Assembly: GCA_022376465.1 (NCBI GenBank)
Contig: JACDTU010000009.1
Span: forward strand, 1,405,015-1,469,014
Source: Cubamyces lactineus
Lineage: Eukaryota; Basidiomycota; Agaricomycetes; Polyporales; Polyporaceae
Direction of reading: 5' to 3'
Length of the DNA: 64,000 nt
The position numbers and the translations under genes are program-made. Positions 1 through 64,000 of the stretch are shown here, piece by piece; the stretch's first letter is position 1, and every line of letters starts with the position of its first letter. The notes under the pieces were generated by a model. The model did no database searches and was not told the DNA's origin. It saw only the letters and a list, made by a program, of their open reading frames with translations.

Positions 1-3000
1 CGACCGCCGCCTCGCGTGCGCGGGCGGATCCGAGGTCTGTGTGGCACCACGCTGGTTTACTAGTGAGTTTTCCACGTAGGCGGGACGCTGGGCTCGAGCC
101 CGCTTCCGAGTCCCCGAGCAATGCACGCGCAGCGCCACCTCGCAATGTTCAGCGAGATACGTCGCGTCCGGCTCTTGTAGCAGAGTACCTGTTTCTGGAA
201 TCTCAGCGCATCTCACGAATCCGCGTCTTCCGTGAGACACCGCTGCGTTTCCAGAGGCGCCCATCCAGCGAGATGAGCACTCACAAATCGAGTAGAGGTG
301 ACGCTCACTGGCCGTTCGTGCCGGACAGTAAGCCGGGAGATCCCAATCGTGAGCATAGCGCACGATTCGGGATAACATAAGACAGAACGTACTGAGCCAA
401 ACGAGATTTGTCGCGGCAGTAGGCCCGTCCCTGATGAACACCGGACTCCACGGCCAGTAGACGAGGCCGACGTACAAGAACTACGCAAACATCCCCCGTG
501 ACGCGGAGTGTAGTCTCATGTGTATTGGGTGGTCGGTTCTTCACGTACTCGTCGCTATGCATCGCTTGGGTTACTGGTCAGTATCGGTCCGGGAATAGAC
601 AAAGTGTATGTACCTCCGAATTTGACCCATATGCGGATGCGCATCGCTATTGGGAAGGGGGAGCGCTGCTAAGACGCGCGGCTTGCATCGCGAGCTAGCG
701 ACCATACAGTAGAGAAAGTCGGCGGAACCAGCAGATACGGGGAAACCAGTAGATATGGTCTCCGCGCCGTGCAAGGAGCTCAACTCGTTACGGTGTCGAC
801 ATCCCGGACAACGGCGCAAGCTCGACGGGTGCGAGGCGAGCGTAGTGATAAGGGTGTGCCAGGGCGTCGTACAGGTGGGGTCTCAGCCCGAACACGAGCA
901 ATCCTTGTCTGGTCGACGGCTCAACGGTGACGGCGAGCGAGGTACGTGTGTACGATGAGCCAGATTTGTGGGGACGACCGCTTGCGGATTTCAATCCTCG
1001 AGATGCGCGCCATGGTTGTTGAGACCGTCTCTCCGACCAGTGTTCAGATCGTCAGCAAGACCCGCTCGGCTCCAGGGCAGGAACATTCAACATTGAACGA
1101 GATGTTGCCATGATGCAATGCAACAACTGAGCTGTCGTCACCTCGTGCTGCTGCCAGGTCTACTCTGAGACTCACGATCTAGCACCTCTTACGCAGTTTC
1201 CTCTTCATGACGATGGATGCGGCCTCCTTGCGTGTCCTCGCGCTCGATTGTCAGGATAACTCGCAAAAGAGCGGCAACTAGAGTATCGCTGTGGTCCTCA
1301 CTCGCTGCGCCAAGATGCCTTTCCGCAAGTCTTTATCGCCCCGAGTTCCATCGCCGCTGGTACATATTAGTGATACAGTGGCATACTGTCCGCTGTTTTT
1401 GGAGGGGGCCTAATGAATAGCGCATACTCCGGTGCATGCTCTGAGCGAACACTCATGAGGTAGAAACATGTCGGTGAGCGCATACCTGTCAGTCGACTCC
1501 CAGAACGGTGTGAAACCGCGGAGGTTCTCATATTGCACGAATGAGGTCCATCAGAGGACGCCGCAGGGTAGCGATGGCGGGAGACGTATTGAGAAAGCAG
1601 GATATCGAGGGGCTTTAGAACGCATCGACAATGTCGTCCGGAAACAGAGAATCGGAGCGAGTCAAGATCAACGGGCATGCCGAACGAGCTGCCGGGAGAG
1701 AAGGGGCAGCTGGTAAGAAAGCTGGAGTGTGACGTTGCATCGATACCAGGAAATCGGAAGACAGGATGCATACCTCTGTACAATGGCCTTTACATCACTT
1801 GAGAAGGAGTACTACAGGGGGGTTTTAACAGCAGAGCGTGATAAAACGGCAGAAAGACGTACGAGCCTACCGTGACGAGGGGACGTGTCAAGATAGCGCC
1901 ACGTGCCGCCTAAGCCTGTACTAGCCAAGCCAAGAATTAGAACCAAACGGTTCACCTGCAGCTTGGGTAAGCAGAAGGTCTCGACCGATATGCAGAAGAC
2001 GACGAGCTGAGCGGGTGCTCGTGAGAGAAACAGTGGGAGTACAGTGCAGAGAAGAAGCACAGAGTTTATCAGAGACACGGAAAGTCAGGGCGGGTGACTG
2101 AAGTATTGTGTATATGCCAGGGAGCCGAGGACGCTAGGAAGCACGTTGAAAGCGAGAGTGGAGAGTTGGTGGCTGGAAGATCCAAAGTACGACATTGCAT
2201 GGATGCCAAAAGCAATGGCTTAATGCTTACCTGTGAATTCACCTCCGAGAGAACTAACAGGAGGCCCCTTGGATGCAGAACGGCCCAACGGCAGAGGTGA
2301 CATGCAGACTGACGGGCGGACGCGTCGATACAACGGAGACAGGAGTAGTTCATTCTATCCAAGGCCGAGGGCCAGGCTATTTCCTTCAGCCATCAAGAAG
2401 CCATGACCAGAGCATCTTCATCTTGGGACGAGCGGAAGGAAGACGGCGAAGAGCAACCGAGCGAACCTGTTCTTGTCCGAGTCTGAGTCGTGGTAGGAGG
2501 ACGAGTGCGATCGTAAGAGACGCCCATCGGCGCGAGGCGCTCCAGCGGGCGGTCGTCATTCTCGTTGCCGGTGCTTCAGCGACTTTCTGGTTTCCATCTG
2601 CCATCTCGTACTCGGTCATCTCTCCGTTACCGTCCCCATAGTATACAGAACTCAGGTCTGACAGAAGATACGCTCAAAGTCAATATATGACTGGAACCAG
2701 AGCGCGGTAGTCAACGAGTTGTGGGCATGGCTTGAACTTGCCGCTCAGGGCTGATTCACGCACCTGCGCTCCATGCGCCGGACATATTCGCGTTCCTCAG
2801 CTGCTCTAACAAGGCATGTGCTTCTAATTGTCTAATGCGTAAGTCTAGACTAATATTTTATAGCACGGACAGAGGATACCAAGGAATAGCTCATCGCACG
2901 CGAAAGCAGCGGAGCGATGGCAGGACGTGAAGACAATGGTTTCGAGAGCCCAGTTAACCAAACGAGCGTATGATAACGCACGGGTCCGCGGGTTCTGCAT

Positions 3001-3324
3001 TCAATGCATATGGACGAAGACAAGTCGGTGTACGCGGCTACGCCAGCCCGTCGCTGCCCTCCTGCGACTATGATGATGCCGCATTACTGAAGTTGTTTGT
3101 GGGCAGCAGCTTATCATCACGAATGAACGACCAGGAGGCTCTCGCTCCACGCTTGAATAGCACGGCTGTATCGAAGACGGAAGACTTGCAAACTGACCTA
3201 CATCAAACTTCGTACTAACATGTCAGACATATACTACCATTACAGACACGGCATATACTCACTAGTACAATACAGAGATATTTCTTGCCCCGCGCGAGAC
3301 TAATCTAGTCTATTAAGCCCCATC
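1..3324. other. No supported gene; degenerate coding-like stretch
   Basis: No complete gene can be built here. The minus strand has short hydrophobic pieces, for example around 1850-2070 and 2080-2240, where an open frame ends at a stop near 2085. Another short minus frame spans about 2386-2619. They look like fragments of membrane protein exons, but they carry neither the DUF6533 signature nor the C-terminal ICRFLLAL-type motif of the neighbouring family. The sequence may be decayed paralogs or an unrecognised multi-exon gene. Confidence 0.4.
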
Positions 3325-5156
3325 TCATACAATGGCGAGATCCGCGTCGCCCTCCTGTTTTGCAGAGTCCGGACTATGGGGGTCCTCATATTCGTCTACG
3401 TACCCAATCGTGAGCTCCGAGTCGTCGTCGTCATCCAGTCCCGCGTCGATCGCTCCGCCCACGGACCCAATCATGGCCGACGCGAAGTGCAGCGTCCCGC
3501 TGCCGTACAGGTCGCCCCCAGAGCCACCGAGCTCCGAGTCGGTCGTCTCGAGCCCGGTCGACTTGATGTTGGCGCGCTGAAGCGCGAGGAGGAACCGGCA
3601 GATGATGATGACGGTGAGCCTGTCGATGGGGAGAGAGAAGCGACAGTTTGCCAGAGACAGGGTTGCAAGAGGTAGGTTGGCGGCATAGAGAAAGAAGGTA
3701 GAGTAGGGCTTACGGTTCTGTGAAGATAGGAATGAGGCTGATGGCCTGGCCGGTGATCAGGTCCTGAGAAGATTCGCGTCAGTGCGCTGCGGAAGTCGGA
3801 CGCGCTCCCTCAGTCACAGTTACCTCGGCGAGTAGGGTCAATGTTAGATGGAGTGTGTTCAATATGACAAGGGCCCTGTCGAACCATTCCGGCGTCAGCA
3901 CCTGCTGGCAGTATCGCAGATGTTGGAAGCAATTAAACGTACATGAAGTACACCGTCCCTGAAGGTTACAAGTTATATCCGTGAGTGGGAAGTGGGATGG
4001 CTCATATCGTGATGTTCTACTGACCGTGTAGTACCATCGCCTTCATGAGAGACGACCTGCATCCAGGCAAGCCCCAGCTTAGTCCACCTTTGGCGGCATG
4101 CCACCATGTCACCGCGAGGACGATGAGTTCTGACACGATGTCAGACACTCAAGAGATGGTTACACCTAGTAGTACCGTAGAGTGCTCGTCAATGTGCTGC
4201 CTCGTGCGCGCTGTGTGGAAGCAACATACCACTACGCAGCCCGGGTTCGTCAGCATGCCGACGGAACCTGAGTCGGAATGCACAAGATGTACTCACATCA
4301 ATGCCTCGTGTGCGGTCTCGTTCGACTCAGCGATGCAACCAATGACAGGTATGTTGGTACCGAATACGCCAATCGCAATGTACACCCACTTCGATGACGT
4401 TCGTCAGCGAGAGTGTAGTGAAGCTAAGGACCGGAACTCGGGATGATGCACACCAGATTTATGGCTACAGGCCCGCAGGCAAGAATGAACGTAACGATGG
4501 CCAATGTCCGGTTCATGTTACTCAACGCGAGCGTGCGCAAGGCGGAGAAAACTATATGCAGTCGTGTCACTTTGTCGCGGGATGGCGAGAAAAGGTTTAC
4601 CTGCAATGGGGAGAAGAATGAAGATCTCCATGATGCCCTCCGCCTTGTTGAGTTTAGAGCAGCTACCGTACAAGGGAGACGGTCAACCTAGCGCTAGGCA
4701 GCGGAAACGTGGTGGTTACAGACCTCTATTCGAGGTTCCATGTCAGTTACCCGCTGTGATCTCCGATGTAGTAGGATGAAACGTACCTGATCCGATAGAG
4801 TTAGCATGTAGGTGGCAGCCTCGATCCCGCACCAAGTAACTAACGACGCGTAGCGGATCATGAGGAACAAGACAGCTGCTCCTGTTTTCTTTTGCATCCA
4901 TACGTAGCGGACCTCTTGACCGAAAGTGATGGCGTATTCGTAGACCAGTAGGGCTATACACCGGCAAAGAATATGAGTATTAGCCCCGACGAGACAAAGC
5001 GAGAGTCGCACCTATGGGACCGACTGTAACCCAGTTGGCCGTGATGCTGCGTATATATATCGGTCAATGCTGATCCTTTTGATTGCTTATTAGACTCGCC
5101 ACATACCCTGCGGAGATAGTTGAGATCCATTCTGCAGGCGAGAGCCCCGCCGACAT
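3325..5156 (-). pseudogene. DUF6533-family membrane protein, copy A, with an in-frame stop
   Basis: This is a multi-exon gene read right to left. It starts with an ATG at 5156 (MSAGLSPAEW) and stops at 3325. The third exon carries the DUF6533 signature (LLVYEYAITFGQEVRYVWMQ) with the first membrane span. Later exons encode further spans, and the last (from about 3640 down) has an ICRFLLALQ helix followed by a Ser/Asp-rich tail. Two 2-nt exons are needed for frame: AG at 4724-4725 and TG at 4230-4231. A 16-nt exon lies at 3943-3958. In the exon after the second microexon, the Arg codon of the conserved SRSC motif is replaced by TGA (4149-4151), with no length change relative to paralogs. Every other exon is open. 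It is therefore a recent pseudogene or a truncated or read-through product. DUF6533 proteins are a basidiomycete family of unknown function, probably in membranes with about seven spans. Confidence 0.75.
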
Positions 5157-6025
5157 GGCCGCGGTAGGTAGGTGGCGGACGGGGGCGGATGAAGGGCGAG
5201 AAGGGGGTTCGCAGGGCCAGAGGAAGCCATGGGAATGCTGGGTTATAATCGAGTTAGCATTGAATTCAAGCTCCCCGACCGATGCCACCGGGGGAAGTGG
5301 CGCAACAGCGTATGAGCACGTCTTTGCACCAGCGAGCTGCCTTAGGTATCGGCGATCGCAGATTGTGTCCGCCACAGTGCGGGCGCTGCCCAGCTAATGC
5401 TGCCGTCGGATCCTGAGCGAGTCATGCAATGCGCATCCGAGTCGCTTGGGCATCCCCGATTCATATCGCAGGATGGACGTCCTCGGATGCACTTGCACTG
5501 TCGATGTCCTTCCACGATGAGGTAAGATGTCAACCGAAGGCGCTACACAGACGAAGCCTATACCTCACATCCGTCATCCTCAGTTCGAGGCGCGCTCCCG
5601 GACCCAGTTCCCCCCTGACGACCCATACATGGGTACATTTGAGCGGCAAGCAGGGAGCTTAGACACGACGGCCGGATTGCTCGGTGCCTAAGTATCCAGT
5701 GTCTACTCATCACTGATTGCGTGAGTATGTATGTGGTGGCTTCGGAGGGCCAGACGCTCATAGAGGACGCTTCCGTAAATCTTCGCGGCCTCGTGTCGGG
5801 ACGCTCTTCCATTCTCGCGACGCTCGCGTGCCGCACCAGCGTATACGGATGACTCGGTGCGCGATGGACACGGTTCCGAGTGCTGCATAACGTGTGTCTC
5901 TTCAAGACTCATGTGAGAAGTCGAATGCGTTCGGCACTGGCATACCTATGGTCTCCAGAGAAAGGCGAGGGGGTCGTACGACGAGACACTAACAGATTAG
6001 ACGATACAGTGAACATGAATCGCCC
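5157..6025. other. Intergenic region between copies A and B
   Basis: This region lies between the start of copy A and the stop of copy B. I see no conserved coding exon. The short ORFs on both strands have no recognisable domain. It should contain the promoter of copy A and the terminator of copy B. Confidence 0.5.
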
Positions 6026-7813
6026 TCAAGCGTGCATTTGTCGCGATTCTTGGCCAGTGTCTTCTTCGGATTGACCTATGAGCGTCAATGTGCCGCCGAA
6101 CGCATCGTCGTTCCTATCGTTCACGGAGCCCTCGTCGTGTTCGATGTCGACGACTCCCCCCATGGAGCCCATTATCGCGAGCTCGGCGAAGCGCAGGCTC
6201 CCACCGTACTCCCCGCCACGGCCGAGTTGCGAGTCCGCCGTTTCTTGGCCGGTTATCTTGACGTTAGCGGATTGCAGCGCGAGGAGAAAGCGGCAAATGA
6301 TGATGACGGTGAGTCTATCATGCGCGAGGGGATTTCAGATCAGCCTAACGAAGAATCACGCCGTCCAACAGAGAACACTGACGGATCAGTAAACAGAGGC
6401 ACTAGACTGACAGCCTGCTGCGCAGTGATGTCCTGAAGTTATATCAATGAGAGCGCTGAGATTGGACGCATCTATTACGTGGACTTACTTGAGACAGTAA
6501 GGTGAGTGCGAGGTGTAGGCCGTTGAGGATCAGTAGTGCGCTGATATTCAACGTCAGTTGCATTGATCGTCACCCCGGTGAGCGATTAAGTCGTTATCTC
6601 ACAGGAAGTACGTCGTTCCTAGAAGCCGCCGCCAGTCAGCCACGTCGCCTTTGTGAGGTGTTAGATACTCACCACGGAGAACCATCGTTCTCACCAGGGA
6701 GGATTTGCAACCGGGAATTCCTCGAGCGCGCCAAGTCATCCCACCGCGCGTGGCGTACCACCAAGTTATCGCAAGTACGAGGATGTCGGATGCTATAGCG
6801 CAAGAACGCGACACGGAAACACCTGAAATGTCACCCAAGTCGTGAGCGTTGCTGCGTCACGCACATACACGTGGACATCTGACCGCTGTGAAGGATAGTC
6901 AATGAATATGTCGCTCGAGCGAGACAAATGAGTAATAGCTCACATTCGTGCCTCGCGTGCAGTTTCGTTGGACGCTGTGGTACATCCAACAATAGGCCTC
7001 TCGAGCCCGTATATACCGGCACCGATGTAAATCCACTACCGTCCATGGGGATCAGAAAGGTGATCGTCTCTCGCGGTGGATGTCGACCGTACCAAATTGA
7101 TAGCGAATGGGCCAGATGCGAGGATGAATACGAGGGCAGCTAGCTGCCAATTCATGCCGCTCAGTGCGAGGGCACGCAGTGCAGCGAAGGCTATATACGT
7201 GTCGAACATGAACCTCTATCATGCAGGGGAGAGATAGCAGGACCCACCGCCGATAGGAAGGTAGAGGATGATTTCCATCAGCGCTTGTGTCTTGTCTAGT
7301 AGTGTGCAGCTGCATGCCATGGACAATGTCAAGAGGATCTCGTGATCGGAGTGTCAAGATATCTGAACCTCTGAAGCCAAAGGATCAGGATTCGACATCT
7401 AAATATGATGGCGGAAGCAGGGGGAGGACTCGCTTACTTCTATAGGTAGGCTCTGTACGTAGGTTATGGCTTCGAGTCCGCACCAGGTCATCAAGCCCAT
7501 GTAGCGGATGATGAGGAATAGTATGGATGCCCCGGTCTTCTTCCTCATCCATATGTAGCGAATTTCGTCATCTAAAGTGATGACATAGTCATACGCCAAC
7601 AAAGCTGTCCCTCAATTAGCACGGGAGTAGTACGAGCGTCTGCGCTCACGCGCACTCACTGATAGGTCCCGCAGCGACTATATTGACTGTGAGCCTGTCC
7701 AGGGAGCCAAGGAAAAGAGAGGTCAATCAACCTAAGTGGAAACACCTCGCAAGTATAGAGGATACTCACCCTGCAGATATGATTGGAACGAGCTCGGACT
7801 CTGGGAGTTCCAT
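6026..7813 (-). CDS. DUF6533-family membrane protein, copy B (intact)
   Basis: The complete 13-exon model on the minus strand is 7770-7813, 7660-7694, 7438-7604, 7369-7370, 7248-7309, 7093-7190, 6944-7035, 6884-6885, 6673-6822, 6603-6618, 6489-6540, 6383-6432 and 6026-6314. It totals 1059 nt (352 aa) and every junction is in phase. Exon 3 encodes the DUF6533 core (LLAYDYVITLDDEIRYIWMR) and span 1. Exons 5 to 7 encode further spans, including NWQLAALVFILASGPFAINL and the SRSCAIASD motif. Exon 11 encodes LTVIIICRFLLALQ and a hydrophilic tail. Two exons are only 2 nt long (AG and CG) and one is 16 nt. Without either 2-nt exon, the frame of the following conserved exon is lost. The molecular function is unknown. 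A membrane receptor- or transporter-like topology of about seven spans is inferred from hydrophobicity only. Confidence 0.85.
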
Positions 7814-8886
7814 CGCCGTGCTGCTCTGTCGTCCAGAGTCGAGTACAAGAGAAATCAGCAAGACGTGAGGCAGAGTTTGCTCTTCTATACGGACGGCCGT
7901 GTGAAGGCCCATTCGTTAGTTTGTACAAGCAGTCGCCACAGGGCACGAGGCCGGGGGTGGCGCAGTGACGGGATGTCACCTACTTGAGCAGAAGGGCGAA
8001 CCATTTTGGCACGGGCGAGGCGTGACGCGCAGGCTCTGGCTCTAGACATACGACGGCTTTGCGATATTAGGGAGTGGAATTAGCTATTACTTGCATTCGT
8101 GCCAATGGTCCGGCCAGTGACTCACGAGCGTTGAACGTCGAGCTTGACTGGCATTACAGTGACACCTGCGCGGTCATTGCGGTTCCGTCGATGTCAAGGA
8201 TCCGTCTGCGTCTTCCGATTCCCGTCGGAAGACCTGAGTGTTCATGGCTTATAGAAGATCAAGACGGAGAGCTTTGTGGGTCAGCGTGGCATAAAAGACA
8301 CATGATGACGAACGAACGACGGCAACACAGAGCGGCGACGAGTAGGGTTCTTGTTGATGATTCAACGAGGGCACATCGGGGATATCGCAGGAGAAGGATA
8401 TTAGGAGACACACAAGAGATTGATACCAAGGCTTGCAGACATGCAAGAAGGAAAGCATCGTAACAGCGACGCAGATGAGGGTCCCTGCAGAGATCGCGAT
8501 TCGCTTTCTGAGGTGCAGTAGGTGCGTACTGCATAGTTTCGCCCTATTCAACTGAACACAGATAGTGTCGTGCGATAGTACGCAGAGCTAAGGTCGAGCA
8601 ATGATTGCAGAAGAGAACAAACATGTTTGTAGACGTCTGACCATTGTGCGGGACTACCCCCGGCGTCTGTTTTCAGGCGCCCATCGTCGCCAGCGGCTCG
8701 AACGAGGCCGCAAAGTGTCAGCCTGAAGCATCAACGTCAACTCGTGGGCCTATGTGCCCATGATGGGATCTGCCACCGTTTAGTCATCCTCGTTCGCAGA
8801 GGCGTTCGTAGACGAGTAGGTCGTCGCTCCTTGCGTCTATGCGCGCGGACTCGGAGCGCACATCGTCCCAGTAACATGATTAACTG
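7814..8886. other. Intergenic region between copies B and C
   Basis: No gene is supported. A minus-strand open stretch near 8249-8551 has one good hydrophobic segment (IAISAGTLICVAVTML) but no family signature, so it may be a relic exon of an unrecognised membrane protein. The rest shows no conserved coding pattern. Confidence 0.4.
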
Positions 8887-10597
8887 TCACCGCGAAGCGA
8901 TCGTCCGCATCTCTTCCGAGTCATCCCCGCGCAGTGTGCTCCCTTCTGACGAGTAGCCTCCGATAGAACCGCCCATCGGTCCGACGACGACTGTAGCGAA
9001 GCGCAACGTGCCTACCTCGAGGCCTGTGTCGGTACCGTGCTGCCAGTTATCGTTCAGCGTTAGGTTGCTGGGGTCGGAAGAGGTGGTTTGCATGTGCGCC
9101 GACTGGAGCGCGAGGAGGAAGCGGCAGATGAGCATCGCAGAAAGCCTGAGAGATAAAGGATGAGCTTCGGGATCGGGGTACGCGATAGAGGGACGACAGG
9201 TAGATGTCGTATTGTAGACAAACTTACGGGTCGGTGAAGAGGGTCACTAGACTGATGGGCTGGACTGGGGCGAACTAAGGCAACGGCTATGTGAGTGAAA
9301 TCATTCCACGGGCTCTAGTTAGAAGGGAAACTGACATCGGAGAGCAGGGTCAAGATGAGATGGAGAGCGTTCAGAATCAGATGAGCCCTATCTCAGCGTG
9401 AGCACATCTGACGGCGGGGATCGCGCCATGTACCATAGTGTTACGCACAGAAAGTATATCATCCCTGCGGGAATGCAGCGTTTATCAGTACTTTCATGAG
9501 AAGAATTCGAGTGTACGACGAACCATGGAGCACCATCACCCTAGCAAGAGGTTGCCTGAATCCGCCAACTCGGATGGTGGTACGAAACGTCCCGCCTCTT
9601 GCTGTGTACCACCAAGTAGCCGCTATAACGAGCACGTCCGCTAGTATAGCGCACGAGCGTGAGACGCATACACCTATGGCAGCGATTGAGATCGTATGAG
9701 TAACTTCGCGCAGCACCTCTCAGAAGCATACCCACCCCTGCAAGAAAACCGTAGTCAGCAGATGCATGACGAATTGAGCGTTTTTTATCTCACAATCGAG
9801 CCTCAAAATCCGTCTGGTTGGTGCTGCCAATACATCCGACGAGTGGAACATTGACTCCAAAAGTACCGACGCCGATTAGTGTCCACTGCGTGAACAGGCG
9901 CTAGTGAGTCAAGGATTGATGTTCGAACGTTGGTTGAATCGCAGACGGAGAGAAACGTACGAGATTGATCACGAAGGGCCCGCATGCGAGGATAAAGATG
10001 GGTACAGCCAATTTCCAGTTCATGCCACTGAGAGCGAGGACACGCAAGGCGGGGAACGCTGGTCGATGTAACGATATCAATCCCTGGACGGCGGCTAGAG
10101 CGACTGATGCATACCTGCCCAAGCGACGTACTGTATAATTTCGGCGCTGAATTGCGCTCGAGTAATCGCTGTGCAGCTACGTAGATGATGCCGCTGGGTC
10201 AGATACCCTCAGGGACAACCTGACCGCACGAACCACACCTCTATATGCAAGTCAACCCTGAGGTTTTGAATTGACGAGACGGATAGACATACGTGATCGG
10301 ATAGGTTGGACACATAAGCCATACTCGGAAGCAGCACGAGAGAGAATAAAGCATAGTAGCGAATCATGATGTATAGAATGGATGCGCTCGTCCTCTTACG
10401 CGCCCAGATGCATCGTACTTCTTGATCGAAGGTGATCAGGAAATCGTAGAGGGGCAAGATTATCGACGCCAGGCTGACTCTGTTGTCCAGAAGCCTGTAC
10501 AACGAGTTAGATCCACAACATCAGGACTCCGGATGAAGAACACGCACGTCGAGGAGATCGTTGCAACCAAAGCGGGGTCCAGGGGTGAGGCCGACAT
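8887..10597 (-). CDS. DUF6533-family membrane protein, copy C
   Basis: The start is an ATG at 10597 (MSASPLDPAL) and the stop is at 8887. Unlike copies A, B, D and F, exons 2 and 3 are fused: LLDNRVSLASI runs straight into LPLYDFLITFDQEVRCIWAR, so one intron is absent. Frame requires a 2-nt exon AG at 10239-10240, giving SCTAITRAQ at the next exon; no phase-compatible alternative acceptor exists in this copy. A second 2-nt exon, GG at 9736-9737, leads into GVCVSRSC. A 16-nt exon lies at 9449-9464. The last exon encodes LSAMLICRFLLALQ and a tail with GTLRFATVVVGPMGG. I found no internal stop along the spliced path, so it appears functional. The function of the family is unknown. Confidence 0.8.
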
Positions 10598-12959
10598 GGC
10601 GTGATGAGCAGCGTGCGACACAGAACTACAAAGAACGCAGAACGGTGACTCTTCGGGTACTCGGTCTTCATATACTACCCAGAGGTTGACGTATCCGACG
10701 TGACCGGAAGGTCGGAGTGAGCCACACGACAAGGGCTTCGGGGAAGAACTCAATCTACGCCTGGCACGCCACCTATCGTGGGTGAACCTCGTATTCCACG
10801 TTTTCCAAGCAGATGACAGATAAGGGTCAGATGTGGATGCTATCGCGCTCATGTCAGAAAGGCACTACGATACTGTATGTAGTATGTTGACCACGCAGAT
10901 CTGAATGATTTGCCTCGAAATGGTGGCATGCATTGTCTTGTGGACTTTCAAGGTTTGCGAGCGGCAGCTTGATTCCACAGGTGTGGTATGTCGAAGGGCT
11001 TGGCGAATGACTCAACTGGAAAAGGCTCCGGAGGATTGTCCAGTAGTAGGGCGTCCATCCGTGACGCTCGAGACAGTCCCCATGGCAGAAAGCAACAAGA
11101 TGAAGCACATAAGAAAGCGACTTGGGTGTCAAAGTAGACGATGACCGGTAAGGACAGTCGGGCGTCTGATAATTGTTGCCTTCGGGAGTCCAATATCTGC
11201 GTCCACGAGCGAACTCGACGTGTGTAGAATCGTACGCCGGTCTTAGGGCGCGGTCCGAATAGGATCCAGTAAGCCCGGGGGTGATTTGTACACGTCAACG
11301 CCACCATGACTCAAGTACTCACCCGCAGTACAGTAACGGCAGGCAAGCAATGGATGCGTTGCGAGCAGGCCGCCGCTGATCAACGCTACGAAGTAGATCA
11401 ATAGTGACTGTTGAGGTTCTCACAGCTACTCAGCAAGAAGAACCGCTCGGGATCGGAGAATTGCATGCCATCACAGCTCTCAAGGTCAGCCCGAAGGCTT
11501 TGGCAGACACCTTATACATGCTTCTCTGCATGGGGCGTTCGGCGACAACACGCGTCCAAACGGCCTGGGTCCAGTACTCCACAGCTTGGCGCCCTCATAT
11601 CCGAGAACCTCCAAACTTTGTCGCCGCGCTGAACTGCATGCTCGTCATCAGGAGGCACAACGAAGAATAACGCAGTGGAAGCGCCGCACTTCCTCTACAA
11701 TAGCAGCGCCGATCGTCTGCAAATCGCTCGTTGGTCGCTCGTGTCCGATGTGCATATACTCAGCGAAACGCGGAAGATCTTACTCGTGGCGGCTCAGGCA
11801 ACTAACGCCTCGCACGCGTTGATACAAATGCACTGATTGCAACGCACAGATAGCACTGACGATGTTAGTAGAAAGCTACGAGGGAAGTGCGTACCGCGCA
11901 ACCCGATCGGGAATTAACTCGATGGGCCTCTGCTCAAGGGAAGCTGGGTTCGACTGAACATGCCGATCGTCCTTGTAACGTATCGAACGTGGTCTGGATG
12001 AAGGGTTATTGCAGTCGAGCTACTGGCTGGGAATCGGGACCAGGAAGGTGTCAAAGCATTCCAAGCGAACTCGTACACTCAGTCGACTCAACTACTCTCA
12101 GCTGCGACGTCCCCTCATATTTCCATCCTTCCCTCTCCCGAGCGGCTGCCAGGCACTTCTCCAGCATCGTCGCTTCGCCGGTCTCCCTGCGGCCATGCCA
12201 TCCTAGCTCGTCGCGCGGGCAATGGCAGTTTCGGAACGGCCAAATGTTCCGGATGCAGTTCGATGGGAGTGCTGGTGACTTCGAGTGGTGACATCAGAAC
12301 CTTTGGCACTTCTACACCCAGATCCACGTACTGACACCACTTCCATGCGTCGCGTGTTGAAAGTGGTTTGATGCAACGACTTATAGGGCGTGCAAGGCAA
12401 GAGATGTAAGCCGTTGTGCGCCCGATGATGCTAGCCACATCGTACTCACGGGGCGAGCGTGCGTCGTCCTCTTCCATCTCTCTACTTGTGACTCTGAGAC
12501 TGCGATTGCTGACCGTCTCTATTTGTAAAATCAGGATATGACGTCGAGCATCGTATAGGCTTGCAACTCTCACACGCTCCCCTTGACATGCCTTCGAGAC
12601 GATCATATTTGCGGCGAGTCCAACGCGGCATCAAACACAAAGACGGCAGCCCGGATTACAGCCTTCGTGGTACGTGCTGCCAGTGAGCGTAGTTTTCACC
12701 GGTCTCTTCCCTCGCTACTATAAGACCCACTTATCTTCTGAACGAGTGTTGCGCTCATTGGCCTTGCTTCGTGACCATTGGATAAGTGCTACTCAGACGA
12801 TGTGAGGGATGTTGATAGAGGAGTACCGTGAGCCCATTCGCCCTAGCATCGAAATCCTGCGACTACGTCTTCAGAAGGATCTAACTGGTGAGTTACGAGA
12901 GTTAGTAGAAGTAGCCTAGCCGAGTGTTGCGTCCGATTGGGTTAACGAGAGGCGGTCCA
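10598..12959. other. No supported gene; relic coding fragments
   Basis: I cannot build a gene here. Minus-strand pieces include a hydrophobic stretch around 11330-11400 (IYFVALISGGLLATHPLL) followed by a GTGAGT donor. Next to it, around 11410-11560, is a segment similar to one at about 21970-22060; both read AFG, then RAVMAC. A plus-strand piece at 12640-12672 resembles the end of the small secreted protein at 23.5 kb. These suggest decayed members of families present elsewhere in the window. Confidence 0.35.
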
Positions 12960-13017
12960 GAGGAGGAGGAGGAGATACAATTGAGCAGACGGGAGCCTAC
13001 TGCCCTCAATGGTCACA
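12960..13017 (-). repeat. LINE 3' end shared with the element at 21.6 kb
   Basis: On the minus strand this reads TGTGACCATTGAGGGCAGT and onward to a (TCC)n tail. It matches 21558-21621 on the plus strand with one substitution before the tail. The two copies are therefore inverted and mark the outer ends of the LINE pair. Confidence 0.85.
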
Positions 13018-13597
13018 GAGCTTGGGTGGGCTTTTCTTTTCTTTGAATCCTCGTTTATTGCCCTGCAGGGCCGGGCCCTATGGTAGGCGATGTAGCGCGT
13101 GTAGGTACCAGTGGACGAGCAATGTGGTCCTCTGTCGTATGTAGGGGGGGGGGTGGCGAGGGAGCGCCGCATGCAATAGTATGTGAATATAGGCTATAGG
13201 TTGAGAGGGAGGACAGAAGTGAGAAAGCAAGGAGACGTAGAGGCAAGGGGAAAAAGAGAAGAGAAAAGGGGGGGGGTCGCGCCAGCCACACCGCGCCGGC
13301 CACAGTGGCAGGGCACCGGGTTCTAAACCTCTCCGCACTTCTGGATAGCGACTGCGCTTCCGGGCTTCATGCCTCTTGCTGCGGGAGGGGTACGCGCGCG
13401 TGGCAGACACCGACGCGGCGTCAGAACTCCCCCGGCCCCAACGCGGAGGTTATGTGGGCGGCGTGCCCGGTAACTACAGAAACCGAAGCAAATGGAAAAA
13501 ACAAGTGCAGAGGCGTATGTAGGGGCGCGCTGTGAGGGAGGGCACCTGGTGGGGGGTGGGTCAGCAAGCCGCACAACGAAAGGGAGGAGGAGTGTGC

Positions 13598-16500
13598 TCA
13601 GCGGTCATCGCCGGCGTCGCTGCTACTGTCGCTACCGTCGCGGTCGGGGATCTCCAGTGCTCCGAAGGCAGCGCGGAGGCGGCCGGTCGCATTGATGTAC
13701 CCGAAGAGGGAGGGGATAGCGTTCTTGCTGTTGAGCAGGGTCTTGAGATTGCGGCCTGTGAATCCGAGAGGCCGATAATGAACCGCCCGGTGGAGCGTGT
13801 AGGTGGGGCATGCGAGGAGGTAGTGTGAGACCGTTTCCGGTGCGCTGCCACACGTCGGGCAGGTAGCCGTGTCCGCCTTTCCAATACGCTCCAGGAAGGC
13901 TTGAAGGGGCACGTGGTTGGTTCGAAGCTGGATGAGGAGGTTAGTATGGCGGCGCGGGAGCGCAGAGGTTAGCTCAGCGAATTTCTTCGAGGGCATAGTG
14001 CCGTCTATCTCTGCCATGCGGATCCCACGTATGGAGCGCCGCCAGCGGGCTGCAGCACGCCGATCTAGCTCCATCTTGTAGTTCTGCCGGGCCCGGGTGG
14101 CACTCTGGGGCAGCGGTTTGCGGAGCGAGCGGGGGAGCAGCGCCGAGGGAGAGGACTCGCCACGCGCTGCCTCTTTAGCCGCCTCGTCCGCGGCCTCATT
14201 CCCAGGGATGTCCGCGTGACCGGGCACCCATCGAAGTGTGAGACGGAGGTGAGGGCGTGAGGCCTTCAGATCCCGCACCGCTGTGTGGAAAAGGTCTGTG
14301 AGATAGCGCCCGGGGGCAGGGGACCGGAGCGAAGACGCCTGGATTGCAGCTGTGTTGTCCAGCGCGATGGACGCCGTCCGTGTGCAGCTGACCTCACGCT
14401 GTAATAGCTCCACTCCGAGAACCGTAGCTGCGATCTCCGCCTCATAGACGGTGTGCCGCGAGGAGGGTCCTAGGTATAGCTGCAGGACCTTTGGTTGAGC
14501 ACTCCCTGGCACGTAGAGCAGCGCTGCAGCGCCGACTCCTCCATCCACATCGGAGCCATCCGTGTAGACACGGTATGCACCATCCGCTGCCCAGCGTACA
14601 TCGTCCCCTTCAGCTGCCTCCCTATCGGGGTTTATTACCGTCTTGTGCCGAGGGCGCCAGCGTGGGTGGAGCCTAGTCGGGCGGATCCGCTCTGTACCTT
14701 TGTAATCGAGCCAAGGTTTGTACGCGTCCAGCAGCTCATGAAGCGCTGATCGGTGCGACTTGACAAAGCGGTTCCCCGCACGCTGAACGTGGGGAGCAAG
14801 GGGGTGAGATGAGGGGAGAGTGCAGAGGCGTACCGCAGCACGGTGGCAGAGTCGATCCACCAGCAGGTCGAATGGGAGGAGCTGTGCATGCGCTTCAAGA
14901 GCATCAGTGGGGGCAGACCGCAGCGCGCCTGTCATGGCCAGTAGGGCCTGCCGCTGTATGGCTGCCAGACGATGCACGTGCCCGACGGAGCCATGCTTCC
15001 TTGTGTGGCCGGGGAGCCGTCTAATGGGTGTTAGAAAGGTGTCAGCAGCGTACAGCATGCTGGGGACGACCGTTGTGAGGTATAGCCGTCGGACGAGAGG
15101 GAGCGTAAGCCCGTTCCGCATGTTGGCGATCCGCCGGATCTGGGCCACCAAGCGACCGCCCCGTGCGTAGGCTGCCGCAGTGTGCTGCCGGAAACGCAGG
15201 CCCTGGTCTACCAGAACTCCGAGAAAGCGATGGTGGTCAGCGGGAGGGATTACCGTGCCATCTGAAAGGTGCAGTGGGGGGCCGAGGCCTATCCTCTTCG
15301 GCTGTGACTTGCAGTTTAGTAGCCCGAACTTGTCGAGCGAGTACTCGGAGTTGTGGCTCCGTGACCAGTCGTTTGCCCCGCCGTCACGATCCATGAATCG
15401 CCGCGCCTTGCGGTGACACACCGCATACGTTTTACCTGTGGTAACAACTGCGACGTCGTCCATCGATCCCACCGCCATGTCGCCCCCTTTGACGTCCGCG
15501 CTGTCGATTAAGTCAGAGTTGTAAAAGGCATAGAGGACCACCGAGAGCGGGCATCCTTGGTCGATGCCGCTGACAATGTCGAACAGCTCCGAGACAAAGT
15601 CGTCGAACTTGAGACGGGTCTTGCGGCCGGCCAGCTTGATTCTGAGCCAGTCGACATACTCCCGGGGGACTCCCCGCATGCGCATATTGTGAAAGAGTCG
15701 CTCTGGCGATGCTGCAGGGAAGGCCGATTTGATGTCCAGGAAGATAATGGACGCCACGTTCCCTTGTCGCCATGCGTCCTTCACCGTCTTCGTGACTAGA
15801 TGGATCGAATCAGTGGTAGTCCGGCCTGCCCGCCCACCAAACTGAAGGTGGGCGAGCATGGACTTCTGCTCTGCCTCATAAACCAGCACATCTGCGACAC
15901 ACCGGGAGAGGATTTTGGACATGCAGTCTAGAAGCGCAATCGGGCGCCACGCTTTTGCCACTGTGTAGTCGTCTTTGCCTGGTTTCTGCAGAACAACCGT
16001 GTCAGACACTTTCCAGCAGTCTGGATAGTAACCCAGCGCGAAGGTGGCACGAAAGAGCGTGCCGAGGATGGGTGTGAGTGTCTCCGAGCATTGTTTGTAA
16101 ACCTCGTTAGGGATGGCATCCGGGCCTGGCGCTTTGAATGAGCGTAGGGCGCTTATGGCGCGCCGCACCTGCAGGTTCGTAATAGGCTTGAAGGCGTAGC
16201 GAGGCTGCGGGTAGGGACCTGTTGGCACTGGGGCAGTACTGGGTGGCAAGAAGAAAGTGCGATGGAACTCTACCCCCTTATCCTCATTACTGTTGAGCGT
16301 CCGCTCCCGGCCATTCTCTTGCTTGACTCGTATCGGTGGGATGCGGGCGCACCCACCGTCCGTTGCACCCCTCTTGAGGAAGCGGTTAGCATCCCAAATG
16401 GTCTTGGAGTCGACTGAGTCGATCCAGGCCTTCCAATAGTCGTTCTTGGCTGCAGTGATGTGGTCAGCGTACTGGTTACGGAAACGCCGGTACTCCCTGT

Positions 16501-17563
16501 GCGCCGGATGCGCTGAGTCTGCCCGGTGCCGGTGAGCCAGACGTCCCAACCGTTCCTTCTCCTTGCGCATCTTGGATAAGTCGAGCGACCACCATCGCTT
16601 CGCATATGGGGTGTTGGTGGACACTGGGACGTGCTCGTCAATCGTGAGGTGGAGGTCGTGCATGAGGTGGCTGAGGACGGTGTCGAAGCTGGCTATCGTT
16701 GAGATCTTCTCGGGGTGGTGCCGATCCGCAATCTTCTCGGCGAGCGCTTCATTGAATGCCTCCCAGTCAACCTGTCGAAAGTCACGTCGAGCGCGAGGGG
16801 GAGCAGTTGCGCAAGGGCTGTCAAATATGAGTTGAATCGGGTAATGGTCCGCTTTAGCCGGACGCTTCTCAGGTACGACCGTGCAGGTGCGCAGGCGCTC
16901 TTGGATTCCCGCTGAGCAAAAGACGTTGTCCGGTCGCGTGAAGTTCTTCGTGCGGGACGCTTCTAACGTGGCCATACCCTGAGGTAGGACCTGAGCCAGC
17001 TCCAGCTGGGCGACAAGGCTGATAAGGGTCTCTGCACGCCGCAGATTGTCAGTAGTGAAGAGGTGGTGGTTGCTGTGGTGGTCCCATGCGGGGTGGTGGC
17101 GATTGAAGTCGCCTAGCCAGATTAGCTGTGGGTTGACACCCTCCGGGGCTGGGCGGAGGCGACCGGCTGCTCGGGAGGCCGCATGTAATGCAGAGTCATG
17201 GTCGCCATCCACGTAGAGGTTGAAGAGAGCGATGGTGGAGTGGGCTGTTCGTATTGAGACGGCTGTCACATCAGCGTGCGGGACCGGGATCTGGCTCCAG
17301 ACATTAGTGGAGAGCCGCTTGTTGATGAATATGACAGCGCGAGATCGCGCTGCTCCCGCCGTTCCGTGCACCGTAGGATAGACCACTCGCCAGCTCGAGG
17401 TACTGGCTGTTAGGTTCAAGAAGGAAAGACAGGGTTCTTGTGTCGCCAGTATGTCGTAGTCAGCCAGGTCGGAGTCATTCATCATGTCCAGCTGTGCCGT
17501 CCGGGATTTGTTGAGATTCTGCTGCCAGATACGTAGGGTGTTCCGTAGGGGTGTGTCGTTCAT
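13598..17563 (-). CDS. LINE ORF2: endonuclease, reverse transcriptase and RNase H
   Basis: The single open frame is 1321 aa. An APE-type endonuclease fills about residues 1-260, with WQQNLNKS, the catalytic Glu of TQEPC, LGDFNRHHPAWD near 153, and ADHYPI. The reverse transcriptase spans about 440-730: PGPDAIPNEV, FLDIKSAFPAAS, GIDQGCPLS and a catalytic SMDD near 701. In most relatives the position before xDD is aromatic (YIDD or FVDD), so Ser is unusual and may impair activity. RNase H starts near 1000 with YTDGS, then YEAEI, LDNTAAIQ and GNEAADEAA, giving the four acidic residues. A C-terminal CPTCGSAPETVSHYLLAC knuckle lies near 1238. The start codon overlaps the ORF1 stop as ATGA (17563-17560), which suggests translation by termination-reinitiation. 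Confidence 0.95.
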   Translation of the reverse strand: MNDTPLRNTLRIWQQNLNKSRTAQLDMMNDSDLADYDILATQEPCLSFLNLTASTSSWRVVYPTVHGTAGAARSRAVIFINKRLSTNVWSQIPVPHADVTAVSIRTAHSTIALFNLYVDGDHDSALHAASRAAGRLRPAPEGVNPQLIWLGDFNRHHPAWDHHSNHHLFTTDNLRRAETLISLVAQLELAQVLPQGMATLEASRTKNFTRPDNVFCSAGIQERLRTCTVVPEKRPAKADHYPIQLIFDSPCATAPPRARRDFRQVDWEAFNEALAEKIADRHHPEKISTIASFDTVLSHLMHDLHLTIDEHVPVSTNTPYAKRWWSLDLSKMRKEKERLGRLAHRHRADSAHPAHREYRRFRNQYADHITAAKNDYWKAWIDSVDSKTIWDANRFLKRGATDGGCARIPPIRVKQENGRERTLNSNEDKGVEFHRTFFLPPSTAPVPTGPYPQPRYAFKPITNLQVRRAISALRSFKAPGPDAIPNEVYKQCSETLTPILGTLFRATFALGYYPDCWKVSDTVVLQKPGKDDYTVAKAWRPIALLDCMSKILSRCVADVLVYEAEQKSMLAHLQFGGRAGRTTTDSIHLVTKTVKDAWRQGNVASIIFLDIKSAFPAASPERLFHNMRMRGVPREYVDWLRIKLAGRKTRLKFDDFVSELFDIVSGIDQGCPLSVVLYAFYNSDLIDSADVKGGDMAVGSMDDVAVVTTGKTYAVCHRKARRFMDRDGGANDWSRSHNSEYSLDKFGLLNCKSQPKRIGLGPPLHLSDGTVIPPADHHRFLGVLVDQGLRFRQHTAAAYARGGRLVAQIRRIANMRNGLTLPLVRRLYLTTVVPSMLYAADTFLTPIRRLPGHTRKHGSVGHVHRLAAIQRQALLAMTGALRSAPTDALEAHAQLLPFDLLVDRLCHRAAVRLCTLPSSHPLAPHVQRAGNRFVKSHRSALHELLDAYKPWLDYKGTERIRPTRLHPRWRPRHKTVINPDREAAEGDDVRWAADGAYRVYTDGSDVDGGVGAAALLYVPGSAQPKVLQLYLGPSSRHTVYEAEIAATVLGVELLQREVSCTRTASIALDNTAAIQASSLRSPAPGRYLTDLFHTAVRDLKASRPHLRLTLRWVPGHADIPGNEAADEAAKEAARGESSPSALLPRSLRKPLPQSATRARQNYKMELDRRAAARWRRSIRGIRMAEIDGTMPSKKFAELTSALPRRHTNLLIQLRTNHVPLQAFLERIGKADTATCPTCGSAPETVSHYLLACPTYTLHRAVHYRPLGFTGRNLKTLLNSKNAIPSLFGYINATGRLRAAFGALEIPDRDGSDSSSDAGDDR

Positions 17564-19260
17564 TCAAGGGGGTTGGAGGGAACAGACTGCTCAGGGATAT
17601 CCAGAAAAGCGTCGAGGCGGGACTGCGTAGCGGTGGGGCCAGCTTCTGGGGCGTTGAAATGGTGGCGGATCTGCGACCATACCGTGGGTGGGGGAGGGGC
17701 TCTGGCTAGCTCGTCCTCCTCAGAGATCCACGTTTCTGGGGCGTTGGTAACAAAGAACCGGAAGCCGCTGTCAGCTTTCTGGTGTACTCCTAGACGTACC
17801 TGCGCCCGGAGCATGGGACACGATCGGTCCCATGCCGCATGGCCTTTCTCCTTGCAGTTGGCGCAGTGGAAGCTGCTTGGATCGTCGGCCACGCTGCAGT
17901 CCCTGGTGGGGTGAGCACCGGCGCAGTTGGCGCAGACGTCGTGAGGGGCCTTGCACTCGCGCGCAAAGTGGCGGTCATATCTCTGGCAGCGCGCGCACCT
18001 CTTGGGCTCCTCGATTTCCCTGCGTACCAGGACTCGCCGGTTGGCGAGTGTGAGCCCCTGCAGCGCTTGATTGGCTTGGTCGACGCTGTTAAGGGTCAGC
18101 ATAAGAAACGCTGTGCGCTGGCCGGGGTTGCGCTTCGCTATTGGTTTGATCCAGTCCGCCCGGACAATACAGTTAGCCTTGAGCTTGTGCAACGCTTCGA
18201 CCGCGCGGAGCGTCGCCGCACTGTGCGGGTCGAAGGTGACCGGGACGCGCTCGGCAATGAGCTTGTAGGTACGCCCAATGACCTGCGCAGACAGGCCCAT
18301 CTTTCGTGCGAAGGGCTTGGCCACCGCAGGTTTGAGGAGCCATCTGGCCGCCTCTGCCGTGGTCATGGTGAAGACCGTGTCTCCGTGCGCGAGCACCTTG
18401 GCCTGCTCCACCGCGCCATCTCCCGGCGGTGAAAGCCCCTCGCGTTCCATCTGCTCGAGGGCCTGCCGAGCGCGGTCGAGGACGGCCCCATCATCGAGCC
18501 TCTGCCCGTCATCCGATTGAAGCGTGGCCTCTCTGACCAAAACTTGCCTCTGTAAGAGATCCGCAAGCGTGGCCGCCCGACGCACTCGCGCCGGCGCGGC
18601 CTCCAGTGTCAGTGGCGGAGGGGGAGCGGCGAGCGCACCTTGGAGCATGCCTGCCCGACCTGTGTCCCGTATCTCCTTTTGCATATCGAGCAACGCTCGC
18701 TCCGCCTCGCGAACCCTCTCGCACGCATCGCGTAGCCCAAGCGTGCACTCCGCCATCTCCTCCTTCATGTTGTCGACTTTCTCTGCGAACTCGGTAATGC
18801 GATCCTCGACGTGGGATGTGTGGTGGTCCAGTCGGATGCTGAGCTGGTCTTCCGCGCGCTCAACGATGGCGCCGCTGACCGCCTCTTGTTGCTTGTTGTT
18901 GAGAGTCTCCTTCGCAAGGAAAGCGAATGCTATGAGGCCCTCCCGCGCCAGTTCGTGGGTGGGTGCCGTAAACGCGAAGTGCAGTAGTCCCGAGACCAGC
19001 GACTCGCCCGTTATGGCGTGTGATCCTTCTGGGATCAGGGACTTCGCTTGCAGGAAGGCTACTGCTTCATTCAAATTCGGTATGACCTCTTCAGCAGCGA
19101 GCCAGGCTTCTTGCGATGAGGTGAGTTTGCGAGTCCTGCTCTTTCTCGTAGCGGTCGCGCCTGGTGCGCTGGCGCGTGTGCCACTAGTCACTCGCGATGT
19201 CGGCGGGGTGCTGGCCGGCCGCGGAACAGACGGTCTACGTAGGTGGAGTATGTCGCTCAT
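17560..19260 (-). CDS. LINE ORF1: gag-like nucleic-acid-binding protein
   Basis: The product is 566 aa. A basic N-terminus is followed by a helical region and a predicted coiled coil at roughly residues 140-205, rich in E, R and D with heptad-like spacing. Three zinc knuckles near the C-terminus (about 415-480) read CARCQRYDRHFAREC, CANCAGAHPTRDC and CANCKEKGHAAWDRSC. This is the usual ORF1 layout of LINEs: the coiled coil for oligomerisation and the knuckles for RNA binding in the ribonucleoprotein particle. It ends in CTTGAATGA, sharing ATGA with the ORF2 start. The frame is intact. Confidence 0.9.
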   Translation of the reverse strand: MSDILHLRRPSVPRPASTPPTSRVTSGTRASAPGATATRKSRTRKLTSSQEAWLAAEEVIPNLNEAVAFLQAKSLIPEGSHAITGESLVSGLLHFAFTAPTHELAREGLIAFAFLAKETLNNKQQEAVSGAIVERAEDQLSIRLDHHTSHVEDRITEFAEKVDNMKEEMAECTLGLRDACERVREAERALLDMQKEIRDTGRAGMLQGALAAPPPPLTLEAAPARVRRAATLADLLQRQVLVREATLQSDDGQRLDDGAVLDRARQALEQMEREGLSPPGDGAVEQAKVLAHGDTVFTMTTAEAARWLLKPAVAKPFARKMGLSAQVIGRTYKLIAERVPVTFDPHSAATLRAVEALHKLKANCIVRADWIKPIAKRNPGQRTAFLMLTLNSVDQANQALQGLTLANRRVLVRREIEEPKRCARCQRYDRHFARECKAPHDVCANCAGAHPTRDCSVADDPSSFHCANCKEKGHAAWDRSCPMLRAQVRLGVHQKADSGFRFFVTNAPETWISEEDELARAPPPPTVWSQIRHHFNAPEAGPTATQSRLDAFLDIPEQSVPSNPLE

Positions 19261-19496
19261 GAGGCCCTCAGGCTTTACTAAGAGTACTATCGTCTAGCCC
19301 AGCTGTGTAAAATGCCGCACTTTCCTGTCCTCCCCCTATGAGGACGGATCGTGGGAAAATCGCGCAGGTGGTAGTAGAGCGTCAAGAGGGGTCCCCTTGG
19401 GTGGGCTTGAGATTCAGGATATCGTGTGGCGCGCACGCGGTCACGTGATCGCGTAGAGGCGCGTGCGGCGTTGCAGACACGCGTCCAGCGGCGTCA

Positions 19497-21080
19497 TTCC
19501 CCTCCGTAGATCAGGACGCTATGTGGGCAAAACTGCTAGACTGGGGCGCGAGTGGGCCACTCCTCGATTGGCTGCGGATGCTCTATGACCGCATGCGCTA
19601 CATGGTGCGCTTCAATGGAGAGCTCTCGGAGTTCTTCCGCGCGCTGGCAGGAATCCTCATTGGTGACCCGGCGTCACCTGTCCTATGGATCCTGTTCTTT
19701 GCCGACTTCCGCACACCGCTCGATGGGGATGAAGTGATGCTCGATGGCCTAGCGGTCCCCTACCTAGCCCAGGCCGATGACATACTGCTCCTGGCCTATA
19801 CCCCCGAGGCGCTACAGAGGAAGGTGACAGCGCTGGAACAGTGGTGTCTGCGCAATGGCCTGAGGATCAACGTACGGAAGAGCCTCCTTATGGCCTTCGG
19901 ACTACTGCCGCGCACTCCTCCGAACATCATCCTGTATGGCGAACTACTACGCATGGTGGATACGGCAACGTATGTCGGGGTCACGCTCACCTCCACGGCG
20001 CGCAATGTGTTCCAGGAGCACAGACGTATTCAAGCCTCCAAAGCGAGACGGCTGGCGCACGCGTCACTCGCACTGGAGTCCTACATTGGACCTATTCCCC
20101 CAGATGTGGCACATACCCTGTACAACGCCCTCATCGAGCCGCATCTCCTCTCCGCTGCCACCATTGACCTAGATGTCGACAGCACATCCTTAACCGAACT
20201 CGAACAAGTCCAAATGGCGTTTGTGCGCAGGGCCCTACAACTGCCGACCCACTCCTCCACCATCACCCCGCTACTGGACATCGGGCTGTGGCCACTACGT
20301 TACAGGCGTGCCAGAATGGCACTGAAGTACCTGGCATACCTGGCGGACTGCCCGGCCGTCCTGGTGGCAGCAGCTTTTCGTGTATCGCGCAACCTGGTTC
20401 GTGCGGGGCACCCCTCCTGGGTCAGCGACCTCTACTACGCCCTGCAGCGCCTCCCGGGCCGCGTCCGGTTCGACCCAACCACGCCTATTACTGCCGCCTC
20501 GGTACAGGCCCTCCTGCGATCCCTCGAAACGGCACTTGCGACACATGCACACGACCACATACAACAAGCGACGAAACTCACTGTCTGGCGAGGGGCTGTC
20601 CTCGCGCTGCTGCCCCGGTCACCCTCTGTGTCTGCGCTGTTCAAACAGCGCGAGTATCTGCGCATATCCTGTGCGCGCACTCGCAAGGACGTCGCGCGCC
20701 TTCTCTCGGGCGTGTCCCCGTGCGCGATTGAGACCCTTCGGTCGCGTGGAATTCCACGCGCACGCCGCATCTGCCGCTTCTGTCGGGCCCGCGAGATCGT
20801 TGAGGACGAGCACCACATCTTGTTTGAGTGCCACGACCCCGCGCTTCAGGAAGCTAGGACCAGTTTCTACACGACGGTGTTCGCAATCGAACCCGGCCTC
20901 CTGCACCTGAGGCGACGCTGTGACGACTGGCCCTTCTTTGGGACAGCGTTGAACAACGCGCGCACAGCAAGCGCGGCGGCGACACTGGTCAACACGGCCT
21001 TTACGCGAGTTCGCGCCACGGCACCGCTGATCCTCGATTCCGAAGAGGACCTACTGGCTCTCCCCGGCCTCCCGCGTTAG
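19497..21080 (+). CDS. Partial reverse transcriptase of the truncated LINE
   Basis: The open frame continues upstream of the first ATG (19521) to the truncation point. It contains the catalytic AQADDILLLA (near 19768-19781) and the thumb region (CLRNGLRINVRKSLLMAFG). The long C-terminal region has no RNase H signature. It ends with a CRFCRAREIVEDEHHILFEC zinc-knuckle motif. The sequence is unlike ORF2 of the neighbouring element and belongs to another LINE lineage common in Agaricomycete genomes. It has no endonuclease and only part of the polymerase, so it cannot act on its own. Confidence 0.85.
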   Translation, partial: FPSVDQDAMWAKLLDWGASGPLLDWLRMLYDRMRYMVRFNGELSEFFRALAGILIGDPASPVLWILFFADFRTPLDGDEVMLDGLAVPYLAQADDILLLAYTPEALQRKVTALEQWCLRNGLRINVRKSLLMAFGLLPRTPPNIILYGELLRMVDTATYVGVTLTSTARNVFQEHRRIQASKARRLAHASLALESYIGPIPPDVAHTLYNALIEPHLLSAATIDLDVDSTSLTELEQVQMAFVRRALQLPTHSSTITPLLDIGLWPLRYRRARMALKYLAYLADCPAVLVAAAFRVSRNLVRAGHPSWVSDLYYALQRLPGRVRFDPTTPITAASVQALLRSLETALATHAHDHIQQATKLTVWRGAVLALLPRSPSVSALFKQREYLRISCARTRKDVARLLSGVSPCAIETLRSRGIPRARRICRFCRAREIVEDEHHILFECHDPALQEARTSFYTTVFAIEPGLLHLRRRCDDWPFFGTALNNARTASAAATLVNTAFTRVRATAPLILDSEEDLLALPGLPR

Positions 21081-21557
21081 GCAGTGCAGTAGAGGGATCA
21101 CCAGAGCGTGAGCTAGCCGAAGGAAAACTTAACATAATCCCTCGCTAACATCTGGGTTGCTACAGGATGGAATTCCAAGCCCTCCCAACTCCTGGATCTC
21201 GTGTGTGGTGAGGTGGCGCGAGGCGGGAAGCGCGTGGCGCTCCGTCAGGCCTCCGTGGTGTCTCGTGCTCCCCTCGGTGGGGATCCGAGGCACCCCACGT
21301 ACAGATTCCGGCCTCCATGTATCGCCAATAGGGTACGTCAAGCCGAAACGGCGCACCGTCGCTGCCTACTGCCTGCCCGGTCTCGTAGCGGATTGGGCTC
21401 AGATCGCGTCAAGTAGGAACGATGGGAGTGCACTGTGGACGGAATACTGAGGCAAGGGAGTGGGAATGGGTGGCGGTCAACATTTAAGTATCAATTCCTT
21501 GGTAGACGGTTGTAGCTGAAGGTCGCGCGTACTAGTAGTACAAGATGTATCGTATCA

Positions 21558-21621
21558 TGTGACCATTGAGGGCAGTAGGCTCCCGTCTGCTCAAATGTAT
21601 CTCCTCCTCCTCCTCCTCCTC
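21558..21621 (+). repeat. LINE 3' end and (TCC)n tail, inverted copy
   Basis: This is the plus-strand counterpart of 12960-13017. About 43 nt of unique sequence, with one mismatch, are followed by seven CTC/TCC units. The sequence immediately before GTGACC is unrelated in the two elements, so the shared block has a sharp inner boundary. Confidence 0.85.
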
Positions 21622-22992
21622 GGCGGCGGTTTCATCAAGATCATGAAAAGCTGCGATCTTCAACCCAAGTGATTCAATGTGTTAAATGCTTTCAACGGGC
21701 ACGTAGGTACTCCCAAGCACACCGTGCTGTCACATCTTCATAGCCGCGATCTCCTTGCAGAGCGTTCGGCCGCAACGCACCTCGCGAATCAATGAGAAGT
21801 CATCCAGATGAATACGCAGTAACAAATGGTCTGCTGACAGCTAATGGGATCCGTGTACGCATATAACAAATACGTGGATTATGCAGGTCAACACGTAAGC
21901 TAGCTGCCTAGAACCGCTCGAGTAAACGTACCGTCCCAAGCAGAGTCATAAGCCCTGCTTGGCCGCAGAAGCTGATCCGCCGGAGGTTGACACGCCATCA
22001 CTGCTCTCGAGATCATCCCGAACGCTTGTATGCCATCTTGTATGGCTCTGCCGGCCCCTTTCACTTGGCCGTATGAGCTCAAGATCAAGGGTTGCTTCTT
22101 CAACTTCGAATCGGCTTGTTAGGCCCTTGCAGCGCGATTGAGAGCGCTGGCAGGTCCGACCGTCCGGAGTGAGGCACCTCAGTTGTATGTATCCCTTCCG
22201 TGCACGTCCGTTCTCCGATTCTATTCGCTATGCGAAGTCCCTCGAAGAGGACTTGCGCACAGAGCCCCGAAAGGTTAATGGACATTGGGCGGCGGCCATG
22301 AAAACCGTCTGAAACGTGATATCAGAATGTGCTCACGAGTGTGACAATGCAGACGAACCCCAAGGGGAGGCGCATATGCGGACCGATTTAGGAGAGAATC
22401 TATCATGTGGGGCTGCTGCTTCACGGTAAGCTTGCGTGTCAAGCCGTAGTAAGATGAAGATCGCCGCCGTGTTGTGATGTGTATCGCATGCACGCTTCGT
22501 GTACCACACACGGCAATCCGATGCCTATACTTTCATCGGAGCGCGGGGACCGTCTGTGGTCAGTAATGGCTACAAACCAACCATACTGTCTGTATTGCTG
22601 TCGATTCGCATTGGATAGTCGAGTCTAGTGGACTGAGACTGAGTTCGCGTAGTATGGCGATCACAACATCCAGGTTATAGCGCACCCACCTGATAGTTTG
22701 GCTAGCATGGTTGAGGTGAGCGCGGACTGGGAGACTGCATGCATCGCGGACACAATGTTGGCGCTCCGAGAGGCTAGGCATGACTCGCGTGTGGCGCGCC
22801 TCACGCTACCGAAGGTGTCCTACCCGAAAAGGCGAGCAGCAATGCATCAACACGGCACCAGCAGAAGAGACGGGCAACCCAACCATGACCGCCGCGGTTT
22901 AAAGCGCCTTGAGTGGTATAAAAGGTGGTGCATCTGTACTTCTCAACGTCAGGACACTCACAATCCTACTCCATCACTCAGCCACACTCACA
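21622..22992. other. No supported gene; relic fragments, upstream region of secreted protein
   Basis: No gene is supported. A minus-strand piece at about 21970-22060 resembles the one at 11410-11560. The plus ORFs at 22698-23066 are out-of-frame shadows running into the secreted-protein gene. The last ~80 nt hold that gene's core promoter. Confidence 0.4.
22917..22923 (+). promoter_or_regulatory. TATA box of secreted protein gene
   Basis: The sequence GTATAAAAGG lies about 75 nt upstream of the ATG at 22993, a normal distance for a strongly transcribed fungal gene with a short leader. Confidence 0.6.
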
Positions 22993-23602
22993 ATGCGCTT
23001 CTCTACTGTCCTCGCTCTCGCCGCCTCCATCGGCCTCGTCGCTGCCACCCCCACTCCCGAGACTAGCAAGGCCGTTACGGCCTTCGCTGGTCCGACTGGC
23101 GAGGTCGCCCTCAGCACCGAGTCCGGATGCGGCTCCGTCGGCCCTCTCGGTAGCGGCCACTATGTCTGGTATATCGTTGTCGGTTGCACGCCCGGTGCAG
23201 AGATGTAGGCCTGTTTAATGATATATTCGTATCAGCAACTTACTGAGGGAACACTATGACAGGTCTTGCCAGGCTACCGACAGCACCGGCTGCTTGCCTG
23301 GCAACGCCAACCACATCGGCTCGATGGAAGTCGACGTAAGTTTTGCGGTCAATGCTAACTCGCTGTTGCGGTATCTGACTTGACACCACGCTTTCCAGGA
23401 CCCGAACGACACGTACCAGATCGCCTCCAAGAAGAACACGAATACCGTTCAGTTCGTCTGCCCTTCCGGTGGTCAAATCCGCTGCCAGGCCAACTTCAAC
23501 GACAGCAACGACGGTCCGGGCTACAGCCTGCGTGGTCAGTTTTACTCCGCTTGTCTCTAGCGAGGACGGGTTACTGATACACTCCGTGCAACAGTCTTCT
23601 AG
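22993..23602 (+). CDS. Small secreted protein (four exons)
   Basis: The exons are 22993-23204, 23263-23335, 23399-23534 and 23595-23602, totalling 429 nt (142 aa) with all phases closing. Residues 1-18 form a signal peptide (MRFSTVLALAASIGLVAA). The mature part has six cysteines and is rich in Gly, Ser, Asn and Asp. I do not recognise a domain. The final coding exon is only 8 nt (TCTTCTAG), giving the C-terminus YSLRVF. Using the next AG instead would add about 40 poorly conserved-looking residues, so the short exon is preferred. It is probably an effector-like or cell-surface secreted protein. Confidence 0.75.
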
Positions 23603-24405
23603 GCCGCACCATCTGGCAACCTCAGGCTTGTCGCCCGGGCATTCTACAGGCCTTGCATCGATTGGAGAGCTTGACTAGTTCATTACTATACAAGGATATG
23701 CGCGTTAGCGTGGATTTCTGTAAATGTATGCATATCAGAGTACCCTTATGACAACGCTTGACCTGCGCAATGGGTGTTGTTGGAGAGCATACGGGCGAGC
23801 GTCATATGACCGCACGCCAAAAGACAGGCGAGTAGCGTCCAACTGCAATACTGGGTATGTGAAGAGAGCGTGTGCTGGGACGATGTTGGCCTGGGTACTG
23901 TTCGTTATGGTCATCAAGATGTATCTCTTTTTGACGAGATACGAAACAACCAGCCTGACATTCTATGCGATCCCAGAATCAGCGCCGCAGCTCGAGATTA
24001 TTAAGTTTCGCACCTGACGATGAGGATCAACGCCCAGTATCGAAATCATTGGCTACTGGTGCGTTGTATGTCGGCGAGGCCACGACGAGTCTAGGAATCA
24101 GTACGTACGCGCAGTAAGGCAACCTGGATATGCCCGCGTCAAGCCATAGAACGGCCAAGCTCGTGGGATTTGGGGCGCGACACTTAGGGAACGCGCACAG
24201 CCCGCTTCCTGATGCGCAGCGGATCGGTGAGAATCGAACTGAACGCATTCTATATTAATTGTACACTATTAGTAGATGCTATTACGATATGAGTCCGCCG
24301 TCGTCGCCACAGAGCGCGAGCGCGCTCTTAATCTGTGAGAATGAATCAGCATAGTATCGAGGCAAAGGCGTTCACCCAAACGTAACGAACGGCCTTTACT
24401 CACTT
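23603..24405. other. Intergenic region, no feature seen
   Basis: This is AT-richer sequence between the secreted protein and copy D. The short ORFs on both strands have no family signature. A tRNA T-arm-like string near 24230 was examined and dismissed. Confidence 0.5.
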
Positions 24406-26156
24406 TCACACCGCGCCCATCGAAAGATCGCTCGTCCATCCCGTGTGCTGCGATCCCCGAACGTCGAGTCCGATGTCGTCCCCATGTTCTCCTCCATTCG
24501 GTCCCAGGTCCACCGAGTGCGTTGCTGAGGACGCGAAATTCAACGTCCCCAAGTTCACTTCCGAGAGCGTACCGAGCCACGAGCTATTCGAGCCCAGATC
24601 GGTCGTCTTAGAGCTCGCGGCATGGAGCGCGAGAAGGAACCGACAAATGATGACGGCCGTGAGCCTGCGGACTCGGTCAGCGTCCAAAACGAGAGCTAAG
24701 CGGTCGGGCCAACCCCGCCGGGATCAGTAAAGGAGGGGCTCACGGGTCAGTGAAGATTGTCACTTCGCTGACTGGCTCTGTCAGACCGACGATCTGTGGA
24801 TCCGGGGCATCAGCAATGCAGGCGCCGCTTCAGAATAACATCGGGTCGCTCACCGAGAGAAGCGTTAATGTCAGGTGTAGCGTGTTCAGCAAGACGAGAG
24901 CCCTGTAAGTACCTGTGAGTGGACCATACGAGGGTGAAAGTCTGCGCGCGGATATTCACATGAAGTAGGTGGTCCCTGTCGGTTAACGGGCAAGGATCAT
25001 TAGCTATGCGGCGCGAATGGGGCGCAACGCGCGTCAACTTACCGTTGAGCACCATGACACGCGTTAGAGACATCTTAGGTCGGTCGCGTCGCATCGCGTC
25101 GAGCGAGCCGTTCCGTACCGCGTTCCACCAAGTAATCGCGATGATAAGTAGGTCGGATGCGATAGCGCATGAACGCGAAAGCCCGACGCCTGGAGAAACA
25201 TCCACTATCAGTCGTCATGAAGACGGGTGGGGCAAAAGGGGGAAGTAGCCTACCACTACGCATCGCCATTAGTCGCGTGTTCCGACTGCAGATGGAGAGT
25301 TGGGCTTACATTTTCGCGTCGAAGACTGTTCCTTGGCTGCCACCGATACAACCTGCGACGGGTATGGTGTACCCCACGACGCCGAGCGTGCTGATATTCC
25401 ACTGACGATGAGTGTTAGGTGAGTACCAGAATAGCCGATGTTCAGCGGGAACCGCACCATGTTGACGGCAAAAGGCCCGCTAGCGAGTATAAAAACGATA
25501 GAAGCAAGAGTCCAATTCATGTTGCTGACTGCAAGCGCGCGCATTCCAGCAAATACTGAAGGGAATAGCGATGAGTCAAATCAGGAATTCGGCGAAAGAT
25601 AGGACCGACTTACCCGCCCAGCCAAAGTATTGGGCATACTGGATAGCGGTCTGCGCTTTTACAAACGATGAGCACCTGTGAATATCATCTGAGTATTCCT
25701 ACGCGATATTTCAGGCGATCGTCGTGACGCTTACACCTGCAGCGAAACGAAGGCGGTCAGTCTGTGGGAGAGCGCGGCGGCAAGGGACAGCATTCTCACT
25801 GGACTGGACATAGGCATATAGCTGATCGCTTGAATGAAGACTAGGGTCACAAGGGCGTAGTAGCGAATCACGAAGAACAGCAGAGAAGCCCCTGTCTTCC
25901 TGCGCGACCAGATGAAGTGAACTTCCTGCTCGAACGTGATGACATATTCGTATGCGACAAGGGCTTGCCGATGTGTATTAGATCCGGTGCGTAAGATGCG
26001 TACGCGAAGTCGGTGAATGCTCACCAACAGCACCCATAGCGAGCCTGTTGCCCAACAATCTGTGTTGTCCAGTCAACGATCAACTCGTAACGCTTGTAGA
26101 ATAGAAGAAACTCACGCGGACGAAATCAGGGCTGGTGGGACGGGTTGTTCAGACAT
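24406..26156 (-). CDS. DUF6533-family membrane protein, copy D
   Basis: The start is an ATG at 26156 (MSEQPVPPALISS) and the stop is at 24406. Exon 3 encodes ALVAYEYVITFEQEVHFIWS and span 1. Frame requires a 2-nt exon at 25735-25736; here it is GT rather than AG, flanked CTGCAG|GT|GTAAGC, giving VCSSFVKAQ in the next exon. The second 2-nt exon is TG at 25254-25255, leading into GVGLSRSC. The 16-nt exon is at 24960-24975. The last exon encodes LTAVIICRFLLALH and a tail in which the GTLNFA motif is followed by an insertion before PNGG. The spliced frame appears open throughout. This copy lies beyond the LINE pair from copies A-C but has the same orientation. Confidence 0.8.
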
Positions 26157-28419
26157 GACTTGCGGTGCCAGCTGGCAGAGGAACGCGTCGAAGCGAGTAC
26201 CACCGAGTCGCGTTTACCTTTGAGCATCCATGCGTGGCGAGGATATGAATCAAAGGAGAGCGCCCGACGTGGTCGTAAGCGTCGCACTAGCCAGAGCGGA
26301 GGCCAGAAGGCGTGTTCGGGTGATATGATAGACGCCGAACGAACAGTGCCAGATTGATAGTTCGTCTTTGTTTGCGACGATTCGTGCAACGAGCTAGCCC
26401 TTTTCCGGTATGATGGGCGCGAGTGAGGGCGATAAGGAGAACCGGATCCCGACCCCGGACCCCTCGGTGTCCTCTATATTCTTTGCTACTCGCTACGTAC
26501 AAAGTTAGTTTCCGATGGTGCTGACGTTGCACTCTGACCATGGCCATGCATGGAGTTCGACTGCGCAGGACTGCGGAAGCGAACGGCGAGATGTCAATGG
26601 GATAGCGGGGCGGTCCCGCTGAAGATTGCTTCACGCAGTCTACTTTGGTTGACCGAAGATTGGGGCGGATACGGCAGATGGAAACGGTGACCCCGGCAGG
26701 ACTAAAAACGTCATCAGGCCTACGATTGAGTTATGGGCGCAAGAGATGGTGTTCCTGGGCTTACTGAAACCAGCGCCTCAGACTCGACCATGCCGAAGCT
26801 ACAGGTCAGCTGTGCGAACCTCGGATGAATCACGCTGGACGACCACGTATAGGTCGTTTACTACAGGAAAAAATGTTACACATACCTGGATACGGTGCCC
26901 TAGAACCCGTGAAATTGTGGATGGATGCACGCACGAGGCATTGGCCGGGGGCTCGGATATTAAGACTCTGGTCGACCCACAACGCATCCGCAACGCCAAG
27001 GTACCGTAGTAGCGGCGCAGCCGCGAAGATATTCAGGACGAAAGCACAGCCCTTGAGCACAGCAATGGCGCCATGCAGTGTCAGTGGGATAGGCGTTGTA
27101 GCTACAAAGAATCTTCGTTGCGCGCAGAACGGTCAGCACGCTCGTACTTCGATGGATTCTGCTACGCAGGCGTGTATTCACAACACTCAAGCTCTGACAG
27201 GCCAAACCACCAGCGAGCCGCGCTCAGCCGCCGCACTATCTGCAGACCAATAGGATGAGCATCGCTATGTCCAAGTAGTCGAGGACAGGCGATCGGCATG
27301 TTGCGAGTCCCGCAATCCAGTATTACATGCAACAGTGAGCTGCCACATCTATCACAACGCCCATACGTTCCTATTAAATGAACCAAGTTCGCTCAGATGT
27401 GGCAAGATTCGACGAAAGCGTAATAGCAGTGCAATGCACCCACCCTCGCTGTATCGCCAGGCGCCATTCTTGAAGTTGGCGAACTCACCGTACTGATCTT
27501 CAGAACCAATAAATCCCTCACGACTTCATAGGACTTGAGTCGTTTGACATTGATGTAGATCTTGCTAACGGGTTTCATGACCCGTGCGACTCGGGCCTGC
27601 CTCAGTTGCTAGATGCGCGGCTGATAGTCAAGGAAATTAATATGATGAATACCACTATAGCTCGCGCTGGTCATAAGCAAAACTCTCCAGAGGGTGATGG
27701 TCGTGGTCGAGGAACAAGAGCAGGAGCCAGCGCTCAATGAAAGAGGCGCCGATGTGACCTGATGGATCGGACCGATAGTCCGATCAGGACCTGGCCTCCT
27801 CCGCGACCTTCTACGACTGAGGACTGCGTTTTCAATTTTGGCATCCTTGCATATCCGCCATTCCTCCAACTTGACTAGGCCATGCTATTTTGGAGCTGCT
27901 GTACGATATTTTCTAGTGAGCAACCTAGGCTCCGAGCTGATGCTCGAGCTTCAAGTCTAGCTGTAGCCTGGTCGCTTTACTCGAGAATTCAGTTCCTTGT
28001 CCTTGCTACACCCGGGTGTGTCGCTACGCATTATCTAGGTCCTCCGGGGAGTGGAGCTGTAAGAAGCTACATAAGCTCCAAGTATGCGGTTGTGAGTAAG
28101 CCCAACTCCGTCGCGCCGTCTATATCAAAGAACATGGTGCTCTCTCTGCCCGGGTATACGTACTTACTAGGCAGAGCCGACTCCTCGTTGATTCGTATGA
28201 TTGACGTACTACTCCCAAATGCCTCCGTCCATACAGCGCGAAGTACTCGTAACAATCTCCATTACTAGTGCTTGGCTTGCGCAGTCAGCTCCGCTCTTGT
28301 AGCAACACACTGTTTGGACGTGTCTAATTTCTCTCGTATCACTACGCTTACCACATCAAGTACATCAACGAATCCACCTTGAAATATATCCATAGGTACG
28401 CGACCGCCGGCCAACCACC
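26157..28419. other. No supported gene
   Basis: Only short ORFs are present. A minus-strand hydrophobic run near 26980-27120 (IAVLKGCAFVLNIFAAAPLL) looks like a membrane-segment exon but cannot be joined to others. The region is AT-richer than the gene-dense half of the window, and I see no RNA gene in it. Confidence 0.4.
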
Positions 28420-30178
28420 ATGTCAAACCCATCACCAAACTCCGATGAGGTCGCTGCCACTGCCTCTATGTTCGTCTTCCTTGAAATCAGAACGAGAATG
28501 TGTACTCACACCGAACTTGCTTTGGCTCTCCGGAACAGGCTTTTGGACAACAGAGTGAGCCTGGCGTCCATCGGTACCGTAGAAACGCTCGCGACCCATC
28601 CGTCCAGACCAGCTCATATCTGTAGCTTTTCCAGCATTGCTAGCCAAAGATTTCGTTGTCACATTTGGCTCCGAAGTCCGCTACGTGTGGTCCAGCACAA
28701 CATCGGGAGCCACAAATCCTGTTCATCTGCATCTGCTATCACGCCTGGCTATTCCTAGTATTTCTCCCGATCGCTTCTTATATCCCAGACATGTCCGATC
28801 AGGTGCGTAATTCTTCAATCCTCTCCGCACCTCAGGCTTCCGAGTTTGTTTACCCCCGATGCTCTGAACAGAGGTATGTCCGTATAGCCACCGCTGAGAG
28901 CCTTCTGGCCTATCTGATATCTGGCCATAGCTGCTCGACATTAACCAAAGCCCAGTACTACGCTGCAGTCGTGCAATACATCCTGTGGGCTGGTGAGGAT
29001 TCGATCATCACCCGTCGCGCTTTCCGCATACTGACTTTCACACCCTCGAGTGTTCTCTGCGATACGCGCCCTCGCGCTCGGTCGTCTCAACTGGATGTTA
29101 GCGTCCCTCGTATTCGTCCTCGCGTGCGCGCCTTTCGCTGTCAATCTCGTACGTTACCCTCGGGCAGTTTACAATAATTGAGGTCTGACTGAGGCGCGTC
29201 AGTGGACCGTCGTCGGATCTGGCACCACAGTATCCATGGTCCCGACGATTGGGTGCATAGGCGGCACAAATCAAACCGCCTACGATGCGAGGATGTGCGT
29301 ATAGATTTTCGTTTACTCGGAGTACACGCACTGATGCACCCTTGCAGTGGTACGGTATCCGTGCTCGTAGACAAATGTCGGAATCATGAGTGATCGTACA
29401 GCCTTCTTACAGGTGTATCCATAGCTAGGTCATGCCTGATTGCGTCAGACATTCTGGTCATAGTCGCAACATGGCGCCATGCGAGGGCCTCCGTCGCGCT
29501 CAGAGGCATGCGCGAGACTCGACATTCGCTCATGGAAGTCATGTTGGTGCATAGTCAGTTGCAGTAATTCCATCACCGCGTATGGATTCGCTCACATAGT
29601 GATCGTTGATGCTAGGAACGATGTATTTCGTGTGAGAATAACCTGTTCTTGAGTGGAGCACCGCAGCCGGTGCTTATATGCTCGCAATAGGCTCTTCTGA
29701 TACTCAACGTTCTCCATCTCGCCTTGACGTGATCATCTCAGGTAACTTACCTCCCTATACTAGCGCCTGTCAGCCGCCCTGACAAGAATGTCTGGTATAG
29801 TCTGGTCCTGCGCAACCCATCAGCCTTGTTACGCTCTTCACCGACCCGTACGTGTCCTCCTCGAAGTCTCTGAACCAATGCTTCCCCACATGCAGCATCG
29901 CGCTCACATCACGCCTGTATTCTCAGTCGTATAGTCTCTCCGCAATCCTCATTTGCCGAATCCTCCTCGCGCTGCGACGCGCTCACCTCAAGGTGATCAA
30001 CCAGGATTCCAGCACCAGTCACTGTGGAGTGTATTCGGCCCATGGTCGGGGTGCTGACGGACGTGGGGCGAACGCGGGCAGCGGTACGTTGCAGTTTGCG
30101 ACGAGGACGTTGACGAGCGAGATGGACGGATCCGTCGACACGGGCGACATGGAGGGCGAGAGTTTTGACAGACTATGA
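28420..30178 (+). pseudogene. DUF6533-family membrane protein, copy E (inverted and broken)
   Basis: This is the only copy on the plus strand, from ATG 28420 (MSNPSPNSDE) to stop 30178. Exon order and introns match the other copies, including 2-nt exons AG at 28872-28873 and TG at 29348-29349. It carries two lesions. In the DUF6533 exon, after GSEVRYVWSSTTSGAT, one extra A at about 28711-28717 shifts frame. The expected continuation (LFICICYHAWLFLVFLPIA) is in the next frame. In the exon beginning at 29687, the leucine codon after LHLALT is TGA (29730-29732). The 16-nt exon (29616-29631) also needs a shifted donor to keep frame. The last exon (LSAILICRILLALR and tail) is still open. It is a recent pseudogene, since exon and splice signals remain recognisable. 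Confidence 0.8.
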
Positions 30179-32987
30179 GCGGGCGCTAGCCTGAGATGAT
30201 GGCGACGACCGAGGCACCTTGCTATAAGGTGCAAGATGAGCCTGCAGTGGATACGACGATTTAAGTCTCCTGCAGCCCAGAGAACCGATACTGCGCAGAT
30301 ATAGAACCGCACCATCCTTCAATTCATCCAGGGTCCTACACGTTCAGCAACCGCGAAGACTCTGAGGACATCGTCTATGCGTCGCTTGCAGCCGACTGCG
30401 CCGTCAGCCTGCAAACCACCGCCCAAGTTGATCGCGAGTCTCCCGACGAGCGCACGCTCGTTCCTTTTCATGGCACAGCTAGAAATGCGGGAATTGGGAA
30501 TTGGTCGAGACACATGAGAACGTAGTGCATATGTGATTATGACGGGAAGATGCGGTTTGGATCTAAGCTATGTCTTGGCGAAAGTCAATTGTAGGTCATG
30601 CTTGTAGGCTGCAAGATAATTTGAATCGAACAAGGCGAGGTAACGGCGCCGAGCCCGAGGCTATTTCAACGGTGTGGCCGCTCTGGCGAGTTTGAGTCTT
30701 CACTTGTTCGTGTGATATAGTACGACGTCGACCTTGAGCGCAGCCCGTCGTGTTCGGACGTTGACGTGCAAGATGAAAGGCGACCGGACATTCATGCGGA
30801 AAATCTTGCCGGCGAGTCGCCCATTGCCATCAGCTAAAGGGTTTGTACAGGCGTAACGCTGCTCAGAGCAGTTCATTGAGGGAATGTATGGTCTTGATGC
30901 GTTGTGCCCGGTCGAAAAACCGTTCAGTGTCCAGCTCTTACGCCATGGCAAGTTACGCACCCAGACGGCAGGAACAAGTGAAATGCGAGGTTAGCTATCA
31001 GCTTCTGAGGTTCGCCATCCGCCGCCTGCGTTTACTATTCGCCGTCTACAAGAGTAAAGTTCGGAGTCTAGTTGAGCTACGGTCAGATGAGACCACAACA
31101 TTAAAATGCATCCTGTACAGTACGCACCCGGTCACACGCATACGGATGACCTGCGTTTCCGTCCGAGCAGACCGAGAGCCTATGCAAGAGCCAGCATAGA
31201 GTTACGTTCTCGACAACGTCTAACGCGCTTGAGGTCGGAGGCTGACGTCGTCTCGAAGTCTATCGGCGTAGACGGTCAGTGTAGCGCTGGCATGTCGCGA
31301 CTCAGAGTCGGGAATCCATGATACCAAACTATATATCCCCGACCACATCATAGACGTCGCCGCCCCTGGGGCCGTCATTGGTTTCAGGGAAGCACACGGG
31401 ATCGTCGAGGAGGCGTTGACGTGCATCATCCGTTGACGCTACGGTGCATCTGCGGGCTGAGAGCGGCGATCCTAACGCCTGGTGGCGCTCGAGGGCAGCG
31501 CCTCTGCACTGCACGGTGTATCATCGCGCTTCGACATTGGGCGCGCATTCGCGCTTTCCGATGCGGAGAGGAGGTGATATGCGTCTCCGCACGGTGCCTA
31601 TCCGGACAGGAAGTGGATGCGAGCGCGAGGAAGGCAGCACGGCTGGTGAGTCTCCAAGCAGCTTTACTGTAGACAGGTGTACGACCATATTCGCAAGGCG
31701 CTCGAGGTCGAACAGGAGGTTTTGCGATGATACGGAATTAGCTCGTAAGGGCGAGGAGGGACTGCCAACGTGCGAACCGTGCGTGTATGCCAGGAACGTC
31801 GTCCAGTGGTGCTGTACTTCAACTTAGCACGTTTCTTGCAGTCAGCCGGAAATGTTCCTATGTTCTAAGGTTGTGTTCAGAATGCTTCTACTCAGCGGGA
31901 TGCCATGAAAATGAACGCCCCTGATTGTGGACGCCAGCCACCAGAGAGATGCCTCCACAGCATCGGATGCGAGTATTCGTATACGAGGCCTGATCGCATC
32001 CGTCAATCGCGACTGTGCCTTACGTAGCTTAGTGCGCGGCGGTCGGCAGTCACTCTGGCTGCATCACGAATAATATCGCGAATACCTCTCCGCTGCTTGA
32101 GGCCGTGAAGACGTGGCGAGGCCGGCGCCGCAGCATCCGGTGCACGCTGCAAACAGTGCGGTTTCGCCGCGCGCATGTCGTACGGAAACACCTGGGTCTG
32201 GGGTCAGTCGTTGGAAATGGAGAGACGACGACGGCAGTCTATGTGGTTCACTACACCTGTAAACCGTTTTGTACAGGGCTTGTCAAGGATATTCCTTGTA
32301 GTGCGCTCACATCACAGGCAACGTGTGGTATTGAAACGCGTGTCATTCATGTCGATAGCATAATCGCTCTCAAGGGACGGCGGGGGATGAAGAACAATGC
32401 GGCGTACCTCAGCGATTCCAACTGGGAACACGGGTTACACAGCGTGCGAGTGGTGGCTGAGAGGATCTGTCCAGTAATTTGCATTGGACATCATGCGGTG
32501 TCCACAACCTCTCGGAGCTAGCTTGGAGCTTACAGCCCAGCGGGATGTACTGGCGGGTGGTGAGCCTAGACTGGTAGGTAGAGGATGCACGCCCAATTCG
32601 TATTGTTGGTCAGGCACTTCGCGTGGCGTGCCAAGAGTTTGAATTCATTCGGAAGCAGTGGAGAACAGCCGTGGATAGCAATGTGCGGCAATTGTGGTTA
32701 GTTGGGAGCAGCCGCTCTGATATTCCTGCCGCCTCGGAACTCACTGGTGTATCCGACTCAGTCTTTGAGCGACAATGTGCTGTTCAGCGACGATTTGTTG
32801 ACGCGCACAAACGCGTTAAATAGGGCTCGAAGTCCCGCTGACTCCTCAGACCCCGGTCTACAATCCCAAGCAGTCAGCTAAAGACAACCCTAGCCTCTCA
32901 AGACCACTTACTCTCTATCGGTGAGACAGCCGTTTCCAAGATCGACTAGAACGAAGCTCATGATGAGGTGTTATAGTAGCAGCCACC
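30179..32987. other. No supported gene
   Basis: Many short ORFs occur on both strands, none with a recognisable domain or convincing splice chain. A minus-strand frame ending at 31329 has an acidic C-terminal look (GGDVYDVVGDI), and one ending at 30319 has a Gly-rich run. Either could be an exon of an unknown gene, but the support is too weak to annotate. Confidence 0.35.
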
Positions 32988-33347
32988 ATGCAGTTCAACC
33001 TCGGAGCATTCGCCACCCTCGCCGCTGCCCTCACGGCCATTGCCCCCTCCGCCCTCGCGGCCTCCTGCTACAGCTCCTCCGGCTGCAAGCAGTGCGAGAG
33101 CGAGTCGAGCGTGTACGCCGCTCGCCAGCAGTTCTGCGGCTCCGACGACTGGTCCCATAGCTCGTCGCTCAGCTGGGGTTGGGCACACGTCACGCTTGAC
33201 GGCGAGTTCTACTCGCAGCAGGAGTGCTGGGACGGCTTCCAGAACATCATAGAGCAGTGCTACGGCCATAAGAACGGCGGCATCTACAACTACGACTACA
33301 ACGGCGACTCCGCCCGCCTCGACGTCAACTTCTGCAACTGCGAGTGA
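32988..33347 (+). CDS. Small cysteine-rich secreted protein (single exon)
   Basis: The product is 119 aa without introns. Residues 1-24 form a signal peptide (MQFNLGAFATLAAALTAIAP then SALA). The mature part has eight cysteines: CYSSSGCKQC at its start, then single Cys residues, and FCNCE at the end. It is rich in Tyr, Trp, Gly and Asn. The even cysteine number and small size fit a disulfide-stabilised extracellular protein. I recognise the general style from Agaricomycete secretomes but cannot assign a family or role. Codon use is strongly C-ending (GCC, TCC, CTC), unlike the flanking DNA, which supports a real, well-expressed gene. Confidence 0.8.
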   Translation: MQFNLGAFATLAAALTAIAPSALAASCYSSSGCKQCESESSVYAARQQFCGSDDWSHSSSLSWGWAHVTLDGEFYSQQECWDGFQNIIEQCYGHKNGGIYNYDYNGDSARLDVNFCNCE

Positions 33348-33834
33348 GCGGCGGGGGGCACTCACCATCCTCGACAACGACATGGAGGATTCAGCGTTAT
33401 AGTAATGGGCGTTCGGTACAGGCGGGCTTCTTGGGTTCTTGGATAGCGTTTGTAACATTGGAAGTTCTAGGAGTCACGAAAATCATATTGTAAGCGACAT
33501 AGCGACGGGCTATAGAGTCTTGGATAAGGGCTACTTCATCAGGACTACGTCTGCGAAGTAAGCGTGAGCGAGTTGAGCCATCAGTAGGGGAGGCCTCTCC
33601 TGGAAAGGAGACGCAGTATCTAAGAAACAGCCCCGACATGCCTAGCAGTGAAGCGAGCTCCAGAGCAGTCGTTAGGCACCAATGCATTTGGGTTCCCAGC
33701 CCATCACGCAGGTTGTCCCAGCGATGACGCTGCTGTCGAAGGGCGCACCGTGATTTTACCTACGCTCAGCTTCATAGCTTCGTAATTACCACTAGCAGTA
33801 GGGCGTCTCGCCGCACACATGACAGTTCGCTGCT
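33348..33834. other. Intergenic region between secreted protein and copy F
   Basis: No gene or repeat was recognised. Both flanking genes end here, so it should hold two terminators. Confidence 0.5.
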
Positions 33835-35472
33835 TCAATACTGGGCATTGGACATGACATCCTCGGTCCCGAGGGCGACAGTGCCTCCCATGGTACCTAC
33901 GATCGCAGACGCGAACTGCAGGGGTCCACCATTGTCCTCCTCTCGGTCGAATTGTGAACCGGAGGAATCCTCGTCGACAACCCTGGCGTTGGTCGAGTGC
34001 AGTGCGAGGAGGAACCGGCAAATGAGGATTGCTGTGAGACTACGCGACTCCTGAGTAAAGACTAGCACCAAGGACCCGCACAAATGCTTACGGATCGGTG
34101 AAGATCGTCACTTGGCTAACGGCTTCGACCACCTCGACGATCTGCCCTCCAATGTCAGCTATCAAGGAAACATTCTACAGTAACCGCGGCTCACTGAGAC
34201 TAGAGTCAGAATTAGATGGAGCGAGTTGAGTGTCAGCAAGGCTCTGTATATACGAGAGTGCCTGAGCATCAAGACGTCTGGACCCACAAGCAAACTCACA
34301 GGAAGTAAATCGTTCCTATGCATCTCTCGGTTAATGGAGAAGGGCATGGAAAATGGCAATGAGGAACTAACCGTTCATGACCAACACTCGAGTGAACGAG
34401 GGTATCGAACTACGAACGTGGCGAAGAGTCCACGTTCCGCTCTTCGTCGCGTACCGCAGCGTGATAGCGATGACAAGCAGGTCTGCAGCGATAGCGCTGC
34501 CGCGCGAAACGCCAACAGCTGAGGGTACGTATCTATGTCATCCGAGAACGACAGGGCTCCATGGCTAGAATACGCTTACTGCTGTAGAGAAACGTGAGCC
34601 AATCATCAGCCGGTGAGGAGACACGTACTCACATACGCGCCTGAGCAGCGGTAAGCGCTGTGCTGCCGATGCATCCTACTACCGGGTAGTTCTCGCCGAC
34701 CACACCGATTACGGCTAGAGTCCACTATGTATGTCGTCAGTGAGGCTCACGCGGAGGGACGGTTTTGACATACCACGTTGACCGCAAAAGGGCCACACGC
34801 TATGACGAAGGCAGCAGTCGCAAGTGGCCAGTTCATGCCGCTCAATGCGAGAGCGCGCAAGCCGGAGAAGACTATACAGGCCGACTGAGGATGTGGAGGT
34901 AACTGTGCATGACAGGACGCCTACCAGCCCAAGGAACATACTGCGCAATCTGTGCGCTTGCGGTAATTTTGACGAACACTGCACAACTGGAGGATCGACC
35001 TATACATTAGACATGCGTAGCACAGCATCATACATGTGCAGATTCGTACCTCTACATGTCACATCAGCATCGGGAATGGTGGTCCAGATTAATAGACGTA
35101 CATGATCGGACATGGAAATGTACGACATGGATTCTAGGAACACCAAGGCGAGCAGTGCTAGATACCGAACGGCGAAGAACAGACACGAGGCACCCGTCTT
35201 CTTGCGCATCCAGACGTACTGAACCTCTTGTCCGAAAGTGATAACATAGTCGTATGCGAGAAAAGCTGAGTCACGGAGGAAGATGAGCTAAGACATTCGC
35301 GGGCGATACGGTTGAGTATCTACTCACTTACTGCCGCAATACTAAGCCAATTGTCGAGGAGACTGATTCAGACGTGTCAGTTATCCTCGTCGCGCAGCTA
35401 CAGAGTACCGACGTACGTAGCGGACACAAACTGGAGGATTTCCGGGTTCAAGGTTGCTGTGGAAGACGACAT
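33835..35472 (-). CDS. DUF6533-family membrane protein, copy F
   Basis: The start is an ATG at 35472 (MSSSTATLNPEI) and the stop is at 33835. Exon 3 gives FLAYDYVITFGQEVQYVWMR and span 1. A 2-nt exon AG at 35050-35051 is required to reach the next exon (SCAVFVKITASAQIAQYVPW); no phase-compatible single intron exists. A second 2-nt exon, CA at 34580-34581, joins to TVGVSRGSAIAADLLVIAI. The 16-nt exon is at 34300-34315. The last exon encodes LTAILICRFLLALH and a tail with GPLQFASAIVGTMGG. All exons are open. Conserved SRSC is SRGS here. The function is unknown. Confidence 0.8.
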
Positions 35473-36214
35473 GAGGATGTAGGCCGTGGCGTTCAGAGCA
35501 AGGGATGGCGAAGGCGGACATCCATTTGCCGATAACAAGCCCTTTTGTATATGCGGAGCTTGTGAGGTGTTTTGCGTGAAACGCTATGCACAGCTGCGCG
35601 TCGGACGTAGTACTACTACTCCTACTACTGCGATCTGCTTCTATCAGCTCATGCGGATGCTATAGGCGTCTGTAAACCTTGGAGGCATCAGCTGGCACAG
35701 AACCGTAGGATATGCAATCAAACTCACATTCGATGGCCTGCCCAAAGAGTTTGAGGCGTTGGGTGCAAGCAAATAGAACGCCAGAGTGAGCAGCATGTAT
35801 GCGGTACTCAGTGCCGGAACTGTCCATAGACGTAACATATACGCCGTTCAAGTAACGAGTGGCATCATCCAGACACTCGATTGGTTTGTGAACCATCGGC
35901 GTTTTTTCCTGCTGGTCATGGTCGATGGCAACCCGAACTTGGTCGAATGAGGATCGTCCGCTTAGGCGTCTATACTTGAAGATCTGCCCATGCGGCACTG
36001 GCGCCTATATCATCTTCCAGCTTGAAGGGCAGAGTCTGGCTTTTCGTCGCTTACTGTCACCTAACCACTCTAACCACTCGCGAAGGTATGATATGACGTT
36101 CAACCACACAGCATTTTAAGCCAGTATCATGGAAGTGAAGAGTGGTCATTCGGAGGTCAACAAGATCAAGCGTACAAGGCATTCCAGTAGCGAAAACGTC
36201 TCGCCCAGTGCTAC
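35473..36214. other. Intergenic region upstream of copy F, downstream of the monooxygenase
   Basis: No gene is supported. A minus-strand hydrophobic segment (VPALSTAYMLLTLAFYLL) near 35760-35815 may be a relic exon. Confidence 0.4.
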
Positions 36215-37471
36215 TCACTCCGCAGCCCGAGACTGGGCAGCCAGCTCTACCGCCTTCCTCCATGCGTTCGCCACAGAATGGGGTGCCTCCGGCCCAGTGC
36301 TCGCCTCGAGATTGCGCGCAGCCATATCCGCGTACTTCTCTGCCCTCGCCGACATGGTCTCCTCCCACTTCGCCACCGCTGCCTCCCTCGCCTCGGCATC
36401 CAGCCCCTTCGTTATGGCATCTGCAAGGACGAGGCCCAGCTCGAGACCATCGACCATCGCGAGGTTCGCGCCTGCGCCCGCGAAGGGACTCATGAGGTGC
36501 GCCGCATCACCGATGATGGTGACCCCAGGCTTATGCTCCCATCGGTGGCCGACAGGGAGGTAGAGCAGCGGGCGAACGTAGATTGCCTGTTCGTCGCAGT
36601 TCTCGATGAACTTGCGCACCCACGGCGCCCAGTCCTCGTACATACCCAGCAGGACCTGCTTTGCCGCCTTCGGGTCGCTGGGGAGCGACCACTCGAGCGG
36701 CGCGCAGTGCCAGGCGTACGCGCGGATGCGCCCGTCGCCGTTCCGCTGCGTGAAGAACATCCTCTTCCCTTCGCTGGCGTACGTGCTGCCAGACCCGATC
36801 GCCTCGATGATGTCGCGGTTCTCCGGGAGCGCCGCGACGTCCGGAGGAATTGATATCTCGGGGCCTATGACGCCGTGATATTGGGGTGTAGCAGGGGATA
36901 GGAGAGGGCGGACACGAGAGTGAGCACCGTCGGCGCCGACGAGGATGTCGGTGATGGTGGTGTGGCCATTGGCGAAGGTGAGCTCGTGCTGGCCACCCTC
37001 GAGCGGCCGGGCGGAGACGAGGACGTACCCCCACCTCACGGCGTCCGCAGAGATAGCACCGAGCAAGAGCTCGCGGAGTACGCGCCGATCAATCTCCGGA
37101 CGCGCGTCCCTCAGGCTGGCCTTGTCGTCGACAGAGATCGTCCGCTCGGGCTTGAGGTGGAAGACGAGGACCCCATCCTTGCCGCATACGCGCGTCTCCT
37201 CGGCGTCGCCTGCACGAGAGTGCTTGATGAACTCGGCCTCCAGTCCGTTCTCGCGGAGGGCCCTTTGCCCGCTGTCCCACTCGAGGTCGAGCATTCCACC
37301 GAGTTGGGCACGAGAGGTACTGTCGGCTTCGCGCTCGTAGAGGGTGGCAGAGATGCCGCGCCTGAGGAGGGTGAGGAGGAGGACGAGACCGCTGGGGCCG
37401 CCGCCGATAATGGCGATGCGGGGCTTGGAAGGTGCAGATGCAGAGGACATGGCGGAAATTGCTGTGCTCAA
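36215..37471 (-). CDS. FAD-dependent aromatic-type monooxygenase
   Basis: This is an intronless gene of 418 aa. The N-terminal dinucleotide-binding motif is IAIIGGGPSGL (GGGPSG at residues 23-28). A middle VGADGAHSRVRP gives the DG motif that contacts FAD and NADPH. GDAAHLMSPFAGAGANLAM near 318 binds the FAD ribityl and pyrophosphate. This is the class A flavin monooxygenase fold (FAD_binding_3), with TetX- and salicylate-hydroxylase-like relatives. It would hydroxylate a small aromatic or polyketide-like substrate using NAD(P)H and oxygen; the substrate cannot be told from sequence. There is no signal peptide, so it is cytosolic. Long ORFs on the opposite strand (for example 36920-37741) are GC-rich shadows. 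Confidence 0.85.
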   Translation of the reverse strand: MSTAISAMSSASAPSKPRIAIIGGGPSGLVLLLTLLRRGISATLYEREADSTSRAQLGGMLDLEWDSGQRALRENGLEAEFIKHSRAGDAEETRVCGKDGVLVFHLKPERTISVDDKASLRDARPEIDRRVLRELLLGAISADAVRWGYVLVSARPLEGGQHELTFANGHTTITDILVGADGAHSRVRPLLSPATPQYHGVIGPEISIPPDVAALPENRDIIEAIGSGSTYASEGKRMFFTQRNGDGRIRAYAWHCAPLEWSLPSDPKAAKQVLLGMYEDWAPWVRKFIENCDEQAIYVRPLLYLPVGHRWEHKPGVTIIGDAAHLMSPFAGAGANLAMVDGLELGLVLADAITKGLDAEAREAAVAKWEETMSARAEKYADMAARNLEASTGPEAPHSVANAWRKAVELAAQSRAAE

Positions 37472-38819
37472 GCCTACGGGGGCAGGCTGGGCGATGCTGG
37501 AAACGCTTGTGCAGCTGAGAGCTTTAACCTACATGCTTGCGAGTGGTGCGCTCTCGCGCCGAGGAGACTCCTCATCCCTGCTGGGCCGGGCGATGGTACC
37601 ATCCGAATGAAGTGCAAGCCGATCAGTAAGATTATTCAGTCGGACGCCACTCACTGGATGCAGCTTGACAGCCGTGGAGGGTCTGGAGATACTGATGGAG
37701 TCATTCCGCCCCAATTAGTATACCGAGGGAATATCAATTGAACGCATGCTGCGATGCACGGCCAGGGAGGTATCGACGCTGCAGTTGCATCGCATAGTGA
37801 CTAACAGCTGGTCAGTCAATCGTACTCGCGTACACGGACGGATGTGCGACCCGAGGACGAGTGCTCCGGATTGTATTGTGATGCGCACTGCGCACACGAA
37901 GTCAACTTACCGGTCCAAATCGAGTCATGATTGACTTGCCGGTATATGCACTGCGATCTGCGATGCTGAATAATGGCCCGTCCCGTGCCACCTTGGATGG
38001 TGCTTCCGTGCGGTGCGATTGCAATACAGTGCTACTTAGAGGGAGAGCTACACCCGGTCGTCGTGCCAACGACGAAGAGTGGGAAGCGTTTCAGGGCCCG
38101 AGCTGGCGAGGTCCTCAAAATCCTCCCGGTGTCCAACGGTCAGCGTTCGGCGTTCAGCGATACTCACACTCGTCCAACTCCAACTTGGAGCAACACCACT
38201 GGATACGGATAGAAAGTGTCCCGCTTAGGCGCATACCGCAATGCTCTGCCAGGCTTTCCTGCATTAGTATCTTTGGCATAACACCGGCGGCAGCCTGAGT
38301 GGACGTATACATACCTTCAAGTTGTGAGGTACTGACGGACTCGGAGGTCGGCCGCGGCTTGACAGACAAGGTACTTACCCGTTCCGGGAACGTCTACACC
38401 TGTGATACGCGTGTCTACTATGCTCTACTGAGCGCATCTGCGAGTAACGCGGACGACACATCATCAAGTGTCGGTGAGAGAAGACTCGGAGCTCACCACG
38501 AACGTGACACATGGAGTAGCCGGGCATACGTGGGGGTGTACGGCAGGCTGACCAGCCCGGACATTTGTGATGTCGAGGTGCTAAACTCTTTCGAGGGTAT
38601 AAAGGTGTTCACATCTAGCCGCAGACAATATTTGAAGTCTGGGCGGTCAGCAGACGTGAATATCATGGTGGCATTTGTTCACTACATCGCCCACCTTAAG
38701 TCGTGAGCGCCCTGTAGAGTCTAGACGCCCGTTGAGTGAGGGAGATATATACACCTGCGAGCGTATTACATGCGGTTAACGACGACGCGCCGGGAACATA
38801 TTCGAGGGAAGAAGAAACC
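37472..38819. other. Divergent intergenic region
   Basis: This ~1.35 kb lies between the starts of the monooxygenase (-) and the PaiB-like gene (+). It holds both promoters. ORFs such as 38299-38706 have no recognisable domain, and I see no convincing extra gene. Confidence 0.45.
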
Positions 38820-39587
38820 ATGTACCTGCGACCTGTACACGCTGAGCACGCCATTTCGACCCTCCGTGCCTTCATCCGCGCAAACCCGCTGGGGGTCTTC
38901 ACCACGGCTATCGACGCACCACCCTTTCCCTTCCTCCAATCCAGCCACATCCCATGGGTGCTCGACGTCCCAGAAGACGCAGAGGAGGAGCATCTTGGCA
39001 CCCTGCGCGGTCACATGGCGCGTGCAAACCCCCAAGTGAAAGCGATGATCGCCGAACTCACCTCGCAGTCGTCCGGAGCTGGAGCTAGCCCCCGTACGCT
39101 CTCGCGGGACGTCCTTGTCCTGTTCACCGCACCCGAGCACCACTACGTCACGCCGAAATTCTACACGGAGACGAAGCCGGTGACTGGGAAGGTCGTTCCG
39201 ACGTGGAACTACGCCGCGGTGCAGGTGTATGGGCGCGCGACGGTGCATTACGCGGCGAATGGGGAGACGGACGCGTTCCTGTCGCGGTCGCTGCGGGACC
39301 TCTCGCATCTGTCAGAGACGGAGATCATGGGCTTCGAGCGGCCTTGGTCGGTGGACGATGCCCCCGAGAGTTTCGTTAGATTGCTGAAGAAAGCGATCGT
39401 AGGAGTTGAAGTTGAGATCAGGGACATGGGTGGGAAGTGGAAGATGAGCCAGGAACTATGCGAGGGCGACAGAGAAGGCGTCGTCGCAGGATTCAAGGCG
39501 ATGGGGAGCGAACGGGGGAAGAGCATTGCGGAGACGGTGCAGGAGCGTGGAGAGCTCGCAGCGCGACAGAAATCCACAATGGGTTGA
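38820..39587 (+). CDS. PaiB-like FMN-binding split-barrel protein
   Basis: The single exon encodes 255 aa. The start is set at MYLRPVHAEHA because this is where PaiB-family proteins begin; an in-frame ATG 84 nt upstream (38736) would add an unrelated 28-residue leader. Family features are AFIRANPLGVFTT, SHIPWVL, LRGHMARANPQ, LVLFTAPEHHYVTPKFY and VPTWNYAAVQVYGRATV. In Bacillus PaiB is a repressor and protease regulator; fungal homologs are annotated as FMN-binding negative regulators with no proven role. The protein is probably cytosolic and binds flavin as a dimer. Confidence 0.85.
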   Translation: MYLRPVHAEHAISTLRAFIRANPLGVFTTAIDAPPFPFLQSSHIPWVLDVPEDAEEEHLGTLRGHMARANPQVKAMIAELTSQSSGAGASPRTLSRDVLVLFTAPEHHYVTPKFYTETKPVTGKVVPTWNYAAVQVYGRATVHYAANGETDAFLSRSLRDLSHLSETEIMGFERPWSVDDAPESFVRLLKKAIVGVEVEIRDMGGKWKMSQELCEGDREGVVAGFKAMGSERGKSIAETVQERGELAARQKSTMG

Positions 39588-39822
39588 TATCGCGAGGTCG
39601 AATAGATTCTGTGGAGGAGGAGGAGGAGGAGGAGGAGTACTCGATGCGCGTCTAGCTACAGTCTCTGATAGCGGCGTACTGTACCTCGACAGGCCACCAT
39701 TACATCCCTGGCAAGTGGATGTGTTCAAAGGTGATAAAATATCGCCAAATCGCCCCAACAGACCTCTGACACTGCTGACACCAAGTCGTATAGGCTGGGG
39801 ACTCAATATCATATGCGTACTG
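39588..39822. repeat. (GGA)n microsatellite between convergent genes
   Basis: A run of nine GGA/GAG units at about 39612-39637 lies just past the PaiB-like stop codon. It is a simple repeat of the same kind as the LINE tails, but the flanking sequence shows no LINE 3' end. Confidence 0.6.
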
Positions 39823-42589
39823 CTAAGTTACACGCCAGCGCTGTGCGTTACCCACTGCAACACCCTCGAGAACAGTACCAACCCCAATCTCCAGCCCCGC
39901 TCCCGAGGCACACATATTCCAGCGACCGACCACAGCAACCTCGATCACATCCTGACCGTCATCGCTCTGCCTTCCGAGGATGCGCGCGACAGCCACATCT
40001 CCCACGATCCCGTACGCACGGAACATCAACGCAGGCTTCTCCGGGAGGGCGAAGGTCGCATCGAGACTCCGCGATTTGAACTCGTACTTCATCCCCGACT
40101 TCCTGTCAACTGCATAGTATCGTCGTGCGTCTCCTCTCGCGACGACTTGTGTCCCGGTCCTGACGCCGTCCGCTATGAAGCCCTCATAGCATGCATGCAA
40201 CCCACGGCTGTCGCACACCGCTCCAGGGCCGAACGACTGCAGCGCATGAAGAGGAAACCCGAGGAGAGACCGCGGCGCCCAGCGAAACGGTGCCCGGGCG
40301 AGCTTCGGCCACGCCCCGAACACAATGTCTGCAGGTACGTCGCGAAGGAGCGTCATGAGGACCGACATCTGTACCTCTGGATCTGCCGTGTCGAGGATCG
40401 CGGTCGGGTCGAGCCCGAGCGTAATCGCGAGAATGAGCGGCTCGTCTTCCATCTTGCTCGTCACGCGGTGCTGGACGGCCAGCGCGAGTCGCTGCAACGG
40501 AGTCGTGCAAGTCGAGATGGGGATGGGGACATTTGTGTCGATCGGCGAGGATACTTCGAACACAGACTGCTTGAGTGTGGCCATGGGGGGGATGCGACTG
40601 CGCATCAGTGCATGCATGTCCTCACAGAAGCAGATGCGTGCGAGCAGGAGCTCGCGCGCGTCCTTCCTGTCGGCGTTGTCCAGCTTGTGCGCTGAGCGAA
40701 GTGTCTGCACGTACAATCGGTTCGCGAGGGATGCTTCTTGTAGAGTCCACAGTCGACGGGTCCAGCCAACGAAAGCAGTAAGGAGTTCCTGCTCTAGCAC
40801 CGAGACCTTCTCGGTGTCTAACCCCTGAAGTTCCCGGTCTAGGACAAGGACCGCGTATGCGTCTTTGTACGTTTGGCTCATCATAGTGATGGCCTTTTTG
40901 CGGTAAGGCTTCAAAGCGTCTTGGACAGGGACGCAGAGCGTATCCATCCATACGGCAGAGACAGGTTGGCCCGCGGACTGCAGATCGGCTATATAGGCAG
41001 CCAATCGCTGTACCTGACATCGCGGTAAGGCGTTTTCCACCGGATTACCCAGCCCGTGAGCCCCTGGCCATCAGCTTAGCCATAGTCTCACGGGGAACGG
41101 AGCACTGGCGACACTTACACACATGCGAGATGGCGACATAAGGCTGACCGTCATTCACTACAGACAGCTTCCAATCTTTCGAAATGACGATCCTTGGGAC
41201 CTTCCCGTGATCAAGCACGGTGCATAAATCCTCGGCTTCGACGTGCACCATTGCACACTTGCAGACCCTCTCCACATGGGCAGTCGTATACGTCTTCTCG
41301 TCGACTTGATCTGCAACGCACATCCAGTCGGTACATCGTCCATGGTCCATTCGCCACCTCCCAGCACTCAACCGCGACGCGAAGAAGTTGAACGCGCCGT
41401 CGTAGCGTTCGAGCAGCTGGCACTCGCTCTTGCACCATCCCGCCGCAAGCATATCGTCGATCGCAAAGTCCTTGAGCTCGTCCCAACTCGCCGGGAAGGA
41501 CTGGGAGAGCGCGGGATGCATCAGCAGCTCCAGGTCCGCTGTCGACGAGGGCGGGGAGGATCCGGACAGGGCCAGAGTAAGGACGATAGCCCGGAAGAGG
41601 ACACGAATGGAGAGTAAAACCTTGCACTCATCATAGGTGAGCGTGCGTGGCTCCTCGGCGTCGGACTTCTGGGTTGAAATGGACGTCTGTAGGGTCATGA
41701 CATGCTGGGCGATCTTCAAGAGCTCCTTCCACCGCTCTATCCTATGTGCTTCGCTCAGGGTCTCCAGCGCCTCCAGCCAACGGTGCGGAAGAGCGTTAAG
41801 CGGGGCTGTGGAGAGGATCTTTGTATCGTCGCCAATGGCGGGGACGCAGAACAGCGACGCAAAGTCGGCTTCTACGCCTGTTGCCATGTTCACCTGGGCC
41901 AGTACCCCGACGAAGAGCCACGCCTGCAGGAAAGCCACCTCCTCACTCATCGTAGCTTCGTCCCCGTTCGATCGAAAGCACTTGACACTGAGCGAGTCAT
42001 TCGGGCGTTTCTTCACAACGGGCGTCGAGATGGTCCGCTGCCGACATTTGTATCTCTGGTCGAGCTCCGTCATCACCGGGTTGAGCGCGTTCGCCACCTC
42101 GTTTGGAAATGTTCGGTGTTTCCGCTGTCCATCCAAAGCCCACCCCGCTCTCTCCGGGAAGTCCCAGAATCCATCTGGGTGGTTGTCGTACGGGGTCTTT
42201 GTAGGCAGCCACGGACACTCGAAGGGGATGAAATGCGGGCGTACGACAGGAGCGCGGGGGACTCGCTGTGTGACGGAGCTACTCGCTTCGGAAATTCCTT
42301 GCGTCAGCGACTGGGCGGGATGAGGTGAAGAGGCAGATGGACTGAGGATGGGCGATGACGCGCTTGTGCAACATAGAAGGCGCTGCAGTCGTGAGGGACG
42401 CTTGGGATGCTCTTTGGTTCGAGACGGGGATCTCGGAGAGCTAGTAGTACCAGACATCTCAAAGTGTCGTCGCTCGGAGCTGATAGTCGTCTTGAGCTGA
42501 TGCACCGGAAGCACCGACCAGTACACAGACCTGACTTCCAGCGTCGTGCTATGTAACGGCACCGTCCTCGTGGTGCCCACGTTGAACAC
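39823..42589 (-). CDS. HET-domain (heterokaryon incompatibility) protein
   Basis: Two exons are 41119-42589 and 39823-41063, joined across a 55-nt intron (41064-41118, GTAAGT to CCAG). The junction creates SHVWAHGLGNP, restoring the canonical YVAISHVW box. Exon 2 then has the other HET blocks: WMDTLCVP, AITMMSQTYKDAYAVLVLD and RRLWTLQEASLANRLYV. The product is up to 903 aa. A downstream ATG at 42457 (MSGTTSSPRS) may be the true start, giving 859 aa. HET domains (TIR-like fold) trigger cell death on non-self recognition in ascomycetes. In basidiomycetes they are expanded and their role is less clear. No NACHT or repeat domain is attached. Confidence 0.85.
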
Positions 42590-42701
42590 GAGAGGCTAGT
42601 GAGAGCGATTGTGTACATACCGGTAAGAGGGTGGGAGCTGTGAGAGGATCACGGGTGTATCCGAGTGACTGCTGACGCAGGACCCAATACATCGCCATTC
42701 T

Positions 42702-45642
42702 CTAAACATTCAGCGCATTTCTCCACCGCGGCCCACCAACCTCACCCAGCACACGCTCAACCTCAGCATACTCTAGATTGAGTGCAACCCGCCGCTCTCC
42801 TTCAGCCTTCCTAGCCACCGCAACGCCATCCTCAGCAATGAGCGCATGCGACGCAAGCAAGGAGTCTAGCACGAGCGTGAGCTCATCTGCACTCGGTCGA
42901 CGCGTAGGCGCAGGGTCCCTATCGTCATCCATGCCGCTGCCGGATAGGAGATTGAGATAGATGAGGTGCTGGTGCTGGACCTATCGCGAAACCGTGAGTT
43001 ACGTGCACAAGTGAAGGAGAGACGAGTACTGACATCAGCCCATCGGATCTCCTCGACGCCCTCTTTTCGGACGCACTTGATGAGGGCCGCGAGCATCAGG
43101 CGTTCGTGGAAGCACAGCTCGCGGAGGTAAGCCGCGGTCGGGCTGTTCTGCATCTCCTTGATGACCGCTTTGACATCCTCGGTGCGCGCCATGCGTTTCC
43201 GCGGCTGGACGAGTTCGACAGTCCGGCTACAGTAGAACACGGGTCAGAATATGACACAGACTGCAATCGCGAGCTACGGGCACAAGACTCGCAGAGCGTA
43301 CCGGCATATATCAAGCACACGCCGCGCATCGCCGCTGATGGACGATACCTTCATAGCGGCGAACTTCAGTGCGTCTGGCGCGATTACTTCCGGTGCGTCT
43401 GCGGGCAGGCCAAGCTTTGCGCTCGCGAGCCGCGCGCGGACGATTTGCTCGAGTTGCGGAGTTGTATACGGCTGGAAGTTGATGCGGACCATTCCTGTGT
43501 GTTCCGTGAGTGTCATCGCGCAAAGCTCGTCGAAGAAGCGACGGTTGGCGTACCAAGACGGCTGCGAACGCGCCCAGACATGACGCGCTCGGGGAGGTCC
43601 ATCGTGTTCGCAACGGCGAGAACGACGAGCTTGGAGCCCGCGAGCGTCGGCCAGTTGAAGAAGTTGTAAACCACGTCTTGCTTGGTCGTCATGAGCTGAT
43701 CAAGCTCGTCCATGAGAACCACGCTAGTTCCGGACAGCTGAGTCAGTAGCATGCCCCGAGATACACACGAGACGGTAGTTCAAAGCTGACCAGGCGTGTC
43801 CTCCAGCGGGGCCAACGCGCGCCGTGCCGCTGAAGTGGTTGGAGAGAAGGTGCAACGCCTCCTTCGCGCTGATCTTCATGTGCCCGTCGCGTGCAGAGTC
43901 GTGGCCCGAGACAGCCTCCCAGAGCAGACCGTACGCTGCAGACGGCTCGGGGATTTTGAGGCCATTGATCTCAACGTATGCGAACGGGTTCGCTTCCTGA
44001 AGAAATTATAAGCGATGCAAATAGGGCGGAAGGGCAGACTACATACGTTCTGCTCCGCCATACGCTTGAGCTCGCGGACGACGGCATGCACCGTCGCCGT
44101 CTTACCGGTGCCAGGCACTCCTGATATGTCTGTCAAGACACAGATCAGCAAATAACACATACACATCCACTAGATGACTGACAAATACAACCCCCACTGC
44201 CTTCCTCGAGGAGCTCCTCAACGGCGCGCAACACTCGACCATACTCGGCTTCTCTACACGGCAGAGCCCCCGGGCGCGCTGCGACATGCAGAACGTGCAT
44301 CGCGCGAAGCCAAGGATCAGTACCAAGCTCCTGCGCAGCCCCCTCGTCGATGATATCGAGCATCCCGGCTGCAGGCGGCGGCGGGCGCACCGCGAGCGCC
44401 GTCTTCTTCCGCCGTCGTAGGGCAGCCTTCGAGTGCGGTGTCGGCTGAGCAAGGGAAGCGTCCTTGCCGCGCCGTCGAGGTGTACCCGCGGTGGCAGAGG
44501 CTGTTCGTCGTGGTGTTCGAGGCGTGCGAGGCGTGCGCGGTGTCGATGTCCCAGCGCGCTTTCGCCTACGCGAAGGTGTACGCGGAGCGAGTTCAGCGAC
44601 GACATCGTCTTCGTCCTCGCCAACACCGAGATCGTCCTCCTCTTCCTCACTTATATCGTTCAGGGGAACTTCAAACTCATCTCCCGACGCATCGTCGGAT
44701 GACTCTGAGTGATCTTCTCCCCCATCGCGCTCGATGCGCCGCCGCTTGCGAGGGTGCTCGCCTTCCCCACGCGAACTAGTCATGATGCGAGCCGCACTCG
44801 CAGCCTTGACCTGCCAAAGATGGTCGTCAGGCCAATCACCAGATTGCTCTTCTTGACTAGGGAGGACACGAGCGAGTGCTTGAAGGCGGAAAGTGTCCCA
44901 CTGAAACTGGTAGTAGAGCCCGCGCATGGGGTCGACAGCTTGTCGACAGTAGAGATCATCAACAGCTGCGTTTTCTCGCGTCGTGATCGCCTTGGAAGGC
45001 GAGGCGGAGACGGCGCAGTGGGCAAGAACAACGGCGGGAGCAAGGGTTTCGCAGGCGGAGATGTTGTAGAGTACCTCATTCTGGACGGAGCAGCTCAGCC
45101 TATGACGGTTGCAAAGCAGGAAGTGCACAATGCAAGAGGTGAATGGCACGTACCTCGTAAAAATCCCTCTTTGCCCGAATCTTCGGAAGCTCCGAGGGGC
45201 GCACGAACCAATGTACACGGATTCTGAGCGGTGCCTTCGGCTTAAAGCCCTCGCCGTCCACCTTCCAGATCGCAGTAACAACGGCCACACTAGGTATCGT
45301 CGAGCCGGTCTTCACGAGCACCGTATCCCCAACGTTGAAGACGGTAGGCGTATCGGCGTCGCTCTGGCGGGGACGCTGGGCCCGCCCATACACCCGAACG
45401 GGAGCACGTGCGGACGAAGCCTTGGACGAGCGTGCATAAGATTGGTAGAAATGGGTATTGAGATGCTCCAGAGAGTCCACGTTCGTCGCTTCGTCTTCGA
45501 ATAGATCCTGTGGTCGTGTAGAGCGAGAGTGGAGCGGGCGAGAAGGGACGACGTCGGCAGAGATCGAAGACGGAGAAGATATGTAGGCGACGACTGGCTG
45601 GCCGCGTTTCGAGCGGCGGAGAGGTGTGTTTGGCTCAGACAT
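42702..45642 (-). CDS. ORC1: Origin recognition complex subunit 1
   Basis: Eight exons are 45154-45642, 44189-45080, 44047-44129, 43791-43996, 43554-43723, 43302-43494, 43034-43226 and 42702-42980, encoding 834 aa with consistent phases. The N-terminal third carries a BAH domain ([12 protein letters not shown], then [13 protein letters not shown] and [10 protein letters not shown]). A long acidic and basic linker contains TPRTPRTPR repeats, likely CDK sites. The AAA+ ATPase has Walker A GVPGTGKT, the EINGLKI strand, Walker [11 protein letters not shown], sensor 1 [12 protein letters not shown], sensor 2 [11 protein letters not shown], and a C-terminal winged helix. ORC1 binds replication origins and loads Cdc6/MCM in the nucleus. 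The family's usual length and order are kept. Confidence 0.95.
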
Positions 45643-45994
45643 AGATCCCAGCCAGTATGCCAGATACTCAGATACGACTTTATGGCAGAATATGAGTTCG
45701 TGCTCGAGGCTAAACGAGCCGCGACGGTGGTGGCGGAAGACAAGACGCGTTCAGCCAGACGCGTCTCCTGTTCGCGCACCAGATCTCGTGCCTGTGACAG
45801 GGCGCGTCAATCGGCGCTTATTTAAGGCTGTAGAACAGTCGACGAGCCAGCAAATTACACGCAAAGAGCGGATCCTGCTGAATGCTCTACTGACATAGGC
45901 TGCAGAAACTAGCCTGAGCACACGCAATAGGTTGAAACTATCCTATGTTACAAACAGGGTTGAACCAGCCGCAGGCACGGCGCGCACTCAACGC
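45643..45994. promoter_or_regulatory. ORC1 upstream region / T-protein 3' region
   Basis: This 352-nt gap separates two genes on the same strand. It holds the ORC1 promoter and the terminator of the T-protein gene. No clear TATA box is seen. Confidence 0.4.
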
Positions 45995-47677
45995 TCAGCC
46001 ACGGAAGTACCGAGTGGGTACGAACGGCATGGGCGTAAGCACGGCCTTGCGGAGCTTATTCCGCACATCGACCTCGACCTCCGTGCCCTTTTTGTGCCAC
46101 CCGTTCTTGACGTACGCCATCGCGATGTTCTTCCCGAGCGTTGGGGACGGGATGCCAGAGGTGACGGTACCTATACAGTGCGTGGTCAGCATACAGTGGT
46201 ACGGTGATTACATGGCTACGTACCAATCTGCTCCTGGCTCGATGGCGCGAATACTTTCGCGCCCTCTGCAAAGCAGCGAGTTAGTGACTGGCTACCGCGA
46301 CTAACAGAGCTGCTTACGCCTCGCAGGAGCACCGTCGACAGTCAGACCCACTCGCCGGCGGGGCGGGCCCTCCTTCAAGTGCTTCCTGACGCCCTCAGCG
46401 CCGATAAATTCGCCAGCCTCTCGCCTATCCTTGCCTATCATACGGTCAGTTGAAAGTTCCAACACACGTGAGAGAGCAACGCACCGATGACCCAGGTGAG
46501 GCCCGCCTCGATCGGAGTCGTGTCCTCGTCTAGGTCCTGGCCGTAGAGACACATGCCCGCCTCGAGACGTAAACTGTCGCGCGCTCCGAGACCCGTGAGC
46601 TGGACAGGAGGCTTCGAGAGGAGCTGCGCGACCTCGAGCGTTTGCGACGGCGGGATGGAAATCTACGACTAGCCGTCAGCAAAAGGGCCACCTCCCGGAG
46701 AGCGAAACGCGCACGAACCTCGAAACCGTCCTCGCCGGTATACCCACCGCGCGCGACGTGGAGGTTGAACCCCTCGATGGGTACAAACGCGCATTTGCCA
46801 AACGTCAGCTCGCGCAAGTCGAAGGACGTCAGTCCCTGCAGATACTGCGCCGCCTCCGGACCTACCACCTTGTCAGTCTCCCATGTATCTATCACAAGGC
46901 AAAGCTACGCATACCCTGAAGAGCGAGCAGACCCCATCCATCAAGCACCTCATGCTCGACCTTGCCCTCAGCCTTGGCCTTCTCGCCCGCGTTCCAGTCC
47001 TCGAGGCGCTCCTTGAACCACGCGAGGTCGCGGTCGCGCCTGCCGGCGTTGGTGACGACGTAGTACGCGTCCTCGGCGTGCTTGGTGATCACCGTATCGT
47101 CGATGATTCCGCCGCGCTCGTTGAGGAGGACGGAGAGAGTAGAGGAGTAGGGCGCGAGGGAGCGCAGGGACGATGGAGTGAGCCATTCGAGGAACGCGGT
47201 CGCGGTCGGGCCGCGGAAGCTACGAGAGGGCGTGAGCGGCATGTCCTCTGGTACACAAGGAGTGTGCTCACTTTGACTGGACCATATGCCCGACGTCGAA
47301 GAGACCTACAGAGTTGCGCACATGATGATGGCTGGCAACTGCACCGATCCCTCGTCATCCAGACGTATCCCACCAATGACGGGGAAGGACTGACCTGCGC
47401 CGACGCTGCCATACGAGAGGGGCATCGAGTACCCCGCAAAGGGGACCATCTTTGCGCCATTTTGGACGTGAAAGTCATACAGTCCCGTTTTCCGAAGCTT
47501 CCCGGCCAAGCGGTGGTGGAGTCAATGCATCGATCCGGGGGATAAGCAGACGGACGGACGTACCTGGCTGTCGGCGGCGGAGGCCATACCCCGCGCAGAC
47601 AGGCGGGGACGAGCATGCCGCGCTGCGGGTGCGCAGGAGCGCAGGAGAGTCGTTCTTGAGGCGGCGAGGGCAGACAT
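45995..47677 (-). CDS. GCV1: Glycine cleavage system T-protein (aminomethyltransferase), mitochondrial
   Basis: Nine exons are 47564-47677, 47395-47497, 47272-47338, 46915-47219, 46719-46861, 46485-46662, 46318-46434, 46224-46265 and 45995-46170, encoding 414 aa. The first exon ([20 protein letters not shown]) is a typical Arg/Ser-rich mitochondrial presequence. Family hallmarks are [70 protein letters not shown] and the C-terminal KRxxxP-like FVPTRYFRG. It transfers the aminomethyl group from H-protein lipoate to tetrahydrofolate, yielding methylene-THF and ammonia. The length matches the family. Confidence 0.95.
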
Positions 47678-47983
47678 GGTCGACAGCATTCGACCTCCAA
47701 CGACGAGGGTTAGAGGAGGAAATGCGGATGGCGGAGAGCCGAGAGCGAGTCTCTAAACGTAACGGCGCCAATCTAATCTCCAACGTGAGATAGATAAGAT
47801 CTATAGCAGCAGCTATAATTGCGAGCGTCAAGCGACCGCGACGTGGCACCGGGACGCGATGGCCTCCGCTCTCAAACTCAAACGCTCCTTCGTCTTTCCC
47901 CGCACCCGCCTTCCACTCCTTTACACCCTCCGCTCGCCCATGCCGACCTGATTCGACCGCGCGACAACCAGCACTGACACTTG
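47678..47983. promoter_or_regulatory. Divergent promoter of T-protein and ALG5
   Basis: About 306 nt separate two start codons on opposite strands. It contains a CCAAT box (GCGCCAATCTAATC near 47768) and a GATA-type site (AGATAAGATC near 47793). Both genes must be driven from it. Confidence 0.55.
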
Positions 47984-49197
47984 ATGGACAATACCACCCT
48001 CGCCTACGGCGCCCTCGCGCTCGTCGTCGCCACCGTCGGCACGGTCAGTCCCTCTCCGTCCATTCCTACAGAGCGGCGGCGCGCCGCGATGAGCACCCGA
48101 TCATCCTTGTTCTACGACTCGCGGGCCGCTTGCTCGCAAGCGTGCGCCGCGGGATGACGAGCACCACGGTCAGGCCTTTGCAGCCTATACTGAGCGCGCC
48201 GCATCGCTACTCTCCAAGTACGCAACACTCACACTTTGCGCAGGCCTATACCCTCCTGGTGCTATTGTCACCCTCGGCGATCGTCCCCTCTCCCTCTGAA
48301 AAGACGTACCGCACGTCTCGCAACCCCTCCAAGCGACAGCCGCTTCCGAGCATCCACGACCCCGCGAGCGTTGACCTGACCGTCGTGATCCCCGCATACA
48401 ACGAAACCGAGCGGCTCCCGTCCATGTTCTCCTCCACGCTCGCCCACCTCGAGGCGATGCGGACCGCCCAAGCGTCCCGGACGTACGAAGTCCTAGTAGT
48501 AGACGACGGCTCGTCGGACGGTACGGCGGAGCTCGCGTTGAAGCTGGGGCTGGAGTACGCGGAGAGCGAGGTCCGGGTGGTCGCGCTGGAGAAGAACGTG
48601 GGCAAGGGCGGGGCGGTGCGGCACGGGATGCTGCACGGGCGGGGACGGCGGCTGCTGATGGTGGACGCGGACGGGGCGAGTCGGTTCGAGGACCTGGAGC
48701 TGCTGTGGAAGGCGATGGACGAGATTGCGCCGAAGGAGGAGGCGGCTGTGGTGGTGGGGAGCCGTGCGCACCTGGTGAAGACGGAGGCGGTCGTCAAGGT
48801 ATGCTGCATTCGCTTGCATTTGCTCTCTCATGCTGACATTGGTGTGCAGCGGTCGTTGTTGCGGAACGTGCTTATGTACGGGCTGCACACGATCCTGCGA
48901 ATTGTGGGCGTGGGCCACATCCGGGACACGCAGTGCGGGTTCAAGCTATTCACGCGGCGGGCGGCGCAGCAGATCTTCCCGTACCAGCACCTGGCGACGT
49001 GGATATTCGACGTGGAGCTGCTGTTGCTGGCGAAGCAGCTGGCGATGCCAGTGGCGGAGGTGCCGATTGAGTGGCACGAGGTGAGCGGGAGCAAGCTGCA
49101 TGTGGTGGCGGACTCGCTGCAGATGCTGCGGGACTTGTTGGTGTTGCGGGCGAATCATCTTGTTGGGCGGTGGAAGGTGCACCCGCCGAGGAAGTAG
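47984..49197 (+). CDS. ALG5: Dolichyl-phosphate beta-glucosyltransferase
   Basis: Exons are 47984-48043, 48244-48798 and 48850-49197 (320 aa). An N-terminal membrane anchor spans the first intron (LAYGALALVVATVG then AYTLLVLLSPSAIV). The GT2 catalytic domain follows: DLTVVIPAYNETERLP, VLVVDDGSSDGTAE, NVGKGGAVRHGML, LMVDADGASRFEDL with the DxD, and RDTQCGFKLF with YQHLATWIFDVELL near the end. It makes dolichyl-P-glucose from UDP-glucose on the cytosolic ER face for N-glycan assembly. Intron 2 (48799-48849) is 51 nt with no stop, so its retention would insert 17 residues in frame. Confidence 0.93.
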
Positions 49198-49616
49198 GAG
49201 AGATAAGGAGATGTAGTAGTAAATTATTATGCATTCGGACGGACAGTTCGGTGATGAGAGAATTTGTAGAAGAGAGTGATGGTCTAGACACATGAGTTCT
49301 GGGCGGGTGGCGGCTGCGGGTTGCGATGGGATGGGAAAGAGTGAGTGGCCAGAGGAGTTGTGCTGTTTTTGCGATGGACGAGTGGTATGCGAGTCGCGCG
49401 AGGCGACGAGAAAGCGTAGGGTGGCCTATGAGTGTTTGTGGACCCACATCGCCACAAGGGCCGGCATTCAAGGGCGCGGGCTGTGATTGGGCAGAAGTGG
49501 CCGGGGAGAGGAGGATGTGATTGGCTGGGGGGTGGAAGGGCCCAGGCTCTCACCTCCCTCGATATTATATTCTGTCTGCTCCGACATGGGCTCTCTGCTC
49601 TGCCATGCTCGCTCTC
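49198..49616. promoter_or_regulatory. Promoter region of the ETT1-like gene
   Basis: It contains two inverted CCAAT boxes (GTGATTGGGC near 49483 and GTGATTGGCT near 49517) and a TATA-like GATATTATATTC near 49561, all upstream of the chosen ATG at 49617. The 3' end of ALG5 is also here. Confidence 0.5.
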
Positions 49617-51928
49617 ATGTTCCCCTCCCCCGTCCCTGCTCCCCCTCCCACCGCCGCACCCCACCCACCGTCGCGCAAACGACCCCGCGGCCTCTGGAAG
49701 CAGCGCCGGATCGAGGCCTCTCAAGCTGCCTCCATTGCCCCATGGCCCAGTAAAGCACCTCTTTCCCACGATCCTATCGCTCAATGGCGCAGAGCCCATT
49801 CCCTCGCCTCCCCTCTTCCCTCTCCCTCCCCCGCCTCCTCTCGCGCATCCCTCCCCGCCCTCGACGACGACAGCGACGACTGCTCAGATCGCGACGCCGA
49901 CGACGCTCGCAGCTCCGCCTCTTCCTCCTCCTCCTCCAAACGCAGGCGCTGCTCCGGTCACTTTGCCTCACACTCCGACCCTTCCCCCGCTTTCGGTTCC
50001 CTCCTCTCTCTACCCGCGTCCTCCTCTTCCTCTTCTCCCTCCTCGCTATCCGTCCCTCTCTCTGCCCTCTATAATGCCTCTGGCCCCAGCCGCCCTTCTC
50101 ATCTAGCCATGTCCCTCGCAACTCTCCCCCCAATACAGCCCGTCCCCTCCTCCTCTTCCATTCTCTCCTCCCCCCGTCCAAAGGGCAAGGAAGTCCGCTC
50201 GGCAGACTACGAAGACTGGGAGAACCTCAAGGAACTCTTCGCTCGCGCCGCAGAACGCTACGACGGTACGTCCCCCCTCCCCCTCCTTCTCGCTACATAT
50301 CTCATCCCCCATCCCAGCCGACGATATCCCAGAAGCCCTTCCTCTTCTCCGCGCAGTCATTCGCGAATGCCACCGCTTCCTCATAGACCATCCTGACCCT
50401 TCCGTCGTATACGCCAACCCGCCCCTCCATCGCGCTTCCGGTTCCCCAGAAGCCATCACCCCCACCGAAGAACGTCTCAATCGCGACTGGGGCATGGACT
50501 CTGATTCCTCCCCCTCTCCCAACTGGCACCAACATCGCAGGCGTTCCTCCCATCGGTACGTCCCCTCTCCCACCGCTTTCCTTCTGCCCGCTAACCCATC
50601 CGGGAGTTAGTGCGGCAGAACTCCCTACCGCCTTCCATGCCATCTTTGGCATCTCCCTCTTTCTCATGGGCAATCTCGTCGCCCAGGACCCCGCCGTCGT
50701 CCTCCCGGGCGAGCCCGACGCGCCCTCCACCTACTGGCTCGCCGCCCTCGACGTCTTTGAGACCGGCGAGAACCTCCCGAGCAGGACCGGCGGCTCCCAC
50801 TTTGACACCGCAGAAGATTGGCGCATGGCCATCGTCTGGGGTCGCACCCTCGTTTGTCTCGCTGACGAAAAGGTCACGTACAATATCAAGATGGCCAAGG
50901 CCCAGGCCGACGCCTCCGCCGTTCCCACCGGCGAGTACTGCTACTACCCCTCCGGCTCCTCCTTTTCCATGTCCGAGCCCCAGTGGCCGCCCTCGTCTCC
51001 CTTTCATGCTATCGCTCAGTTCCGGCCGCCCGTCACGCGTCGAATGTCCCTCTACTCGGCGTCCGCGCACGATATCATGGTCCTCGCCATGGATCAGTTC
51101 TCCCGCGGTATCTTCCACATGCCGCACCCCCACTACTCGCACACTCACAATCCGTCCTTTATCCACACGCCTGGCACTACCGGCGGTCCCGCCCATTCAG
51201 CCTATTTTTCCTCGAGCTGCGCGCCGCCCTCACACTACTCCTCGCCCTACGCTACGTCCTCTAGCTCCGGTTCAGATCCGACCGTCTCATTTTCGCGGCC
51301 CAAGGAGCTCTTTACGATCGCCTCGGAAGTACTCGGTGTCGCCGAGCGTCTCACTTCGGGAGCTCAACGGCATTATTGGGCGTCCTGGGCCGATTCCGTC
51401 TTTAATCAGATGAAGAACGAGGCGGACATGGACGCGTGGCGCGGGCCCATTCTCTCCGCGCGTGGCCGCTGCTGGCTCGTCATGGGCTCTGCACCGGTAG
51501 AAGAGATGGAGGCCGCGCTCGAAGCGGGCAACACGGAGGTCCTCCATTCCGCCGAGGCCGAGGAGGCCCGCGAAGGCCTCGCTATGGCCATCTCGTTTTT
51601 CGAGCGGGCAAAGGGCCAGCGTGCGATCAGCCTCGCCGCAGCGGCTGCTGCCCGCTCGTCCGACGGAGACGGCGAGTCATCAGCGGCATCGGGTGCGGTG
51701 GACGACGTTTCCCCGCTACTCGTCGAGGCCCTCCTCGTCCTCGCCAACCTGACCGTCGACGAGAACAAGCGGGAGGAGCTGTACACGCGCGCGCAGACCG
51801 AGGCGGGCGAGGACCTCCAGCTCGATCTGGACATCGGCGACGCTGAGCCTGCCGCCCCTGCACGGTCGCAATCTGATCAAGGGAACAAGGGCGGCGGCGA
51901 AGGAGATGAGCCGATGGACGTCTCTTGA
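49617..51928 (+). CDS. ETT1: ETT1-like protein (enhancer of translation termination 1)
   Basis: Exons are 49617-50265, 50318-50555 and 50611-51928 (734 aa), phase-consistent. A KRPRGLWKQRR motif close to the N-terminus fits the KRPLGL start of the family. A long Ser/Pro/Asp-rich disordered stretch follows. The helical TPR-like part begins with DWENLKELFARAAERYD, then ADDIPEALPLLRAVIRECHR and ELPTAFHAIFGISLFLMG. It ends in an acidic tail. In yeast ETT1 is a nuclear protein that affects stop-codon readthrough together with the Tpa1/Ofd1 pathway. The assignment rests on the pattern of helices and the N-terminal motif and is moderate. The protein is longer than the yeast one because of the low-complexity linker. 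ATG 49605 is an alternative start. Confidence 0.65.
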
Positions 51929-52712
51929 GCGTCCGCGCGGAGGACCGCGAACTAGGCCGACTCTAGAGAGGCCGAGGCAGGCCGAGACGGCGCGTAGCGC
52001 GTGCTTTGGGACGTCGGACAGCAGCCGGACCCACGCTCGTGCTTTCGGACGCTCTGCTCTGCTCAGCGCGGGATAGCACTGGCAGGCACGTACGCGTGCC
52101 GATCCCATCTTCATCTGCGTATCTTTATTTTCTTTCTCTTGGGCTTTTGGTTGATTCGTCGGTCGATCGATATTTGGGCTCATAGCGTATTCCCCTCACA
52201 CACATCCCACTCATCACACAACACGAGTACCTTTTGTCGCCTCTTCTTTCGTCGCTCACGCCGCATTGCGATGGGTCTTTGCATTCTCCGTTGCACGTTT
52301 CTATCTCTTTGCATTGCTGTTGCTGCTTGCTTGCTTTGGTTCAAGTTCTGGTCGGCTGGCTACTAGGTGCACCGCGACGTTGCGTGGATGCGGAATGTAA
52401 TGTAGAGTACGGTGTGCTCGTGTGTTAATCGCTCGCACTGTACAATACCATCCGTGCATTGCTCGCCATCGTCCGTTCGAAGTTCTCGGGGAGATCTACA
52501 GTGAAGACAGACAAGACATAGACTGGGGTTAGGGTTCGTGGTGATAAGGGCTATGAAGCTGTACAACGGTCGCAACACGTCTTTCCTCATCTCTCGTCCA
52601 TCGCCTCCCTTTCCGTCTTCTCTTTGCTTTCTACTCTTGCACGCTTTCTACGAAACCACCGGCGGTGCCGTGCGAATTACCCTAGCTCACTGTTTTCATC
52701 TCTGCGAGGGAG
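51929..52712. other. Intergenic region, promoter of coronin
   Basis: No gene is seen. Pyrimidine-rich stretches precede the coronin ATG. A single GGGGTTAGGGTT string near 52526 resembles a telomere unit but is not repeated. Confidence 0.5.
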
Positions 52713-54691
52713 ATGTCTCGATTTGTGCGGGCTTCCAAGTATCGGTACGCCTGCGCGGTTGCCATCGCCCTCCGCCCTCGTGTCGCTCGGACTGACTGGA
52801 CGGACGGACGGACAGGCACGTCTTTGGGCAGCAGGGGAAGAAAGAGTACGGATATGACAACGTGAAAGTGACGAACAGCGCCTGGGACACGAACATCATC
52901 TCCGCGTCCACCGTCCGTCTCTCATCTCCCCCGCATCTCTCGTCCCTAATCCGCTCATTTGAATCCACAGCGCTACATCTCGCTGAACTGGAACGCCTCC
53001 GGGGGCGGCGCGTTCGCCATCCTCCCCCTGCCGAACCCCTTCACCCCGCTCCCCGCGAGCTTCCCCTCGAAGCTCCCGGACCTCATCCCGCTCGCGCGCT
53101 CGCACACCGGGCCCGTGCTCGACACCGACTGGTCCCCGTTCAACGACGCCGTCGTCGCGTCCGCAGGCGAGGACGGCAAGGCGCTCATCTGGAAGGTCGA
53201 CGACGGCGCGTTCGGCGGGTGGGGCCAGGACGGGTGGGAGCCGCAGGACTTTGACCCCGTCGCGCGCGTGGACGTCTCCCCGCGCCGCGTCGGGCACGTC
53301 CTCTTCCACCCGACGGCGAACAACGTCCTCGCGACGTCGACGGGCGACCACGTCGTGAAGCTCTGGGATTTGGCGCAGCTGGAGAACGCGAGGGCCGTGT
53401 TGGGCGGGCATGGGGATGCGATTCAGAGCTTGGCGTGGAACCCGACGGGCACGATCTTGGCGACGACGTGTAGGGACAGGAAGATCCGCTTGTTTGATCC
53501 CCGTGCGGGCCCTGATCCCGTCCGCGTTGGCGAGGGCCACGGCGGTATCAAGGCGAGTCTCGCGCTCGTGCGATTCCGTCGTAGACTAACGCTGCATTCG
53601 TGCAGGGCGCACGCGTGGTGTGGATGGGCGACAGGGACCGCATCGCGACGACGGGATTCAGCAAGATGAGCGACCGCCAGGCAGCGATCTGGGAGACGGG
53701 CGGCCTGAGCAACGTCAAGACGATCACCATCGACCAGACCTCGGGCGTGCTCATGCCGTTCTGGACGGACAACAACATCCTCTTCCTCGGTGCGCTTCTC
53801 TCTCCTGAGCTAGATGTTTCTTGATCTCACGCTTTGTCTCCCGCTTCACAGCCGGCAAGGGGTAAGCTAGATATTTCCGACGACAGCACTGTGTGAGAGA
53901 TGCTGATATGCAACGTCTAGTGATGGCAACATCCGGTACTACGAGTACGAGAACGACAATCTCTTCCCGCTCGCAGAGTACAAGTCGTCCGAGCCCCAGC
54001 GTGGAATGTGCTTCCTCCCCCGCCGCGGCCTCAGCGTCAGCGACTGCGAGATCGCGCGCGCATACAAGGTCGCCGCGTCCTCGATCGAGGCCATCGCCTT
54101 CATCGTCCCCCGCAAGGTGCGTTCACACCCACACCTCGATATAGATCCGGCGTAGCTAACCCTCGCACGTAGTCCGACTCCTTCCAGTCCGACATCTACC
54201 CGCCCGCGCCCTCCGCCGAGCCCGCGCTCTCCGCCGCCGAGTTCTTCTCCGGCAAGACCGCCCCGCCGAAGCTCGTCTCGCTCGAGGACGGCTCGATCAC
54301 GGCCGGCTCCGCGCCGCTCTCCATCCCCACCACGCCCGCGGCCGCGCCCACGCCGACCAAGACGACGTCGGCGCCCCCTCCCGCCGCTGCGCCTGCCCCT
54401 GTCGTGTCTGTGCGCGAAGAGCCTCCTGCGCCGACGCCCGAGCCCGAGCCCCGCGTCCCCACGCGCTCTCAGACTGTTCCGAGCACTGACGTGCGTATCT
54501 CGCACATTACAAAGGAGATGTCGATGCTGACGGTGTGCACGCAGGACGGGGCCGTCGCGGCGCTCAAGGAAGAAAACGCGCGCCTGACGGCGGAGCTGCG
54601 CGACGCGCGCGAGAAGATCCGCAACCTCGAGTTGCAGGTCGAGACCGTCCGCGCGAACGCGCGCAAAGCCGCTGCACTCTTGGACAGCTGA
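52713..54691 (+). CDS. CRN1: Coronin (actin-binding WD40 protein)
   Basis: Eight exons are 52713-52744, 52816-52912, 52971-53552, 53606-53789, 53852-53861, 53921-54116, 54173-54490 and 54545-54691, encoding 521 aa. The N-terminus MSRFVRASKYRHVFGQ and the NSAWDTNIISAS segment are coronin signatures. WD repeats follow (HTGPVLDTDWSPF, GEDGKALIWKV, VLFHPTANNVLATSTGDH, LAWNPTGTILATTCRDRKIR). A coronin-specific region (RYYEYENDNLFPLAEY, EPQRGMCFLPRRGLSVSDCE), a Pro/Ala-rich linker and a C-terminal coiled coil (VAALKEENARLTAELRDA) complete it. It bundles actin and regulates Arp2/3 at cortical patches. Three oddities occur: intron 3 (53553-53605) starts with GC, exon 5 is only 10 nt, and intron 7 (54491-54544) is 54 nt without a stop. 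Confidence 0.93.
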
Positions 54692-54904
54692 GCAAAGGAC
54701 ACTCAAAGGCGCAGTCGCCGATGCTTGTAATCTGGATGGGATGGGATGGGAAACGAGGTACGGAAAAAGGGAAATTGGGAAACGGCGCGCGCACGGGGGT
54801 TGTAAGGACGAAGATGTACATTCCGATACAATACCCTTCTTTCTTCACTGGCAGATCTATGGTGGTGATACATGCTGGGAGATTCCTACGCGAGGATGGC
54901 TCTG

Positions 54905-56433
54905 TCAGAGTTGGGCCCTTCCTTCCTGCTGCTTGCGCAGGAACTGGTTCTGCATGACGAGCAGAAGCGCGTATAGCGTCTCCATACGCTGTAATCCACC
55001 CTTGATTAGCTCTCACATCCTCCAGAACGAGCAAGCAGCCATCGCGCACCGGCAAGCTCACGCCCGCTTTCCGTCCCATGCGCACGACCTCACCCACGAC
55101 ATGCTCGACCTCCATCGGCCTCTGCTGCTGCACGTCGACCAGCATGCTCGGTACGTGCACGCTGTCCGGGCGAGCGTGCAGCCTCGCGGTGTTCGCCAGC
55201 GCCTTCTGCACGACGTCCGGGTCGAGCCCGGGCACGTCCCCCGCGGGCGGGAAGAGCGTCTTCCCGAGCTCGTACATCTCCGTCAGGGTGTCGTGCAGGA
55301 ACGGGATCGTGTACGCCCCGATGGCGGGGGACGCGTGCGGGATGCCCTCCGTCGCCTTGATACTCGCACTCGCACTCGCGCTCGCGCTCGCGGCCGCCTC
55401 GAACACTTCCCGCGCGGTCTCTTCAGCGGAGGGCTGCCCACCCTCGCGCCCAGGCTCGAGATGGGGCGGGCGGAAGAAGGCGCGGAGGGAGGCATGGGCG
55501 AGTGCGGCGGAGGCGCCGAGGACGGCGTTCCAGAGGTTCTTGGTGTACTTGACGCGCTGGATCTCGGGCACGAGCGTCACGTCGGAGCCGCCTGCGGACA
55601 GCATCCGGGCGAACTCGGTGAGGTGCGCGGGGTGGGCTGCGTCAGCTGTGGTGGTGGTGGAGGTGGGTGGACGGTGGATGCCCATGTGGACGCGGTCCTG
55701 GAGAGGAGCGTGATAGCGGGTTAGCGGTGCATATACAGGAGTGGCGAATGCTATCAGGAGAGCTGGAAACGCACGAATTCGCCATGCTCTACGACGTTCT
55801 TGTCGAGGAGCCCGGTGCCGATCCAGACGGCAGTACCGATGATGCGCGGCTCCTCGTCTGGGTGGAGACGCTTGAGGGCGTCGTAGAGGTCGACCTCGAC
55901 GTTGAGCCCGTTCTGGAAGAGAACGTACGTCGGCTGCGGGTGGGCGTCCGAGTAGGGCGGAGAGAGCAGAGGGCGGAGAAGCGCGGGGGTGCGCTGGATC
56001 TCTGGGATGGCCTTGGTGGAGAGGAGGACGTACTCGTACGGCCGATCGAGGGCACTCTCGATGTTCGGGAACACTGGCGCAACGTCAGGGCAGGCAGGAC
56101 AACGCAGAGGATAACGCGTACGTCTGTCAGGCCGCCATCCTTGGATGTTGCCGTACTTGCGGCTCTGGAAGTCCATCCCCTTTGCTGTGAATCGTTAGCT
56201 CCAGCCTAACCCCAGTCTGCATGCAACGCGCAGCTGACCGTTGACAGCATCGTAGTTGCTACGCGCGACGACAGTCACTCGGGCGAGTCCACTGCGCTTC
56301 AGGATCAGCGAGTCTGCGGTAGCACACCGACATCGGGTTGTGAGTAGTGTACCGCTGGATGGGAAAGTAGCGTACATATTGCGCCTACTGCGCCGTATCC
56401 GACGAGGAGAACGTCCTTGAGCTGCGACGCCAT
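54905..56433 (-). CDS. 2-dehydropantoate 2-reductase-like protein (ApbA/PanE)
   Basis: Six exons are 56376-56433, 56239-56313, 56122-56184, 55775-56073, 55050-55697 and 54905-54988, giving 408 aa with all phases closing. The N-terminal Rossmann motif is DVLLVGYGAVGAIYSL, split by the first intron. YEYVLLSTKAIPE, TYVLFQNGLNVE and GTAVWIGTG match the ketopantoate reductase NADPH domain. The C-terminal helical domain includes VKYTKNLWNAVLG, with the catalytic Lys-Asn pair, and ends LYALLLVMQNQFLRKQQ. The family reduces ketopantoate to pantoate for CoA synthesis, but fungi have several paralogs of unknown substrate. It converges with coronin (213 nt apart) and diverges from the DAO-type gene. Confidence 0.85.
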
Positions 56434-56636
56434 CTCCCTTGCTCGCCGTGCAGTCGCAAGATGGCCATCGCCAGATTGGGACTTGTGGGTCCGCCGGCCC
56501 CCCGGCCCGTCTCCCCCCCGCATCGGATTCGGATTCGACCGCTGACTCCTCCCTCCTACTCCACTCTCAGATAAGAGGTTGGTGAGTGTTATAGGCACAG
56601 AGGCAAGTCGCCCAGTCGAGGCAAGCTTCGCGTCGA
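56434..56636. promoter_or_regulatory. Short divergent promoter
   Basis: Only 203 nt lie between the start codons of the ketopantoate-reductase-like gene (-) and the DAO-type oxidoreductase (+). It is C-rich in the middle (GGCCCCCCGGCCCGTCTCCC), with no clear TATA box. Confidence 0.5.
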
Positions 56637-58596
56637 ATGCACTTGACCAGCATCCCAGGCCGCGCCCTACGCTCTCGACTGATTGCTCCTTTGCTCGCCA
56701 TGGCCACCCTTCCCGTCTTCCTCAACGTCTACGCGGAACAGCAAGCCACCCTCGCACGCCCCGTACATGCTGCGCCTGCGCCACTGCCCGTGCCCAATCC
56801 CACAAAGTCCTTCTGGATAGATACCCCGGGCGCGAACCCTCTCGCAAAGGAGGGCAGCCTAGGGCCACTCACGGCCGATGCGGACATTGCCATCATTGGC
56901 TCCGGCATCTCCGGCGTATCCGCCGCCTACCATCTTTCGCGTCTCCTCGCAGAGGCTGGCGACGCGAACAAGCCACTCAAGATCGTCGTCCTCGAGGCCA
57001 GGGATTTCTGTTCGTAGCAAACTCGCTCTTCACCTTTGCAAGCGAACCCAGCTGATCCTTTCATGTCAGGCTCTGGCGCGACAGGTACTGCATCCAATCC
57101 AAGAATACACTCTTCCTGTCCTGACATGCACTTTAGGCAGGAACGGCGGGCACCTCACGGCGGCTGCCTTTGAAGATTTCACGGCACACAGCGCCCTCTT
57201 CGGGACAGATGATGCCAAACGAGCAATCGCGCTCGAGCAGCGGACTGTCTCCCAGATCGTCAACCTCGTCAAACAGTCTGGAAACGAGGGCGCACTCGAC
57301 CTCGTCCCGGGCGGGCGTGTCAACTTGCTCTTCACAGAGCCTGAGGTCGTCCAAGCCAGGATCGATCTCGAGGCAGCCAAAGCAGCTGGCATCGACGTCA
57401 GTCATGTCGATTTCCTCACCAAGGAGCAGGTCGAGAAGGTTGGTTCAATGTTCTCCTCAGCATATTCTATTGCTCATGAATTACACAGGAGTATGGTGCG
57501 TCGTACCCGGCCTTCCGCACACCAGGGTACAACATCTGGCCTCTCAAGCTCGTCACTCACTTGTACAACCTCGGCAAGACAATCGGAGAAAATTCATCCA
57601 CGTCCTCTCTTCACCTTCATACCAACACGCCCGTCACTGACATCGCCGCGATATCCGACGCTACTTCTTCACGGCGCTGGAACCTCACCACGCCGCGAGG
57701 ACCCATTGCCGCATCACATATACTACATGCGACAAACGCCTACGCATCTCATCTCCTCCCTCACCTACGAGGACCCTCCGGCATAGTGCCTACCCGCGGA
57801 CAGATCATCGCCACCCGTGCAGCAGTCCCAGAGCAAACCTTGACTCGCAGCGCGTTCACCGGAAACGAAGGCTTCGAGTACTGGTTCCCGCGCCCGCTCG
57901 AACCCGGCCAAACGAACCCGCTCGTCATCCTGGGCGGCGGGCGCGAAGCCACGAAGCCGACGTTCGAGCTGTACGTGACGGACGACTCGACGGTGAACCC
58001 TGCTGTCGGCGATGCGTTGCGCAAGTTCCTCCCGGTCGTGTTCCCTGGTAAGTACGAGGAGGGTAAAGAGCCCGAGATGGAATGGGTGCGTGTTGATGCC
58101 CTCCGTTACGAAGTTGGAAGCGTATCGGTCGCTGATCCTTGGTCGCTGATTCTTGGGTGTAGAGCGGGATCATGGGATTCACGAAGACAGGAGATCCCTT
58201 CGTACGTGTTATACTCTTGTTTGATCACGCGAGCGACTCGTTGACTGCGTTCTGCAGGTTGGTCCAATCATAGACCCTTCCGACCCCACAAGCACGGCGT
58301 ACGCAGGGCAATACATCTCCGCCGGCTTCACAGGGCACGGTATGCCCCGTACCTTCTCCTGGTGCGTCCCTCCGAGTCGTTCCTACCCTCATCTCCATCC
58401 TATTTCTTCCGCGCGCGCCACTCCTGCCACTTGACAACGTTCATTCGTGTGTTGACTTTTCTGTTTCGCCGTTTCGCCGTTTCGCAGTGCCGAGGCCGTC
58501 GCGCAGATGATGGTGGCGGATATCCAAGGCAAGGAGTGGTCGGTCCCGGAGTGGCTGCCTCGTCACCATCTGACGATGAACCGGCTCGACGAGTGA
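56637..58596 (+). CDS. FAD-dependent oxidoreductase, DAO family
   Basis: Seven exons are 56637-57009, 57070-57084, 57137-57438, 57489-58085, 58163-58201, 58258-58361 and 58488-58596, encoding 512 aa. A dinucleotide-binding motif (IAIIGSGISGVSAAYHLS) is followed by LEARDFCSGATGRNGGHL, typical of DAO/glycine-oxidase-type enzymes. SGAT is encoded by a 15-nt exon. Later parts are YPAFRTPGYNIWPLKLV, HATNAYASHLLP, PTRGQIIAT and the C-terminal GQYISAGFTGHGMPRTFSC. It probably oxidises an amine or amino acid, producing H2O2; the substrate is unknown. The first ~35 residues could be a targeting peptide, or translation may start at Met22 (56700). Confidence 0.85.
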
Positions 58597-59555
58597 ATCG
58601 TGCCTACTGGGACTTTCAGTTGGAGCCCACCTTCGAGGTGTACGGGTACAGAATACGTATTGATACCCCTGGAATAGCACTATCGGGGATTATCCTGGAA
58701 TCTCGGGCACGTCAACTTGAAAGGTGTTGAAATTGGGTAAGTCACTGCGATCGCCTGCTTGCTTGTTGTATTTTGCTGCACTTCGTGCACCCCCGAGCGA
58801 CGCACTTAGTCTTCAAGTTCATCTTCGACGGCACGAGTACGCCTCCTGACCTCTATTAGCCTCAACTCACACGAACGCCCCGAACTTCATGTGTAAGTGT
58901 TCCAACCTCTGCGTCGCTCGCGTTTAATTCTCACAACTCGACATCTCCCCAAGTCACTCTTGTTTCCGCTGACGTACTTTCTGCGTTATCAAGCCAAACA
59001 TAACGCACTAGTTTGCGCTTACAGCCTCTCGAGACTCACGAAGTTGTACTGGGGAACCCTGAGTGCCATTGGCACGTCCCTGAACGACATGTCCATCGCG
59101 AGGGAGACAGTCATCTGCCTCAAGTTCGGGGCTTGTGGGTCGCCTCGGAGTCGTATTTTGCTCTGACCGGCCGATCTAGGAATCAGGGCGACTCTCAACA
59201 ATTACGGGTGCATTCTAGAATCATTTGACTAGAAACGCACTTCTCAGCGCTGCTGTATCTGCAGAGTCGCGATCTTGAGTTCGTTGCGTCCAAACGCGCG
59301 TACTTGAAGCGTCCAAGTGCTCTGAACCCTCCACTATGCGACTGCCAAAGCAGGTACTCGACGTCCCCCCACCGCCCTTAGGGTTATGAGAGGAAAAGGG
59401 AGGTTGGAGGGTTGGAAATAGACCCTAACCCCAACCCTATGTGTAGGCGCCTTGGGGTTAGAGACTACCATATATGGAAACATCCCTAAGAGGAGGATGG
59501 TTACAAGACGGTCGGAGGGGCACCGAACGATACTATGTCTTGATCTGGGGTTTGC
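58597..59555. other. Intergenic region with telomere-like short strings
   Basis: No gene is seen. Near 59380-59460 there are isolated TTAGGG-type and CCCTAACCCCAACCCTA strings, too short to be a telomere array. Confidence 0.5.
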
Positions 59556-59559
59556 GGGA

Positions 59560-59935
59560 GGGCGTCACTCCTGGAGTGACGGGCCAGGGCAGGGACAGGT
59601 TGACGGGTAAGGGTAGACTCTAAGCGTGGTTGTGCGTAGGGGACGGGGCGTCACTCCGGGAGTGACGGGCCAGGGCACGGACAGGTTGACGGGGGTAGAC
59701 TCTAAGCATGGTTGTGAGTCAGGGACGGGGCGTCACTCCTGGAGTGATGGGCCAGGGCACGGACGAATAGCTGCTGGCATTGAGATGGGTGAGATGGCAG
59801 CGGGCGGGGCGTCACTCCTGGAGTGACGGGCCAGGGCACGGACAGGTTGACGGGGGTAGAATCTAAGCGTGGTTGTGAGCAGCGGGCAGGGCATCACTCC
59901 TGGAGTGACGGGCCAGGGCATGGACAGGTTGACAA
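59560..59935. repeat. Minisatellite of ~82-bp units, each with a palindrome
   Basis: Five tandem copies begin near 59566, 59648, 59728, 59808 and 59889. Each opens with CGTCACTCCTGGAGTGACG or a close variant, a perfect 9-bp inverted repeat around one central base. It continues with GGCCAGGGCACGGACAGGTTGACGGG-type sequence in two parts. Copy 2 changes only the loop base (T to G), so both arms stay paired. Copy 3 has a divergent second half. No coding potential is apparent. Confidence 0.9.
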
Positions 59936-60117
59936 CTTACCTAGAGATCAATGGCTACAATGTATGTGTAGGATAGCAGACTGCAGTTAACACGCAATGG
60001 AAAAGGGGGAATAGGAATAATTCTAGCGCTATAATCCCCCAAGGCCGAGTGCGCACTCGGCCGGTTGCGAGGTTGCAAGCTTTTAGGCGCGCGCTTAACG
60101 GGCGCTTCAACACAGAT

Positions 60118-60205
60118 GCCACCGGCGCTCATCACGGCCATCACCGGCCATCCTCCCCCACGGGCGCTCATCACGGCCATCCTCCCCCACGGGCGCTCGT
60201 TTTCA
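60118..60205. repeat. Short tandem duplication
   Basis: A unit containing GGCGCTCATCACGGCCATC and CCTCCCCCAC is repeated two to three times in tandem with a period of about 30 nt. It is GC-rich and non-coding. Confidence 0.75.
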
Positions 60206-61365
60206 ACAGGTTGTCACAAATTGGGACATTTCCCCGGCTCTAGGCCTAGGTGGAATGTTCTGGTTGATTGCCCAAGTACGCTGATTGGTCAGATCTTGGG
60301 CTGGGCAAAGGGCATGCTCAGCACATGACTCAGACTGGTTCAGATGACTGTCTTAGTAACGTAAAGTACCAGGGGTCTCTCCCCAGTCCCCTGGGGGACC
60401 GGTCTGCATGTATATAATACCCCCTGCCTGAGGGCTACCCCCCTCAGACTAATCCACTCATTGTCTAAGCTCAACTACCTCTAGCCTAACAAGCCTTCTT
60501 ACCTTACCCTTGTTACGCTCTGTGCTGTAACCCCGAAGTCCGATCCCTGAACCCCCGTACTCCGCTCCTTACTCCGCACTTCGTACTCTGTACTTCGGAC
60601 TTCCCTTAACCCCATGACTTACATGTCTCAGATAACCCCTCATGGCGCTACCTACATGAGGCTTTTGCTTACTGAGCTATCTGCGTTATCTTACCGTTGG
60701 CAAGTTACTTTGTACTTTCGTTCTACTCCTTCCTATCACGTACATCTCTTATTGTTTTTATTGGGTTTCTGACTTAGTGTCATGATCTGTGCTGGAATGG
60801 CATGTCATGGCATTAGGAACTGCTTATATAGATCTGGACAACTATGCTGATAACCTCAGCATAGTGGCCTTTTGGCCCAGTTGTTAGATTGTGTTATTGT
60901 CCGGGCACGGTCTCTTACACTTAGTATAAATACTGCCCTGGAATGTAGTAACTACTCAGTTCGGAAATCTCGTTAACCTTGTTATACTGGTTCACCTCGT
61001 AGTCCGACACTCAACTCCGACCCCCTAGTTCGACCAACCATCGTTCCCTTCCTACCAACCCCTCCAACCCAACCCCTTTCCCAAGTCCGACCTCCATCCC
61101 GTCAAGTCCGTACTCCGAAGTCCGCAAATAGAGGACACCGAGTCGGAACCCATGCATTACTAATAGTTTCGCGAAAGTCCTCACAACAGTGCTAGTCCGA
61201 CCTCCGGTCGTACTCTGACCCCGAACTCCGTCCAAGTCCCGACCACCGGAGTTGTACCCCCAGACGGCACGGTCCTAACAACCCTTCTATTCTCACCTCT
61301 ATTTCTACCCAGTGAGTATTTCAGTTTGAGTCTTACTGTTATACAGGTGCTTCATTCTCACACCA
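60206..61365. other. Non-coding, LTR-like promoter blocks
   Basis: There is no ORF of note. Two blocks have promoter-like structure: TATATAATA near 60412 preceded by a CCAGGGG/CCCCTGG inverted repeat, and TATAAATA near 60922 with a GCTGATAACCTCAGCATAG hairpin just upstream. Between and after them, AGTCCGAC/ACTCCG strings recur many times (60530-60605 and 61000-61250). This is compatible with solo LTRs of retrotransposons, but I could not match termini or target duplications. Confidence 0.3.
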
Positions 61366-62050
61366 CACATTGGGTGCCCTCAATTTTTTGTTTTAAATTA
61401 TAATTTCTCATTTTAATTTCCCATAACTTTGCTTACCCAAAACTATTGCCATGATTCACACTTTTTGAATGGGAAGGCTGTATCTCCACCATTTCTGACT
61501 CAATGACCATGATTCAACTACCAATAGAAAGGTGTGCATCATGGCTTTCCCATGGCATGCCAATCACGTGATTTGGAGCTCTGGAAGCGACAATATTCCC
61601 TACTCTTTGGAGCAACTGCATGGCAAGGGTTTTGTTGCTGGCCCAAATCATGACCAAGATCCATACATTTCAGGCAGTCTAATACTTGGTGTACCCCCCT
61701 TGGCCTTCAACAACAGCTGCAACCCTCCTAGGCATGCTCTCAATCAAGTCTCTGCATTTCTTGACTGAAATCTTCTCCCCACTCTGCCTCTACCCTTTTT
61801 CACAACTCATCAATTGATACCAGTGGCTCCTTGTGGCTGGCCCGCTTGCGTTTGAGGATACCCCCAGAGGTGCTTGATAGGGTTAAGGTCAGGAGATTGG
61901 GGCTGTCCACTTTGCTGGTGTGCTTGGGATCATTGTCTTGCTGGAAGACAATGTCATCGGGGGTTTGGCCCCAATACTCAAGGCTATCCTGCACAGCATC
62001 CTCCAGGATGCTGACATAGAGGTTGGCGCCCTCAATCTTCATCACATATT
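61366..62050 (-). pseudogene. Tc1/mariner transposase relic
   Basis: The minus strand from 62045 reads KIEGANLYVSILEDAVQDSL, then DDIVFQQDNDPKHTSK, a hallmark of Tc1-type DDE transposases. Next comes SPDLNPIKHLWG in a shifted frame and LKRKRASHKEP back in the first. Stops follow, and the end encodes a GGYTKY-type C-terminus near 61690. There are at least two frameshifts and several stops, and everything upstream of the second catalytic Asp is missing. The string TGGGTGCCCTCAATTTTTT at about 61371 may be the terminal inverted repeat. It is an old, dead copy. Confidence 0.85.
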
Positions 62051-62220
62051 CAGGCCCCCGGAGTCATTTGTTCTGGTCTCTCGAGTCCGGCTTGTCTTCT
62101 CCTCCCATGCTTCTGCGAGTCACACTGGACATGCTGCTTCGGCCCTCTATGCGTCTCACCTATGTTCCTTCCGCATCGTATAGTTGTCGATGACCTTTTG
62201 TATATTCTAATGAAGTGAGC

Positions 62221-62780
62221 GAAGTCGTACGAGGCCCAAGAAGCACTATCGGGTGAAGCTTACTAAGCGCGCAGAAAGCCAAGCGTCTGGTCAGAAAGTG
62301 ATAGGAAAAAAGACCGACGACGCGTTGACGATTCGCACCCGCCCAAATAAGCGCTCATTGAGCTCGTCGCTTCCTGTCGCTTCATGCAAATCGCGCCGTC
62401 AAGACAGCCTTGCGAACGACCGACCGACCGACAAGAATTGAGCACCCCTAGTGGAGCGTATGCTGCCATCCTCTCTCCCCGAGCTGACGGACGCGTACCA
62501 TGCAACAAGCTCGTCATACATGCATGAAGAAGAGCCAGTGTTCGCAGAAAACCCCCACCTCACCCCCGAGTCCCCTCTGCTAATGCCAGAGCACCTGAAG
62601 ACGCTGCCATCGACTCAACGGGAGCCGTTCGTGTTGCAGATTCCCGACCGACCGATGACACCCGACTCGCCGCCGCCACAACCGAAGTTGCCACTGCCAT
62701 CGCCTAGCACGCCGTCACCATCGTTCCTCGTCCCCACCCCCCGATCACGGTCGTTCTTTGCGTCATTGACTGGCCGCTAG
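62221..62780 (+). CDS. Hypothetical proline/serine-rich protein, possibly partial
   Basis: The open frame 62451-62780 (109 aa) is rich in Pro, Ser and Leu, with SPPPQPKLPLPSPSTPSPSF and a C-terminal RSRSFFASLTGR. A Lys/Arg-rich open stretch (62253-62438) lies just upstream in another frame and ends with a stop. They may be exons of one disordered protein or a relic. I do not recognise a family. It lies between a transposase relic and a truncated gene, so it may not be functional. Confidence 0.35.
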
Positions 62781-62978
62781 TGCTGGAGAAGGAGAAAGCT
62801 CGTCATCAGCGGTGCACCGCTCGACCTGTGTGCGTTGCGCGCGCGACAGCCTGCGGCGGAAGTGGAGCTGCGTGCAGTGGAACGGGCCACTGTGATATCG
62901 ATCCTGTATGAATTTATCCAGCGCGCATGTGATTTGCTAAATTCATCCATTGTGATGCTGAAAAACACATTGACTCAC

Positions 62979-64000
62979 TCGTTCAGTATCCGCATCGGTA
63001 CAAGCGCAGATAAGGAGCTCTCTTGCGACATTTTGCTCGCCATTCTCTGCCTCCAACTTGACGGCCGCAAGCCAAATCTGCTCGCTTTCTGATTTGGCCA
63101 CGAACGCGCGCTCCAGGACCTCGCGAGCCGCAGGTACGTCGCCTGCCATCCATTGCTCCTTCGCCCACATGAGCCAGAGAACTTCGGCCTGCGGACAATG
63201 ATGCACCGTCCACTTGAGGATGGCATTGAGTGATTCCCTGAGGAAAGATAGTCAGCATAATGGATAACAGCGATCGTACAAGGAGGTACTGACTTTGTTT
63301 CGTGTGCCTTCTCGAGGTCGGCTGCCTTACGCCGTAGGCTCTTGTCGGGGAATACCCTAAGCGCATACGCGAGGATCGCCCTTGCGGCATCGACGTCGCC
63401 CTTGGCCTCTGCTGCCTCCGCGTCAGCCGTCCAAGTGTCAAATCGGTCCTCTTCTTCGGCATCCATAGCAATCGTAGCCTTGATGATGGCTTCGCACGTC
63501 CGGATCGCGCCCTCATTCTCGCACCGCTCAGCCTCCTTCAGCCACTGCTCACGCGCAAAAAGCACTTGATGGCGCTGGAGCTCACGCACACCCGCCTCAA
63601 TGGTCTTGTCGACGGCGACAAGCTCTTTGTCCTGTTCGAGGGCTGTGTAGTGCATAGTGAGCTAGGTAAGAGTGCACATGAACAAGGGGCGCTGTACCTT
63701 TCTTCAGGACTCGTTTCTTCGCTTTCACGTCGTGCTCCGGATCAGCAGCAGCCAACCAGATCTTGACACTCTGTCCAACATGTTGTACGGCGATCGCAAG
63801 GATGACGTCGGCATCGTCATTATTCTGGCGGACATAACGGTCAGCAACTTCTGTTAAACCATAGGTATTAATGAGCTCACATGTAACCGCGCAGCCTCCA
63901 ACCAAACATCCTCGTTCTTCGGACATTGCTTGCAGCCCTGCTTGATCATGTTGCGTGCGGCCGCCATCCTGCCAGCACACTCTTCCAATCGTGCTGCGGC
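62979..64000 (-). pseudogene. PRP6: PRP6-like pre-mRNA splicing factor, truncated (5' part beyond window)
   Basis: Four exons are visible: 63881 to beyond 64000, 63698-63824, 63294-63642 and 62979-63237, all in phase. They encode HAT/TPR repeats typical of the U4/U6.U5 tri-snRNP protein Prp6: [61 protein letters not shown] and [18 protein letters not shown]. Two defects appear. After KAKKRVLKKALE the sequence jumps to QDKELVAVDKTIE, so one or two repeats expected between them are missing. After DADTER the donor GTGAGT is present, but no following exon matches the remaining ~200 residues; read-through gives a stop at 62943. It is likely a truncated duplicate. The true gene may be elsewhere. 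Confidence 0.7.

Follow-up and report, generated by a model that had tools for sequence, protein, structure and literature searches.

Two predicted two-nucleotide coding exons in the DUF6533 membrane-protein genes of the fungus Cubamyces lactineus

The stretch of Cubamyces lactineus DNA analysed here (64,000 nt; hereafter, the window) harbours six paralogous genes, copies A to F, coding for membrane proteins of the DUF6533 type. Copy B (6026..7813, minus strand) was modelled by hand as 13 exons, two of them 2 nt long, separated by introns of 54-75 nt, and the resulting protein of 352 residues is intact. It belongs to the DUF6533 family (PF20151) with an E-value of 1.9e-16 and a score of 60.3 bits, above the curated Pfam cut-off of 24.1, and is represented in the public annotation by two fragments. 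With regard to the other copies, a frame change is present within the DUF6533 exon of copy E, and a later exon of copy A contains an in-frame TGA. Judging from the DNA, we consider it very likely (probability of about 0.95) that the DUF6533 genes of this species each contain two obligate 2-nt coding exons, here named M1 and M2.

M1 would follow the DUF6533 exon and contribute codon positions 1 and 2 of the residue preceding a conserved cysteine. A previous sequence-only reading had placed an AG|NN|GT arrangement there in the six copies, with AG as the dinucleotide in five of them and GT in D, and this was recovered in every case, namely, at 4724..4725 in copy A (AG, minus strand, introns 4786-4726 and 4723-4663), 7369..7370 in B (AG, minus strand, introns 7437-7371 and 7368-7310), 10239..10240 in C (AG, minus strand, introns 10292-10241 and 10238-10177), 25735..25736 in D (GT, minus strand, introns 25799-25737 and 25734-25676), 28872..28873 in E (AG, plus strand, introns 28803-28871 and 28874-28930), and 35050..35051 in F (AG, minus strand, introns 35101-35052 and 35049-34987). 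The phases it described are likewise found in the window copies, with the DUF6533 exon closing in phase 0 and its successor opening with one base followed by TGC or TGT. For the flanking introns, which it had put at about 50-69 nt, the measured lengths are 50-69 nt on the upstream side of M1 and 57-63 nt on the downstream side.

M2, which had escaped that reading, lies about 470-500 nt downstream of M1 in all six copies, between an exon with a P..GC-like motif and an exon with an SR.C.IA.D motif, where it would complete two split codons. It is located at 4230..4231 in copy A (TG, minus strand, introns 4296-4232 and 4229-4166), 6884..6885 in B (CG, minus strand, introns 6943-6886 and 6883-6823), 9736..9737 in C (GG, minus strand, introns 9793-9738 and 9735-9674), 25254..25255 in D (TG, minus strand, introns 25309-25256 and 25253-25190), 29348..29349 in E (TG, plus strand, introns 29295-29347 and 29350-29412), and 34580..34581 in F (CA, minus strand, introns 34632-34582 and 34579-34519). 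At copy C M2, the public protein model P0010 reads EARLGVCVSR, matching the prediction. As expected of a microexon shorter than 3 nt, the two nucleotides are directly bordered by an acceptor AG and a donor GT, and they are needed to keep the joined exons in frame, the copy B model closing with both.

The survey of the 36.3-Mb genome retrieved 66 DUF6533 matches, 53 of which have recognisable M1 flanks under a rule requiring a phase-0 donor and an acceptor followed by a Cys codon, which builds in some of the support; for L072 (copy E) both splice sites were placed manually, and among the 13 unplaced loci, L034 has M1 by eye, plus an extra intron. The loose AG-NN-GT pattern is present at M1 in 48 of the 53 loci, against a mean of 10.3 and a maximum of 19 in 1000 shuffles, a count that is not explained by chance; about 10 loci would carry the pattern by chance alone, so a few of the 48 could be misplaced. 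The strict pattern YAG-NN-GTRNG occurs in 32/53 (1000 shuffles: mean 0.7, maximum 5), and of the other spacings from 0 to 12, only spacing 5 (four loci) is found in more than one locus. In three divergent members the exon measures 5 nt instead of 2, one codon more, which keeps the frame. The bounding AG and GT are fixed and the dinucleotide varies, AG being the commonest (31/51 loci). Absence of the motif at the same phases, which would speak against the exon, is not the rule among these paralogs of one genome, since, the three 5-nt variants aside, two of 53 loci lack a clear case: L026, where the motif is absent, and L068, with only a possible 5-nt exon and an unusual donor (neither has a row in the M1 table). 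The M1 flanking introns measure 49-83 nt and 49-76 nt genome-wide, and the entire intervening stretch 101-150 nt.

For M2, 44 loci had a downstream-exon match score of at least 7, and 43 remained after L054 was dropped; the acceptor of L064 was set by hand and L063 has no donor row, which leaves 42 loci in a table that required a phase-2 donor, so that phase support is partly built in. The loose pattern occurs in 42/43 loci (shuffles: mean 10.8, maximum 20) and the strict one in 35/43 (mean 0.8, maximum 4), with 13 kinds of dinucleotides among the 42 loci, flanking introns of 50-73 nt and 47-103 nt, and an intervening stretch of 101-178 nt. The distance from the protein anchor to the acceptor of the post-M2 exon is identical in 42 of 44 loci, a constancy that was not built in. 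Spliced proteins were obtained from 37 of the 43 loci (L013, L024, L050, L063, L068 and L072 were not joined), the remaining introns being joined so that the frame stays open; the Cys found in all 37 carries no evidential weight, because the placement rule demands it. Conservation at the same exon phases was assessed in the DNA of the paralogs, and in other species at the protein level.

A simpler view would be that each place holds one ordinary intron whose frame is restored by an alternative donor or acceptor, AG-NN-GT being incidental. On paper, 27 of 53 loci at M1 and 20 of 42 at M2 offer such an alternative. In the window (donor score of at least 2, YAG acceptor and no stop at M1), copies A, B and F have none at M1, C has one, and D and E two each, while B, E and F have alternatives at M2; the sequence-only reading, which held that C and F had none at M1, agrees with this for F and differs for C under these criteria. 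However, the alternatives are absent from 26/53 and 22/42 loci and scattered over different offsets elsewhere, the most frequent offset being shared by four loci at M1 and six at M2. Moreover, AG-NN-GT would be left unexplained in 48/53 and 42/43 loci, and the whole stretch between the flanking exons measures 101-150 nt at M1 and 101-178 nt at M2, compared with introns of 54-75 nt in copy B. Since about half of the loci offer no alternative and the others have them at scattered positions, single-intron models were rejected, and we regard them as very improbable.

Two consecutive short introns needing stepwise removal would also fit a stwintron or a zero-nucleotide recursive splice site, in which AG and GT are used and no base is left in the mRNA. 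Stwintrons are on record in fungi, and AG as dinucleotide makes AGAGGT, which also holds AG|GT. Nevertheless, with zero bases retained neither junction would be in frame, the two final bases of the exon differ from AG in 20/51 loci at M1 (three being 5-nt exons) and in 41/42 at M2, and the strict pattern with spacing 0 (YAG-0-GTRNG) occurs in 1/53 and 1/43 loci, the same as in shuffles. This possibility was rejected as well, since the frame needs two bases and spacing 0 is not enriched in the strict pattern, and it appears just as improbable as the single intron. Still less credible is the idea that AGAGGT represents a conserved intronic regulatory motif and not an exon: the predominance of AG at M1 would suit it, but the M2 dinucleotide is nearly arbitrary (AG in 1/42), the sole length variant is longer by one codon, and a regulatory motif gives no reason for the frames or for the donor trade-off described below. 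A conserved 2-nt exon, as the sequence-only reading had proposed for M1, fits best, given the frame, the 48 of 53 paralogs, the varying dinucleotide, the 5-nt variant and the splice signals on either side.

With regard to these signals, donors have a stronger intronic portion where the dinucleotide ends in a base other than G, at M1 and M2 alike, a difference reached in 5 and 16 of 20000 permutations at the two sites; such a trade-off is as expected for a working 5' splice site. The branch motif CTRAY is present in 31/51, 23/51, 25/42 and 17/42 introns (shuffle maxima 22, 19, 16 and 15), above all 300 shuffles in each of the four intron sets. On either side of the exon there are a separate donor and acceptor and an excess of the branch motif; CTRAY is missing in 90 of the 186 introns. 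The exon base at position -3 gave no signal of splicing order (2.56 vs 2.52 and 3.00 vs 3.04 matches). The positions, the frames, the conservation among paralogs, the varying dinucleotide and the donor trade-off are read from the sequence, whereas the actual splicing of M1 and M2, with its order and efficiency, is inferred. Each dinucleotide would be flanked by two ordinary short introns of the U2 type, mostly 50-75 nt long, and the most likely mechanism would be intron definition, with the two introns removed successively, since the sites flanking 2 nt can hardly be occupied simultaneously. The two bases would then provide positions -2 and -1, on the exon side, of the 5' splice site of the second intron, and skipping them would shift the frame.

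Public protein models bear on the same junctions. By eye, junction 1 is contiguous in 12 of 49 judgeable models (P0014, P0021, P0022, P0023, P0025, P0026, P0027, P0037, P0042, P0044, P0048 and P0052), P0035 and P0057 being ambiguous and outside the 12, and many others break there, a possibility that the sequence-only reading had raised for database models; some models of other species that continue across M1 uninterrupted count in favour of the exon. An automatic label gave 25 exact, 24 disrupted and 8 not evaluable models at junction 1 (n=57), but it misses insertions located further than one residue upstream, and P0014 was made evaluable by hand; the 12 contiguous models are among its 25 exact ones. 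At junction 2, the counts were 24 exact (some of them wrong further upstream, e.g., P0018 and P0019), 20 disrupted and 13 not evaluable. Both junctions are contiguous in nine of the 57, namely, P0021 (doubtful at the second), P0022, P0023, P0025, P0026, P0037, P0042, P0044 and P0052, all compared as proteins. The ungapped alignment of P0052 with the predicted L037 splice covers 144 residues, of which 132 are identical. With one spliced query of 159 residues, which gave 45 matches, no intron-loss copy was recognised in the genome of C. lactineus; ten matches cross the first junction, three of these containing stops, and all ten lie in M1-modelled loci, indicating that they run into intron sequence. 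No DNA relatives from other species were found in the viral-contig and genome-contig collections searched.

Exons of one or two nucleotides have so far been described as oddities of a few genes. The paired 2-nt exons, at about 90 places in paralogs that have diverged down to 19-30% identity, may be old, fixed and obligate in the gene plan of the family, a proposal to which we give an even chance; if it is true, their persistence through such divergence would mean that 2-nt exons are routine substrates of the fungal spliceosome, and the two-step removal may act as a control point, because omitting either dinucleotide destroys the frame. One genome offers about 90 natural variants of one arrangement, in which evolution has varied the exonic bases and the flanking splice sites, and the way in which the spliceosome defines an exon too small for binding, including removal order and the part played by the exon bases at the 5' splice site, becomes directly testable by sequencing. 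In addition, many public models of a fungal membrane-protein family, one member of which is described as needed for fruiting-body development, err at predictable places.

That member, SNB1 of a mushroom-forming fungus, is a DUF6533 protein with seven predicted transmembrane helices, and its family is required in fruiting-body patterning (PMC10949477); it shares the domain with the present genes, and exon sizes are not mentioned in the passage describing it. In line with the sequence-only reading, which knew of no such exon in DUF6533 genes, the literature passages mentioning DUF6533 concern other matters, and among the matches listed from the open-licence literature none describes a fungal exon of 2 nt. 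Ultra-short microexons as such are already known. The P450 genes of Phanerochaete, also a wood-decay basidiomycete, contain very small exons and frequent introns of 45-55 bp, but the shortest exon stated is 6 bp (PMC1184071). Stwintrons and recursive splicing resemble the DUF6533 case in the consecutive removal of introns, and the former occur in fungal genes, but in stwintrons, as described, the splice signal of one intron is interrupted by another, with no coding base in between. In plants, APC11 and VPS55 carry conserved, often unannotated single-nucleotide exons, for which the Arabidopsis authors propose intron definition and recursive splicing (PMC4674806, PMC8831610), these differing from the present exons by the kingdom, the length of 1 nt and the few genes concerned. 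A close likeness is found in the CYP621A genes of Fusarium, where a single-nucleotide exon, presented as the first of such kind in a fungal gene, was deduced from a conserved AG|G|GT and the frame, with almost all public models wrong at that point and SRA reads giving support in two species (PMC12940212). Both cases involve a fungal coding exon shorter than 3 nt, recognised through frame and AG/GT signals and misannotated. The CYP621A exon, however, measures 1 nt, occupies one position in orthologs of one P450 subfamily and is backed by reads, whereas the DUF6533 exons, known from DNA, would measure 2 nt and occupy two positions per gene, in about 90 instances among divergent paralogs of one genome.

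In the sequence-only reading, each of the six DUF6533 (PF20151) paralogs of the window, copies A to F, was credited with a conserved two-nucleotide exon (M1) following the exon that carries the DUF6533 signature. Our analysis of the genomic DNA supports this prediction and extends it by a second predicted exon of the same size (M2), located further downstream. At M1, the claimed AG|NN|GT, where NN stands for the two exon bases, is present in all six copies at the positions given in that reading, NN being GT in D and AG in the other five. The signature exon closes in phase 0 and the next one opens with a single base ahead of a cysteine codon, which leaves two bases to be supplied between them, and the flanking introns are as short as had been proposed (50-69 nt on one side, 57-63 nt on the other).

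A PF20151 profile search of the genome (36.3 million bases, 43 contigs) revealed at least 66 places; all 66 were retrieved, and 53 of them passed a fixed rule for recognisable M1 flanks, namely, a phase-0 donor and then an acceptor before N-TGC/TGT (in L072, the flanks were placed by hand). Between these flanks, AG-NN-GT occurs in 48 of the 53 loci, compared with a mean of 10.3 and a maximum of 19 in 1000 dinucleotide shuffles, and the stricter YAG-NN-GTRNG in 32, compared with a mean of 0.7 and at most 5. When the strict scan was run over spacings 0 to 12, 0 or 1 locus was found at each apart from 2 and 5, while the loose-scan excess at spacings 0 and 6 stems from AGAGGT and GTRNGT themselves. 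The frame-preserving spacing of 5 is found in four of the 53 loci (shuffles up to 4), three of them (L060, L061 and L074) without the two-nucleotide form and the fourth (L015) with it. In the subgroup formed by these three loci, and possibly L068, which has a possible 5-nt exon, M1 is replaced by a 5-nt exon, a one-codon change. An additional locus outside the 53, L034, shows AG|AG|GT by eye, together with an additional intron. In the 51 modelled loci, NN is AG in 31, and otherwise AC, GG, AT, GT, TC, GC or CG, apart from the three 5-nt exons; the codon formed at M1 is serine in 31 of the 51. NN itself is no motif.

The second dinucleotide emerged from copy B, in which a hand-built gene of 13 exons (7813-6026) closes its frame with a further dinucleotide, CG, at 6885-6884, and yields a predicted product of 352 residues matching DUF6533. 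Another small exon of this copy, of 16 nt, lies at 6603-6618. The M2 scan was limited to loci with a recognisable following exon (SR.C.IA.D.LV), of which 44 were scored and 43 kept. AG stands exactly 5 nt ahead of the protein anchor of this following exon in 42 of the 44 scored loci. The scanned stretch contains AG-NN-GT in 42 of 43 loci, compared with a mean of 10.8 and at most 20 in shuffles, and the strict form in 35, compared with a mean of 0.8 and a maximum of 4; no other strict spacing exceeds three loci (the count at spacings 6 and 10), which is inside the shuffle range. The one locus outside the 42, L011, has AG-NN-GT slightly further upstream. All six window copies carry M2: TG in A (4231-4230), CG in B, GG in C (9737-9736), TG in D (25255-25254) and E (29348-29349), and CA in F (34581-34580). 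Among the 42 loci, NN is AC or TG (7 each), CT (6), AT (5), CG (4), CA or TT (3 each), CC (2) or one of five others (1 each), and is thus almost free. In total, 48 M1 and 42 M2, that is, 90 predicted two-nucleotide exons, are tabulated in a single genome.

With regard to the flanking introns, those of the modelled loci measure 49-83 and 49-76 nt around M1, and 50-73 and 47-103 nt around M2. The acceptor preceding the small exon is YAG in 49/51 (M1) and 40/42 (M2) loci, and the donor following it fits GTRNG in 37/51 and 37/42, compared with 47/51 and 39/42 for neighbouring upstream donors. A branch-like CTRAY occurs in 31/51, 23/51, 25/42 and 17/42 introns of the four sets, each count above all 300 shuffles, and is absent from the searched stretch in 90 of the 186. 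Each half thus looks like a complete intron. Retention of the whole intervening stretch would leave an open frame in only 5/51 (M1) and 5/42 (M2) loci, and all three remainders modulo 3 are represented among the combined intervening lengths.

If NN forms the exonic end of the second intron's donor, a poor NN would need a stronger intronic part. Scored by how many of the positions +3 to +6 agree with R-A-G-T, donors that follow an NN ending in G average 2.25 (M1) and 2.54 (M2), compared with 3.20 and 3.24 after other NN, differences reached in 5 and 16 of 20000 permutations, which ignore paralog relatedness. With relatedness likewise ignored, the trend among the ordinary upstream donors in these genes is weaker at M1 (311/20000) and absent at M2 (5182/20000). 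This trade-off supports a functional 5' splice site right after the two bases, and carries no information on which intron leaves first; the -3 base likewise gave no signal of removal order at M1 or M2. As splice sites on either side of so short an exon are difficult to occupy simultaneously, the introns would probably be removed stepwise, by intron definition. The same view is favoured by the authors of an Arabidopsis study (PMC4674806).

Partial proteins could be spliced in silico through both dinucleotides in 37 of 43 loci. Their pairwise identity ranges from 19% to 75% (median 29%), with few alignment gaps near the junctions, and the arrangement therefore seems older than most of the divergence of the family. 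Because the rules in part impose the frame and the cysteine, it is the alignment as a whole, and not the frame, that provides support. One query of the same genome recognised no intron-loss copy. On the window's contig, 1324114-1440280 contains ten DUF6533 matches in about 116 kb, including four that lie upstream of the window, and this clustering suggests local duplication.

Cubamyces is a wood-decay polypore, and nearly all of the 57 public proteins obtained by sequence searches, compared as proteins only, come from polypore genera. At the first junction, 12 of 49 judged models are uninterrupted, with exactly one residue between the DUF6533 exon end and the cysteine (by eye), most others being truncated or carrying insertions; at the second, 24 of 44 are exact (automatic label). 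Nine models show no break at either junction (P0021, with some doubt as to the second one, P0022, P0023, P0025, P0026, P0037, P0042, P0044 and P0052) and, known as proteins alone, are consistent with two-nucleotide exons or with genes devoid of those introns. The alignment of P0052 (Cubamyces sp. BRFM 1775) to the protein predicted from L037 is free of gaps across 144 residues, of which 132 are identical. The public models divide copy B into two fragments: P0032, of 130 residues, and P0024, of 137 residues and named Cubamyces lactineus, which is 100% identical to the C-terminal part of this copy over 37% of the query. Copy C corresponds to P0010, which is without the DUF6533 exon end and has LGV at the second junction, in agreement with the prediction given the GG exon.

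Copy A contains an in-frame TGA (4149-4151, minus strand) in the exon after M2, at a position open in the related public proteins P0002 and P0003, and may therefore be a pseudogene in this strain. Copy E also looks damaged, by a frame change inside the DUF6533 exon (about 28714-28740, plus strand); it keeps M1, M2 and their splice sites. Both lesions sit elsewhere and the conclusion on the two-nucleotide exons is unaffected. Between copies E and F, an uninterrupted frame of 119 residues (32988-33347, plus strand) has several cysteines and, by eye, a signal-peptide-like start.

A literature search for two-nucleotide exons matched solely a human disease database, and the portions of the literature searched contained no example of a pair of them fixed across a whole gene family. 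Ultra-short exons as a kind are already known: one-nucleotide exons are described in Fusarium CYP621A (PMC12940212) and in plants (PMC4674806, PMC8831610), whereas the DUF6533 genes studied here are predicted to carry two exons of two nucleotides each.
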